Assembly (NCBI RefSeq): GCF_000340215.1
Contig: NW_006921540.1
Coordinates: 614,377 to 678,376 of the forward strand
Length of the DNA stretch: 64,000 bases
Direction of reading: 5' to 3'
DNA from: Pseudocercospora fijiensis CIRAD86
Taxonomy: Eukaryota > Ascomycota > Dothideomycetes > Mycosphaerellales > Mycosphaerellaceae
Part shown: in pieces, positions 1 to 64,000 of the stretch
How positions within the stretch are numbered: the first letter of the stretch is position 1
Layout: every line of letters starts with the position of its first letter
Notes under the pieces: generated by a model
Databases searched by the model: none
Seen by the model: the letters and a program-made list of their open reading frames with translations, nothing else
What the model was told of the DNA's origin: nothing
Made by a program: the position numbers and the translations under genes

Positions 1-2055
1 TCTTCTACCTTCTTACATTAAGCGTATACGTAGCTCGACGAAGTGCTGCCTTACCTACTACCCTATCTTTACTATAATCGGCTCCTCGCGTATAAAGTAT
101 CGCACATTGTCGATCGTAGCGAAGCCGTACTCGTAGTTATTCGGCTATAGAGTGTATAGCACCTCTCGAGAAGGCTAGGTATAAGCATCCTTAAATAGAA
201 AGTCTAGCTTCTTCGAAGCAAGCTCGAGTATAATCCGAATAGCTTATTCTAACTTTCCGCTACGCTTTATACCTCTAAGCGAATTAGCTAAGATAATAAC
301 TTTATTTACAAAGTCGACATTAAAGGAGCTCTAATAGCTATTACTTAATATAGTACCTGCTATAGCCTTGCTATTTGCGGGCATATCTAGGATATATACG
401 GCGTAATTCTGCTGCTTATCCTAGCCTTCTCGGTCGATGAGCGCGAGCGTATCCTATAATTGATTTTAACGGACTTCTATCTTATCGTCTAGAAGCTAGT
501 AGAGCAACTTAACGGGCGAGAAGTAGACGATTCCTAGTACGAAGTTATAACTATCGAGCAAGATAAAGTCCGAAATCGTTATATTATCTAGCTAGTAGTC
601 GCTGCTATTATAGTTACCTATTAGCGGATACTATTTACTCTAGGTGCGCAAACTTAGCCCGCTAAGACGATAGTCGTTCTATAGATAGTCTATTAGAAAG
701 ACCGTATTCTTAGGAAACGATAGATCGCCCTAGTTCCGGAGTCCGTTGTCCTTTTTGTTCTGCTTAAGGTAAGTCGCGATAATGCGAGCGAGCGGTCTCG
801 TAATCGGCAGCAATAGTCCGTCCTTATCCTACTTCGAGTTAGGATTCAGTCCTTACTCGAAGGAGATCTAGCGTATATTCTAGTAGGCGAAGTCTAAGTT
901 GTACTTATTCTGCCTTTTCCTAGTAAGAGCTAGATCCTCTAGTTTATAGTCTAGGACTATAGCATCCTTCTACGATAATCCTACGACTAGTACGCTCTTC
1001 TATACAGTTGATAGAGTGCTTAACTTAGCCTCCTCGTTATTATCCGTTATAAACAACTTATTATTAGGATTCGATACTGCGATATCTTCTTGTATAAGCG
1101 AGTCTCTATCGTCTATATAGAAGACGTCGGCACTTGTCTCTGTCTCGTTAACTGCCGGTAATGCCGCTAGTAGTACTGCCGGTGCCTACGTAGTAGTAAC
1201 GGGCGGGAGCTATACAACCGTTACGCTAGCTGCTTTTAGCGTTAGTAAAGCTTTCGTATTAGCAAACTTAGAGACTAGTAGAGTAGTAGGTCCCTTCGAT
1301 ACTATATTAACCTCTCCTTTGCGGATCTTCTATTCTCGCTATACTCTACCTTTCTCCGTAGTAGCATCCTATCCCTATATAATCTTAGCGCGTTCCTAAC
1401 GTATAGGCCGATTAGGTCTAGGGCTAGTATCTAGAGATCCGTTTCGACCCGGACCTAACGTCTTCTACGAGCCTCGCCTACGAACTAGAGAGCGTTTACG
1501 CCGCTAAGCTCGCCCTATATCGCGTCTAGTACTTAGAGATCTCCGCCGGTACGATCTGTCTCTAGAATCGTTGCGATATCTATCGCTACTAGCAGGTAAA
1601 GGAACGTACTTATCGTATCCGCTTCGATAGTATCTACTATCGTTAGCTCGTAAAGGCACGTATCGATCGAACCTATAATTCTTATTAGTAGGACTTAGAG
1701 AACGACCTCGTCTACGGCCGCGATTATCTCGTCGGGCACTATAATAAATAGAGTCCGGCAACCGTCTTAGTGATCTTGCACGACTACTAGTATACTCACC
1801 TAACCGTCTCTCTTAAGAACGGTTATTTCTACGTATCGCTACTAGAGACCCTCGCCTCTGTCGACGGTCTAATCGAGAGTCGTATAGCGAACGAGACCTC
1901 CTAGACGTTCTTAAGCTCGCGTCCGTACGACGCGATAGCCTAGAGCCTTTATATCGAGATAAGGACTTAACTCTACTATCTCCTCGCCTAGCCGTCCGGC
2001 TAGCAGGACTACGAGTCCGCCTAGAAGCGTCTACGTATCTGTACGAAGATAACAT
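1..2055 (-). pseudogene. RIP-mutated ORF, Arg/Ser/Tyr-rich N-terminus, unknown family
   Basis: One minus-strand frame runs from 2055 off the left edge (at least 685 codons). It is interrupted only by TAG/TAA codons of the kind CpA-to-TpA mutation creates, with no frameshift in the stretches I translated. The first 190 or so residues are dense in Arg, Ser and Tyr, with many RS/RR/SR dipeptides. A low-complexity linker follows, then a globular-looking region over roughly 1-960 (predicted helices, mixed composition). The gene is cut by the window edge. I do not recognise the family; a repeat-borne gene is inferred from its RIP state and neighbours. The 5' end at 2055 is uncertain because RIP can turn ATG into ATA. 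Confidence 0.5.
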
Positions 2056-2750
2056 TGTCTGATTTAGATATAGGCGAGGCGCGTACGTAGCGCCTTAAGC
2101 TAGGAATAGTGAAACCGCGTAAGCGGTAGAGAAAAGAGTAAGTAAATAGAGGCGCAACGCCTCTTATAGGAATTGAAATCAATAACACACTTATAAAAGC
2201 GTATCGGATATAAGGAGAAAGGACGTTTAGGCCTAGCCTAATACTATATAAAGTCGAATTCTGCTAAGCCTCTTCTTAGGAAGGCACCTTCCTCTATCGC
2301 TCGATAAAGTAGCAAATCTAGTAACTGCCCTTTAGACTACGAGAAAGTTACGTTCACTAATAGTATCGTATTAGTCGTTTGATATGCTTTAATGTAAAGT
2401 ATACTTAGCTCTAATATACTCGCGTAGTATAAAGTCTCCTTTAATCGGTATAGCGTGCTATTTACGTCGCGTAGTTGCGCGTATTATCTTTTCTTCGATT
2501 CTATTAGAAGCATATTTCCGCGCGACTATCGGCTAGTAGCTTATAATAGCAGCCAATGTTAGCAATAAGTATAATAGGTCTAGATAATGAAAGAATACAG
2601 ACCTCCTACTCTTAGGCGCTTACGTATTATAAAGTCTCCTTTAATTAATAGAGTATACTAATCGTATAAGTAGAATCCCTATCTAGCTAGGCGTATAGTC
2701 TTTCCTTCTTTCTATTATATTAGACAACCCTATATTCTTTCTTCTTAGCT
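2056..2750. other. RIP-mutated intergenic DNA
   Basis: TpA-rich, CpA/TpG-poor DNA with no reading frame I can support. It contains a dispersed duplicated phrase (ataaagtctccttta) near 2,429 and 2,630, which suggests nested repeat remnants. Confidence 0.4.
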
Positions 2751-3056
2751 AACGCTCTTCGTCCGCTATACCGCTCGAGCGATATTCGACATCCTTATAA
2801 GTATTCCTTCGTCCGCTATACCGCTCGAGCGATATTCGACATCCTTATAAGTGTTCCTTCGTCCGCTATACTGCTCGAGCGATATTCGATATCCTTATAA
2901 GTGTTCCTTCGTCCGCTATACTACTCGAGCGATATTCGATATCCTTATAAGTATTCCTTCGTCCGCTATACTGCTCGAGCGATATTCGATATCCTTATAA
3001 GTGTTCCTTCGTCCGCTATACTACTCGAGCGATATTCGACATCCTTATAAGTGTTT
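2751..3056. repeat. 50-bp tandem repeat, six copies
   Basis: The phrase gtccgctata recurs at 2761, 2811, 2861, 2911, 2961 and 3011, giving an exact 50-base period. Copies differ by C/T or A/G changes such as accgctc, actgctc and actactc, and attcgac versus attcgat, which is the RIP signature. Each unit holds a gatattcga core followed by catcctta or tatcctta. Confidence 0.9.
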
Positions 3057-5206
3057 TGCCGTGTTACTCCGTCTAGCACTAACGGCCCTCGCTTGTACGA
3101 ATACTAGTTTAGGTAATAATCGACTTCCTTATTTTACCGCTACGACCTCCGATAGCTAGACTAAGCGATATACGACATCCTTAGGGGTGCTTCTTAGATC
3201 GTAGACGTCTTTCGAACCTAGTCTAAGTAATTTTTGTATCCTTACAATATAGCCGATCTAATTTATACCTACCGCCCGATTGGTTTACTAAGAATCCTTA
3301 CCTACGATAAACCCGTAGCTTCCTTAATTACTAGCGATCGGTATAGGTTTAAATAATATTACGCTATTACTAACTTTAGCACGCCGCTGTTGCTACTTAT
3401 AAGATTCGACAATAGATATCTTACGAATCCCTCTAGGCTAAAAGCCGCTATAAGAGATATTCGCTATCCTTATACTCGAGTATAACGCCGGCTCCGTCTA
3501 TAGCTAACTCGAGAGATCCTTAGCATCCTCCTCTTCTAAGAATTCTAAGCGATTTTCAACATCCTTAAGCTCTTTCGGCTATCGTTCTATAGCTCTTTAT
3601 AGATACTCGATATCCTAAACTAATACTATACGCAGCTATCTCGAGCGGTTAACGGTACCCTTAACAAATTTCTATTACGCTACACTTTACTATTACTTAT
3701 CGCTATATACTTGAGTAATATTCAGCTTCCTTAGTATAATTTCGTTGTCCGCGTATAAAATGCCGTAAGATTTCCGACATCCGTAGTACTACGAGTCGCG
3801 GCAAAATTTATAGCATTCTCCGACCGGTAATCTCGTAGTAAGTTATACGGCTCGATAGTAGCCTTAGGCGTGTCGTCTATAGTGTCTGTATATATGCAAG
3901 GAAGAAAGGGCGGTTAGGCGGCTAACATCGCTAGCTAACTTATCCGGGCGCGCTTAGCTGTAGCTAGTATATATTTCCGACTTTACCTTCCTCCTTACTA
4001 GTATATATACATACTTAGCGTCCTATCCGAGGCTTAACGCATACTACCGTTGTTAGTCGAGGACGTAATAGTAATCTGCACTAACACTATAATTTATAGT
4101 CTACCGGAGAGTCGTATAGCATCTTTACTAAGGACTCCTAGTAATCTATAAACGTTCCGTAGAGCCGACTCTATATACTAATCGAGTTTAAAGACCTTCT
4201 CGTATAGACCGGTAAGAACTCTAACAATCGGACGTTGGTCGTAGTAGCGCGAGATATAAGAGACATACGGGATCTTTATTTATATAAGCAGCAAAGTTAG
4301 AGGAGTAGGCAGATTTATATATCTAAAAAGGAAAGAGATATCGAAGGAGAAGTCGGGATAAGGCAAAGAACGCATACAGAATAGACAAGTCTAGCCTAGG
4401 GAAGGCCGGAGATAACAATAGCAGTTCTATATTAGCTAGGAAGTATATCTAGGTAAACAATATCGTTTTTGAATATCTTACTAACGCTAGCTATAGGCTC
4501 TTTACGGTTGATCTATATCGCACTTCGAAGGCTATTAGACGGATAGTATAGTAGGCAGGACAGATTTACTACAGCTGCGAAATATATATCGATAACCGAA
4601 TTAATCTAGCGAGATTATATCTAGAGTACGAGTAGCTAGTAAGTGAATCGTAATCGAAGACTGCTAATAACCGCGCTATAGAAGTGTCGTAACTACCGTC
4701 TTAGGCAAAATAACAATAAAGGATACTGCTATACTATTCGCTCTACTATATAATAACTATTCGGCCCGCGATAGGCGCTAGTAGCCTTTTCTCGGCAGTC
4801 CTATTCGCGAGTTTGTTAATTAAGGCATCGAGCTTCCTACGGACGTAGACTGTTCGGCCGTAACTTATAGCCGTTTGCGTCTATAAGTTGTAGTATTACC
4901 GAGCGGGAAGTCCCGGTATACGTTTAGTGTATTTTGAAAATTTGCTACGCGCGCTTAATCTCTCTTTAGCTAGTAGAGTACGACCTCTGCGCATACCTCT
5001 TTTAGCTGCGAACTAGGTACGTTATCGTCTAGCGAGCGATAGGAGGCGCTTTATTTACTAACCTCTTTATAGCCCCTAAGTTTCCGCGACTTTTCGCGAC
5101 TTTTCGCGACTTCTACCGCTTTTTTTTCGCTTTTTATATACCCCCTCTTCCCTTTCTACCCGGCTTAAGGCACCGCGTATATGCTTCGCCTATATATAAA
5201 CATAAA
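3057..5206. other. RIP-mutated spacer with decayed copies of the 50-bp motif
   Basis: Degenerate forms of the gatattcgacatcctta motif continue irregularly to about 3,780 (for example near 3,165, 3,455, 3,550, 3,600 and 3,720), so the tandem array was once longer. From about 4,300 to 4,720 a short plus-strand reading shows some protein-like composition, but too many stops for a call. A TATA-like tatatataaa lies at 5,190-5,200, just before the helicase start. The 91-codon minus-strand frame at 5,134-5,409 overlaps the helicase start and is not supported. Confidence 0.4.
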
Positions 5207-8200
5207 ATGGCTTTAGAAATAGACCTAAGCTCTCCCGCTATCGCAGGATTAGCTATTGTAGCGTTCGGCGCTACTAATATTAATATAAGCAACGCGGGAT
5301 AGGGTAATGCGCCGTACCTCCGTTCCGGCGAGAAGTCTAATAACGATTGGTTAGAGACTAATTCGGAAACAGAAGAGAATAAGAAAGAGGAGGTTAAGAT
5401 AAAGAGCACCTAGATTACGCCGCTCGAGGAAAACTATCGCATCGTTAAGAACTTGCCGGTAGACAAGCAGGGCGCAGAGTCCTATAGCGATAGGTTATAT
5501 CCGCTATATCTCGGATATATCTACGGCAGATACTAGAAGGCCGCACGACCCGACACCTCTAAGTTTGCAGCTGAATTTGTGCCGCTCCCGGCACTGTCGG
5601 CTAATATATAGAAGGTCGATGCTCTAGACCCTATAATAGGACTAGAGGTAACGGCGAGTGCACCTTTACCTTAGGCGTCTTCAGCTTAGCTAGGTAAGGC
5701 TATATAGGGGTCTTTAGCTTAGCTACGCAAGGCTAGAAAGCGTAATACTCGCAAGAAGGCCTAAGGTAAAGCCGATAGCAAGCAGATCCTATATACTAAC
5801 AAAGCGTAAGCAGCGGTTATAGTCGGCGATCTTTCTTTATACGGATTATTAGGTACTAGAGACTGCCCGCTAGACTTCTTTAGTTTACTTGCGCCGCCGC
5901 GCAAAGATTACCTAGATAATAGCGAGCCGATTATCTCCTTTACGCCTATTATATACTCGCAGGTACCCGGGTTTAAGCTAAAGATTAATAGCCGTATTAA
6001 TTATACCGGAGCGAAGAAGCCTTTAGTTACGGTCTTCGTATATACTAACGATATCGCTCGTTAGATCTAGGGAACGAACGACATCGACGCGATCGGGTTT
6101 AAGATATACTAGGGCGAAGATCCCGATATAGTTGCGCGTTAGGCGCAAGCTTATAAGTCCTTCCGCGATAACTAAAAGGAGAATAGCGTTAGTGAGATTC
6201 ATTTCAGACTCAATCCTGCTACGATTACTAGTTAATACGCAGTCGTCGTTAATAAGGACGTACTATTCGGTATATCTCCTCGCCGCCCTAAATTTCACGG
6301 CGATCTAAGCCTAAACCTGCCGGAACTAGTAGGTTACTAGCAAATGTATAAGAGAGAAGAAGATCGTAACTGTATCTGTCGTACGGATTAGCTTATCGCT
6401 CGGCTCTACTATAGTAAAGAGTTCTCTATCTTCCGCTATTAGCCTAAGAATAACTCGTATTTCCGGGCATTTTAAAACTTCTCGGACTAGTAGGGTAAGG
6501 CTATAAAAGATGCAGCTACTAACGGTAACTTCCTATACTATCGTCGATAGGCACGACTTCTTAATACCGACATTATGAATTTGAAGTTTCCGTTCGTCTA
6601 AGTACTACTACTACGTTAGCTCGTTAAGACGTAGAGACTTAAGTACGATGCTTAAGGCTAGATCGCGAACTTTACTCTAGAGGGCTAGGCATCGTTTACG
6701 GATATCGAGCATTGCCTAGACGTAGAGACTAAGTCTATCGAGGCTCGGATCGCGGCCTAGCGTATATACGCCTACGAGGGGTATCTCCTAAAAGATATAT
6801 TCGAAGGAATTGACGAGACTAAGACGCTATCGGCTCGTATTACGCTATTATAGACGAGCGACACTAACGCTAGCTTATAGCTTAAGATCTTCCTTAAAGA
6901 TAAGGAAGAGAAAGAAGTAGGCGGTTAGGTTAAGAAGAGCAAGCGATACTAGCCCGCTACTAGAACGCGAGTAGAGGTATTTATCTACGAAGAGGGTCCG
7001 TTTAAGGGTATAAAGCTTATCGGAGAGATCTCTACCGATATCTTCGCTACGTATCCTACGGCGTATATTCTTACGTAGCCTAAGCGCGGTAGCGCTAACC
7101 TACCTTAGGCGGCTTATACGATCTCGATAAAGTTTAAGCAAGATCCTATAAGCGCGGTACGCTAGAACTAGGCGCTAGTCGAGCTCGGGAAGGGCGTTAA
7201 GCGTACGACCGGAGTCGACTTCGCTCGTTAGCTTCTAGGCGCTATACTAAGTATCTAGTAGCAGAACGGGCTTGCGCTTAGCCGCTAGTATAGTCCGACG
7301 GCCGAGACGTCGTTTAGGAATGCGATCGCGAGATTCAGCTTAAACGTAGGCTAGATAGAATCTACATTAAGGAGTTTCTATTCTCGAGATAGCCTAACCT
7401 TAATTTAGGGTCTGCCTAGTACGGGCAAGTCGCATACTGTAAACGCTATCTCTTATAGCTACATTATAGCTAGCAAGGCTCTAGGGGCTCTAAAGTGCTA
7501 AGTACTCTCGTACGCGCCTACTAACCCGGCCGTACAGAATCTATATAAGAACTTCAATAAGACCTATAACGCTAAGGGTAAGCTTCGAGTTGTTCTATTC
7601 TAAGGTAGGTATACTCGCAAGGCTAAGGAATCGGCGACTATACGCGACGACATCTATAATAAGCATTAGCGGTTACTATAGGCTGTCGTAGACTCTCTCG
7701 TAAGGAGTACGTATACTAATCTAGAGCTATAGGACTTCTACCTATACAATTAGACTATACCGTTTATTAAGGATTGCGTTAAGAATACGGATAGCCCGTA
7801 CTATACGGAGGCCTTAGAACATTAAGACGTTACGCGATCGGTTAGTAAGAAGCATCGCGCGAGTCTATCTCTAGACGATCTAAAGGAACGCACTTAGTAG
7901 CTAAGGAATAATCGCCGAGTCTAGGAAGGTCGAGTATTAGAGACTATAGATATTATATTCTATACGAACAACGCGTCCGCCTATAACAAGATAGTAGAGG
8001 GAGCTAGACCTACGCTATTATACTAGGATAAGGTTGCGATAGGACAATTCGAGGATACTATTACTAGTACGGCCTTCTTTAGAGAGACCCTTCTCGCCGC
8101 GGTCTTTACTAGTAATTACAAGCAGCAGGGCCTACTACCGATCTTACGCGGTGCTAATAAGAGTATACGATGCTCGCTAACGTCGATCTTCCGGAAGCTC

Positions 8201-9280
8201 TACGAGAATCCCGACTTTACTAAGAAAGATATACTAACGGAGTAGCGTCGTATAGCTCCTTAGATCTCTCGGATAATCTCGGAAGTCTTCTACGACGGCA
8301 AGTTAGTCGATTATTCTACCGTAGTTTAGCAGTACGCTATCGATATTACGCTAGAGCACGCGCTAGCTAAGTTGAAGCTATACTACGCTCTAGAAGCCGG
8401 TAATCGAAGCTTGCGATTTGCTGTCGACGTTTCTAGGATTAATAGCGCCTATAAGGTAAAATCGGCCTCCGGCTCGTCGTATAATATAGCGGAGGCTTAG
8501 GCGATCGCCTTCTATATAAAGTACTTGCTCGGTGCCGAAGTCCCTAAAGGTAGTCGCAAGATTTTGCCTTCGGACTTCCTTATTATTACGCCGTATAAGG
8601 AGCAGGCCGGTGTTATTAAGAGCTACTTGTTAGCGCACTTGTAGAACACGGAGTTAGCGAATTAGCTATAGGTTAAGACGTCTACTAAGGTCTAAGGACG
8701 AGAAGCTACTATTAGCCTTATCTCTTTCGTCCGCTATAATAAGGATAATGCCCTACTTCTAGGATTTATAACCGATGCTCGACAGCTTTGCGTTAACTTG
8801 TCTCGTCTAATGCGCTATCTTGTGCCCTTTAGTAATTAGCTTATATAGATAGTCGCGTAGCTTGATTACGCGCCTTAATTAACGCAAAAGCGAGGAAAAT
8901 TCAGCATATTTGCCTAGATTGTGTCCGATTTCCGCATAAAGCAAGAGGTAGTGTTAGCGAGCTATATGCTATCGCTAATTAATAGTCAAGATCTAGACCT
9001 AGCGTATAACATCCGAAAGAAGCTAGTACTAACCCCAAAATTCGGGAAAGCACCTGTATATACCCCTTAGCCTCTGCTATAGCGTACCTTCCCGCCCGTA
9101 CCCGAGAAGAGAGATACCTCGTATACGTAGCCTCTAGATTCGCGCAACGCTAACGGCAAGCGTACTATAGGTATTACCTAATCTCGCGTTACTACGTAAG
9201 ACGGGGTAGAGGACTCTACTATAGACGATGCTAGATTATAATCGGCTAAGTATCCCCCGCTCCCCTTTTGCTAACGATAG
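5207..9280 (+). pseudogene. Superfamily 1 (Upf1/AAA_11-AAA_12-like) helicase, RIP-inactivated
   Basis: From ATG 5207 one frame of about 1,357 codons runs to about 9,280, broken only by TAG/TAA. Around 7,409-7,440 it reads GLPSTGKSHT, a Walker A motif of the GxxGTGKS type, in frame with the ATG. Near 8,580-8,790 it reads an ITPYKEQ segment, then QGRE (as tag-gga-cga-gaa), ISLISFVR, GFITDARQLCVNLSR. These match the C-terminal motifs IV-VI of Upf1/Sen1-type SF1 helicases. The N-terminal 700 residues are not recognised. The single frame without introns and the repeat context suggest a mobile-element gene; host function is not implied. Confidence 0.75.
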
Positions 9281-10176
9281 AAACTAATTAAACTATCTTT
9301 TTTTTTTAGGTTACTTATTCGTAGGCGTATTTGTTCGACGGTATTAAAACTACTGTCCGGAGGGCCACTTACCGCAAGGCTAGGCTGCACGATTCTCTCG
9401 CGATAGTCGGGGCGGGAATTGAATAAAGAAACCTATAAAAAAAAGAAAAGCAGCAGCAAAGCTAGTTAAAAAAACTCCTTCGGGACTCTTATAAAGTGCT
9501 TCTACCTTAACGTAGTATAAGAGCTTAATACTCTGCCTATAGAGCTACTAAGAGGAGCATACAATTTATATATCCGAGTAAGCACTATTGTCGTTGTTAG
9601 AAAATAACACCGTATTAAGAAAGGGAGGGTAGAGAATGTTTTAGCACTAGCTACTATCGTTATATCGCTTGAGCCCCTTATTTCCGGCGGCTATATTGTA
9701 AGGGTTAGTAGCTAAGTAGTAAGAATGTATACGAAACTTTGAACTAAACTGAAGGGAGCACTAAATCAATATAGCTACTATCTATATAAGACGAACTGCG
9801 AAGAAAGGAAGAAGGGTACCTTAGAGGGAGAGCCCCTTCCTTAGTATTCCGCCCTACGGCCGTCTAGCGCGTCCGACGCGCGAGCGCAAGTACGCATATC
9901 CCGCTTGTCCGCTATCTCGTAGCGCCTTTATCTCCTAGCTAACTTGCGTAGCGCGCGTATACGAACTCGTTTGACCGCTCTTAAGCAAACATGTTTCTCC
10001 TAGCTCTTCCCTGCCTTCCGGTTCCTTCCTACTACTCGGATCTATCCCACGACTCTATATATCTCGCTTGCTATCGTCCGTATATGCGTGCGCGTAGTTT
10101 GGTGCAGTCCCGTCGTTCGTGTAACGTGTTGCGGCCTCCGCGGGAGTCCCTGAGATGTCACGTTATGCGGCTGAAT
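9281..10176. other. Mixed spacer, RIP-mutated then less mutated
   Basis: 9,281-9,980 is RIP-mutated with T- and A-runs and no supported gene. From about 9,990 the sequence keeps CpA and TpG, so it is much less mutated and leads into the minisatellite. An open frame from 9,991 to 10,644 exists, but most of it is the repeat and I do not regard it as a gene. Confidence 0.4.
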
Positions 10177-10590
10177 AGGCGGCTGACTAGGCGACCTGGG
10201 CGACCTGGGCGACCTGGGCGACCTGGGCGACCTGGGCTGACCGGGCGACCTGGGCGACCTGGGCTGACTGGGCGACCTGGGCTGACTGGGCGACCTGGGC
10301 TGACTGGGCGACCTGGGCGACCTGGGCGACCTGGGCGACCTGGGCGACCTGGGCTGACTGGGCGACCTGGGCGACCTGGGCGACCTGGGCGACCTGGGCT
10401 GACTGGGCGACCTGGGCGACCTGGGCTGACTGGGCGACCTGGGCTGACTGGGCGACCTGGGCTGACTGGGCGACCTGGGCTGACTGGGCGACCTGGGCGA
10501 CCTGGGCTGACTGGGCGACCTAGGCGACCTGGGCTAACTGGGCGACCTGGGCTGACTAGGCGACCTGGGCGACCTAGGCGACCTGCTTCG
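10177..10590. repeat. Nonamer minisatellite (gacctgggc / gctgactgggc), collagen-like if translated
   Basis: About 45 head-to-tail copies of nine-base units, cgacctggg and the variant cgacctgggctgactggg. In one plus frame they read Gly-Arg-Pro and Gly-Leu-Thr triplets. The array is rich in CpT and TpG and almost untouched by RIP, though it lies between heavily mutated elements. A few copies near the right end show cctagg or ctaact, consistent with limited mutation. Confidence 0.85.
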
Positions 10591-10825
10591 CTAGGGGCCC
10601 CTGCTGCTAAGGCAACTCAAATCCGACATCACTTTATGGCATAGCGGCTGGCTTGTAGGACTTGTCGGTGCTTTCTAGGCAGCCACTATAACATATGTTA
10701 TCTATCTCTTGTTAGTAGATAATAGTATACAGAAATAGTCGCACTTACTATTTCTCCTTACTCTCCGACTATCGTCGAGGCTAGTCCTCTGCCGCCGATC
10801 ATTTTCCTAATATTACACAGAGAAA

Positions 10826-13800
10826 ATGTCGCTACTTAGAAGGAAAGGCAAACAGATTGTGTTAAAAGGTGTTCTCTTTATACCTAGGCTTAGAGTCAAT
10901 CTTGTTTCTTAGAACCAGTTTAGTAAGCAGTTTAGTATTCAACTACTAAAATTCATACTTCACTTACCTAATAGAAAGCTAGTTGTCTAGACAAGGCTTT
11001 TAGGAGGAGTGCTATTTATTAAGGAAATCAACTAAGACCTAGATAAGCTCGTATATGTATACATCCCCTAGGACTTAATAAATAATAATGCCTATACACT
11101 TGTAGCCTAGACTAACTAGGATTAGTAGGAGCTATAGCATAGAAGAGTTAGATACTTTAGAGAAGGAGTGCTAAAAGACCTTTACAAAGTAACTAACCTA
11201 AAGGACAAAATTCCTGTCCCTATAAAGCATTAGCCCTATAGGGTATATTCTCTAGCTAAAATGAAAAAACATAGAGGGAAGGAGACTAAGAGGAAGCTAG
11301 CTAGGCTTTCCCTTGTCTCAATTGATATCTATAGACCATTACCTGTCTTAAGACTAGGTTTCAAATAGTAGCTTGAGATTGTTAACAACTTTTCAAGAAA
11401 GAAGTAGGCATTCCTATTAAAATCAAGAGAAGATATAGTAAATATATTGCAGGGATAGAGAAGAAAAGCTAAATTACAATTAGGGAATTAGCTTTAGGCA
11501 GTAAGAAGTAATAGAGTAAGAGAATTGCTTGCATTACTTAAGCAGTAGGAGAAAGAATCTAGAATCTCCTATTATATAACTAAAGTATACAACTCAATCT
11601 AAAATAGAGTTATAGAAAGGTTAATCTAGATATCTAAGGAGTATATTAGGGCAATGCTAGAAGATTCAAATATACCAATTAAATTCTAGCTAGAAGCATT
11701 AGCTGCCTGCACTATTATAAGAAATGCTCTTCTAAATAGGCTAGAGGTAGATAGATTCAAAGTTTTACCCGATAAAGCTTTTAGTAGAAAGAGACCTTCT
11801 ACATTACACTTTAGGGTCTAGGGATACAAAGCAGTTATATATATAGACGCCAAATCTCAGCCGGCTAGGATAAGATTAGATAAGCTAATAAACAGAGGCA
11901 AAGATGCTGTTTTCATTAGGTATATGCCTAATATATCAAAGATATAGCTGTTCTAGGAGCCTAATATAAAAGCTGTAAGAGCTTATAATAATACTATCTA
12001 GTTTAAGAATAAGAAAGGAGGGGATATAACATTAAATGTTCCTAGACTTAACTAGCTAAGCCAAGCTCTAGTAAGGAACCTAGTTAGCAGACTAAGGAAG
12101 GAGAACCGGGATATCAAACTATTGTAGGTCCAACTACCTCTACTACTAAAGGACATTAACCAATATTAGGTAATAGTTGATCTAGAAGAAAAAGAACAAA
12201 ATAATAAACAGCAGGCCCCTAATCAGAGCTAAGAGAAACAGCAGGCCCCTAATTAGAGCTAAGAGAAACCGCAGTAAGACAACTAGGATGTCTAGGCTTA
12301 GGAGGGGAATTTAAAGAGAAGGAGATCAATCTCTAATAAAGGGTTAAGGGAAGAAAGGGTATATAGTATAATTACAAGATCAACTGTATAGAAGAGACTA
12401 AGAGAATTAGAGGAGGATGAGTTCCTAGAAGCTAAGCACTATAGGGCTTTTATCTGTATAATAAAAGACCTAGATCTAAGTATAGATTAGACAGATGAAC
12501 TCCGGGAGTGTGTTTATAAGGTTGCATTCCCTACCTTTATACTAGGGATTACATAAAGATAGGAGGTTCCAATCCTAAGAACCTACTAAGAGGCAGTACA
12601 AGATCCTAAATAGGGTTATATATAGGAAGATGCAATCTAGAAGGAACTGACTGCGCTTGTAAGCAACTATACCTAGGATTAGGTAGTTCTACTAAAAGGA
12701 GTAAACCTAGTTACTTTAAAATAGGTGTTTAATATAAAGAGACTGATTAGTAGAGCAATTAACAAGTTTAAAGCAAGACTAGTTGTAAGGGGGTTCTCTT
12801 AGAAATTTAGGATAGATTTCTAAGAGACATTTGCACCAACAGTTAGGTATAATACACTTAGAGTGTTTATAGCTGCTATATATGAAAAGGATCTAGAGCT
12901 GCACTAAGTGGATGTAAATAATGCATTTACTAAAAGTACCCTGCAAGAAGACATCTTTATAATCCTACTACTAGGTGTAGAGGTCCTATAAGGCATAGCC
13001 CTAAAAATCCTAAGGAGCTTGTATAGCCTAAAATAAGCAGTAAGAGACTAGAACAAGCTATATGTCTTAAAGCTAGAGGAAATGGGATTCTACTAGTTAG
13101 AGGTAGACCTATGTCTGCTTATTTATAGAGGAAGGAACCTAATAGTCCTTACCTATGTAGATGACATTCCTATTGCAGCACTAAAGCTAGAAGATGTTCT
13201 TTAGTTTAAGAAGGAACTAGGCAAGGTATTCAAAATCAAAGATCTAGGTAAACTAACCAAAATTCTTAGGATAAAGCTTACTAAAGATAGAAGGAATAGT
13301 ACTCTAAAGCTAGACTAGGAACACTATATCTAGGAAAACCTTGCTAAGTTTGGAATAACTAAAGAAATAGCCCACCTAACCTTGTTACTACTTAATAGAT
13401 ATAAGAGTCTAAGAAAATCTGACTTAAATGAAGAAAGGTATAACAAGACTAAGTACTAAAGCTAGAATAGTATATAGATATAGCTAATAACTATAACAAG
13501 ACCTAACATTGCTTTTACCCTTAGAAGATTAGGATTATATGCATTAGATCTATCTAAGAGATATCTGAAAGCACTTAGAAAACTAGCTAGATACCTAAGA
13601 TTATTCCCAAGTCTAGGGTTGATGTTTAGGAGGGGAGGAGGAAAGCTAATAGGATATTCAGACTCTAATTATATAATAGACAAAGCTAATAGAGTCTCGA
13701 TCCTTAGAAGCATCTTCTTTCTCTACGGATTACCAGTTTCTTAGATAAGCAAGAAGCAGAAGTTAGTTGCTATATCAACTATAGAAGCTAAGTATATAGC

Positions 13801-14167
13801 AATAAATGTATATACAAAGCAATCTCAATTCCTTGTAGTACTCCTAAGGGAGATAGACTGTATATAGTTAGTAGGAGAATGCTCATTCTAACTATTAATT
13901 AAAGGAAATTCTAATACAGTAAATGAAATCAGACCTATTTAGATTATAGGCGACAACTAGGTAGCTTTGACTCTTATTAAAGATACTTATACCTATAAGA
14001 GATCAAAACATATTAATATTAGTTTCAATAAGGTTAGAAATCTTTAGTAGCAAAGAAAGGTGGCAGTGGAATACACTCTAACAAAAGAGATAGTAGCTAA
14101 TAGCCTAACTAAGCCAAAGATAGGGCCACAGTTCTAGGAATTTATTAGACAATTGCAGTTAGCATAA
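10826..14167 (+). pseudogene. Ty1/copia retrotransposon polyprotein, RIP-inactivated, 5'-truncated
   Basis: A single frame from about 10,826 to 14,167 is broken only by nonsense codons. In order it shows: the GAG-pre-integrase signature (VLKGVLFIPRLRVNLVS, about 10,859); an integrase core reading to about 11,900; reverse transcriptase with the VRGF..DF.ETFAPT segment near 12,790 and the catalytic YVDD at about 13,154; and a copia RNase H with a VAISTIEAKYIA segment near 13,770 and a KHINI..N.VR segment near 14,010. The Gag region and 5' LTR are missing upstream, where the minisatellite sits. The 3' LTR follows at 14,360. Confidence 0.9.
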
Positions 14168-14178
14168 AGGGACAAAAG

Positions 14179-14216
14179 TGCTTACTTAGTAGAGTTCGAA
14201 CGCCACTAAGTAAGCA
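14179..14216. other. Perfect 12-bp hairpin downstream of copia pol
   Basis: tgcttacttagt (14179-14190) and actaagtaagca (14205-14216) are perfect inverted repeats around a 14-base loop that contains the palindrome gttcgaac. It lies 12 bases after the copia stop codon and before the LTR. Role unknown. Confidence 0.75.
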
Positions 14217-14221
14217 AACAC

Positions 14222-14300
14222 CAGATCTAGGAATTGAACCTAGCAGATTGGATACACTATACCAATCTAGAAGCCATTGCATCTGATTAGCTAACTGAAG
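14222..14300 (-). other. tRNA-like segment (B-box and T-arm like)
   Basis: On the minus strand ctaggttcaattcctag forms a five-pair T-arm-like stem with a seven-base loop and matches a Pol III B box (GGTTCAATTCC). Upstream, attggtatagtgtatccaat forms an anticodon-arm-like hairpin. Acceptor pairing is only partial (cagat/atctg). It could be a degraded tRNA, a tRNA-derived SINE or chance. Confidence 0.3.
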
Positions 14301-14359
14301 TTCTTAGTAGATTGTATTAGTTAGAAGTAGGGTCGTAGACCAACTAATCTAAGTAGGAG

Positions 14360-14491
14360 TGTTGGAATATACAGTCCAGTTGGTTACCTAGTAGGGAATG
14401 CTAAGCAGACTGGATTATATAATAATAATCATGTGACTAATCCAAGCTGATACCTTTCAGGTTGAACTCTAACCTGTAGATAACAACAACA
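14360..14491 (+). repeat. 3' LTR of the copia element
   Basis: It begins TGTTGGAATATACAG directly after a purine-rich aagtaggag (polypurine-tract-like) and can end at CAACA (14488 or 14491), giving the TGTTG..CAACA inverted termini expected of a short copia LTR. It is less RIP-mutated than the coding part. No 5' partner is present upstream of 10,826. Confidence 0.65.
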
Positions 14492-15786
14492 CATACTTGC
14501 TGTTCCTACTTTAGCCCCTACTATCCCTTATAGCTTCTGTTGCAGTTTATAATCCATTTATACCTGTCGGCCCTCCTCAGCTCGACACTTCGTATTATAA
14601 GCGTTCTGAGTTAGACCTATTATAGCCGTTATAGATAATAGTTAGCTTATCCTACGCGTTCCGGATAGTACTACTCGCTATAGATGTTCTATAGAGTACT
14701 CGCTATAGGCGTTATATAGGGTGTTCGCTATAAATAGTTCGAATGCTATTTAACTATAGGCGTTTTAGATACTATTTGCTATAAGCGTTCCGGATAGTAC
14801 TACTCGCTATAGGCCTTCCGGATAGTGCTAAGTATAAGTATTTAGTTTCGGATTAGACTTAGTCTTACTTTATAAATTCCGGATAAGACTTTCTATAAGC
14901 GTTTCGGATTAGACTTGCGTATAGTATACGCCTTCCGGTTTATATCGGACTAACTATACTAAGCGTTTAAAATAAGGCTTGTCCTACGCGTTCTATATAG
15001 TACTAGTCGCTATAGATATTCTATAGAGTACTCGCTATAGGCGTCTTTAGTAGTATTTTCTATAGGCGTTTCGGATATAACTTGCTATAGGTATTCTAAA
15101 TAGCACTTGCTATAGGTATTTTAGATAGTCCTGCTTACTATAGGCGTTCTTAGTAGTACCTAAAATGTGCTCCTAGGCGGCTAGCGCGTGCCTAGAGGAG
15201 TGCGAGCGAAGCTTTCGCCTTATATATACTAAGCTAATTCGGTTCTTTAGACCTCGAAGCTGGACCTCGAAGCTATTACTATTGTTATACGATTTAGTTC
15301 TATTAGAATAGTTTATTAGGAATAAGTATTTTTATATTTTTGTATTACTATTTTTCTTTTCTAGTATTTTAGATACTACTTTATTATTTTTAACTTCATA
15401 TATATTACTTACTTTTATTCTAGTTTTCTCTAATTTTTTATATCTATTACTACTTTTTATATTATTAAACAAACTATTTTTAATTTTTTTCTTTAATGTT
15501 TTACAGTTTTTCTATTTAGTATCTTACTTGTTTTACTTACCTATTTTATATTTTCTTATTTATTTTTATTATATGTTTTCTTTTTTTCTGATACGTCTAA
15601 GTCCTCTTATTCGTGTCCTTATTTCTTACTTGTTTTCTATCTTACTACTTAGTTTAGTACTAGCTTATTATTTAGTCTATTAATTAGCTTATTATTTAGT
15701 TTATTATTTACTTTGTTCTCTAGTTTTTTATTTAATCTATTATTTGCTTTTTTTATTCCATTCCTGCTCCTATAGGTGTCTAGCAA
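14492..15786. repeat. Degenerate tandem repeats then T-rich tract
   Basis: From about 14,590 to 15,160 the phrases ctcgctatag, gcgttc(c)ggatagta and gcgttctagata recur at irregular spacing, a decayed tandem array of units about 25-40 bases long. From 15,300 to 15,780 the DNA is very T-rich with no frame. No gene is supported. Confidence 0.55.
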
Positions 15787-18630
15787 TTGATTCTGCTAGG
15801 CTTTGTTTCTTTCCCTTTAACTTGTCTTCCTTTGGCCTTGTGTTTGGTCCCTAAAGCTCTTTCTTTAACAAGAGAAATGCTAGAGAAAGAGCTTGAAATG
15901 TACGATAAAGAGCGCCTCGCTGCCTCTAGAGACTCGTTCGCTACTAGAGCTGCTAAGCGTTCTATCGCTGAGAAGTGTAAAGCTATTAAAGCTCAAATGA
16001 CGAAGGATAAGGTTAGCCTCGCTCAGCTGATCTAGCACATTCTCGGTAAGCCTAGCAAGAAGCGTGCCGCCAACGATCCTAGAGAAGGCTCTAGTACAGG
16101 ACGTAGTCGTCCTCGTAGCCGCGGTCGCCTACTAGGTAGGGCTTCTTTAGCAGGCGGGCGTAGCGGAGCTAATGCTAGTGCTAGTACAGCTCTAAAGATA
16201 ACGCAACGCTCGAAGAAGTATAAGAAGGGTCTACAAGCGATCTTTGATGCTCTGCTACACGACCGTCTATTTAGCGCTCGAGTCGTTCGGAATAAGTTGA
16301 AAGACCTAATTAGCAAGGACTTCTTCGGCACCTATAATCTAGACTTTAGCGACAAGGAGTTAGATCTAAACAAGATAGACGATACGATCCGTATAACCGC
16401 CCCGAATTGGTATCGCCTAGTAACTAAAGAGCTGTTACCGAATAGCCGTCGCGACTACAAGGATTACTAGGCTAAGTTCTAGGACAAGAGAGACACTATC
16501 CGTAAGCGCACGACGATAATAACCTCGTAGGTGCTATATTCTATTGCGTACGTTCGAGCCTTATACTTTCCTAAGAATCTAGGCATCTTCTTAGTCAGCA
16601 ACGGAGCGAGTCGTAGGCAGGTTAAGTGTCTGAATATCCTCGGTCTAGTGCCTGCGTACAAGACTATCCAGATCCTTATAGCAAAGAATGCGGAGATATC
16701 GATGCTCCGCATTGTAGAATTAGCCAATAATCTAAGCAGGCAGTATTATATTACCTAAGATAATTACAACAAGATGCAGAAGAAGACCGTCTAGCGCACT
16801 AGCGATACGAATAAGATAATAAGCATAACAACCTTATATATTGCTAAGAACAAGCGTATCCCTAAGGGCGGCTTAAAGAAGAAGATAATCTATTACGATA
16901 GACCTCTAAACCTAGACGAAATCTTTAACAATATCTTCGAGGATAAGGCATTCGGTCTAAATAGTAAGGTTACGGATATTAGCAAGAAGACCGCAATGTA
17001 CTATATCGATTAGGCTATCGCATATATCTAGCCGGATGTTGTAAAGGCAATCTTTAAGGAGGAAGAGGCTGCTGCTACCGTAGACGATAGCGGAGATAGT
17101 CCGGATCCTGTACTGCGGCCTGCTTAGCTAGTATTAGATAAGATGGATCCGGAGCGGACTAAACTCTTCTCTATACCTGTATCTTTTAACGACGAGTCGA
17201 CGACTAAGGGCACTCGCTTAGTCCTAGACAACTTGCTGCTCGACTTTATAGATCTAGATCGCGAGAAGGACTTCAACAGTAGACTAGAAGGACCGCTGCT
17301 TATTACTAACGGTAACAATATGACCGTCCTACGTACTTATAGTATTCGCAACGAGAGCGTTAAGAACGAGGATCTATACGACAAGTACGATTCAATCCTA
17401 AGCTCTCTAGCATAGTTCTATACGCTTATAAACCTAGCCTATACTATCACGAAGACCTACTAGGAGAAGAATAGTAAGGGCGAGCTACTCCTACCTCTAC
17501 AGACTACAAAGAACGATACTACCTTCTAGTACGGCGAGAATAAGGTTAGTAGGGACAATCTAAAGTTCTTCGAGATCTAGAACTTACTAAAAGCAGGCTT
17601 CCGTTCGCGGGTCGGTAGTAAGGTAATCGACTAGCTTAAAGATAAGGACCGTATAGTATTAGCAGGGAAGGACAACCGCATAGAGATCGTTAGCGATGCT
17701 CTTAGGCAGCTAACTCTGAAGTAGTACCTTAGTATAGTCGAGAAGATCTACGAGGAGACCCTATCTGTAGCGGCGTAGCGTAGTAGACCCATCCGCGGTT
17801 AAGAGCCTAACCTATAGTATATTACTATATGTCGAATAATAAAGGAAATCGAGCTGTTCCTTACCCTCCGCTTATCGATCCGCAATATAGACACTAGATA
17901 TCTTCGCCGCATCGTAGACTTCCTAATCCCGCACTTCTTTAGTACCCGCTAGGGCAATTACGGTCGAATGATAATTTATAAGCGCTAGCTGCTAGGTCCC
18001 GGCTTGGACTAAGAAGTACAAGATGCTCTACTTATATCGAGTGTAGTGTCTTTAAACGGCAATAAGGGTTATGCTGTTAGGGCTAATAAAGCCCTCGAGC
18101 TCTACAACTACGAGTATACCTAAGACATTAACCGCCTAGCAAACTCGACTTATAACCTTAATGCGACTTTTAGAAAGGTTGCTCTTAACCGCGAGCCGTC
18201 GCGAGTGCTCCGTAGCATAATAACTAATTTTAGTAGCATCAAGCCTAGCAGCTACTATACCTATAAGGATACATCTATTGATGTCTTTAGCCGGGCTAAG
18301 AAGTTGTATTTAGACGGTGTTATTCGACTATTCGGCAACCTAGGCGGCAATATATCCGATAATATTCAGCAGATTAGAGGCCTTTAGATTTCAGAGAAGG
18401 TAGCTAACTTCAACGAGAGCAATAAGAACTTCTTCGAGGGCCGTACTACTATCTCCGATACGCTAGTACCGGATATAGAGGCTGCCGCTACATTCCGTTA
18501 AGCTAACGATGTTAGAGATCCCGAAGATACGGCTATTAATAAGCCTAGCACTACCTAGGAGGGTGCGATTAAGCGTAGAGATAGCTAGCACGAGCTAATT
18601 AAGGCAGAGGTCCTAGATCTTAGCGGCTAA
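15787..18630 (+). pseudogene. DUF6589-type ORF, copy A, RIP-inactivated
   Basis: One plus frame of about 948 codons with only nonsense lesions. 15,787 is a TTG; the first ATG is at 15,877, so the start is open. The order of features matches DUF6589 proteins as I recall them: a basic N-terminal segment; a LFSARVVRNKLKDLISKDFF block near 16,270; a YFPKNLGIFLVSNGASRRQV block near 16,566; a KKKIIYYDRPL block near 16,879; an SVxNE..YDKYDS.L.SLAQF block near 17,355-17,415; and an ALELYNYEYT block near 18,090. It is clearly homologous to, but diverged from, the ORF at 59,865-62,867. The function of DUF6589 is not established to my knowledge. Confidence 0.65.
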
Positions 18631-19084
18631 TATAATATTAACGATATAGCGAGATTATATCAGCCTAAGGCTATATAGAGTGCTTAACAATAGGAAGCGA
18701 AGCCATTGTAAGCTAGTATGCTAAGCTAGGTTGAGGGCTATAACAATAGCAAAGTGAGGTTGTTGTAATACTCGGTCTAATAATAGTAGCCGAATGTATA
18801 TAACTTCGCACTCGTTCTTCTTCCTTCTTTCCTTTCTTCTTTAGCGATATAGACACTATCCTACCTTCAATACCTCGCCGTCGCTACTATATCTAACTAA
18901 GAATTTAATAATATCGTAGACTTTGCGATCGACTTCCTATCTTCTAGGGCGTAGGCGCCTCTACAACTACTATAATAGTAGCAACAGTAATAGCAAGACT
19001 TCTCGGTTTGGGATGTTAACGTACTAGACTTATATGCTTTCGAGTGTCGCTCTATTTAAGTAGTAGCTAATATGTCTTAGTATC
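18631..19084. other. RIP-mutated spacer
   Basis: No supportable reading frame. It contains TAG-rich and C/T-rich stretches between the DUF6589-type ORF and the small basic ORF. Confidence 0.35.
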
Positions 19085-19636
19085 GTTAATGCAGCTCCGG
19101 CTCTAGCTCTAGTAGTACTATCTCGCCGCTCTAGTCTAAGTGCGTAGGCACGTCGGTAGCAAGATCGCTCTCGCTAAGGTCTGCCTCCTGTCTCTCTACC
19201 TGCTCCGCCGCCTCTAACTTCGACTTTAGCAACTACAACTAGGGCACTACTACCGCTAGTACCTACTCCTACTCTAGCACTAGTACTACTAACTTAGGCT
19301 GCGACGAAGAAGAAGAAGAAAAAGAAGGGTCTAAGTAGACTACGCATTGCGCTACGCTGCCTAGAGGCTGAAAATGCCTACTATTCTAAGTCTGTAAAGC
19401 TATAGGCGCAGAGCTCAAACGAGACGTAGATTAGATTAACGTATATCGGCCGGATCGAAGAGACAGATAATAGAGAGCTACGTATTCCTACCTACAAGCG
19501 CTATATCCGCTTAGGGCATACTTATCGTGTCTATACTAAGGAGGGCAAGGCAGCACATAATAGTAGTGCGCTAAACAAGAAGTGCGGCCGCTATCGATAT
19601 CGTAGAGTCGCTAACTATAAGTATATAGATTCTTGA
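19085..19636 (+). pseudogene. Small basic ORF with poly-Lys stretch, unknown
   Basis: A plus frame ending at TGA 19,634-19,636 carries only RIP-type stops. It has a hydrophobic, Pro-rich lead, a run of six or seven Lys at about 19,303, then a compact segment (RLRIALRCLEAENAYYSK, later RPTYKRYIRLGHTYR-like and KKCGRYRYRRVANYK). The Arg/Tyr-rich end looks nucleic-acid binding. It lies between the DUF6589-type ORF and the RecQ-like helicase and could be an accessory gene of either. Its start is not defined. Confidence 0.35.
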
Positions 19637-19789
19637 GATATTGAAATGATACTACTATCTCTACCTACCTTCAATATGCTTTTGTCTTCTATCTCTTGTC
19701 CTATAGATCCTCTATCCTTAGTGTATAAATCCTGTCGCTTAGTAATGTCGCTCGCAGATCGGAGTTGACGCTTAGTTATAGGACATAGT

Positions 19790-19975
19790 ATTATAGTAAG
19801 ATCCGCGCGCCTTAATCTGTCGATTCTATAATAGTACGCTATTGTAGTAAGATCCGCGCGCTATAATCTGTCGATTCTATAATAGCATACTAATATAGTA
19901 TTATCCGCGCGCCTTATTTAGCCGATTTTTGCTACCTAGGTATTATCCGCGCGCCTTATTTAGCCGATTTTTTCG
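19790..19975. repeat. Tandem repeat with atccgcgcgcctta core
   Basis: The core atccgcgcg occurs at 19801, 19852, 19903 and 19945 (spacing 51, 51, 42), followed by cttaatctgtcgattctat or cttatttagccgattttt. A fifth copy of the last form, taggtattatccgcgcgcct, recurs perfectly at 24,609-24,628, beyond the helicase. Confidence 0.8.
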
Positions 19976-20945
19976 ATTTCCGAGATCTTCGGGATCTAGA
20001 TTTTTGGTCGTTTTAAGTAGTATAGCCTACCTCTATACAGGCGCTTGCTAAGTCTCTTACGTAGACATTGTAACGACGTGTTCTTTCCTTGTATCTACTG
20101 TACGTGCTTGTTACTATTCTTGCTAGGTCTTATATAATATTAGTGCCTTAGGTTGTCTACGCGAGCCTATAGCGAAGCGCCTAAAACCAAACCGTATAGG
20201 GTAGTAGGCAGTATGCTTATACAACGCAGAAGACATTTTGTATACATACAACTACAGATTAATATAACAAACTAAAAAAAAAGGGTCCTGCGGAAAATTA
20301 CGATCTATCGTTTCGTCTATACAAAGTATATGTCAATTTAACGAATGCGAGGTATACGAGCGATATTCTAAGGTTTGAGATTGCTTATGCTGTATACTTC
20401 TACCCTCCCTTATACTACTTAATGTCCAACTACGCTAAAGGCATTAAACAAAATATATACGGCCCTTCGCATAGGTTATCTCGAGAACCGCTAGCATTTA
20501 GAATATCTAAAAACAACTTCCTTTGCTACCTACGAGCGGACTAGGGCTAGCAAATCTATAAAAAGCACCCTTTCTCTTATATGCGTTCTAGTAGCACTAT
20601 AAAGCACACACTAACACACTCTCGTACGGCGTTGTAGACCTAGTGTTACTAGGTATCGTAATGTATGTGTCGGACAGAGGGCAGCCGACCTCACCGTCGC
20701 CGCCTTCTAGAAGAAGATTAAAGAAGCGGTACGGGTGTTAACAAGCGACTAGTATATGCTCCCGCCTGCACGTCCGTGCTCCTTTATATATAAACGCGAC
20801 GCGTTCTTTAGCTTCGTTTAGTCCGCGCTCCTAATATTCTACACTTCTTAACTTCTTAAGTTCTTGCTTAACTTCTACACTTTAGCCTCCGCCTTCGTTA
20901 TTCGGTAATCGCTATCGCTATCCTTCTTAACACTCGACCTCCGGT
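19976..20945. other. Spacer upstream of RecQ-like helicase, with TATA-like box
   Basis: No gene supported. A stretch at 20,660-20,780 keeps more CpA/TpG than its surroundings. It ends in tttatatataaacg (about 20,780-20,794), a TATA-like element that could be the helicase promoter. Confidence 0.35.
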
Positions 20946-23900
20946 ATAAAGCAGTATCGCCGCTACTACTCGACCTCCGCTATCTCTGCTTATTCTATAC
21001 TAGCGCCTAAGATAGTACTTCCTAAGAATTCCTATAAGAAGGCGCGTAAGCAGAAGAATGTTAGGGCTAATAAGAGACGTAAGACTCGATAGAATGCTAG
21101 CAAATCTAATAAAGCGTAAGTCTTCCTAGCTTAATTACCTAGCCGTGCCGCAGTTACTCGAGAGCGCCTAGATTTCAGCTACTTACCCCCGATCTAGTAG
21201 CCTAATAGGAAGTCGCAATACAAGGCCTTCTTTAAGCAGCGCTATAGGCAGATTAACGATGCTACCGATCCGCTAAGCATCGAACAGCTCCGCTAACTCG
21301 TTTACGATGCCGCTGCCTGTCTAGAAGCTGTCCCTATTTATCGAGACATTATCGAACAAGGCCTAATTAAGGTCCTCGACAAGTTGCATCTAGGAAAAGG
21401 CTTCAAGCCGCGTAAGGTTCAGACCGACTCGCTTTATGCTCTAGTGTTCGGATGCTCCGATATAGTGCAGATCTCTAAGACTAGAGAGGGCAAGAGTCTG
21501 ACTTTCTAGGGCTTCACCTTGCTAACGGGTATATATTGCTGCTATATGCTAGATTGTCGGAGACCTCGTACTAACAAGCTACAGGCTAGATCACTCTCTA
21601 ATTCACACCGCTTAATCGCCTTAGTAAGGAGCAGGTAGATAGCTTCAACACCTCCGATAAGCTAAAGATGTTAGTAAACGCTATTAACATTACTAGCGAT
21701 ATAAAGAGCTTGGATCCGAACCTGTACAAGCATATTACGGACGGCAAATTCCATTATTTAATGCTAAGTCTAGAGACTAGTGCGAGCCCGGAATTTCGCG
21801 AGGCTATACGTAATCCTAAGGTCCGCGCGCGAATTGGTATATATCCTTATCTAGTCACTTCTTATAGCATCTAGCTAATACCTTGCAGGCCTAGTTGTAA
21901 TTGATAAAGCGCACTTAATTAGCAAGTGGAAAGACTTTCGCAAGGAGTATACGCAAATCTTCTCTCTACGTAAGCTCCTCCGCACCGATATAGTCTAGCT
22001 CGGATGCTCTATAACTATGTCTAAAGAGACTAAAGACTTCGTTCTTAAGCATAGTAGCTTCCGTCCGATTAGCAACGAGCTATACTATACTAAGATCCTC
22101 CGCAGTAGTGTTAATCGCCCGGATACTATATATATCCTCCGTACGATACCGCTAAAGCTAAAGACGCCGTATTAGTATCTCTACTTCCTTACCGAGGGCG
22201 CAGTCGATCCTATAACTAAAGCGGCTACACTATAGAACATTAAGAAGGCACTATTCTTTATCGATAGTCGGAAGGCTATTTAAGAAGTAGCTAATATTAT
22301 CCGATACTAGTTAGTTGCCGCTACTACGGAGTACTAGGATCCTAAGAAGCGATACACTTAGGACAATACTAGGTACAACGTATACACGGCCGTGTCTTTC
22401 TATACTAGCGGTATAGCTAAGCGCGACTAGAAGCGTCGATATAACTAGTTTGTAAAGACTGTAGATTATATAGAAGGCCTATCTCGGATCCGCATTATAA
22501 TCGCTACCACTGCCTTTAGCGTCGGTCTAAATGTCCTAGACATTAAGTTATATAGCTAGATCGAATTTCCTATTACTAAGGATATCGAGGATGTAGTCTA
22601 GCGCCTCGGTCGTATTAGTCGCGCTCTTACGCAGATCGGCAAGCGAAGTATAGCTTTTATCTTCTTGCCGTACTACATTAACGATAGCATTAAGCAGCTA
22701 AAGCTATAGTCTAACTACCCGGCAATCCGTGTACTTCGTCGTCGAGGCTCGTATATACTATTCCGACTATTAGGCCTCCGCTAATCTAAGCTGCTAGGAG
22801 AGGATGCTACGTACCCCGAAGATAAAGACGAAGAAGAAGATAAAGGAGAGGAAAACCTAGACTACTAGACAGTCGATAAGATAAAGAAGCGCAATAAGGT
22901 TCCTCGCATCTAGTTCGAAGTATAGAATAATCGCTATCGCTAAGATAGATTGTATCTACGTTAAGTCCTACTTCGGTACCTAGGCGAATACAAGGTTATG
23001 TACCCTTAGCCTCTAGTCGATAAGAAGGACTACTATAACGCCTACAATCCTAAGCTTAACGATATATATCGCTAAGAGCTACTAGCAGGCGCAGAGTCTA
23101 ATAAGTTCAAGCCTCCTAGTAAGAAGACTCGTTAAGCTCTCGGATTCTCTATACTTTAAGCTTAGTATAGCTCCTATAGCGCTTAGAGAAAGTAGCTAGG
23201 CTAGTCTAACCGGTGCATATTCGACCTGCCTTCGATATATACCTTAGAGGACCGCAAGCTTTAGAGCATCTGCAACGTCTTTACTGCTACAAACTCGCTA
23301 GAGGCGTAGGAGGAGAATATAACCGTTAGTTAAGCGCTGCTATAGTAGAAGTCGCTAGAATTTATAGACTAGTTCTCGAAGGACATCGCGTAGCACGAGC
23401 AGCTATTTTAGCTTAACGACCTAATTGCCGAGATTAAGCGCATCGGTCTAGATGTTATTGCAAAGTAGCGAGCGCGTATCGATATAGAGAACAAGCGCAA
23501 GGCGGAAAAGGCTGCTACGGAAAAGGCCGTAGAGGAAGCTACTTAAGCAGCACTAGATGCCGCTCGTAACAACAACAACTAGCAAGGCTAAATACAACCG
23601 TCTACTCTGCCGACCGCACTAGCGCTATTACTAGAAGAGCAAGCTACGGCACGCTAGGCTCTAAGAGACGGCATTACTAGCTCTGCTCGAGCAGAGACTA
23701 GCCGTCGCAGTTATCGACTCAACTAATAAGTATAAGCCTTCCCGACTTAACTAACAGCCCCGATCACCGCTAGTGCTGTCGCTAGTGCCGCAATCGCCGC
23801 TGCTAGTAGCGATAATATTATAATAGGAGAGGCAAGCAATGCACGAGACAAGCGTACTGCATCTAGGTCGCTAGCTATAAGCTAGAGCAACCGCCGCGGT

Positions 23901-24089
23901 AAAGGTCGTCGTCGTATAGATCCTACGTTAGAGAGAACTGCTAACGAAGCAGAGCACATTCTAAGTACTATCTCTCGTACAGCTAAGGAGACTAGTAGTC
24001 GTATCCTTCGCCGCAATCGTTCCTTAACGCTAGCTAGTATACGAATAATAGGTCTCTCTCTACCTAGCTCTCTAGGTTATAGTCGCTAA
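20946..24089 (+). pseudogene. RecQ-like DNA helicase, RIP-inactivated, two introns visible
   Basis: Three exons join in frame. Intron 1 is 21,529-21,584 (GTATAT..TACTAAC..ACAG) and intron 2 is 21,837-21,888 (GTATAT..GCTAAT..GCAG). The joined reading gives a motif I region (SKTREGKSLTF), a YKHITDGKFHYLMLSLE..SPEF segment, the motif II region VIDKAHLISKW..FRKEY and the C-terminal motifs TAFSVGLNVLDIK and QRLGRISRA. DEAH reads DKAH here, which is exactly the TpG-to-TpA change expected of RIP. A charged coiled-coil-like region and a Ser/Arg-rich tail follow. The start is uncertain: an in-frame ATA at 20,946 may be a mutated ATG. Telomere-linked helicases of fungi are RecQ types, but no telomeric repeat is present here. 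Confidence 0.7.
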
Positions 24090-24738
24090 GTAGATATGCT
24101 AGTTATATCGGAGGAAGACTAGTAGATTCATAAGGGCCGTAAGGGATGCTAGTAATCGCTCTTATAATATATAGCACTTCTACTATGTCGCTCTTACGCG
24201 CACACCTCGTACGTATCCGTTTTATACCCGTCTTCGTCTTATCTTTTTCGTCGTTATATCTTCCTCGTCTAGGTAGAACTCCCGGACGCGTCGATATAAG
24301 CTATGCTCTCGGTATACGTAGACTATATCGTAGTTATATAGATTCGAGACTCTAGAGACTATGTTCGTCGTTCGTATTGCGATATATTATCGAATTTGCT
24401 AGGTAGAGTAAAAGTCGAGGTCGCGATATAGAGAAGGAAGAAGTCGCGATACTACTTCCTACTAATCGGGCACCCTACTATAGTAAATCTAGGATCTTAG
24501 CGGGACTCGACATCCCTATCCTTTCCTCGAATTTACGCAATCCTCTTTATTCTCCTTTGCATTACTAACATTAAAACGACTAAGTCTAATCTACTGTTTC
24601 TATACCTTTAGGTATTATCCGCGCGCCTAAAATCTACGTAATATGCGAAATTAACGGCTCTTTCAAACATCAAATTACTATACGAGCAGTTTCTTCTACT
24701 CGGGTTTTCCTTTAATAATACAATCTTCTAGCTATACT
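24090..24738. other. RIP-mutated spacer with 20-bp repeat copy
   Basis: No gene supported. Short open stretches near 24,146-24,355 are RIP-generated frames of pyrimidine-rich DNA. It contains the isolated repeat taggtattatccgcgcgcct at 24,609-24,628. Confidence 0.35.
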
Positions 24739-25429
24739 CTACCTCTATTTAGGCTCGTAGGTATAATAAAGAATTAAGTTACGTAGATGTATAGTAGATA
24801 GGGATTATATTGCGACCGAGTGCACGTAATAGATTAGTAATTAGGGCTAGCTTCCGAACTTACCGACAACTAATTACGAGCACTCTACCTAATTCTTCGC
24901 CTACGAGCCTAATATAAACCCGTACGAAACCAGCCTGCTAAATACTAATATAACACTACAACGTATACAAGATATTCTGAATAGCGGAGGTTGTAGCCCT
25001 GCTAATTGCGCTTCATTCTACCTATCAAAAAAGTCTATACGACGTTAGCGCGTTGAGTTTTCGCTATTCTGCTAAGCCGACTCGACTATAGCTGTCCGGA
25101 TTGCTAGGCGGCTGGCTGCACTGCCAGAAACACCTCAATATATAATACACCGCATCGCCTAGCTAATACTTAGAGGTCCTTCTCCTAACGCCGGTGATTA
25201 TTGTTTAGGTAGGCGAAAATTCCGTCCGACGCCTACCAACCGCTCTATAGCCTTCGAGGGCAATCGACAACCTTCCTACAGCCGACTCGATACTTCGAGG
25301 TCCTTCGTAGACCATTTCTGAACACCTTTTGTGTACAGTATAAGTCTATCCGAGGTGTGGTTGTTGAGTTGCTGCTATATAGCAGACGCGACTCTAAAGC
25401 CAAGGTCAAAACACCCAAAAGTCGCTGCT

Positions 25430-25757
25430 AGCACCACCACTACAGCTGCCACTACAGCTGCCACTACCGCTGGCAGACCGCTGCTACCACCGCTGCCACC
25501 ACCGCTGGCAGACCGCTGCCACCACCGCTGCCACCACCGCTGGCAGACCGCTGGCAGACCGCTGCCACCACCGCTGCCACCACCGCTGCCACCACCGCTG
25601 CCACCACAGCTGCCACCACAGCTGGCAGACCGCTGCCACCACAGCTGGCAGACCGCTGCCACCACCGCTGCCACCACCGCTGCCACCACAGCTGCCACCA
25701 CCGCTGCCACCACAGCTGGCAGACCGCTGGCACCACCGCTGCCACCACCGCTGCTAG
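25430..25757. repeat. Triplet/nonamer array (gct gcc acc)n inside the element leader
   Basis: Imperfect copies of gctgccaccacc and gctggcagaccg. The same array, RIP-converted to gctactaccacc-like forms, is present at 59,625-59,845 in the full-length copy, so it belongs to the element. Open frames read through it on both strands are repeat artefacts. Confidence 0.85.
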
Positions 25758-25774
25758 GCCTCGAGTCCTTTAAG

Positions 25775-26116
25775 ATGTCTAACGAACCTTCTAGTGAGAT
25801 GACGGTATATGATTACGACGATGAAGGCAATCCAATCCTTCCGCCTTAGCAGCAAGACGATAGCGGCGATCCAATAGACCAGGATTCAGATGATGCGCCA
25901 CTTCCAGGCCAGCTAGGTTATTAGCACGCTCTAGTCGGTCCACCTCTTCCTAGACAGACAGCAGCATTGCCGATGCACTCTACAAGCGGCTTCCTAAGCG
26001 ATGTACTAGAGACTATCGTACGACCAGCGGATATGCCTAGGGTTGGCGACTTCGAAGATGAGCAGTCGGAGTCGGAGACTGCAGATGAAGAAGTCGATGC
26101 GACAGGCGGTAATTGA
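25775..26116 (+). pseudogene. Remnant DUF6589-type ORF (N- and C-termini fused by deletion)
   Basis: ATG 25775 to TGA 26114-26116 is 114 codons in one frame, with two in-frame TAG codons. It begins MSNEPSSEMTVYDYDD, continues through an acidic region (FEDEQSESETAD) and joins directly to the extreme C-terminus EEVDATGGN found in the full ORF. The 887-codon deletion keeps the frame exactly. The two TAG codons are shared with the full-length copy at the same positions. Confidence 0.7.
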
Positions 26117-26178
26117 GATGTGGATAAGGGCAGCGGTTGTAGCGACTAAGGAATGAATGGATATCGGCATCGTCAGCA

Positions 26179-27733
26179 TCACCGCCATGCGCGCTTGATC
26201 GCAAAGCGACATCGAACTGCACATAGCCGCGCTGCCCTGAGCTTGCACGCACCTGCAAACATGGTCAAGTGATCAATATCGTGGAGTTCACCCAGTCCAC
26301 TGCCATTCAACGCCGCCCACAAGTCAGCCACCAAGATCTGCGCACGTTTGAGGAGCCGCACTCTGCGCCCCTCGAATCGTGTCTCGTCACGGAAGCAAGG
26401 GAAGTGGTGAGCCAGCAAATTGACTAGCTTGCCAGCCGACCCGTCGCTTTTCTGGATGAGCCGCATAACAGCATAGTCCGGCTGCTGCTCTGCTGGTCGG
26501 GTCTCGGTCGGTGCTTCCGATGCAGGCGCGGCACTGTGCACGGCGTCGCTCTGTGGTGCTACATTTTCGTTCGATGCAGCAACTTGTGTGCTGATGAAGT
26601 CAGCTTGATGTGATGTGTCCATGCCGTTCTGAAGTTCTGCTTCGTTCGACCTTGTACCGCTGCCTTCCCCAGAAGCAGCGTCAATCTCCGGCAGGTCTTC
26701 TAATCTGGCCGCCTCGGCAATGTGCAGATGGTCGACTTCGCCGGAGAGCGCTTCAACATGTCCATTCGTTACGACATCATCAGTCTGATCTGGACGTGTT
26801 GAGTCGACTCCCATCGGAGCGGAACCGTGCTCCATCTCGTTGTTCAGCCTGTCCTCTGCAGCATCTATCACACCGTTGCTCGGCGGCTGGGATTGCTCCT
26901 CTGCGCCGATGACAACTTCGTCTGCGTCTTCGTACTCGTCCTCGTCTCCAGGGAATGCCTATATCATTAGCAAAAAACCATCTCGCGTCAGTACAGAATC
27001 TCCATACCCGGCGCAATATGTCACTCGACTCTCGAAGCATTTCAATTCGGTCATCAAGCAAGGGAATTGGCTCTGCCGTGGCAGAGCGAAAGACACGTCT
27101 CAGCAGTTCGTCTGTGCATTGCCGACTCCGCCAGAAGCGCGGCGTAGTAATAGGAATGCCCTCGTCCAGTGCTCGTCGCAAGCAGGCCACTAAGCTGTTG
27201 TAGCCAGTCCATCTTCTACCTCTATACTCCACTTGGTATCGTTCTTCGCTCGGAAGTTCAGACCAAAAGCTATGCATCTCGATCAGCATACCATAGCAGC
27301 ATTGGAAATCTACACCTCTCACGAATAATTCTGCAAGTCCATCGTAAAGACAAAGTTGACGATGTCGAGTTCCGTAAACCCTTCACTCATCTTGGGATGG
27401 AGTTCATGCTGACTCCAGGTCTCCGTCGAGTATCCGCGTTCTTGCATCATCTGATAAATGCTCTCTGCCGCCGCTTTCGTGCCGTACATGTCAATCGACA
27501 CATCGATGGCATTATTGTAGATGAACTCAGCGTTACGGAGAACGCCTGTACGATTCTCGTCAGTCTTCAAGCATGAACGGGCGATACCCCAGTACAGCAG
27601 TCAATCGTTGATGGTACGGTACTAATGGCCACCTACCTGTGTCGCTTGAGATTTCATCCCTGGGTCGTGAAGAGATGCCCAGTCTTTGGCGGAGGAGTTC
27701 CAGCAACTCAGGGTCTGCCTCGTCGTCGCTCAT
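26179..27733 (-). CDS. QNG1: Queuosine 5'-phosphate N-glycosylase/hydrolase (QNG1, DUF2419), C-terminus lost
   Basis: QNG1 releases queuine from queuosine 5'-phosphate for salvage into tRNA. Exons, minus strand: 27,733-27,637; 27,545-27,323; 27,269-27,008; 26,958-26,179 (453 codons plus stop). Introns are 91, 53 and 49 bases with GT..AG. Family blocks seen: VLRNAEFIYNNAIDVSID, FTELDIVNFVFTMDLQNYSFW, YRGRRWTGYNSLVACLRRALDEGIPIT, PLLDDRI, FPCFRDET.FEGRRV and LLKRAQILVADLW, ending DIDHLTMFA at about residue 428. An acidic insert of about 160 residues (195-355) is absent from the human protein as I recall it. After MFA the family continues for about 100 residues; here an intron donor (gtgcgtg, 26,252 downward) is followed 88 bases later by the transposon. 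The 25-residue tail shown is read-through of that intron, so the enzyme is probably non-functional. Confidence 0.85.
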
Positions 27734-28210
27734 ATTATTGCCGGACTGCGCCAAGTGACCAGACCGGAGCGCGACTGCCTTGTGTTGATGGTGATGATGA
27801 CAGAGTCGTGCAAGCCATTGGATGTTTGCTACAGGTGTGATTCCTGGTGGACGCTGCACCGGTTGCTTTCGAAGCCGTTATTTCTCCATCCCTGCATCCC
27901 GTGGCTTCATGCACCGGGCCATACCGTCGCTGCGCAACGTCAAACCTTCCTGGCGCGTCTCGCAACTCTCTCTCTGACAGCATCTACCTCCTTATCACCA
28001 AGACCAGCTCGACCCACACTCATTCCCCACAGCAGCCACGCTCTCGCCCGATGCTTGCTCCCAAAACTTCACATGCGATTACGAAAGTGAGCTGCAGGAG
28101 TGAAGCTCGGAATTGCAGCCGCTGCTGAGCCGCAGAGCAGCGCATCCTTTTCGCAACAACCACGTCCGATTACAAGAGCACCATCGCGACTTCAATCGAA
28201 CACCGCCATC
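27734..28210. promoter_or_regulatory. Divergent promoter region QNG1/UBA2
   Basis: A 477-base spacer between the two divergent start codons (QNG1 ATG 27,733, UBA2 ATG 28,211). Pyrimidine-rich tracts lie near 27,960-28,030. No specific factor site is claimed. Confidence 0.5.
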
Positions 28211-30202
28211 ATGCAGCGCCGCGAGCGCGGCATCGCGAAATCACTCGGTATAGAACTTACCAAGAAAGTCAAGGAGAGCCGAGTACTACTTGTTGGCGCC
28301 GGCGGCATTGGATGTGAGGTGTTGAAGAACTTGGTGTGCTGTGGATTCGGCACTGGATTGAGGATTACACAAGCGGCAGAAGGCGCGCAACAAGCAGCTC
28401 AGTCGGAGTCTGCCAGTGGAAAGAAGGCGGAGATTGTGGTCATTGACCTGGATACCATCGACCTGAGCAATCTGAATCGGCAGTTCCTGTTTCGAAAACA
28501 GCACATTAAGAAGCCGAAGGCATTTGTCGCGAAGGAAACTGCAAGCCAGTTCAACCCAAATGCGAACATTGACGCACACCACGCGTCCATCTTCGATTCA
28601 CAGTATGATGTCGATTTCTACGAAGGATTTGACATGGTTTTCAATGCGCTCGACAATCTGGCCGCGCGACGACATGTGAATCGCATGTGTCTCGCGGCTG
28701 ATGTGCCACTGATAGAAAGCGGCACGACTGGTTTCAACGGCCAGGTGCAGGCAATCAAGAAGGGTGTGACGGAATGCTATGACTGCAACGAGAAGCCCGT
28801 CCAGAAGTCATTCCCTATCTGCACCATCCGATCTACTCCATCACAGCCAATCCATTGCATTGTGTGGGCAAAGTCCTACCTGCTACCCGAGCTATTCGGC
28901 ACCAGCGAAGACGACTCTTCCGACGTGGCCGTGACAGACGGTGACAATGCTGAAGAAGTCGCGAAGTTGAAAGAGGAGGCTGAGGCCCTGAAGAAGATTC
29001 GAGGCATGATGGGCCAGGAGAACTTCGCGAAGGCCGTGTTCAACAAGGTCTATCACGACGACATCGAGCGATTGCGGTCAATGAAGGAAATGTGGCAGAG
29101 TCGCAAGGCACCCGAGTCTCTGCAATTTGAGGTTGTCTGCATCGATGCGAATCCCGAGAAGCATGGGGAAGAGCTTGCTACGCAAGATCAGTACGTGTGG
29201 ACTCTCTTGGACAATCTCAAGGTCTTCTGCCATAGCATCGCCAAGCTCAGCAAGCGTGTTGCGGATGGAGAAACGGCGATAGAGTTCGACAAGGACGACA
29301 AGGACACACTCGATTTTGTCGCATCAGCTGCAAATCTAAGAGCACACATTTTCGGCATCGATCTTCAGACAGAGTGGGACATCAAGCAGATGGCAGGAAA
29401 TATCATCCCTGCCATTGCTACCTCAAATGCGCTCACAGCTTCGCTATGCGTGTTTGAGGCATTTAAGATTCTGCGCACCCATACGTCAAGGCCTCATGCC
29501 CCCCAGCAGCCCGCAAATAATCAAATTCCGATTAATGTGCAAACGAATGGTACCACCGAGCCACTGCTCGGAGGCAGCAAGATGGTCTTCCTGACGTCTA
29601 AAAACACCGACCGAATGATCACCAGTCAAGCACTGGTAGCACCCCGCAAAGACTGCCCTGTGTGCTCGCCAACATACGCAAAAGTCATCATCAAGCAAGG
29701 TAGCAGTCCGACGCTGCAGAAGCTGATCGATCTGGTAAAAGCTTGCGGCGGTTTCGAGGACTTCTCCGTGACATTCGGCGAGAAGATCATCTACGATCCC
29801 GATCTCGACGATAACCTCAACAAGCCTCTTCGTCACGAGGATTTGGGCATCGATGGAAAGGACATCACCTTTTTAACCATAGTCGACGACAGCGACGAGC
29901 CGAAGGTTGACCTTGTGCTCAGCGTCAAGACTAAAGAGCTCGAAGGCGAAGATGACCTTGTGCTCCAACCCGATACGCTAGCTTTACCACCGAAGCCAGC
30001 GAAAGCCAACGTCCAAGAAATTTCGGTCGATAACGGCGATGATTCGGATGCTCTGCTTGTTGGTGACCCAAATTCTGCTGGTCTCAAGCGGAAGAGAGAA
30101 GCAGAAGCGGAAGATCAGGTTGAAAGCGCAGCAAAGAAAGCCAAGGGCGATCCGCAGGAGGCCTACATCGTGGAGGACGATGGCGCGATCCTCCTTGATT
30201 AA
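28211..30202 (+). CDS. UBA2: SUMO-activating enzyme subunit 2 (Uba2)
   Basis: Catalytic subunit of the heterodimeric SUMO E1 (with Aos1), nuclear; it adenylates SUMO and forms a thioester with it. Uninterrupted ORF of 663 residues. The ATG at 28,211 was chosen because MQRRERGIAKSLG aligns with the family start; an upstream GTG extension is not needed. Seen: nucleotide-binding GAGGIGCEVL (about 28-37), DLDTIDLSNLNRQFLF, zinc pairs CYDC (about 188-191) and CPVC (about 482-485), catalytic Cys in FPICTIRSTP (Cys204) with the following HCIVWAK, a ubiquitin-like domain (about 500-600) and a basic nuclear-localisation-like KRKRE and KKAK near the end. A 26-residue low-complexity insert follows KNLVCCGFG; no GT donor is present there, so it is not a missed intron. 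Confidence 0.95.
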   Translation: MQRRERGIAKSLGIELTKKVKESRVLLVGAGGIGCEVLKNLVCCGFGTGLRITQAAEGAQQAAQSESASGKKAEIVVIDLDTIDLSNLNRQFLFRKQHIKKPKAFVAKETASQFNPNANIDAHHASIFDSQYDVDFYEGFDMVFNALDNLAARRHVNRMCLAADVPLIESGTTGFNGQVQAIKKGVTECYDCNEKPVQKSFPICTIRSTPSQPIHCIVWAKSYLLPELFGTSEDDSSDVAVTDGDNAEEVAKLKEEAEALKKIRGMMGQENFAKAVFNKVYHDDIERLRSMKEMWQSRKAPESLQFEVVCIDANPEKHGEELATQDQYVWTLLDNLKVFCHSIAKLSKRVADGETAIEFDKDDKDTLDFVASAANLRAHIFGIDLQTEWDIKQMAGNIIPAIATSNALTASLCVFEAFKILRTHTSRPHAPQQPANNQIPINVQTNGTTEPLLGGSKMVFLTSKNTDRMITSQALVAPRKDCPVCSPTYAKVIIKQGSSPTLQKLIDLVKACGGFEDFSVTFGEKIIYDPDLDDNLNKPLRHEDLGIDGKDITFLTIVDDSDEPKVDLVLSVKTKELEGEDDLVLQPDTLALPPKPAKANVQEISVDNGDDSDALLVGDPNSAGLKRKREAEAEDQVESAAKKAKGDPQEAYIVEDDGAILLD

Positions 30203-30732
30203 GTGCGATCACAGCGCTTCATGCATCGAGCAGACTTCAAACTTCGCTCCCTGGTTCGAAAGAGATCAGAAAGCGAGACACGACACGATACCCACTTTTG
30301 CGAACTTTTTTTTTCTCCCACACGGCGTACATGGGACAAGAGAGCGATGGATAAGTATGTAGTATGGCGCCTCGAACCTAGCACATGGCCGAGAGGAGAG
30401 AGTGTCTTTGAAGTGCTCAAGGCATTCCGCTTCGGAGGTTACTAACTCAGCGTCAACGACGGCCACATGGATCCCAGACCAGACCAACCAATGTGTGTGG
30501 GCTTGGAAATGTATCATACATCATGGAGTATGAGTCTTGCTTGCTGCGTTCTATAGTGGAATGAAAGTACCAGTAACAAACACCTTTGGGTGAATTTCTT
30601 TCTTTTTGCTTTTTTTTCTTTTTGCTCTTTTTTTCTTTCTTGGACAGTGATTTCATGATGCTGATTGGGAAATTGCACCGACGATATGTCTGCAGAATTT
30701 GGAATGCGCTTCATACCGAACTTTTACAACTG
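30203..30732. other. Convergent intergenic region with T-rich low-complexity tract
   Basis: Lies between convergent UBA2 and the GFA-family gene. 30,596-30,645 is a run of ttttctttt-type sequence, probably 3' UTR or terminator DNA. The open frames here are not protein-like. Confidence 0.5.
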
Positions 30733-31519
30733 CTATAGCTTCGAAAGTGGCTTGTTGCGCTTGACTATACCCATCATCTTCCAAAGCCGGCCCCAACCTT
30801 GACCAGAAGACGAATCATCCTTCACAGATTTGACTGGCTCCGGCGCCTTGTCATCCTCCACAGCCTCGTCGCCTTCTACAGCCTGGGTTTGCTCGTTGGT
30901 CAGCCTTTCGTTCGCATGAGCAAGGGCGCTACCACCTCAAGCTGTACGGGGGGGGGCATACTCACCTTGACTTGGCAGTGTACGTCGCGATGGCGTCCAT
31001 CAGCGGCGGGCTCAAGCAGTCATAGGTCTCCAAACCCAGGTCCTTGAATCTCGATCTGACCTGATGCATTCTGTTCGGATCAAAGCCTTGCTCGAGAATA
31101 CTGCTGACAAAAGCCGCGAACTGCGGTTCCTGCCAGCCCTGCTCCTTCGAAAGCTCGACATGGATGAAATCCAGGCCCTTGAACGGATGTGGCTTCTCGA
31201 TTCGTCCGTACAAATGCACGCCGCACTCCTTGCACGCGTTTCGCTGAATGGCGGCATTCGCGTCAATGATGTGCAGCTTGTTGGCGTTGGCGACCACGGA
31301 GAGATTGTCCACCGGAACTACGCCGACAATCGAGAAGAGTGCTCCGCCCGGCTTCCAGCACTTGGAGCACCCGCATGCGTGATTGTGTGCCACATTGCCT
31401 TTGATCTGCACTTTGACCTGGTTCGAGGGGCAGTGGCACTCGAGTGTGCCGCCGGTGAAATTCGGATCGCCTTTCTTGAGGCCTTGATTGAGGTCTGGGT
31501 GGATGTTCAGGAAAGACAT
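30733..31519 (-). CDS. GFA/CENP-V-family protein (S-(hydroxymethyl)glutathione synthase-like)
   Basis: The first exon (31,519 down to 30,966) holds the complete zinc-binding GFA fold: ECHC, CGCSKCW, then [13 protein letters not shown], and the C-terminal [15 protein letters not shown]. Family members bind two zincs through these Cys residues. The prototype is proposed to join formaldehyde to glutathione; many fungal members have unknown substrates. Unspliced, it stops after TAKSR (185 residues, TGA 30,962-30,964). Alternatively a 37-base GTGAGT..TAG intron (30,929-30,965, containing a nine-G run) leads to a stop-free acidic exon ending [17 protein letters not shown] at 30,733, giving 249 residues. 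I favour the spliced form moderately because the tail looks coding, but the intron is very short and lacks a clear branch point. Confidence 0.8.
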
Positions 31520-32459
31520 CGGGAAGCAGAAACTTGGGGATGAGTAGGCCAGCTTTGGTGGGATTCTCAGAGGAAAGGACCCCTTCAGGCTTTACATATG
31601 ACGGTCTTGCAAGTTGTCCGGAGACGGCATGGCGCAGCAATATTATGTGCTTTGGCGACCTTTGCTGTTGCCAGGATTCATGCCAACCAAGCGGGGTCAG
31701 CAGAAGTTGCATTGCGGTCCTCCGAAGAATTGGAGGAGGTATTCTACAAGGATACAGCGCTCCGCCAATGGATCACCAATGCAATGCCCCTCTCGCTCTT
31801 CTCTTTGCGTGATGAGCACCATGGTGCAATGCGCATCCGCAATGGAGGACATGCTCTTGTCGTCGAATACGGGCCATCCGATCCCGCTTCCCGGATTTGG
31901 CAAGGGAACCCGAGCTCTGCCCGCCTGCACAACCCGATCAACGGCTTCACAATGCCGCCACGGTATCCAATACTAAAATCCTAATCGCAGTGAAGAAGGA
32001 AAGGCGTGCTCGAGATCAGATGATCTTGGCCGACGAATACCGGCTCTGCTTTCCGACGAGAAATCTCAGGTTCGGCTGCTGTTACCGATGGTGTCGTTGT
32101 CGAAGCAGCTCAAGGCGAAGCACCGCCAGAGAAAGTTTTGATATAGTCGCTTGCTATAAGATCCAACATCGCTCTTCACTGGCCGGAACGGCGTGCTCAT
32201 CGACTGCAGGAGAATATGAAGCTCTTTGCCCCAGCAACAGTTGCAGGACCGCACGGGCATGGATTCATAACCATGATTACCGAGCTCTGTGATGGCAAGT
32301 CATTGTGCAGACGTGATTGCAGGACAGAGGAAGGAGTGAGGTCGTATTAAACTTGTACTGGTCACCTTGATGGTCAACTAACCACGACACGGATGTTCCC
32401 GCGAACATCTGCCATTTGATTGCGATGATCGAACATCGGATGCTTGCAGCGACTAGAAT
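31520..32459. other. Decayed region upstream of GFA gene, no intact gene
   Basis: Normal base composition but only fragmentary frames. A 128-codon plus-strand frame (31,598-31,984) has no motif I recognise. It may contain the downstream part of the adenylating-enzyme relic that begins at 33,100 on the minus strand, but I cannot show it. Confidence 0.35.
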
Positions 32460-33100
32460 TTACCGTCTGCAGATGAATTTTTTCATTTTCATGTGGCACG
32501 GATTTGAGGGAGCCTTCTCGGAAAATAGAATATGCAGAGGGCTTCATCTCCCTCGGTGCAAGGAAGAGTTTCAGACGTACATTGATATGATTACAGGGCG
32601 CGTGGATCCAGTCAAAATTACTACTTTGGCGGTTTGGTCGATGGCGAGTGGTTTGCGAGTTTCTGGAAGTGGTCCGCCTCCGTAAGCTGCATACTGAAGG
32701 CTTGACAATGTGTCGAGAAGTTTTCGATCTGCCGCCATTTCCGCGAGAACTGAGGGTGACGCAATCAAGATATCGATATTGGAAGATATGATGATATCCG
32801 CTAACATCGATGCATTAGCAGGAACGGTTCCCGGCAGGCGGGAAGATAATCATGAAAAGATTTTGTATTGCTGCCATAGCGATGTTGAGGGCTGCTAGAT
32901 GGAACAGAGGTAATGCGAGGAGAACTCGTTTTCCTGCCCATTGACAGAAATGAATGGCCATGATATCAGTGGCGGTCATTTGACATCGGGACCAATCGCG
33001 ATGCAAACCAAACCTTGCCGTGTCTTGATGTCTACTCACAGGCATTCCCACTCGTTAAAGACTGATCTCGTATAGCAGCAAGCATCTCCACTGCTTGATC
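32460..33100 (-). pseudogene. Adenylate-forming (AMP-binding) domain relic, NRPS-like reductase type
   Basis: Read on the minus strand in shifting frames: a TSG..GMPV remnant of the A3 core near 33,050; GKRVLLALPLFHLAALNIAM near 32,930; PPAG followed by a one-base frameshift near 32,832; then ILIASPSVLAEMAADRKLLDTLSSLQYAAYGGGPLP near 32,690-32,780; and an (S)ETLPCTEGD-like A5 remnant near 32,540. The LPLFHxAALN and YVAYGGGPLP phrasing is typical of fungal adenylate-forming reductases (A-PCP-reductase). Frameshifts and stops make it non-functional. The rest of the enzyme is not recognisable. Confidence 0.7.
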
Positions 33101-34185
33101 AGGCTATGGACTGATGTTCTTGCAGCTCAAACCTTTGCCAGGTCTCGTTCTGGGCTATATTTGTGTCAGGTATGTCAAGCTGCCCGATACAATCTTACTC
33201 CTCAGCGATGAGAAGAGGATGCTGTTTAAGAAGCAAAAGGCCTTTATGGATCCTGAGATAAAAAGTTGGCTTGGAACATGAAGTGATGGGATTGATGGCT
33301 CAGACCACCTCGCTTAGGAGGGAGCCCCGAAGGGGAATGGCGTGCCAAGGTGGCCTGAGCGCTACCTCATGAAGTTCTCCAACTTCTCCTCCCTCTCTTT
33401 TCGAACATTGCACCCTCTTTCGAAAAAATCAGACCATCCTGGTACAGCCTGTGAGGCATTCGCTAGTTGGAAGCTCGTCGCACCGGAACGAATCATCAGC
33501 ATCTGTCGCATACATGTGCATCTTGGTCTGAAGGTGGGGAATCGTCATATTGCGGTACTACCGATGCAAGGGAACAGACTGATGCGCTGCGAGATTTACG
33601 CCGTATTTATTGAAGGTCTCATGCTTGGAGATATCATATCTTTGAGCTCTTGTTCGAGAGATCAGGCCGCGGAATCGACAGAATATGACTTCTCTGCTGA
33701 GGAACTCGTCTCTGTCCCAAACCCCCACGGTTTGGGTCAATCATTTGGAAGTTTCAGAAGGAACACTTTCGTGTATTCCTCAATAGCTTCAATCACTCCT
33801 CACCTGAATATGCAATGCGACCGTTTCAGAAAGCTAAGTACCTAATCAGCTGTCTATTGCTTGCTGACAACACGCTTGCGTGGATGACAACTTCTCTGCA
33901 GCTGGAAGAGGCGTACCAGCAGTTTCCACGTCATCACGAGCACTGTACCTGATCGGAAAAGCACAAACGTGGCTGCAGGTACGGTTGCAGCGGAAGTAAG
34001 TGGAACCAATCGACTTTGCAAGTTCTCGATTCTGGCCTGACGCGCACTCTTTGTCAGTCGTGACATCACTTAAATGCGCTATTTCGAAGCTTGGCCGTGA
34101 GCTTCAAATACCACCCTCACCTTGGCATTGGAAGTAACAAGACCAAAGACAAAAGGCAATTTGATTGAATAATAACACCGCGATC
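33101..34185. other. Intergenic, possible N-terminal remains of the adenylating relic
   Basis: No intact frame. A 167-codon plus-strand frame (33,342-33,845) lacks recognisable motifs and opposes the relic. Normal composition with no RIP signature. Confidence 0.35.
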
Positions 34186-35584
34186 ATGGTTCATCAACAC
34201 GGAGATCACCACGACATTTCAGACGACCACAAAGTCGTGAAGGCTGGTGCTTGGCTCCCAGCCGATCACCGTATCCATCAAGAGTGGTTAGGAAACCAAG
34301 TCGAACATGTCAAGCATAACAAGAAGCCTCTGATCCCTGTCCTGCAAGAGTTCAAGGACTTCATCGAAGGCAATACCCGCGTCTACATGCTCTTTGTAGC
34401 AATGTTTGAGGAAGTTCCTGTCAAGCACCCATACAACAAGGATCCCACTGGACGCAAGCAAGTTCGTGATTATCACCACTTGCTCGAAGTCCTCAACCAC
34501 ACTTTCTCCACTGCACCAACATGGATCGATGCCGCCGCCAATGTCGGCATGGTCGGTGTGCCCATGTGTGCAATTCTTGACTACCCAATGGGCACTCCCT
34601 CTGGATATGCAGCTTTCTTAGATCCTGATGTGAACAGAATGTTGAAGAAGGTAATCTCAACCCAATCTTCATTCTGCGAAGACAACTCACTGACATAATC
34701 CCCAGGTTCTCAACGAATGGGGTAAATTTCTCACATCCCCAAAATCAGCCGAAGTCCTCCACGACAGCAAACACGGCTGGCTAGGACCCGTCGGCAAAAA
34801 AGACATGATGGAAGTCGCCAACGCCCCTTACCAGACCTCGCACACATTCGAAGACTTCTTCGAATGCCCAGACCCCAAAGCCAAACACCACGGCTACAAA
34901 TCCTGGGACGACTTCTTCACACGTCGCTTCAAAGACGAAGTCCGCCCCATCGCCTCCCCCAAAGACGACAACATCATCGCCAACGCCTGCGAAAGCAAAG
35001 TCTTCAACGTCGCCCACAACGTAAAACTCCGCGACCACTTCTGGATCAAAGGCCAACCCTACTCCGTCCGCGACATGCTCGCCCACGACCCTCTCGCAGA
35101 AGAATTCGCCGGAGGAACCGTCTACCAAGCCTTCCTCTCCGCCCTCTCCTACCACCGCTGGCACGCCCCGGTCTCAGGAAAAATCCTAAAAGCCTTCGTC
35201 CAAGACGGAACATATTTCTCCGAACCGTTATTCGAAGGACTCGGGCAACCCGGCACGCTGGAAATCAACGCGGAAGGCATCAGTGTCGGACAAGGATTTT
35301 TGACTGCGTTGGCCACGCGTGCCATCATTTTCATCGAGGCGGATAACCCTGCGATTGGCCTTATGGCGTTTATTGGCGTGGGGATGGATGAGGTGAGTAC
35401 GTGTGAGATTACGGTTAAGGAGGGGGAGCGGGTGGAGAAGGGGCAGGAGACGGGGATGTTTCATTTTGGGGGGAGTTCGCATTGTTTGCTTTTTCGGAAG
35501 CATGTGAAGGTTGAAGGGTTCCCGCAACCTGGGAGGAAGGAGAATGTGCCGGTTAGGAGTCAGGTTGCGGTTGTTAAGGCGTAG
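34186..35584 (+). CDS. Phosphatidylserine decarboxylase-related protein, PsiD-like
   Basis: Pyruvoyl-dependent decarboxylase family: an N-terminal PSD-related domain followed by the PSD catalytic domain. Exon 1 is 34,186-34,650, the intron 34,651-34,705 (GTAATC..CCCAG) and exon 2 34,706-35,584; 447 residues. The ATG at 34,186 was chosen as first in frame (an upstream TTG is irrelevant). Seen: GAWLPADHRIHQEWL, WIDAAANVGMVGVP, YKSWDDFFTRRFK, RPI..P.D, FAGGTVYQAFLS, YHRWHAPVSG and the self-cleavage motif GGSS at about 410-413, where the pyruvoyl group forms on the first Ser. The length and GGSS resemble fungal aromatic amino-acid decarboxylases such as PsiD rather than mitochondrial Psd1 (LGST). 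Substrate cannot be read from sequence. It lies beside the adenylating relic. Confidence 0.88.
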
Positions 35585-35829
35585 ATGCTGCGTGGGACGG
35601 GCATCGAAAAGTTTTGGATAGATGAAAGGTAGCTGGAGACTGCGGAAAAGTAACGATGGGGCAATGAATGACATCTGAATTTGTAGCGGAATATGTGCAC
35701 GGCGTGTTTGCATCGTTTGCCGAGTTTAGGACTGGGTAAATGTATCGTAGTCGAATGGTTCACAAGACGCTGCGTGATTCAAGAGCGAGATTCTCGTGCG
35801 TTAAGGAATTGTGTCATCACATTTCGGAG

Positions 35830-37134
35830 CTACCATCTCCTACCGGAGCTTCTGTCATTAAAGTCCTTGCCTTGGCGCTCCTGCTCTAACCGTGCATCAA
35901 AGTCTCTTTGAGCTTCACCGCGAGCAAGCTGTTTGTCTTCTTCACTAGACGAGAAGGAAAAGCTGTCAGAGCTTGGGCTACTCCTACTCGACGCAGTGTT
36001 TCTAGTCCCTGACTGCTGCTGACCTCCGGACGCAGCCTGCTGCCGTATTCGCTCCCATGCACTGCCTCCTGACTTTGGCAACGAAGTGTTCTGAGTGGAT
36101 TGAGACTTTTCTTCTGTCCTCTGTGGTCTTGTTTGTGGACGTGATTGTGCGGATTCATTCCTCTCAGCGTAGTCTGCCCGTTGCAGAGCCTCCAGCCTTT
36201 GTGATGATCGTCGTACTTGGTCGTCGCTCATCATACCTGTGTCAGTGACGGGTGCTGATCCAAGATCAAGATATTCCGATCCGAAAGCACCTCCTGTCGG
36301 GCTCATGTCATCGCCCTGCGTTGAAGATGCCGAAGCCTGACCCGTCGCTTCCTGCCGTCTTCTTCTCCAAGCATCTTGCGCTTCCTGTGCCCTTCTCCTC
36401 TGCTTTGCCATATCCATAGTCTCACCATTTCTCGGGCCAGCAGTGTGATCCCTCTCACCACTTCCCTCAATGGGCGAGCCATTCTTCGCTCTCGTCCTTA
36501 TCGCCTCGGCAAACTCTTTCAATCTCGGATCCATCAATCGCGCCGTTGAGCCAACCGTCAACGCGTACGAGCCGAAAAGTATGTCTCCTACCAAAGCCCC
36601 AACTAACCAATATGCATTGAATCTCATCATCTGCCACATTCTTTTAGCTAGTGCGCCTTTAATTGGCCCAAACTTCTCAGCATTGAATTTCGCGCCCGGA
36701 GTGTAGCCTGGGAACCTCATCTTTGGAATGCCGCGATATGCCAACACAGTGCCAATAGCTATACCAATTGGTGGTCCGTAGCCGCCTATTCTGATCGCCC
36801 GCCCCATGTGATATGCCAAAGCGTCGGCCTCTTGCTGATTCACAGGTCGACCAAGGATTCCCGAGGCTTGTTTGCAGGTACCTTGAATGGCAGTAATCAC
36901 GGGCGGTGAGTGCTCTTTAGGACCTAAAATGCCCCATGGGCGAGGTACGTTGTTGAGGTTGACGTATACCTGATGCGGCGGCGAGTTCACGGGTATGTAG
37001 CTGGGAGATCGACTGTCTAGTATAGTGGGAGAACGATCGCCAGCGTATGGGTCGACGTCGTCATTCGGTAAGGATTCGGAGAATGGCGCGTCTTGATCGC
37101 CGTCTCGTGGACGGTCTATTTCTTCGAGAACCAT
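35830..37134 (-). CDS. Conserved-looking fungal protein with two membrane segments, unknown
   Basis: Single-exon ORF, 434 residues, ATG 37,134. Residues 1-80 are acidic and Pro-rich. The compact middle has GRPVNQQEADALAYHMGRA, then hydrophobic segments at about 118-134 (YGPPIGIAIGTVLAYRG) and 174-194 (WLVGALVGDILFGSYAL) separated by a basic FPGYTPGAKF..GALAKRMW stretch. Residues 210-434 are polar, rich in Arg, Gln and Ser, with a KQRRRAQEAQDAWRRRRQE helix. The hairpin-like pair of segments suggests an organelle membrane protein with a long soluble tail. I do not recognise a named family. Confidence 0.75.
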   Translation of the reverse strand: MVLEEIDRPRDGDQDAPFSESLPNDDVDPYAGDRSPTILDSRSPSYIPVNSPPHQVYVNLNNVPRPWGILGPKEHSPPVITAIQGTCKQASGILGRPVNQQEADALAYHMGRAIRIGGYGPPIGIAIGTVLAYRGIPKMRFPGYTPGAKFNAEKFGPIKGALAKRMWQMMRFNAYWLVGALVGDILFGSYALTVGSTARLMDPRLKEFAEAIRTRAKNGSPIEGSGERDHTAGPRNGETMDMAKQRRRAQEAQDAWRRRRQEATGQASASSTQGDDMSPTGGAFGSEYLDLGSAPVTDTGMMSDDQVRRSSQRLEALQRADYAERNESAQSRPQTRPQRTEEKSQSTQNTSLPKSGGSAWERIRQQAASGGQQQSGTRNTASSRSSPSSDSFSFSSSEEDKQLARGEAQRDFDARLEQERQGKDFNDRSSGRRW

Positions 37135-38242
37135 TATTGCGTGTGTAGCTCAATGGTATTGTTCACGAGAAGGCTGCTGGAGCTCGCGTGAGAATGGAGG
37201 AGCTCGGATTAGGCTTCGGTGATGACATGACATGGGGAGTGGAGCCGCACGCTGCCCAAAGCTCTGAACACCCACTCTGCTCTATAAGGACCTCACTTCT
37301 CGAGCGGTACTGTTGTTTTTCTTTCGGCCGACTATCTACAAGAAGACCCCCAACCCTGGACGAGATGCTCGCCACCAGAGCTCGCTAAAGGAATCGAGCC
37401 TTCATACCGCGCCGCTCACCCACGTCCGCAAGGCAGAACCATCGCCACTGTGAAACATAGGCACTAAAGAGCAGCCTCACCAAATATCCGCTCGGTATAC
37501 CGCCTGAAGGGCCCTTGGCTTCTTCGAGATCCTCACAGCCTTAGGCAGCGCGTTGAGGATGGCACAGAATGTCTTCGCCACCTTGAGAAAGGTGCACACT
37601 GTCACTACGCCTCGTCGCTGTACGCCGCGGAAAAGCAAGCAAGCCACGAAGTTACCGGGGGCAATTAAATCATCATGGAGGACTGGTCACATCGAAAATG
37701 CCATCAATGGATGGCCTAGAATGTCTTCGCCACCTTGAGAAGGGTGCACACTGTCACTACGCCCCGTCCCTGTGCGCCGCGCTCAATCACTCAGCCAAAT
37801 CACTAAGAATAGATCTCAATCCAATTGCGAATTCTGCTCACAGTACAGCTGCGGAAGGCCGTCCGCGTGGCTTGTGACTCGGATGCATTGCATACGCACC
37901 TGGAGCCTGATTCAGGTGGCGATATCGGCTGCCTTTATGGCTGCGGAACCAATCACAGTAGTGCACAGCCTTTCCGCCCCGCCGATCCTTCGACTGCTGG
38001 ATATACTATAACGACAAGATGAAGGCGCCCTGCATGCGTCTTGTTGCCTTCTTGTGTTTCAGCGGGGCAACGTTACAGCAGGACTGGACGGCTGCCATCC
38101 CTCTCGCAAGGCATTGAACACCCTAACTATCGTCCACTGCACATAAGAAGTGTCTACATGGCACCTCCATGCATGGACCTGGTCAGAACCAGGACATTTA
38201 ACACGTGCGCGCCAGGTACTACGGCTCGACTCCTCGACAATA
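37135..38242. other. Intergenic with a 64-bp direct repeat
   Basis: No gene supported. 37,566-37,629 and 37,718-37,781 are near-identical direct copies of agaatgtcttcgccacctt.. followed by gcacactgtcactacgcc.., 152 bases apart, differing by a few substitutions. Confidence 0.6.
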
Positions 38243-40021
38243 ATGGCCTTGTACAGCGCATTGCCAGCTTCCCCAGCCCACATCCGTGTTGTAGAATTGT
38301 GTTCAGGCACCGGGCCGTTGACCTGCCAGCTGAGAACGGTGATACTGGGAGAATGTAAATATGAGACTATATCATATTGCTGGTCGGATGCGGCAGAGGA
38401 TGACCCGTTTCTCATCGTTAACGAGCAGCGTGTCCGCATTCGAAAAAATCTCGCTAGCGCACTGACAAGGCTGCGGCTGTCAGACCAAGCTCGAACGCTA
38501 TGGGTCGATGCCCTGTGTATCAATCAAACTTCGAACACTGAGAAGAGAGAGCAAGTGAGCATGATGCGGGACATATATGCCAAAGGCGTTCACAACAACA
38601 TCTGGTTGGGCGAGGAAGAGCCTTCTACGGCTAGGGTACTGGATTTTGCACGAGATCTGGCGAGGCAAGGGAGCAAGAAATCGTCGAATGCGATCTTCGC
38701 ATTGCTCTCGTCGCCACAAAAGCTGCTCTACATCTCAGATTCGCCGCTCTACGGTCTTTTGGCGCTGTGCGATAAGCCATGGTTCCACCGGGGTTGGGTT
38801 GTCCAAGAAGTGACTGCAGCAAAAGCATCGACAGCGCACTGCGGCAGCTGCAGCATCTCTTGGGAAGAGCTAAGCATGGCGAAAGAACTACTCGTACCCA
38901 TCCGCAGTACTTACGATTCACTGAGCGACCAGAGAATGGCGTATATGTCGAAGAGTGATGATCTGGCCTCGGTTCTTGCTAGAAACGTTGCTTACCAATA
39001 CACTGATCCTCGCGATCGTGTCTATGCCATGCTCGGACTCGTTGAAGAACAAAAGCGCTACGGTATGGAGGCCGATTATGCCGCAAATCCCACCGATGTG
39101 CTCGTGAAAGCGACGTATGCCTGCATCGAGCAGCGTGCCGACTTGGACATCTTGAGCATAGTGCCAAGCAGAGTTGGAAAAGGCGAAGATTTTCCATCTT
39201 GGGTGATATCCAGTCGTTTCTCCTGGGAGGATGATACCATGGCATTCCAGACTTTTGCCTGGGGATCTCGGCTATCAAGGAACACGCTTGACAGGCGACC
39301 CCAATTCTCTTGCACAGCGGGAAGCACACTCAACTGCTACATGAATCCTCGAGACCGAACTTTGCAATTGACGGGTGTCCTCTGGGATCATGTCAAAGCA
39401 GTCGGAATACCCTATTCGCCGAAGCCAGCAGCCCGTGCGACGAGGTTCGGCTTCTTCAACGACATACTCGATGGTCTTTATCCTTGGCTCACCTGGCGCC
39501 AGGTGGCCGAAGTTTCCAGCGCAGAGCTGTACCCTTTGACGCAAGAGACTCGGTTTACCGTCTTTTGGCACATTATCTCTGGCGGTGTTCTATACCAAGA
39601 TTACTTCGATGAAGAAGCCCTTTACGCGCAGTTCGAAGACACCTACAAGGTTTTCTTGTGGTTACCGCACTGTTGGTGTTCATCTGGAGCTGTCATGGCC
39701 ACTGTTCTTGTCTTCTGCTTCTTCCGGGCTTGGATATTGATTGTCCTTGGCAAAAAGGACTTGGCGTCGATGGGCTGCCGTCATTGCCCACTTATATGCA
39801 ACAGAAGGGTGTTCGTTACTGTCGGAGGTGCTCTTGGTATGGGACCGAAAGCCATGCAAGCTGGCGATTTCATTCTTCTAGCACAGGGAGGCAAAGTCCC
39901 ATTGATTCTGCGACAACTGGACAATGAAAGATGGCAGCTTATCGGGGAGAGCTATGTGCATGGCATAATGCATGGAGAAGCGTACAAAGAGGACCTATGT
40001 GAGCCTGTTGTCATTGTTTAG
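38243..40021 (+). CDS. Heterokaryon incompatibility (HET) domain protein
   Basis: HET-domain proteins act in fungal non-self recognition and programmed cell death after fusion. Single-exon ORF of 592 residues from ATG 38,243. The HET motifs are clear: YETISYCWSD (about 45-54), LASALTRLRL, RTLWVDALCINQTSNTEKREQVSMM and YAKGVHNNIWLGE. The middle has DPRDRVYAMLGLVEE and the end has the usual GLGP..M..GD.I.LAQGG..P.ILR and YVHGIMHGEA signature. A hydrophobic segment near 480-505 (AVMATVLVFCFFRAWILIVL) is unusual for this family and could be a membrane anchor. Partner and allele specificity are unknown. Confidence 0.92.
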   Translation: MALYSALPASPAHIRVVELCSGTGPLTCQLRTVILGECKYETISYCWSDAAEDDPFLIVNEQRVRIRKNLASALTRLRLSDQARTLWVDALCINQTSNTEKREQVSMMRDIYAKGVHNNIWLGEEEPSTARVLDFARDLARQGSKKSSNAIFALLSSPQKLLYISDSPLYGLLALCDKPWFHRGWVVQEVTAAKASTAHCGSCSISWEELSMAKELLVPIRSTYDSLSDQRMAYMSKSDDLASVLARNVAYQYTDPRDRVYAMLGLVEEQKRYGMEADYAANPTDVLVKATYACIEQRADLDILSIVPSRVGKGEDFPSWVISSRFSWEDDTMAFQTFAWGSRLSRNTLDRRPQFSCTAGSTLNCYMNPRDRTLQLTGVLWDHVKAVGIPYSPKPAARATRFGFFNDILDGLYPWLTWRQVAEVSSAELYPLTQETRFTVFWHIISGGVLYQDYFDEEALYAQFEDTYKVFLWLPHCWCSSGAVMATVLVFCFFRAWILIVLGKKDLASMGCRHCPLICNRRVFVTVGGALGMGPKAMQAGDFILLAQGGKVPLILRQLDNERWQLIGESYVHGIMHGEAYKEDLCEPVVIV

Positions 40022-40247
40022 AGCACCGTTTCGAGCAGGATGCATATCAATGCAGAGAGATTGAAGGCATATCTGGGAGAAACTTCATTCCACACGTGAC
40101 GTCCGGGCAGATTACGTAATGAGCAGCGGCTTCCGATCTCCATCTCAATGTTGACCTTAATCTTACAGCATCTTTCAAGCCTCAGATCACGACTCGGACA
40201 GAATCCTCCACTCTGGGGGACTTCGCGATGGCAGTCGCGCTCTCAGC

Positions 40248-41247
40248 ATGCCGCTGACGGACGAAGATGTGGCAATCCATGCCATTTCCAGCTTCACATC
40301 GCCATCCCAAAAACTTTTGGACACCAAAGCGAAGATAGACCACATTCTTGCTTCAGAAGACCCGTTCATCGACATCCATGAGCTATTCGAACTGTATGAT
40401 GTCTTGTACTTTCGCTCGCTGCTGCTATCCAGAGTCGAAGTTTCCTGGTCCTCACGACTGACACTTTGCGCTGGTAAGTCGTCCATTTCAGCCAAAGTCT
40501 TTCTTGTCTCCAAAGCCAGGCTGACTTTGTCCTCCTGCCCCTCCAGGAATTTGTGAGCTTGTTCGCGGCCCGAGCAATGGCAACAAGCATACACGGATTC
40601 GGCTGAAGCTGTCGGAACCTTTGCTCAAGTACAGACCTCGCAGCGATGTGCTCAATACTTTACTGCATGAATGCATTCACGCATACTTCTTTATCACAAC
40701 ATCTTGGCAGCATTCACGTGGCGATGATGGCACAGGTCATGGTGCTGGCTTTCTCATGCTTGCCGACGCCATCAATAATCACGGCGGTTATGAAGTCTCA
40801 GTCTATCACACCTTCCATGATGAAGTCGATAGCTAGCGCACTCACATCTGGCAATGCGATGGTCCATGTAAATCGCAGCCGCCATTCTTTGGTCTCGTCA
40901 AGCGCAACATGAATCGTCCACCTGGAAAGAGCGACACGTGGTGGATCAAGCATGTGCAAGAATGCGGGGGTATATTCACGAAGATCGCCGAGCCTGAGAT
41001 GACCAAAGAGCAAGTCGGTAAGCTGAGTGGCATGAAGCGAGCTGGGCTGCAGAAGAATAAAATTGACAGCTGGCTGTCCAAGTCTGACCCAGCAGCGGAC
41101 CCCAAGGCAAAGCGTAGACTCAGCCTGGCATCGTCCGAGGAGAGTCACCAGCGAGCCCGGCAACAGCAAGCTTCATGTCCGATCTGCGAGGACAGCGTGG
41201 CCGTAGATAAGATCAATGCTCACCTTGATGCGATGCATCCGCCTTGA
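40248..41247 (+). CDS. SprT-like metalloprotease (Spartan-like) with in-frame amber codon
   Basis: Spartan-type proteases cleave DNA-protein crosslinks. Exon 1 is 40,248-40,473, the intron 40,474-40,546 (GTAAGT..CTCCAG) and exon 2 40,547-41,247; 308 codons. Seen: DPFIDIHELFELYDVLYF, the zinc site HECIH (116-120), GHGAGF, SVYHTFHDEVD, WQCDGPC, PPFFGLVKRNMNRPPG, CGGIFTKI.EPE and a C-terminal CPICEDSV..H zinc-finger-like segment (UBZ type). A TAG at 40,834-40,836 (codon 172) interrupts the SprT domain right after HDEVDS, where the family usually has Tyr; no intron can remove it. The gene is either inactivated or misread at one base. The start is uncertain: the frame is open upstream to about 40,161, next to a cttacag acceptor, so a 5' exon is possible. 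Confidence 0.8.
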
Positions 41248-42353
41248 AAAAGCTCACAGACAACGAAGATTCCCTCCTTCCTCCCACACGCAGGATGCAG
41301 TTGTAGAGAGATACAACGAGCCGGTATATTGAAGGTTGCAAGGCATGTCTCCGCCGAGCGATGGCAGATCAGATACACTGGACCAATCTAACCTCTGCTT
41401 TCGAAACCGACGACCTCTCCCTATGAGACACACCTTAACCCTCACGCCCTTACCTTTTAGGTCTAGCATGGTTATATCCCTCTAATCTTCGCAAAGAAAT
41501 GGTGTCGGCATATTGTAATCTAGACGTAATTCTAGCTTAGTATATAAACATCCCCTCTCCTCTTACTAGCTACTAAATAATAGTACTAACCTAGAACTAC
41601 CTACTTAAATCAACGTAGAGATTTGTAAAGAAATCTTACTCCTTCTAACTAGTAAAGTAATAGCAATTCGGAGAAGTAGTCTAGGTAGTTAGGTATAGGT
41701 ACCTCGATTCCTTAGTTAGGAATAGGTAGTTTGTTCTCGTCTATACTTTATTCTAAGTTACCCTATATAAGAAAAAGCATATCGAAGTTGTAGTCTTAGG
41801 TATATAATAGGTCTCTCCCCTTTACCTACTACTAATGCCGGGTAGCGGCTTTAATAGGTAGGAATAAGACACGTTTACTTTACCGCATTTTCGAAGCTAG
41901 TATTAAGGGAGGATAGAAATTGAGAAGATAGCTTGCGTTATTAGCAAGGGCTATTAGATGTACTTACTATAGGCTAACGAGGGTAGATAATACGATTATT
42001 TTGTCGATTACCCTTGTGTAGCAGCGACGACTGCATTTTCTCGACGTGCTTCAGCGCTGCTCTTGTGCCATTCTTGGCCTCAGAAAGCAGAGTGCCGCAG
42101 AAGGCATTTCTCTTGCATTCTCGGACCCGGAATGAGTATTGATAGAATACTACTATACAAAACCCCAGGAACGAAGTTTCGACAAAGCACGCAAAAGACG
42201 AAAGGTGCAAAGCGAATTAGCAAGTTTCCATTTTACACCCATAGCTAGATCCGTCTCCAAGTATATAAATTGATATACGATAATTTGTGATAAAGATCCA
42301 ACATCACCCCCGAGTGACTGAACGGCCATCCTACCATTGGATCCCTTACAAGG
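41248..42353. other. Intergenic containing an isolated RIP-mutated repeat (about 41,480-42,000)
   Basis: From about 41,480 to 42,000 the DNA switches to the TpA-rich, CpA/TpG-poor style of the flanking deserts, then returns to normal. It holds a short repeated phrase (aggtag / aggaataggtag). No coding signal remains. It is probably a solo remnant of a repeat inside the gene island. Confidence 0.6.
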
Positions 42354-44033
42354 TCATCGTATCTTTGAAGGCGAACGGAATGCGGTTTGACTCGCCCGCC
42401 GCTTTGCTGCTTGGCTCAGGGTGCCGTGATCTTGACTTACACGTCTTGTGAGCGTTCCCAAGTCTCGAGACCCTTTTGGCATACGGCAAGTCCAATCTGC
42501 CGCGGGACCTCTCTTTAGGAGACGGAGCTGATGCGAGGTGAAGTCCTGCGGTTCAGGTGAGGTCTCGCGAATGGCAGTCGACGACTCAGCGATGTGGGAT
42601 TCGCTATAAGGTACTTGGATCTCCTTCTGGCCGTGATAGTACAAAGCCCATCGATCAGAAGTGCGTTGCTTGATGATTCGTGGTTTTGTGGAAGTTTCGC
42701 CAAGCATCCGAGTAGCTGAGGTGAAATAGCGACTGTTCGCGTCGAGGTTGATCTCCGAATTGGCGGCTCGGCTGTTTTGTCGTGTGTTGGACGCAGTGAG
42801 CTGAGCCCAGCCATCACTCTCGGAAGTAGAAGGGGAGGAAATCGCTTCGTTCACCTCAATGAGTCGCTTGCCCATAGGCCTTCTCGATGCAATGCCTACC
42901 GATCCTGCGCTCGGAGACGGATCACGCGACATCCGCTCGGGTTGCTCAGAGGCTACTGAGCTCGCGGAAGCGTCGTCCAGAAAATCGTCCTCCTCGATCT
43001 CCTCCTCGCTCTCTTCTGAGGATATCGAATACGCTCGCCTTGGCGCGGCAATCGTGGACAATCGTGCCAAGACTTCGTCGCTGAAACTGACCCGCCGTCT
43101 CAGCGCTCCCTCAGATCGTTGCTCGCTAGAAGTATGTGGTTTTCGGTCGAGAGACGTGGCATCCGACCGATGAGCAGAGCTGCTGCTTGTCGCGAATGAG
43201 ACGCCAGGCAACGGACCAGTTCCGATCGTAAGTGCATTGATGTGTCGTAGCGGCTTTGGCGTGCGTCCTGCAGTCGTGACCAGGCGCCGTGCTATGGGCT
43301 TCCGCTCCAACGCGCTGAAGCCATCCCCAAGGTCGTGAGTGTGCCGTGCCGACGGAAAGAACGGCGTTGCACGCTGCTGTTGCTTCTTTCTGAGAGCGAC
43401 TACGGATCTGTGTGTAAACTTGGGTGTCTTGAGCCGTTTTCGGATCGAAGTGAGCGGTGCTTTAACGCCTGCGCCTTCCTCATCGCTAGATTGCCGCTCG
43501 GAGTGCGAAGTGCCATCTATCGGATCCTGTGCCTCTTGACCGGTGTAGCGGCTGACTGGATCATGAAGCACATCTGGAGCCGGTGCCGCCACTAACATAA
43601 GTTCGTGCACCGGAAGACGACGTTTTTTCTTGTTCCCAACTTCTTTCTCTGGTAGATGCTTGGCAGGCGTCTTTCGTACCTTCCTTGGCTCGGTGGGTCG
43701 AGGAGCGCCTGCTGATTTCGATGGCGCTGAGGATACTGTGCTGACGAATAGAGCGCCAGATTGTCTGGAATGAGCTGCGACATTTGGAGGCGATGATGCT
43801 ATATTGGTGCCGTAAACTGCTTCTAATTCGTCCTCGGAAAGTGGTGAGTCCTGTGAGCCGGGTGGTGGACGTCTTTCGCTGCTCGCAACGGGTGCATTGC
43901 TCCGAGGTGGCTCATCTGTAGGTATCGTATAGACGTCGCGAGGAAGGAATTGGGAGCCGGCAAGAGGTAGCGGGTTGAGTAAAGCCATCTTTCTCAACCG
44001 CTCCCGTGTCGACGAGGCCACGGTCGGCGCCAT
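42354..44033 (-). CDS. Disordered Ser/Arg/Pro-rich protein, unknown
   Basis: Single-exon ORF of 559 residues from ATG 44,033. The whole chain is low in hydrophobics and rich in Ser, Arg, Pro and Thr. It has basic clusters (KVRKTPAKHLPEKEVGNKKKRR; KRLKTPKF) and one acidic run (SEESEEEIEEDDFLDD). Short ordered-looking pieces are MALLNPLPLAGSQFLPRDVYTIPTDEPP near the start and RTSDRWALYYHGQKEIQVPYSESHIAES near residue 460. This pattern suggests a nuclear protein, perhaps with phosphorylation-regulated motifs. I recognise no domain. Confidence 0.75.
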   Translation of the reverse strand: MAPTVASSTRERLRKMALLNPLPLAGSQFLPRDVYTIPTDEPPRSNAPVASSERRPPPGSQDSPLSEDELEAVYGTNIASSPPNVAAHSRQSGALFVSTVSSAPSKSAGAPRPTEPRKVRKTPAKHLPEKEVGNKKKRRLPVHELMLVAAPAPDVLHDPVSRYTGQEAQDPIDGTSHSERQSSDEEGAGVKAPLTSIRKRLKTPKFTHRSVVALRKKQQQRATPFFPSARHTHDLGDGFSALERKPIARRLVTTAGRTPKPLRHINALTIGTGPLPGVSFATSSSSAHRSDATSLDRKPHTSSEQRSEGALRRRVSFSDEVLARLSTIAAPRRAYSISSEESEEEIEEDDFLDDASASSVASEQPERMSRDPSPSAGSVGIASRRPMGKRLIEVNEAISSPSTSESDGWAQLTASNTRQNSRAANSEINLDANSRYFTSATRMLGETSTKPRIIKQRTSDRWALYYHGQKEIQVPYSESHIAESSTAIRETSPEPQDFTSHQLRLLKRGPAADWTCRMPKGSRDLGTLTRRVSQDHGTLSQAAKRRASQTAFRSPSKIR

Positions 44034-45236
44034 GGTGCCTTAGTGGAAGCATTGGGTAGAAACTGGAGCGAGAATCGAGGCGAGGTGTGAAGTTTTAGGC
44101 CGCTGTGGATCGTGAGGAAGGAGCAATCGCCACCATTTCCAGAGGAAGCTGCTTCCTTCCCCGAGATCAGCCATACGCGCGTTTCAAAACTTATTCCCCG
44201 CGCGGGTTTCGAACCCATAGCCATTCTGCGTGAAGCTGCAGCACGCTATCTGTCCAAGCAAAACAAGAACAAAAAAAAGTTGGGTGGGTGTTACAGAGCA
44301 TATCTATCGTTTAGAATCCTATTCGACCTGAAACAAGCCTGATATAGGTGAATACGCCTGATATGTTGAGACATTGCAAGAGAATTTCTTTGCGCTTATA
44401 TACCCTAAAATATTGTTAGTCAGCTTGAAACGGTGATGCATATGAAAAGCTTGGCATTCCACATCCCTGCGTCGTTCCGGCTCGCGGTGCTCACTTTTGG
44501 GTAACCCGCACATTTTTCACAGCTTCTTTTATGTCACTGGAACATTCCTAGAATTGATGCAGCGCGCTGTCTGTGTTCCGACTGCAATCATTTTTCAAAG
44601 CTGCGCATTTGACATCATGGCTCTTCTTTTACTTTCGTTTTATCGTCAGTCTTGGAGCGACTGCTCGATTCCAATCAGGTTACACCCTTTGGAAGTGCAT
44701 GGGCGTTGGAGCTGTCCGTATCACCAGCCATCGTTACTCGTATTGCAGATTCGCCGATTTAGGTATCTTATCGACATCGCCAAGTTCTAGCCAGAGCCGG
44801 GGGTTAGAATAAAACGCGGTAGACCAGGAGTCGATGATGGCACGCGATGAGACATGCGGCTTGCTAAAGAGCTGTGACCAAGGTGTTCCGGAGTTGGTCA
44901 ATGTACGTACGCTAGAGTTTGGCCCTCGACGAGCTTCGAACGCGGTATTATTTCGCGAAAGATGTGGCGAAGACTTTGGGCGTCTGCACATGCTAAGTAG
45001 CATTGCTGATCCTGTCCGCTCCCTAATGGAGATGACCTTTCTGTAGCTCTGTCTGCTGAGTCGAGTTCCAAATTCTGAGCCGAAGAAAGGGAAAGCTAGG
45101 GGCAAGGTAGAATTCGTATGGTGTACTGATATTACTCACAAGAAGTGAAGCGCTCTTCGTGCGCTCCGTGGTATCGCTAAACCTCATGCTAATGCCAACA
45201 CCCGTGAATGCCTAATCCCGATCCAGTACTTCCTCC
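44034..45236. other. Intergenic, includes a tRNA-like fragment near 44,190-44,265
   Basis: On the minus strand ctatgggttcgaaacccg gives a T-arm/B-box match, and ctgcagcttcacgcag a small stem, followed by tttt. Acceptor pairing and a proper anticodon loop are absent, so I do not call a tRNA. A 123-codon minus-strand frame (45,105-44,734) has no motif support. Confidence 0.35.
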
Positions 45237-46031
45237 TCACATGCGCCTGATCTCCGTCTCGTTCATGTACTTTTCCAGACCTCCATTCAGGTTCTGCCAC
45301 CATTCGAACAGCATGCTGTTGCAAATCAGCTTGAACCAAGGTGTGAACTTGAGCTTGTCATCCTTGAACATCTCCTTGAGCTCATCAGCATGCACGTATT
45401 TGGTGGCCTGCACTTCGTTCGGGTTGGCGTGCACATCCACATCTGCTTTAATGAAGAGAATGTAGTCAATCTCGTGCTCTCCCCACTTTCCATCGCTTGG
45501 CGCAAGATAGTGTATCCGTGTCAAGAAGTTGAATTTCTCAATTGGCACTTGCGCAGCCTTGATTCCCAACTCTTGATCAAGCTTTCTTTGCGCTGCTCGC
45601 TTCACTCCCATGATAGCTGCATCCAGGGTTGAGCCAGTCTCGCCAGGGATGCCTAGAGGATGGGAGCAGCACGTGTTGGTCCACAGATCTGGGAATGTGA
45701 TCTTCTCGGAAGCTCGTTGTTGCAGCAGTAATCGATCTTGCGAATCGAAGAGGAAGACGGAGAAAGCGCGATGAAGCAGACCCTTGTTTATGTTCTCCAT
45801 GAGGTGGCACACTTTCTTGCTGGCACTTCCGATTGGTAGGTCATCGTTGTCCAGCACAATGCACACTTCATCCATCAATCGAATCTGCTCCTCGTCGTAT
45901 CCCGCAAGGTCGGCATCCTGCGTTGCGGATCGTGTTTGGGCAGCGAGTTCCGTGTTGATTTCAGGAAATAGTCTGAGGATATTTTGCGCAGATTGAGACT
46001 GCGTCTCGGTGACGGTCATCGTTGCACTCAT
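45237..46031 (-). CDS. IDI1: Isopentenyl-diphosphate delta-isomerase
   Basis: Interconverts IPP and DMAPP at the base of sterol and isoprenoid synthesis. Single-exon ORF, 264 residues, type I (Nudix-fold) enzyme. The ATG at 46,031 (MSATMTVTETQ) is the first in frame; a longer GTG-led frame is not credible. Seen: LMDEVCIVLD, LLHRAFSVFLFDSQDRLLLQQRA, KITFPDLWTNTCCSHPL with the catalytic Cys (Cys122 by alignment to the bacterial CGHP), AAQRKLDQELGI, the acidic metal/active-site segment WGEHEIDYILF and a C-terminal FTPWFKLI..SMLFEWW. Divergent from MCM6 with a 460-base spacer. Confidence 0.95.
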   Translation of the reverse strand: MSATMTVTETQSQSAQNILRLFPEINTELAAQTRSATQDADLAGYDEEQIRLMDEVCIVLDNDDLPIGSASKKVCHLMENINKGLLHRAFSVFLFDSQDRLLLQQRASEKITFPDLWTNTCCSHPLGIPGETGSTLDAAIMGVKRAAQRKLDQELGIKAAQVPIEKFNFLTRIHYLAPSDGKWGEHEIDYILFIKADVDVHANPNEVQATKYVHADELKEMFKDDKLKFTPWFKLICNSMLFEWWQNLNGGLEKYMNETEIRRM

Positions 46032-46368
46032 CTCGGCGGGCAATTGAGGTGCGTGGTGGTAGTAGGAGGCGTTGGGGTAAGAGGGATCGCAATGCACAGA
46101 AATGGCTCGATGTCTTTGTCAGGGACCGGACAATCCCTGCAGACCAAGCTTGTTTCGGAAACTTTTGGCCACGCCCGTCCAAGAACCCATCTTCGGTCTG
46201 TGAACGCGACTTATTCAGAATTTCTTCAAACTAGTTGAATAAGTATCTAGTACTGCGTAAATCTTCTAGCCTTGAAAGACCCTATTTTGCGGCAATATTA
46301 TCGAAGCAGTAAAGGCGACCTGTTGAAGAACGCCGAAAATAGCGATTTCTTGGCGGTCGGAGGTTGAA

Positions 46369-46388
46369 ACGCGTGTGGACCGACGCGT
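46369..46388. promoter_or_regulatory. Two MluI cell-cycle boxes (ACGCGT) upstream of MCM6
   Basis: ACGCGT occurs at 46,369-46,374 and 46,383-46,388, about 105-120 bases before the MCM6 ATG and about 340 before the IDI1 ATG. In yeasts such boxes bind MBF and drive G1/S expression of replication genes, including MCM genes. That role is inferred here. Confidence 0.6.
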
Positions 46389-46491
46389 CGCGTTCTCCTC
46401 GCGTCTCGCGTAAAGTGGAAGATTGAACTCCCCTCTCGTTTTGCGAACATCTCCAACAAACGCTGCAGCTTACCACCACACCACCGGCAAG

Positions 46492-49424
46492 ATGTCGTCG
46501 ATGGCCGATGCGATTATGGGTTCCGACAATGGGCCAACACCAACACCACAAAATTTCCGCAGCGATGCATCAGGAGGGAGAAGACGGCAGGCCCGGTCTT
46601 CGTCTCGCCCCAGGGGACCGCCCTCAGTGAGCACTCCAGGCATGCACAGCGATGTTGAAGGCTTTGCAGACGACGAGATTGTTGGCCGGAGAGGAATGAG
46701 AAGAGCGATGACAGGCGCAGCCGATGTGCCGCGCGTGGTCGATACAACTGCAGAAACGCTTGGAATTCAGTTTGAGCGTTTCTTGGACAAGTATGGCGGA
46801 GGACGACATGGGCAAGACGAGCATTGCTGACAGTGACCAGCTTCACAGAGGACCCTTCATCCTCAGCACAACCGACCTCAAGTGCTGTGACTACAGACAA
46901 GTACTATATTGCGCAGATTCACGGCCTCTGCCAGTTCAATCTCTCCACGCTCTATGTCGATTTCACGCATCTCATGGATCACGAACGAGGCATTCTCGCC
47001 AATGCCATTCAGGGCGACTTCTACCGCTTTCAGCCATATATGATACGCGCCCTGAACAATCTTGTTGCCAAATACGAGCCCCAGTACTATCGTATGCATA
47101 GGCAACCGGGCTCCACCACTGCACGAACCGATACTTCTCTCGCGACTCAGAGCTTGACCGAAGAAGACGATATCAACGACAAGACGCCAAACCAGCAGAC
47201 CGACAAGATCTTCACCCTAGCATTTTATAACCTTCCGCTAGTTTCAAGAATTCGCCAGTTGCGAACAGAGCAGATCGGAAAGTTGGTGTCCATATCCGGT
47301 ACAGCCACCAGAACCTCAGAAGTACGACCCGAGCTGCATTTAGCCACATTCACATGTGAGCAATGCAACAGCGTGGTCCCGGATGTCGAGCAGATCTTCA
47401 AATATACAGAACCCACGCAATGCCCCAACGCGACTTGTGGTAATCGACAGGGATGGAGACTTGACATTCGGCAAAGCACCTTTATCGATTGGCAAAAGGT
47501 ACGCATTCAAGAGAACAGCTCGGAAATTCCGACTGGTAGCATGCCGAGGACAATGGACGTCATTCTTCGCGGTGAAATGGTCGAGCGTGCAAAAGCAGGA
47601 GAGAAGTGCATCTACACAGGTACCTTGATTGTGGTCCCCGATGTCAGCCAGTTCAGAGTACCGGGATCAAGAGTGCAGGCAGTACGAGATACAACAGCTC
47701 CACGCGGATCAGATACTGGCGGAGGAGGCGTCAGTGGTCTTAAGGCACTTGGTGTGCGAGATCTCACATACCGAATGGCATTCCTCGCAAACATGGTCAC
47801 ACCAGATGCATCGACTCAAGGAGGCAGAGGCGCGAACCAGCAACTGAAGGGCCAGGCTGGAAACATCATGAGCTCTCTCAACCAGCAGAGCGAAGGCCTT
47901 GACGGTAGCAGTGGCGAGAAGGCTCAGCAAGAATATCTCGACACTTTGACACCCGCAGAGATTGACGAGCTTCGAGAAATGGTGCAATCGGAAAACATCT
48001 ACATGCGGCTCGTGGACTCACTAGCACCCATGGTGTTCGGACATACCATCGTCAAGAAGGGTCTTTTACTGCAGCTCATGGGTGGTGTCAGCAAAGTCAC
48101 GCCCGAGGGCATGGCTCTTCGTGGTGACATCAACGTCTGCATCGTTGGCGATCCATCAACGAGCAAGTCACAGTTCCTGAAGTACATCTGCTCGTTCCTA
48201 CCGCGAGCAGTCTACACATCCGGTAAAGCTTCATCCGCAGGAGGTCTCACTGCGGCGGTAGTCAAGGACGAGGAGACTGGGGAGTTCACCATCGAAGCTG
48301 GTGCGCTCATGCTTGCGGACAACGGCATTTGCGCTATCGACGAATTTGACAAGATGGACATTGCAGACCAAGTTGCCATCCACGAAGCTATGGAACAGCA
48401 AACCATCTCTATTGCGAAAGCCGGCATTCAGGCTACGCTCAACGCACGAACGAGTATTCTCGCAGCAGCCAACCCCGTCGGTGGACGCTATAACCGCAAG
48501 ACTACTCTCCGAGCCAATATCAACATGAGCGCGCCCATCATGTCTCGTTTCGATCTATTCTTCGTTGTTCTCGACGAGTGCAACGAGCAAGTCGACGAGC
48601 ATCTTGCGAAGCACATTGTCGGACTCCATCAAAACAAAGACGAGGCAATCCACCCAGAATTCAGCACAGAACAACTGCAGCGCTATATCCGTTTCGCTCG
48701 ATTGTTCCAGCCTGTCTTTACGGAGACCGCCAAGTCATATCTCGTTCAAAAATACAAGGAACTGAGATCAGACGACGCGCAAGGAGGCGTCGGCCGCAAC
48801 TCTTACCGTATCACAGTCCGTCAACTCGAGTCTCTGATCCGTCTCAGCGAAGCCATCGCAAAAGCCAACTGCGTCGACGAAATCACGCCAGACTTCGTCG
48901 ACGAAGCCTTCAAGCTTCTTCAGCAGAGTATCATCTCGGTCGAGAAGGACGACGTCGAATTTGAAGACGAAGACCTTCCCGCAGACGCCGATGCCGGTGC
49001 TGCCGATGAGGGCGAAGATGCCATGGACGCAGAACGAGCCGCCACACCAGCAACGCGCGCCTCTCAAACCCCAGCTCCCCAACGTGCAAAGACGCAAATC
49101 AAATTCGACGACTTCATCAAGATCCAAAACAAGCTCCTCAGTCGTGTCAATCGCGATGCGGCGGAACAAGAAGATGGAGTGGAAGAAGAGGAGCTTTTGA
49201 CTTGGTATGTAGAAGAAATTGAAGACCAGCTCGAGACTCCGGAGGATTTGGAAGCTCAGAAGAGTTTGGCTAAGAAGGTTTTGAAACGCATGGTGAAGAA
49301 TCATGTGCTTTTGAAGATTCAGGGTGAGGGACTGAGAGATGAGGGGGAGGAGCAGGATGGGGAGGAGAGGGAGGAGAAGGTTATGTATGTTGTGCATCCG
49401 AATTGCGCGGTGGAGGATTTGTAG
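46492..49424 (+). CDS. MCM6: DNA replication licensing factor MCM6
   Basis: Subunit of the MCM2-7 replicative helicase. Exon 1 is 46,492-46,790, the intron 46,791-46,840 (GTATGG..GCTGAC..CCAG) and exon 2 46,841-49,424; 960 residues. The ATG at 46,492 gives MSSMADAIM. Seen: N-terminal LYVDFTHL; a zinc finger CEQC (about 271) with CPNATC; the MCM6-specific RLDIRQSTFIDWQKVRIQENS and EIPTGSMPRTMDVILRGEMV; Walker A GDPSTSKSQ (about 536); Walker B CAIDEFDKM (about 597); and the arginine-finger segment SRFDLFFVV (about 667). It has an acidic C-terminal linker and the C-terminal winged-helix region. The disordered N-terminus is rich in Ser/Arg/Pro. Two MCB boxes lie in its promoter. Confidence 0.96.
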
Positions 49425-49937
49425 AGATGGTTTGATTTTGGTGCCCATGGGATGGCGTTTGCGGGGCGGATTTTGGATGGGCTTTTGTTGATGATACCAT
49501 GCATGACAGAACAATGCGTGTCTTGATTCTTTGGACTTTTTCGCATTCTCGGTATCTCACATCCTTCGCTTTCTGCCCGACGAACCTCCTTTCTGCACTT
49601 TCTCCAAGCGATCCAGTCACCGGGTGGGAACATGTCCAAAAGTCCTGACTTCTTGCAGTACGTATCGCTCATGCGGCATTTCTGAAATTTCGTCTTGCTA
49701 TCGAGAAAGGCAGAGGAGTACGCAGCATCGCCGATTCTGAATGGTAAGGATGATAAGGCCGTGTTTGTGTATTTGAGAGCGAGAAGAAATCCCAAGACAG
49801 AAGCGTAGTGATCTCAGATCTTGCCAAGCCTTGACCCTTGCCAGTTCACAGGCTACACATGCAGACTCCGTTCTACGCAGCACGAACAAACACCACCATC
49901 TCGATCATTTCTGCTGATCTGCTGCATCCTTCACAAC
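49425..49937. other. Intergenic MCM6-TBCD
   Basis: A 513-base spacer between two plus-strand genes, holding the MCM6 3' end and the TBCD promoter and leader. No gene or conserved element seen. Confidence 0.5.
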
Positions 49938-52900
49938 ATGGAGAATGCCGAAGAGGAAGATGACTTGAAGCTGGTCAAGGCGTCAGCTGATCTGCTTGCG
50001 TATCTCGAGAATGAACTTCCCAAATTACTGTGGAAGAAATCCACTCCACCCAGACCGAGACAGGCCCACACCAAAGTGAAGAGACGCGATCTTGACCGCG
50101 TCGTCAATGCTGTATGAAGCCCACGACTTCCCCAGAACCACAAGCTCATGGCGCGTCGTAGATCGAGCCATTCCAAGGCGAACCACAATTGCTCGACCCG
50201 AAGCTGAAGACGTTGCTCCCCCCGATTGTTGATGCCTATGCAGACAACACTGGACGAGGCGCCAAGAACGTATCCCAGCATCATGACATCGAAACGGCAG
50301 TCTGCTGTCTTCTGTACACCTTCTGCAAAGTTCGAGGCCACAAAGTTGTCGTAGGCTTCTTCAACAACGAGCCACGCCATTTGGAATCAGTCCTGGAGGC
50401 AGTTGAGGCAACTCTGGTGGAAGCGCCCGGGCAGCTCACGTCCTGGCAGGTGCCATATGTACTTCTGCTTTGGCTGTCGCATCTCTTGCTGACTCCATTC
50501 GACCTGGACTCCATATCTACAGCAAGAGGGCCTCTGAACAGCGGTAGTAAGCCCGTTCCTCAGCTACCTCCATTGGCATGTAGAGTCCTTAGGGTGGGAC
50601 TATTTTACCTCTCAGCGCCAACCAAAGCTCAAGATGCTGCTGCAGCCTTACTCGTCAGGCTGTGCATTCGACCCGATGTTCTTCGGTCGCGCTTGGCAGA
50701 TCGGCTTGTCGAGGAACGGCTGCCAAAAATGCAGAGTGCTGAAAACGCCTCTAACCTGTATGAGGCCCTTGGGTCCTTACGGCTGGTCACTGGCATAGCT
50801 GCGGCGTCTGAACTGGTCAACCTGGTGCCCTTGATATACCAGACATGCGCCAAGATATTCGATCACCTGGATGCGTCACCCCTCTGCTCGAACGCTGTGG
50901 CCAAAAAGATGGCCATCAAGCTTTTCCGCAATGTTTCAATGTTGTCTGTGCGCTCAGCTGTCTCAGCCGGCCCCTTGACAAACTTTCTTCAAACATCCGG
51001 CGTACTGGAAGATGTAATCGACTACCTCTTACGATCTCTGGCCGAGAAAGACACGCCTGTCAGATACGCGGCAGCCAAGGCGATCAGTCTTGTTGTTCTA
51101 GAGCTTGATTCAGAAATGGGTCACGAAGTGATTCAAGCAGTGTTGGACTCGTTCAAAGAGGATATGCCAAGATCGACCTCAGTTGTCGACTTCAGCACCG
51201 CGGACCCACTGAAGTGGCATGGACTGACGTTAGCTCTGGGACACAGCCTTTTCAAGAGGTCTGCCTCGCCTGAGCAACTGCCTGAGATATTCGATGCTCT
51301 TATCTCCGCACTCCAATTCCAGCAAAGGACAGCGACTGGAACATTACTTGGCACAAATGTAAGAGATGCGGCAAATTTCGGAATCTGGTCTCTTGCTCGT
51401 CGCTATACTACTGCAGAGCTCCTACGTGTGCAGGTCCACGGCTTGCACCAAAGTAATCAAGTCGGAACGGACAGGTCCATCATCCAGCTCATGGCTACTC
51501 AGCTGGTGCTCTCGGCATGTCTAGATCCTGCTGGCAACATCAGAAGAGGCTCGTCCGCAGCTTTGCAGGAATTGGTCGGAAGGCATCCCGATCAGGTTTC
51601 TCACGGTATCTCATTGGTGCAGACAGTCGACTATCAGGCCGTCAGCTTACGAAGAAGAGCGATGAATGACGTCGCATCTGGCGCAGCTCGACTGCATCCG
51701 ACATACGCAGATGCCCTGGTTGATGCTTTATTTGACTGGCGAGGCTTGTGGTCCGCAGACGTTGCGTCCCGTCAATCGGCGGCATCTGCGCTACCGCTAA
51801 TGTGCCAAGCGGGTCAGTCTTTGGCAAAGCTGCTGCAGAAGACTTTCAGCTGCATTCTTATGAGCGACTCTTGCGAAGTGGAAAACCTGCATGGTTACGC
51901 GCTAGCGGCAGCAGACTTGATTGATGAATTCAGCTCAGATATCGAGGTTAGCGACATCTCTCTCTCGTTCAAATCACTGGATAAGCTGAAAGCGACGTTG
52001 CATGATTTCTTCTCCAGGCTCTTGCGCTCTGAACTACCAGGTTCCATCGCTCGACTTGCAACAGCTGTCTGGAGCCGAGTCTTTGACGCTCTTTCAAAAA
52101 GTCGAGACAGTGCGCAAGTCTATCTTGTTCATATGGCAGGACTGGAAGACATCACCGAACGTTTGCTTTGGCGGCACGAGCCATGGATACTGGACCAGAT
52201 TCCTGAGCTTGTGAGAATTCTACTACATACGAAGCGTCTTGCAGGGGAGCCGCTGCGTTGTATAGGAGCGCAGGTTCTGTGCAATCAGGTGGCTGTCGAG
52301 GGCGCCAAAAGTACCAAGCACGGTGTAGGCAGAGCTATTGCCCTAGGCACTCTTGCCACACTGTACAACGACGATGGCTTGACCGGCGCCAAAGCTTCAG
52401 CTGCTGTAAAGACCTTGTGTGATCTTATGTCCGTCATCAATATTGACTGGCGAGTCGCGGCTGCTTCAGCCCTGGGACTAGTCATCGAAAGGACCAAAGA
52501 TGTCAAAAAATTCGATGTCAGCATCACCGAGCTTATCTGCACGACCTTACGGCAAGGATTCAATGACTATACTATCGACGAACGAGGTGATGTCGGTTCA
52601 CTGGTGCGTATACAATGCATTGCATGCTTCCAAAAGCTGTCAGATCACGACACCGGTCTTATCCCAGCATTCCGGCTCACTGGACCACCTTTAAAACACG
52701 AGATCGCAAGATTGTCGCTGGAGAAACTGGATCGTGTCCGACTTCAAGCCGCCCTCTGCCGCGACGACCTTTCATCACTCGCCATCACGGATGTCGCAAG
52801 CGTTTCGTCTCCGGGGTACTTTAGAGCCGCACTGCGAGACATCGTGTTAACTGAAACGCTCAGGCAAGGTAATGACCAAGATGCAGCCCTAGCAAGACAA

Positions 52901-53470
52901 GACGCCTTACTCAAAGGTTGCGTTTCGTGCGCCGGAATCGCAGCCGAACCACTCCTCCAAGCATCCCGCCAAATCCTCACAGAACTCCTTCTCGACGCTC
53001 CTCTCGAATCCTTACACCAATTCATGACCACTTTCACCCGAATCCTCACCCATCAAATCTCAGAAAGCACAAACACCCATCCAACACTCGAACTCCTCGC
53101 CTTCCTCCTCGACATGCAAATCCCCCAACGCCTACACAATTCCACATCCACATTCAAATTCCGCACTCTCCTCTCCGTTGTCCAAAAGAGCCATCACAAG
53201 TCCAACGACATTCCCAAAATCTTTGCGGCTGTGCATGTATATTTGGGGTTGGTGGATGTGGATGCTATACGTGAGGAGACGCTGAAGAAGCTTGTGAGCA
53301 TGCTGAAAACGAATCCGTATCCGAGAGTTAGAGCGAAAGTTGCGGAGGTTTTGTTTTTTGTGTCGGGGGATGAGGGTTTGAAGAGGTGGGATTGGATGAG
53401 GCGTCCTGAGCAGGTTAGGGATGGGAGTGAGGGGTTGTTTGAGAGGGTTATGGGGACGAAGGGAAGATGA
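49938..53470 (+). CDS. TBCD: Tubulin-folding cofactor D (Cin1/Alp1 family)
   Basis: HEAT-repeat chaperone that binds beta-tubulin and, with cofactors C and E, assembles alpha/beta-tubulin dimers. Exon 1 is 49,938-50,111 (MENAEEEDDLKL..RVVNA), the intron 50,112-50,161 (GTATGA..CGTAG) and exon 2 50,162-53,470; 1,160 residues, close to the usual 1,100-1,200. Family features: FQGEPQLLDPKL near the start, the ETAVCCLLYTFCKVRGHKVVVGFFNNEP block, PYVLLLWLSHLLLTPFDL, DTPVRYAAAKAISLV, WHGLTLALGHSLF and a long run of helical repeats. TBCD and MCM6 are neighbours but functionally unrelated. Confidence 0.93.
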
Positions 53471-53556
53471 TGCAGATGGGATGGATGGGAAGATTGCGAT
53501 ACGATGCTATAATGAGGCATTTCAACTATCGCAAAAATTCCCCCCTCCCTCCCTTC

Positions 53557-54684
53557 TCAAAAATTCTCATCCCCATCCATCATCCTCCGCCAACAAGATC
53601 GATGTCTCGACCTATCAAACCCAACGACATCCCATCTTTCCACAATCTCCGCACTCACAAACCTCCCGTTCCGCAGCGCATCACGAAAATCCTTCACATG
53701 TACAGCAGCAACTGCTTCCTCCGTCCTCTCATCCAACATATGTCGTCTCTGCCCCTCCACCTGTCCGTCCGCAAGCGGCAACAGTCCCTGCCGCAATCGA
53801 AGACCATCAATATCCCCCTCTCGCTCTCTCCGCTGTGCGGGATACAGAGTACTCTGTGGATCCATTTGATATTTGCGAGCCAATGGGTTCGCAGTTGGAG
53901 GCGTGAGGGGTTTGTTCAGGAGTTGGAGATCATTTCCCGTAGATGTGACGACCATATCCGGTCTGTCGTTCATGTAACTTGTCGATTCGGAAATTTGGCA
54001 GGAATTCGAGAGGGAAATACAGTGTTTTCGAAATTCGCAGGTCATGAGGTGGCAGGTCTCGATTTGACAGGTTGTGGCGAGGAGGTATTTTGCCGCGACG
54101 TTGGCGAGTCTGCAATGGCTGGCTTGCGCGTGCAGAATTTTCGTCTGCGTGATGTCGCAGCGTTTCAATGTTGATGCGCCTCCTTGTCGGTAGACTTCGT
54201 GGCCGCAATCGAAATGTCGTTCGGTCGCGTCGTGGATTTTTTCTCCCAAGGTAGATTGTATCTCGCAGGCGTGGATCTCGACGTCGGAGATTTTGCAGTC
54301 GGTTATGAGGCAGTTTTGGAGTTGGGTGGTGAGGTTTTCGCTTTTGATTGAGCAGCGTGTTAGGTGGCAGCTTGAGACGGCGACGTCGATTAAGGTGCAG
54401 CGGTCGAGTTTTGAGCCGGGCGTGATGATGCAGTTGCGGATCTCGCGTTTGAAAAGGGGTGCCGCTGAGAGACGTTGTCTTTTGAGAGCGCCACGAGGCT
54501 GTGTGCGCGTCAGGTCTGGAGTGAAGCCTTTGGGGTGCGGGCGTAGTTGTTGCTGCACTGGGCGTCGATTTGGCTTCAGACTGTCGTTTTGGCGAGCCCT
54601 TGGCGTTGATATAGACATTGAAGAGAGTCTCATGGTCGTCGAATCTGCGTCAAGAGCATGCTGTTCACGGTTGAAGGAAGCCAT
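53557..54684 (-). CDS. Cys/Thr-rich repeat protein, beta-helix-like, unknown
   Basis: Single-exon ORF of 375 residues from ATG 54,684 (MASFNREQHALDAD); a longer frame upstream is less likely. After a basic, disordered 80 residues it shows a run of short repeats of the form xxCxIxxCxL (RNCIITPGSKLDRCTLIDVAVSS.., CLITDCKI, HACEIQ, KRCDITQTKI, TCQIETCHLMTCEFRK) to about residue 240. Regular spacing of Cys and branched residues every 5-6 positions suggests a right-handed beta-helix, as in pentapeptide-repeat or adhesin-like folds. The rest is polar and Arg-rich. There is no signal peptide. It converges with TBCD at 86 bases. Function unknown. Confidence 0.7.
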   Translation of the reverse strand: MASFNREQHALDADSTTMRLSSMSISTPRARQNDSLKPNRRPVQQQLRPHPKGFTPDLTRTQPRGALKRQRLSAAPLFKREIRNCIITPGSKLDRCTLIDVAVSSCHLTRCSIKSENLTTQLQNCLITDCKISDVEIHACEIQSTLGEKIHDATERHFDCGHEVYRQGGASTLKRCDITQTKILHAQASHCRLANVAAKYLLATTCQIETCHLMTCEFRKHCISLSNSCQISESTSYMNDRPDMVVTSTGNDLQLLNKPLTPPTANPLARKYQMDPQSTLYPAQRREREGDIDGLRLRQGLLPLADGQVEGQRRHMLDERTEEAVAAVHVKDFRDALRNGRFVSAEIVERWDVVGFDRSRHRSCWRRMMDGDENF

Positions 54685-55632
54685 GTTGCGGTTTTTGATA
54701 GCACTGGGTTGCCAGAATGGATGCTGGAGAGTAGAGCGATGACATTGTGACACTGTATCTTGAGTGTAGTATATATACCAAAAATGGCGTGTTGCTTTGG
54801 GGTATCGTGAGGACATCGAAGAAGCTTTGAGGTATGAGGACATATAAGCTTTGCTGTAGAAACATGCTGACCGTTCAAGCCAGCCTGTATGGTCAGAAAT
54901 TTACAAGCCTTAGCTGCCTTGCCTTGCAGTTTCAGCATATCCGGTGGGGACATTCGGCGAGGGAAAGACGAATTCCCATCGTGAAAAAGCTCGACAAAGG
55001 TCGTGGGCCGTGTCGGGTGGAACGATTGATCTTGAGCAAGCCACAGCAGCCGATTCTTCTTGCAATGTGGAATCTGATGGTTGACGCCTTAAGCAGGGAG
55101 AATTTTCCGAGCCTGGAAAAGTGTTATCTTGGGGGTGTTCCGGCATTTTCTGATGGCTTGGAGGGACTTTTCTCGAAGCTCTTCCTTGCGGGCTCCGTAG
55201 CATCGATTCATCCTGATGAGACTTTCGGGCGCTGGGAAGGTCACAGCCATATGTAGTCTTCTAGTTAGAGTAGGCGTGATGGGCGGACAAAAGAAATGTC
55301 TTAAAAGAAATGTCTTCCAGTTGGACGTCGCTTGAAGACGTGAGGTTGGGTTGCTCGCGGATGGTCGTCGCGTGACAGGCTTGGCATCGTCGTGCCTGCA
55401 TCGGAGCCGTGAGCCGACACCTGAACCTCCACCACCACCATCTCCATCACTTCCGCCGCCCATTTCACCCACCCTACCAACACCACCACCTCCTACAGCC
55501 TTGTGCAAGCTCAGCGCAATGTCGTACATTGTCCCCGACGCCCACGCCCTCCTACCGATGTAGCCGCCTTTCTCGCGCCTGCACAGAAGACAACCGAATA
55601 GCACGCACCGCATAGACAAACGCAGCGTCGCC
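54685..55632. other. Intergenic upstream of the Asi3-like gene
   Basis: No gene supported. A 140-codon plus-strand frame (54,834-55,256) lacks recognisable motifs. 55,415-55,500 is a ccaccacc/ctcc-rich tract that probably belongs to the promoter or 5' leader of the downstream gene. A long minus-strand frame from 56,012 overlaps the real gene and is rejected. Confidence 0.45.
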
Positions 55633-58452
55633 ATGGAGCAGTTCAGCAATGTGTCGTATATTCCCTCTGCTATGGACCTGCTGCTTGTGGTGCCACGGCT
55701 AGCGCAGAGAGCGAGCTCATTCGCACTCTTCCATATGCCCGAAGCAGTGGACAACATCGCCAGCAAGGTCTGGAATGGAGGCAGCGTCTTGGCGGATCCT
55801 ACTTCCTCGCCAAACGCTACAATCTCGAATACCAGTGCCGCCTTCGTCCAAACAACAGCGGCGACATTAGATGCGAAACTCCGCGAGGTGTTTGCGCAAA
55901 GAGAAGAGACGAGCTCGTTCCTCGTGAGCGTGGCACATGGTTTCGGAAAGCTCAAGAACTTCGGCGGCATCTTCTCGTACCTGACCTCGAAGTGGGCCCT
56001 AACGACTTTCACCGTCGCTATAATACTGAATCGGACGCAATTCTATGCCTCGTCGCGAGAGCATCTGAGACTGCGCTTCCACGTGCGCTTAGCACTGTAT
56101 CTGATTCCCATTGCGGCGATTCTTGTTCAACTTCTCTCAATCCTGCAGGCTTTGAAGTGCCAGACGTCTCCGAACTTTGCCCAACTTCGCTATGGCGACC
56201 CGCTGAAGCACTTGACTATTGATTTCGCATCGGAGGGCGGCTTTCTCTACAAGCTGAGCTCGACACTACTATTCTGGCAGGACGATGCCGAATGCTGCGA
56301 TGCTAGACACATGTCGCTGATCGGCGTTGGAGAAGACAAGAGCGCTCTGCGAGGCTCCATGTCAATGCTCTACTGGTTCTTCCTGACCCTTTGCACTAGT
56401 CAGCTCTTCGAAACCCTGGCTTGCGCCCTGCAAGGCAAACAACCCATGCCGGAGACTGGCATGACCATCTTTGAGCATTCCTTGGCCTTTGCAGAATGCG
56501 AAGCTATGATTAGTAGTGCACTTGGTTTCGGATTTCTTGGACTTTCCAAAGTCGATTCGCCAAGCTCGTCAAGCGACGGGCCACTGATCAGCCGCGCAGA
56601 AATCCTCCAGCGCCTGAATGTGCCTCCGGAGGTACTCCTGGTCTGCTTGATTTCATGCTTCAGCCATCTTAGCAGTGCTCTGCTCGCTGTCGCAGGGATT
56701 CGTCACAACGTCCGCCTAGTCAATACCGCAGTCTGGGGCTGCTGCTACATGTCGGCGATAGTCTGGAGCTTTGCGAAGATTTTCATGTATCCCGTTGACC
56801 ACATAAGTGACCTAGGAGTGCTACGCTTTCCCACAGTCTGCATTGTGGGCTTTATACCACATCTCCTTCTGTTGATCGGCACTCTGGTCTGCGCTTTGAT
56901 TTATGGTCTGGCGATTCTTGCTACGGTCGTTTCCATGCCCAAAGATGCAGCAGCGGGGCGATCTCTACGACAGAGACTCGAATGGGCATACCAGAACCTT
57001 CAAGCGAACGTCCAATTCTCCCAGAACTCGTCTATTCATATCAAGATGACTGAAGACTTTTATACCACACTCCTCAAAGTCGGCTTCAACGTATTGACTG
57101 CTGCAAGCGAAGCTGTCTATCTGAACGAAGGAAGTCGCATCAATGTTGCAAACATGACGTGGTTAGAGCAGAAGCGTATTGATGAACTAGCAATGAGTAT
57201 GGATAAGCGGAAAGGGCCTTCCGTTCCGGTTGAACTCCTTGGCGACGGCATTGCGAGGGGTGTGAACTACGTCGATCATCAGAACTTTGCCATCGGTCAA
57301 TCGCCTTACGCTCGCGAGCGCAAATCACAAACTGCCAAGATTGCCGATCGAAGGCGGAACCAGACCGAGCTGGACAGTGGACTCGGGATCTCGCAACGAC
57401 GTAGCCGCATGCAACTCACGTTCGACTTCATCGCAGGCATCATCTGGCTTTCCATAAGTATTCAAGCACAATTCGCACTGGGTCTGCTTCGGAAAGTCGG
57501 CATCGTGCAGCGTCCATTGTGGCTGCTCAAGGCCGCCGGACTTACAGAAAAGCAGAGGGAGCCCTCGGCACATACTCGGAGTACCCGTCGCGTATTCACC
57601 AGTTTCTACTTTCCTGGCGACGATGGTAGTGTCGCGCTGCCAGACGACTTGAACATTGATGTCGAAGTTGAGACTAGACGCAAGATGACGAGACAGGGTG
57701 AGTATCAAGATGAGGAGGACCTAAGTGACACGCTTTATCAGTGGTGGCAGAGAGGAGGATGGTTTGGTGATGTAGACGCGAGCGGCGACTACGTCCAGGC
57801 TTCAGCAGACGATGATGATGACACAACGAGCATGATTTCAATGTCCACGAATGCAAGCACGGCAGACGATTGGGAAGAGGAAGAAAGCGGGCGCCGAACA
57901 CCAACACAACGGGATTTCCCTGGTGATTACTTCAGTAGAGAGAGAACGCCGGCGATGGACAACGGGCTGGACGTGGCCTCGCTATCTCGTCTCCTCAACC
58001 CCAAGACTGCCGCAGATCGAGAGGAGGCCAGATTGCTCTCATATAGCTTGCAGTCGACGAGTCCATTGACGCGCAGCCAGTATCGTCGCAACCAGGATCG
58101 GACGCGAGCTGAGCTTCTCGCCGGCCTACGCAATTCGAACACGTCTGTTGCCCATGCCGGTAGTGACGAAGATGAAGAGCGCGACCTTGAGCAATTCATC
58201 CTCGCGCAGCGCTCCAAAGCCAAGACAAAAGCCCAAAGAGCAGGAACATGGGAATCTGGAGCTGAGGGCATGGGAGAAGGTGGACCTCAATGCGTCGTGT
58301 GTCAGTCTACGCCACGCACCATTTTAGTGTGGCCTTGCGGCTGTCTGAGCATGTGTGATGACTGCAGAGTTGGGTTGGCGGCGCGAAATTACACGAAGTG
58401 CATATGTTGTCGAACGGACATTGCTGCGTATAGCAGGTTGTACGTGCCATAG
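55633..58452 (+). CDS. Asi3-like multi-pass membrane RING ubiquitin ligase
   Basis: Single-exon ORF of 939 residues from ATG 55,633. Hydrophobic segments occur at about 118-135, 150-172, 240-262, 330-358, 365-385, 395-430 and 595-615, so it is a multi-pass membrane protein. The C-terminus carries a Cys-rich RING: CVVC (887-890), PCGCLSMCDDC, then CICC and a short tail ending YVP. This architecture (membrane spans plus extreme C-terminal RING) matches the Asi1/Asi3 family, which in yeast forms the inner-nuclear-membrane Asi complex for protein quality control and degradation. Acidic and Ser-rich linkers fill 660-880. The Asi assignment comes from architecture and recall; the RING is certain. 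Confidence 0.82.
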   Translation: MEQFSNVSYIPSAMDLLLVVPRLAQRASSFALFHMPEAVDNIASKVWNGGSVLADPTSSPNATISNTSAAFVQTTAATLDAKLREVFAQREETSSFLVSVAHGFGKLKNFGGIFSYLTSKWALTTFTVAIILNRTQFYASSREHLRLRFHVRLALYLIPIAAILVQLLSILQALKCQTSPNFAQLRYGDPLKHLTIDFASEGGFLYKLSSTLLFWQDDAECCDARHMSLIGVGEDKSALRGSMSMLYWFFLTLCTSQLFETLACALQGKQPMPETGMTIFEHSLAFAECEAMISSALGFGFLGLSKVDSPSSSSDGPLISRAEILQRLNVPPEVLLVCLISCFSHLSSALLAVAGIRHNVRLVNTAVWGCCYMSAIVWSFAKIFMYPVDHISDLGVLRFPTVCIVGFIPHLLLLIGTLVCALIYGLAILATVVSMPKDAAAGRSLRQRLEWAYQNLQANVQFSQNSSIHIKMTEDFYTTLLKVGFNVLTAASEAVYLNEGSRINVANMTWLEQKRIDELAMSMDKRKGPSVPVELLGDGIARGVNYVDHQNFAIGQSPYARERKSQTAKIADRRRNQTELDSGLGISQRRSRMQLTFDFIAGIIWLSISIQAQFALGLLRKVGIVQRPLWLLKAAGLTEKQREPSAHTRSTRRVFTSFYFPGDDGSVALPDDLNIDVEVETRRKMTRQGEYQDEEDLSDTLYQWWQRGGWFGDVDASGDYVQASADDDDDTTSMISMSTNASTADDWEEEESGRRTPTQRDFPGDYFSRERTPAMDNGLDVASLSRLLNPKTAADREEARLLSYSLQSTSPLTRSQYRRNQDRTRAELLAGLRNSNTSVAHAGSDEDEERDLEQFILAQRSKAKTKAQRAGTWESGAEGMGEGGPQCVVCQSTPRTILVWPCGCLSMCDDCRVGLAARNYTKCICCRTDIAAYSRLYVP

Positions 58453-58776
58453 AGGCACACTTCTTTGAAAGCCATAGCGCAGGCGTTTGGGGATATTCTA
58501 TTCCAGTCACGAACAGCATGGTAGATACACAAGAATTTCAGAGTTGTTGCACCAGGCGGTCTCTCTGCCTTGGTGCTATCCCGTCACGTTCTATACCTAT
58601 CAAAGATTGGGATGCATGGTGAATTTCAGTCTACAGTATGCTGATGGTTTTGCCTGAATATTGGCAGCGTATGAGCATACTGAAAATCTATACCAGGCAC
58701 AAACAGCAATGCAGCTTGCAATTCTCTCGTGTCTCGATTCGTAGAATACTGTTAACTCTATTCGTACCCGAACAAA
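58453..58776. other. Short intergenic, Asi3-like gene to ADP-ribosylglycohydrolase relic
   Basis: A 324-base spacer of ordinary composition that would hold the 3' end of one gene and the promoter of the next. No further feature seen. Confidence 0.5.
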
Positions 58777-58937
58777 ATGCCCTCCATCCCCCCAAATTAC
58801 CTCCCCAAAGTCTAGAATACGCCGGTATCCTCGGCAAACTAATTGGTGTCTACCTAGGCCGACCCTTCGAGGAGATCATCAAAAATCTAGGCCCGATTCA
58901 TTACTAGATCCACGAGAACTTTGGATTGCCATGCGTG
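58777..58937 (+). pseudogene. ADP-ribosylglycohydrolase-like gene, N-terminal fragment cut by the element
   Basis: ATG 58,777 (context aacaaaATGc) reads MPSIPPNYLPKV then needs a one-base shift at about 58,813 to continue YAGILGKLIGVYLGRPFE, the hallmark start of the ADP-ribosylglycohydrolase/crystallin J1 family. It then reads IIKNLGPIHY, an in-frame TAG (58,906-58,908), and IHENFGLPCV. In the family the next residues should be the VTDDD metal-binding stretch. Instead, homology to the other element copy begins at 58,938. The gene therefore has a frameshift, a stop and a transposon breakpoint, and is dead. The remainder is not found right of the element. Confidence 0.75.
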
Positions 58938-61900
58938 CTACCTCCATTCAGGCTCGTGGGCATGAAGAATTGAGTTGCGTGAAGGTGATGAATGGGGATT
59001 ATATTGCGACCGAGTGCACGTGATAGATTAGTAATTAGGGCTAGCTTCCGAACTTACCGACAACTAATTACGAGCACTCCACCTAATTCTTCGCCTACGA
59101 GCCTGATATAAACCCGTACGAAACTAGCCTACTAAATACTAATATAATACTATAACGTATATAAGACATTCTAAATAGCGGAGGTTGTAGCCCTACTAAT
59201 TGCGCTTTATTCTACCTATTAAACAAGTCTATACGACGTTAGCGCGTTAAGTTTTCGCTATTCTGCTAAGCCGACTCGACTATAGCTATCCGGATTACTA
59301 GGCGGCTAGCTACACTACTAGAAACACCTTAATATATAACATACCGCATCGCCTAGCTAATACTTAGAGGTCCTTCTCCTAACGCCGGTAATTATTGTTT
59401 AGGTAGGCGAAAATTCCGTCCGACGCCTACTAACCGCTCTATAGCCTTCGAGGGCAATCGACAACCTTCCTATAGCCGACTCGATACTTCGAGGTCCTTC
59501 GTAGACTATTTCTAAACACCTTTTGTATATAGTATAAGTCTATCCGAGGTATAGTTGTTAAGTTGCTACTATATAGTAGACGCGACTCTAAAGCTAAGGT
59601 TAAAACACCTAAAAGTCGCTACTAGCACTACTACTATAGCTGCTACTATAGCTACTAGCACCGCTGCTACTATAGCTACTAGCACCGCTACTACTATAGC
59701 TGCTGCTACCGCTGCTACTACCGCTAGCAGACTGCTAGCACTACCGCTACTACTACCGCTAGCAGACCGCTACTACTACCGCTAGTAGACCGCTACTACT
59801 ACCGCTGCTACTATAGCTGCTACTACCGCTGCTACTACCGCTAGTAGGCCTCGAGTCCTTTAAGATGTCTAACGAACCTTCTAGTAAGATAACGGTATAT
59901 AATTGCGACGATAAAGGCAATCTAATCCTTCTACCTTAGTAGCAAGACGATAGCGGCGATCTAATAGACTAGGATTTAGATAATGCGCTACTTCTAGGCT
60001 AGCTAGGTTATTAGTACGCTCTAGTCGGTCTACCTCTTCCTAGACAGATAGTAGCATTACCGATACACTCTATAAGCGGCTTCCTAAGCGATATACTAGA
60101 GACTATTGTACGACTAGCGGATATAGCTAGGGTTAGCGACTTTGAAGATAAGTAGTCGGAGTCGGAGACTATAGATAAAGACCTTAGCGAAGAAGACGAA
60201 GATCCTAGCAGTAACGAGGAGTTAGATACTCGCGATAAAGATAAAGATAAAGATAAGGATAAAGATAAAGAGGCCCTAGAAATTGCACGCTATGCTAGCA
60301 AAGACGTTACGCTTAAGCGGCTCCTCGACAAGTATTATAAGGAGTTAAAGGATACTATAGTAAAGAATAAGGTTAGTATAACCTACTTTATTAAGTATTT
60401 AGTCGGCAAGCCGGGCGACAAAGCATCTACGTCTGCTAAAACTCGCAAGACTACTAAGCGCTCTAAGCAATACGAGAAGAACCTCTAGGCTGTTATCGAT
60501 GCCTTTCTAGAAGATCGCCTGTTTAGTGCTCGTATTGTTCGTAATAAGCTAAAGAACCTTATTAGCAAGGATTTGTTTAGTATACACAAACCGGAGTTCT
60601 ATAACTTCGAAATCGACCTTAGAGATATAGACGATACTATCTAATAGGTCGCTCCTATATAGCATTAGTTGCTCGGCTAGGATCTGCTACCTAACGTGCG
60701 TCGCGATTATTACTAGTACCGGACTAAGTTCGCGGACAAGCGTAATGTTATATAGAAGCGTACGACGATGCTAACCTCTTAAGTCCTATATTCTATGTCT
60801 TATATTAAGGCATTATTCTTTCTAAAGGCCCTTAGAATATTCCTCGTTAGTAATAGTGCGAGTCGTCGTACGATCGAGGTCTTAAACAACCTAAACATTA
60901 CTCTAGTATATCAGACTATCTAGATCCTAATAGACAAGAATGCTAATTATATAGAGACGCAAATTGCTAAGCTATATAACTACCCCGACAAGCAGTATAG
61001 TAGTACTATCGACAATTTCAATCGGATATAGAACCGTACCGACTAGGCTACTAGCGATACTAACTAGATAGTAGCTATAACTACCTCGTATATAGCCGTT
61101 AATAAGCGTATTCCGAAGGGTAGCCTAAAGAAGAAGATAATCTATTACGACAAGCCGCTAAACGCTAATAACATCTTTAAGAATATCTATAAAGATAAGG
61201 CAATACGACCGGATAGAGAGGAGGTTTCCGATATTAGTATTAAGACTACGCTCTTCTATATCGATAAGGCTATTGCGTATACGTTTCTAGAGGCCGTAAA
61301 GGCAATTTTCGAGAATAGCGGTAGTAATCTAAAGCGACTAGTATAGCTAGTAATCGATGAGTTGGACCCGGCCCGTATAGAGGTATATTCGTAGCCTATT
61401 TCCTTTAACGACGAGGCGACTATTAAGGGTATATATGCTATATAGGACGAGATCCTACTTAAGTTCTAGGACCTAGACCGCGACAAGGACTTTGCGAGCG
61501 GGCTAGAGGGACCTCTGTATATATAGAATAGCGACAATATAACCGTCGTACGTAGGCATAGCGTACGTAACGAGAGTGTCGAGAATAAGGACCCGTACGA
61601 CAAGCGCGATAGCCTCCTTATGTCGCTAGCCTAGTTCTATACTATAATAAACTGTGCATTTACTGTCCTGCGTACGCACTAGGATAAGAACAGCGATAGG
61701 AAGCCTCTTCTAAGCGCTTAGATAGCAAAGGGCGATGCTATATTCTAGTATAGCGAGAACAAGGTTAGTAGTACTAAGCTAAAATTCTTCGAGATCCTTC
61801 GGCTTCTTAAGACTATATTCCGGGCTCGTAGTGTCGGTGCGGCTATTAAGTAGTTGTCTAAGCAGGGCCGCGTTGTAATCTCTAGTAAGGAGAGCCGTAT

Positions 61901-62915
61901 AGATGCAGTTAAGGAGGCCCTATCTAGGCTAACTGCTTAGCAATACCTAGAGATAGTATAGGATATCTATAAGAAGCTCCTATCTATCGAGGTATAGCGT
62001 AGCTTGCCGCACCGCGTTAGTGAGCCGGCACCTAATGCCTAGTATACTACTATAGCTCGGATAATGTAGGAGATTGAGATGTTCCTTACCCTACGCCTCG
62101 GGGTCCGCAACGCAGATATTAGTTATCTCCGTCGATCCGTCGACTATCTAATCCCTAGTTTCCTCGGTACTAAGTAGGGAAATTATAGTCGGATAATAAT
62201 ATATAAGCGATAGCTACTTAGTCTAGGCTATAATAATGTCCTCTAAGAAGCTATTCTATCTTCTAGCATTATTACTAATAGGAAGAAAGGTTATATAATA
62301 GCGGCGGATAAGCAGCTCGAGATCTATAACTACGAGTACTTAGAAGACACTAATCGCATCGGTAACTCGACTTATAACCTACTAGCAACCTTTAAGAAGA
62401 TCGTACTTAACCGCGAGCCGGCTCGTATACTGCGTAATATAATAACCTCCTTTACTAGTATTAAGCTAAGCAGTTACTATACCTATAAGAATACGGCTAT
62501 TAACGTCTTTAGCCGCGTAGAGAAGCTATTCTCGGATAGCTTTATAGCTCCGTATAGCAATAACGGTAGGCATATGTCGGACGATATCTAGCAGCTTAGT
62601 AGCGATTAGATCCGCGAGAAGGTCGCTATATTTAACTAAAGTAACAAGGAGTACTTCGAAGGTCGTTCTACCGTTACGGATGCGGTCGTAGAGGACATAG
62701 AGGCTGCTAAGGCTAGTCGTGAGGCTACGACTAATCGTAGCAATATATAGGGTGCTACTATCGATAAGACCGACTCTAAGTAGGTCGATGCTATCTAACG
62801 TGCTAATAGATAGGCTTAGCTTATCGATGCGGAGGTTGAAGTAGTCGATACGATAGGCGGTAACTAAGATATAAATAAGGGCAGCGGTTATAGCGACTAA
62901 GGAATAAATAAATAT
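58938..62915 (+). mobile_element. DUF6589-type element, full-length copy (copy B)
   Basis: About 3,978 bases. It shares both ends with 24,739-26,164. Structure: 5' leader of about 0.9 kb with a triplet array (59,625-59,845), one ORF (59,865-62,867), and a 48-base tail. The first 60 or so bases retain CpA/TpG; the rest is strongly RIP-mutated. The only inverted-repeat candidate is TCCATTCA (58,943-58,950) against TGAATGGA at the 3' end of the left copy (26,154-26,161; RIP-mutated to taaataaa here). It interrupts an ADP-ribosylglycohydrolase-like gene. Confidence 0.8.
59865..62867 (+). pseudogene. DUF6589-type ORF, copy B, exactly 1,000 codons, RIP-inactivated
   Basis: ATG 59,865 to TAA 62,865-62,867 is 1,001 codons in a single frame with only RIP-type nonsense codons and no frameshift. 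It has an acidic N-terminus with a repeated Asp-Lys run (about residues 125-137), then LFSARIVRNKLKNLISKDLF, KRTTMLTSQVLYSMSYIKALFF, LRIFLVSNSASRRTIEVL, KKKIIYYDKPL, ITVVRRHSVRNES..DPYDKRDSLLMSLAQFYTIINCAF, a YSENKVSS..LKFFEI block, RIIIYKRQLLS and LEIYNYEYLED. The order of these blocks fits DUF6589 proteins as I recall them. There is no DDE/RNase H transposase, tyrosine recombinase or RT signature that I can see. Clear homolog of copy A. Confidence 0.7.
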
Positions 62916-63060
62916 AGCTTTTGTATTCGTTTATAGTAATCTAACCTACTATATCTACTATCTAGGCCTTCCTTACTAGCTTTATCTCTTAGGTACTAGC
63001 TTTATCTTCTAAGTGCGCTTGCCGCCGACAACGATAGCCCCGTTAACTAGGCGGTTAGCG
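62916..63060. other. RIP-mutated spacer right of the element
   Basis: TpA-rich DNA with the duplicated phrase actagctttatct(c/t)ttaggta. No continuation of the ADP-ribosylglycohydrolase gene is visible. Confidence 0.35.
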
Positions 63061-63545
63061 GCGAAGTAGTAGCGGTAGACTAGAGTGCGTGCCTCGTCGG
63101 GGGTGCTTATAAAGTCGAAAGGTTTAACTAGGCGTACGATAATTGCTTAATAGCTAGCTACGAAGGGTTTAGCTAGGCGTACGATAATAGCTTGATAGCT
63201 AGCTAGGCTAGGCGTACGATAATTGCTTAATAGCTAGCTACGAAGGGTTTAGCTAGGCGTACGATAATTGCTTAATAGCTAGCTAGGCTAGGCGTACGAT
63301 AATAGCTTAATAGCTAGCTACGAAGGGTTTAGCTAGGCGTACGATAATAGCTTAATAGCTAGCTACGAAGGGTTTGGCTAGGCGTACGATAATAGCTTGA
63401 TAGCTAGCTAGGCTAGGCGTATAAGGATAGCTTAATAGCTAATAGCTCCGTAGACTAGAGTACGTACCTAGTAGCGAAGGAGTAGCGGTAGACTAGAGTG
63501 CGCGCCTAGTAGCGAAGTAGTAGCGGTAGACTAGAGTGCGTGCCT
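63061..63545. repeat. Compound tandem array
   Basis: Core: alternating copies of aggcgtacgataat(t/a)gctt(a/g)atagctagct joined by acgaagggtttagct or by aggct, between about 63,120 and 63,440. Borders: gaagtagtagcggtagactagagtgcgtgcct at about 63,063, 63,470 and 63,510. Copies differ mainly by A/G and T/C changes. Confidence 0.8.
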
Positions 63546-64000
63546 TTAGACTTGGTTCCTATATAAATTTAGAGCGCCTAATGCTAAAGGAGGCCTCCGG
63601 TAATTTTGAGAACTAGTAGCAATTCTAGCCTTAGGCATTCGACTAGCAGTCGGCGGCTATTGCGTTGCGTTAAAAGTGCGATAATATATAGCCGTTATTA
63701 TTGCCTTACTATTGTAGCTAAATAGCGCAATCCTATTAGTAGAGGCAAACCTTACCTGCGATACGCTAATATAGACCTACGCTTCCTAGTTTAACTTCTT
63801 CTTCTTCTTCTTCTATATACACTAACACACTAACACCCCTAGCAATACACTAGCTGTCGGCTTCTTAGCAATAGTGTCGATACCTCTTTGTCGTATATAG
63901 GTAGCTCTATAGCGATTAACACTATTCCTTGCTAGTTCTACGGCTTGCTACCGATAGAGCCGCTTATCTAATAGTTGAGGTTCCTCGATCGGTAGAGTTT
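63546..64000. other. RIP-mutated DNA to the window edge
   Basis: TpA-rich with a ttcttcttcttctt run near 63,800. No supportable reading frame on either strand; possibly the edge of another repeat. Confidence 0.35.

What the first reader, a model, noticed from the sequence alone, without database searches (positions are those of the whole stretch)
24739..62915. A DUF6589-only mobile element, defined by two copies that bracket the gene island
Seen: 24,739-26,164 and 58,938-62,915 share the same 5' and 3' ends in the same orientation. Each abuts a broken host gene exactly at an end (QNG1 at 26,165, the ADP-ribosylglycohydrolase-like gene at 58,937). The full copy contains one 1,000-codon ORF that resembles DUF6589 proteins and shows no recognisable transposase, recombinase or RT. 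Known: DUF6589 is a fungal domain without, to my knowledge, an established function. Inference: DUF6589 is itself the mobility protein (or a partner of one) of a roughly 4 kb transposon class.
Basis: partly seen in the sequence, partly recalled or inferred. Interest (0 to 1): 0.88.

Follow-up and report, generated by a model that had tools for sequence, protein, structure and literature searches.

The report
DUF6589–helicase transposon, 11 kb
An 11-kb jumping gene that sits in many decayed copies in this fungal genome carries a protein of an unexplained family (DUF6589) that is predicted to be its cut-and-paste enzyme, together with a helicase that likely helps it, so the suspected "4-kb DUF6589-only" element is really the left part of a larger transposon.

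Summary
The two window copies and the left boundary are real; the right boundary and the "4-kb, DUF6589-only" reading are not. In the window's own genome, 17 matches reach the base matching 62,915: 16 (the window's full copy included) continue with the same sequence and only the short window copy departs. The full copy runs out of the window to C9:684397 and is 11,084 bp long. It has perfect 16-bp terminal inverted repeats (CTACCTCCATTCAGGC) and an 8-bp target-site duplication; of 20 copies with both ends read, 19 have an 8-bp duplication and one a 9-bp one. The left half encodes DUF6589 (Pfam E 1e-21), the right half a RecQ-like SF2 helicase on the other strand; both are broken by stops of the RIP kind. 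Of 102 scored DUF6589 matches in the genome, 41 have such a helicase downstream, convergent, 4.1-6.7 kb away, against 0.9 by chance. Over 33 sequences DUF6589 mostly keeps an Asp, an Asp and a Glu (30, 25 and 30 of 33): a predicted DDE transposase. The AlphaFold model failed (pLDDT 33), so no fold is shown. Closest known: AcademH transposons; the helicase agrees, the published 9-10-bp duplication does not.

The parts
58930..58937 (.). left target-site duplication CATGCGTG of the full copy (repeated right after the right end, C9:684398-684405)
   Evidence: 8 of 8 identical
58938..64000 (+). the part inside the window of the full 11,084-bp transposon copy (C9:673314-684397); the right 6,021 bp, with the helicase gene on the minus strand and the right inverted repeat, lie beyond the window
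58938..58953 (+). left terminal inverted repeat CTACCTCCATTCAGGC, exact inverse of the right end GCCTGAATGGAGGTAG
59865..62867 (+). DUF6589 gene (predicted transposase), 1,000 codons, broken by 45 internal stops
   Evidence: PF20231 E 1.3e-21; stops; Asp/Asp/Glu set
62868..64000 (+). middle region of the element, with a tandem-repeat block at 63,116-63,441; continues beyond the window
   Evidence: the stretch from 63,924 on (L059) matches 37 other genome places at 82-95% over 1.1 kb or more
24739..26164 (+). short derivative copy: left end present, most of the DUF6589 gene deleted, right part missing; 26,164 is a rearrangement point near QNG1, not an element end
17131..18195 (+). second, diverged DUF6589 copy (55% identical protein to the first over the aligned part); its only close relative found is C10:1876320-1877383 (96%); its element ends were not found
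   Evidence: (E 4.9e-19)
21336..22394 (+). helicase fragment of the same class, likely from an inverted element that starts at a TIR-like site at 20,027
   Evidence: Helicase_C E 0.0088

Best explanation
The 58,938 copy is the left part of an 11.1-kb DNA transposon with 16-bp terminal inverted repeats and 8-bp target-site duplications that encodes two convergent genes, a DUF6589 protein predicted to be its DDE transposase and a RecQ-like helicase that likely assists it. Shown: ends, duplications, copy family, both genes at family level, their recurrent convergent pairing, and the mostly conserved Asp-Asp-Glu residues. Inferred: DUF6589 would bind the inverted repeats, cut both ends with an RNase H-type active site (Asp in 'YDNxN', Asp in 'GDQ.T', Glu in 'E(L/H).N'), and join them to target DNA with strand transfer 8 bp apart, which host repair turns into the 8-bp duplication; the helicase would open or remodel DNA during excision or repair. 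Short derivatives that keep both ends (931 and 1,070 bp) would be moved in trans. RIP has since broken the genes: all 102 DUF6589 and all 127 helicase matches scored contain stops.
For: Left boundary: 27 of 47 listed matches begin at base 1 or 2; among 21 left flanks two pairs are alike, no other. Right boundary: family copies stop at L060:2198-2201. 16-bp inverted repeats; 8-bp duplications in 19 of 20 copies, a 9-bp one in the other, 0 matches in 2,000 partner shuffles. Seven copies of 10.99-11.33 kb and two of 931 and 1,070 bp, all with both ends and duplications. DUF6589 E 1.3e-21; DEAD E 5.8e-5 and Helicase_C E 0.0022 on the minus strand, with motifs GEGKS, LGCSATM, IIVATTAFSVSLN, QRLSRTGR read by eye (stop signs inside the last passed over). 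Pairing: 41 of 102 DUF6589 matches have a helicase downstream and convergent within 10 kb, gaps 4.07-6.72 kb; 7 in another arrangement; 54 none; random positions mean 0.9, largest 6 in 500 trials (the lengths of three small contigs in that control were my guesses). Residues over 33 rows: Asp1 30 D, 2 N, 1 stop; Asp2 25 D, 8 N; Glu 30 E, 3 K; D-to-N and E-to-K are G-to-A changes such as RIP makes. An intact 637-aa relative has all three.
Against: No fold was shown: the AlphaFold model had mean pLDDT 32.7. No profile or PDB match to a known transposase. The triad was picked by eye from conservation; several Asn and Arg are as well or better conserved, the second Asp is kept in only 25 of 33, and many rows are near-identical copies, so they are not independent. 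54 of 102 DUF6589 matches had no helicase within 10 kb (both lists were cut by score). Both helicase Pfam matches are under their curated cut-offs. No activity, empty site or second strain was seen.
Confidence: 0.8

Rival explanations
1. DUF6589 is an accessory (for example DNA-binding) protein and the catalytic activity comes from elsewhere, in trans from another transposon, or from the helicase-side protein.
For: No fold or known transposase profile was found for DUF6589. The frames on the helicase side extend well beyond the helicase matches, and the rest matched no Pfam family.
Against: DUF6589 and helicase are the only domains found in the frames scanned; a helicase is not known to make staggered cuts of fixed length; the Asp-Asp-Glu conservation fits a DDE enzyme.
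Confidence: 0.13
2. One reading: a roughly 4-kb transposon class with DUF6589 as its only gene, ending at 62,915.
For: The two window copies share both ends by alignment.
Against: Of 17 genome matches that reach this base 16 continue, the window's full copy included; inverted repeat and duplication lie at the 11-kb ends.
Confidence: 0.02
3. A Helitron-like or telomere-associated helicase repeat into which DUF6589 was captured.
For: It carries a RecQ-like helicase, as a subtelomeric repeat family of the wheat pathogen M. graminicola does (PMC4522978, passages).
Against: Terminal inverted repeats with 8-bp duplications in 19 of 20 copies, which Helitrons lack (so stated in PMC4522978); copies lie inside many contigs.
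Confidence: 0.03

Closest known systems
AcademH lineage of the Academ superfamily (Kojima 2020, Mob DNA 11; paper not held, seen only as cited)
   Same: Named in other papers as DNA transposons of animals and fungi with a helicase (DEAD and Helicase_C domains are attributed to AcademH, KolobokH or Helitron); Academ is listed among the DDD/E superfamilies (passages of PMC10799480, PMC10045372, PMC9587614).
   Different: AcademH is said to make 9- or 10-bp duplications (PMC10045372); here 8 bp in 19 of 20 copies and 9 bp in 1. Homology of DUF6589 to the Academ transposase could not be tested.
KolobokH (fungal Kolobok elements with a RecQ helicase)
   Same: DDD/E transposase plus RecQ helicase in fungi; one red-algal Kolobok has the helicase on the complementary strand (PMC9587614, passages).
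   Different: Kolobok duplicates TTAA (recalled); the duplications here are 8 bp long and differ from copy to copy.
Zisupton / KDZ transposons
   Same: 8-bp duplications in Zisupton (PMC12730594, passages) and fungal hosts.
   Different: The Pfam scan of the window protein returned DUF6589 and no KDZ model; the passages seen do not mention a helicase for them.
Pfam PF20231 (DUF6589)
   Same: The window protein and 102 scored places in this genome match it over the cut-off.
   Different: Pfam calls it a family of unknown function; no paper in the held library contains 'DUF6589', and the one paper listed for 'PF20231' is about optics.

Membership tests
PF20231 (DUF6589) | profile match over the curated cut-off | tested here: met
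   77.2 bits against 27; second window copy 68.7 bits
TIR DNA transposon (class II) | terminal inverted repeats | tested here: met
   16 bp, perfect in the full copy; right-end 27-mer at 44 places with up to 3 mismatches, reversed control 0
TIR DNA transposon (class II) | target-site duplication of fixed length | tested here: met
   8 bp in 19 of 20 copies, 9 bp in the other; shuffled partners 0 in 2,000
TIR DNA transposon (class II) | transposase with RNase H-like fold and DDD/E residues | tested here: inconclusive
   Asp-Asp-Glu mostly conserved; fold not obtained, pLDDT 32.7
AcademH | encodes a DEAD/Helicase_C (SF2) helicase | tested here: met
   DEAD E 5.8e-5, Helicase_C E 0.0022, both under the curated cut-offs in a broken gene; motifs read by eye
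AcademH | 9- or 10-bp target-site duplications (as cited in PMC10045372) | tested here: not met
   8 bp in 19 of 20, 9 bp in 1
AcademH | transposase homologous to Academ transposases | not testable with these tools
   no Academ protein was available; Kojima 2020 is not held
KolobokH | TTAA duplication (recalled) | tested here: not met
Zisupton/KDZ | KDZ transposase domain | tested here: not met
   hmmscan against Pfam-A returned DUF6589 and two sub-threshold hits; that Pfam holds a KDZ model is recalled, and one frame of a broken gene was scanned
Helitron | no inverted repeats and no target-site duplication (PMC4522978) | tested here: not met

The most novel reading that the evidence does not exclude
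DUF6589 is the transposase of its own superfamily of eukaryotic DDE transposons, distinct from Academ: TIR elements with 8-bp duplications that pair a DUF6589 transposase with a convergent RecQ-like helicase, diversified into many subfamilies in one genome.
Probability: 0.3. Interest if true: 0.68.

Novelty: new variant of a known kind. Interest (0 to 1): 0.5.

Why it matters
It would give a function (DDE transposase) to a Pfam family that has none and turn scattered DUF6589 annotations into transposon annotations. It also pairs the enzyme with a helicase in a recurrent convergent layout, so the question why some DNA transposons carry their own helicase, and whether the helicase sets the length of the target-site duplication (suggested for AcademH versus AcademX in PMC10045372, passage), can be tested on one family with many subfamilies.

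Tried and rejected
Protein database: two searches with the read-through window protein found nothing; a 13-row alignment found a single relative, P0001. A viral-contig scan found no relative among 26 pattern matches. PDB by sequence: best E 0.14 and 0.69, not meaningful; none for the helicase at E 0.01. AlphaFold with 3 rows failed, pLDDT 32.7; no fold search was run on it. The first framings of the DUF6589 alignment read the 9 minus-strand loci on the wrong strand and were replaced. One L060 frame was doubled and one missed; one search covers the element part. I first took the 17,131 copy for a member of the second group; one search shows that it is not (64-65% to those copies). An 8-bp duplication for the short copy at QNG1 was sought and not found. 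Papers on rust fungi, Zymoseptoria TE bursts, Marasmius and Rhizophagus gave only mentions, citations or lists for Academ. A Pseudocercospora paper was seen in passages because I recall a 74-Mb genome for P. fijiensis; no call names the host of this window.

Rows dropped before the duplication count: right ends fetched without a known left end (L069, L074, L075, L086, L087) and left ends without a known right end (L011, L016, L017, L019, L027, L028, and the short window copy). One of the 20 (C11:440960) was paired with its distant right end after I had seen that its flank matched; the others were paired by position.
Full report
What was checked. The two window stretches are real direct copies. 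The short one (24,739-26,164) lacks an internal piece of the long one and is less RIP-mutated: C-to-T and G-to-A make up 127 of the 190 differences, read from the short to the long copy. The long copy lies in RIP-altered DNA (TA/AT 1.95), the gene island does not (0.54). The window lies in an unnamed 73.9-Mb genome of 30 contigs at C9:614377-678376.

The left end holds, the right end does not. The first 703 bp of the long copy give 47 listed matches in that genome (lower bound); 27 of them begin at base 1 or 2. I read 21 left flanks (L025 was mis-offset there): two pairs are alike over 40 bases (L016/L019, and L017/short window copy), no other pair reaches 60%. The last 516 bp before 62,915 give 41 listed matches; 17 reach the last base, and 16 of the 17, the long window copy included, go on with the same sequence (AGCTTTT...). 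Only the short window copy departs, so 62,915 was an alignment limit. Downstream sequence was followed in L059 and L060: copies end together at L060:2198-2201, that is C9:684397.

The element. The full copy is 11,084 bp. Its ends are CTACCTCCATTCAGGC and GCCTGAATGGAGGTAG. For 20 copies I had both ends (15 near the window's copy in sequence, 5 of a more distant group whose left repeat departs at 2-3 of 16 bases in four of them): 19 show an 8-bp duplication with at least 6 identical bases and otherwise only transitions, the other a 9-bp one (CGAGCGYAG); random pairing of flanks gave 0 in 2,000 trials. These 20 are not a random sample; what was dropped is told in Tried and rejected. Sizes of the 15 from their coordinates: seven of 10.99-11.33 kb; six others of 10.4 to 36.6 kb, the longer ones presumably with nested insertions (not looked into); two short derivatives of 931 and 1,070 bp. 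The right-end 27-mer is found at 44 places with up to 3 mismatches, its reversed control at none.

Genes. Left half, plus strand: DUF6589 (E 1.3e-21), 1,000 codons from ATG to TAA with 45 internal stops. Right half, minus strand: DEAD (E 5.8e-5) and Helicase_C (E 0.0022), both under Pfam's cut-offs and in different frames, NCBIfam recQ_fam E 0.0063, far under its cut-off, but with SF2 motifs readable by eye. The element's own helicase piece finds 127 matches in the genome (112 candidates scored of 222); DUF6589 finds 102 (102 scored of 177 candidates). Every one of these matches contains stops. Of the 102, 41 have a helicase downstream and convergent within 10 kb, with gaps of 4.07-6.72 kb; 7 have their nearest one in another arrangement, 54 have none; random positions give 0.9 on average, at most 6. 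Both lists were cut by score, so 41 is a lower bound; the 54 without a partner remain a weakness.

Is DUF6589 the transposase? Over 33 rows (30 genome loci, the two window copies, the intact relative P0001) three acidic positions stand out: Asp in YDNxN (30 D, 2 N, 1 stop), Asp in GDQ.T (25 D, 8 N) and Glu in E(L/H).N (30 E, 3 K); the 13 residue changes are D-to-N or E-to-K, which a G-to-A change of the RIP kind can make. The window's full copy has all three; the second window copy has Asn at the second. Their order resembles a DDE enzyme with a large insertion between the second Asp and the Glu, as in hAT (recalled). Other residues (Asn32 33, Asn460 32, Arg289 31, Arg368 32 of 33, numbered on P0001) are as conserved, and many rows are close copies, so conservation alone does not prove catalysis. 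AlphaFold2 with three rows gave pLDDT 32.7 and is not used.

Host genes. The ADP-ribosylglycohydrolase profile (positions 74-284) resumes 0.26 kb after the right end of the full copy, and an 8-bp duplication flanks the element, which fits a clean insertion into that gene; the short piece left of it gave no Pfam hit. QNG1 is different: its N-terminal part lies at C9:640627-641650, its C-terminal piece at C9:606562-606702, so about 34 kb of mostly repeats split it. The left junction runs into what looks by eye like the end of another, less mutated DUF6589 gene; no 8-bp duplication matches. That break looks like a rearrangement of nested elements, not one insertion.

Other copies in the window. 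A second DUF6589 copy (17,131-18,195) is 66% identical to the first at DNA level and 64-65% to the more distant group; its one close relative (96%) lies on C10 next to L017. The short window copy and L017 also share their left flank, so a composite of nested elements has probably been duplicated as a unit.

Comparison. Helicase domains of the DEAD and Helicase_C kind are attributed to AcademH, KolobokH or Helitron (PMC10799480, passages); AcademH is said to make 9- or 10-bp duplications (PMC10045372, passages); Academ is listed among the DDD/E superfamilies (PMC9587614, passages). The helicase fits, the duplication length does not, and transposase homology could not be tested, so I say 'works like AcademH' and do not file it there. 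KolobokH (RecQ helicase) fails on the duplication (TTAA, recalled). Zisupton has 8-bp duplications (PMC12730594, passages), but no KDZ domain was found. No paper in the held library contains 'DUF6589'; the one paper listed for 'PF20231' is about optics (12 of 13 papers listed). Subscription papers and Repbase are not covered.

Noticed in passing
C9:606562-641650 (window 1-27,274 and 7.8 kb to its left): QNG1 (queuosine salvage) is split by about 34 kb of mostly repeats; both junctions lie near the same point (end of the DUF6589 gene) of two different element copies, without an 8-bp duplication.
   Followed up: partly
L089:300-1700 (C9:606700-608100): A DUF6589-element fragment that looks much less RIP-mutated than the other copies, next to a stretch of N.
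   Followed up: no
window 17,131-26,164 and C10:1868328-1877383: A diverged DUF6589 copy (96% alike), a helicase piece and a short derivative copy (left flank 95% alike) occur in the same order in both places: a nested composite probably duplicated as a unit. L016 and L019 share another left flank.
   Followed up: partly
window 63,116-63,441: Tandem repeats with alternating 45/35-base spacing in the middle region of the element.
   Followed up: no
window 12,674-13,369: Ty1/copia-type reverse transcriptase (RVT_2, E 1.7e-30).
   Followed up: no
window 10,201-10,374: Stretch in a GC-rich kilobase scored as collagen triple helix by Pfam (E 1.9e-15) inside an AT-rich region; likely a minisatellite.
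   Followed up: no
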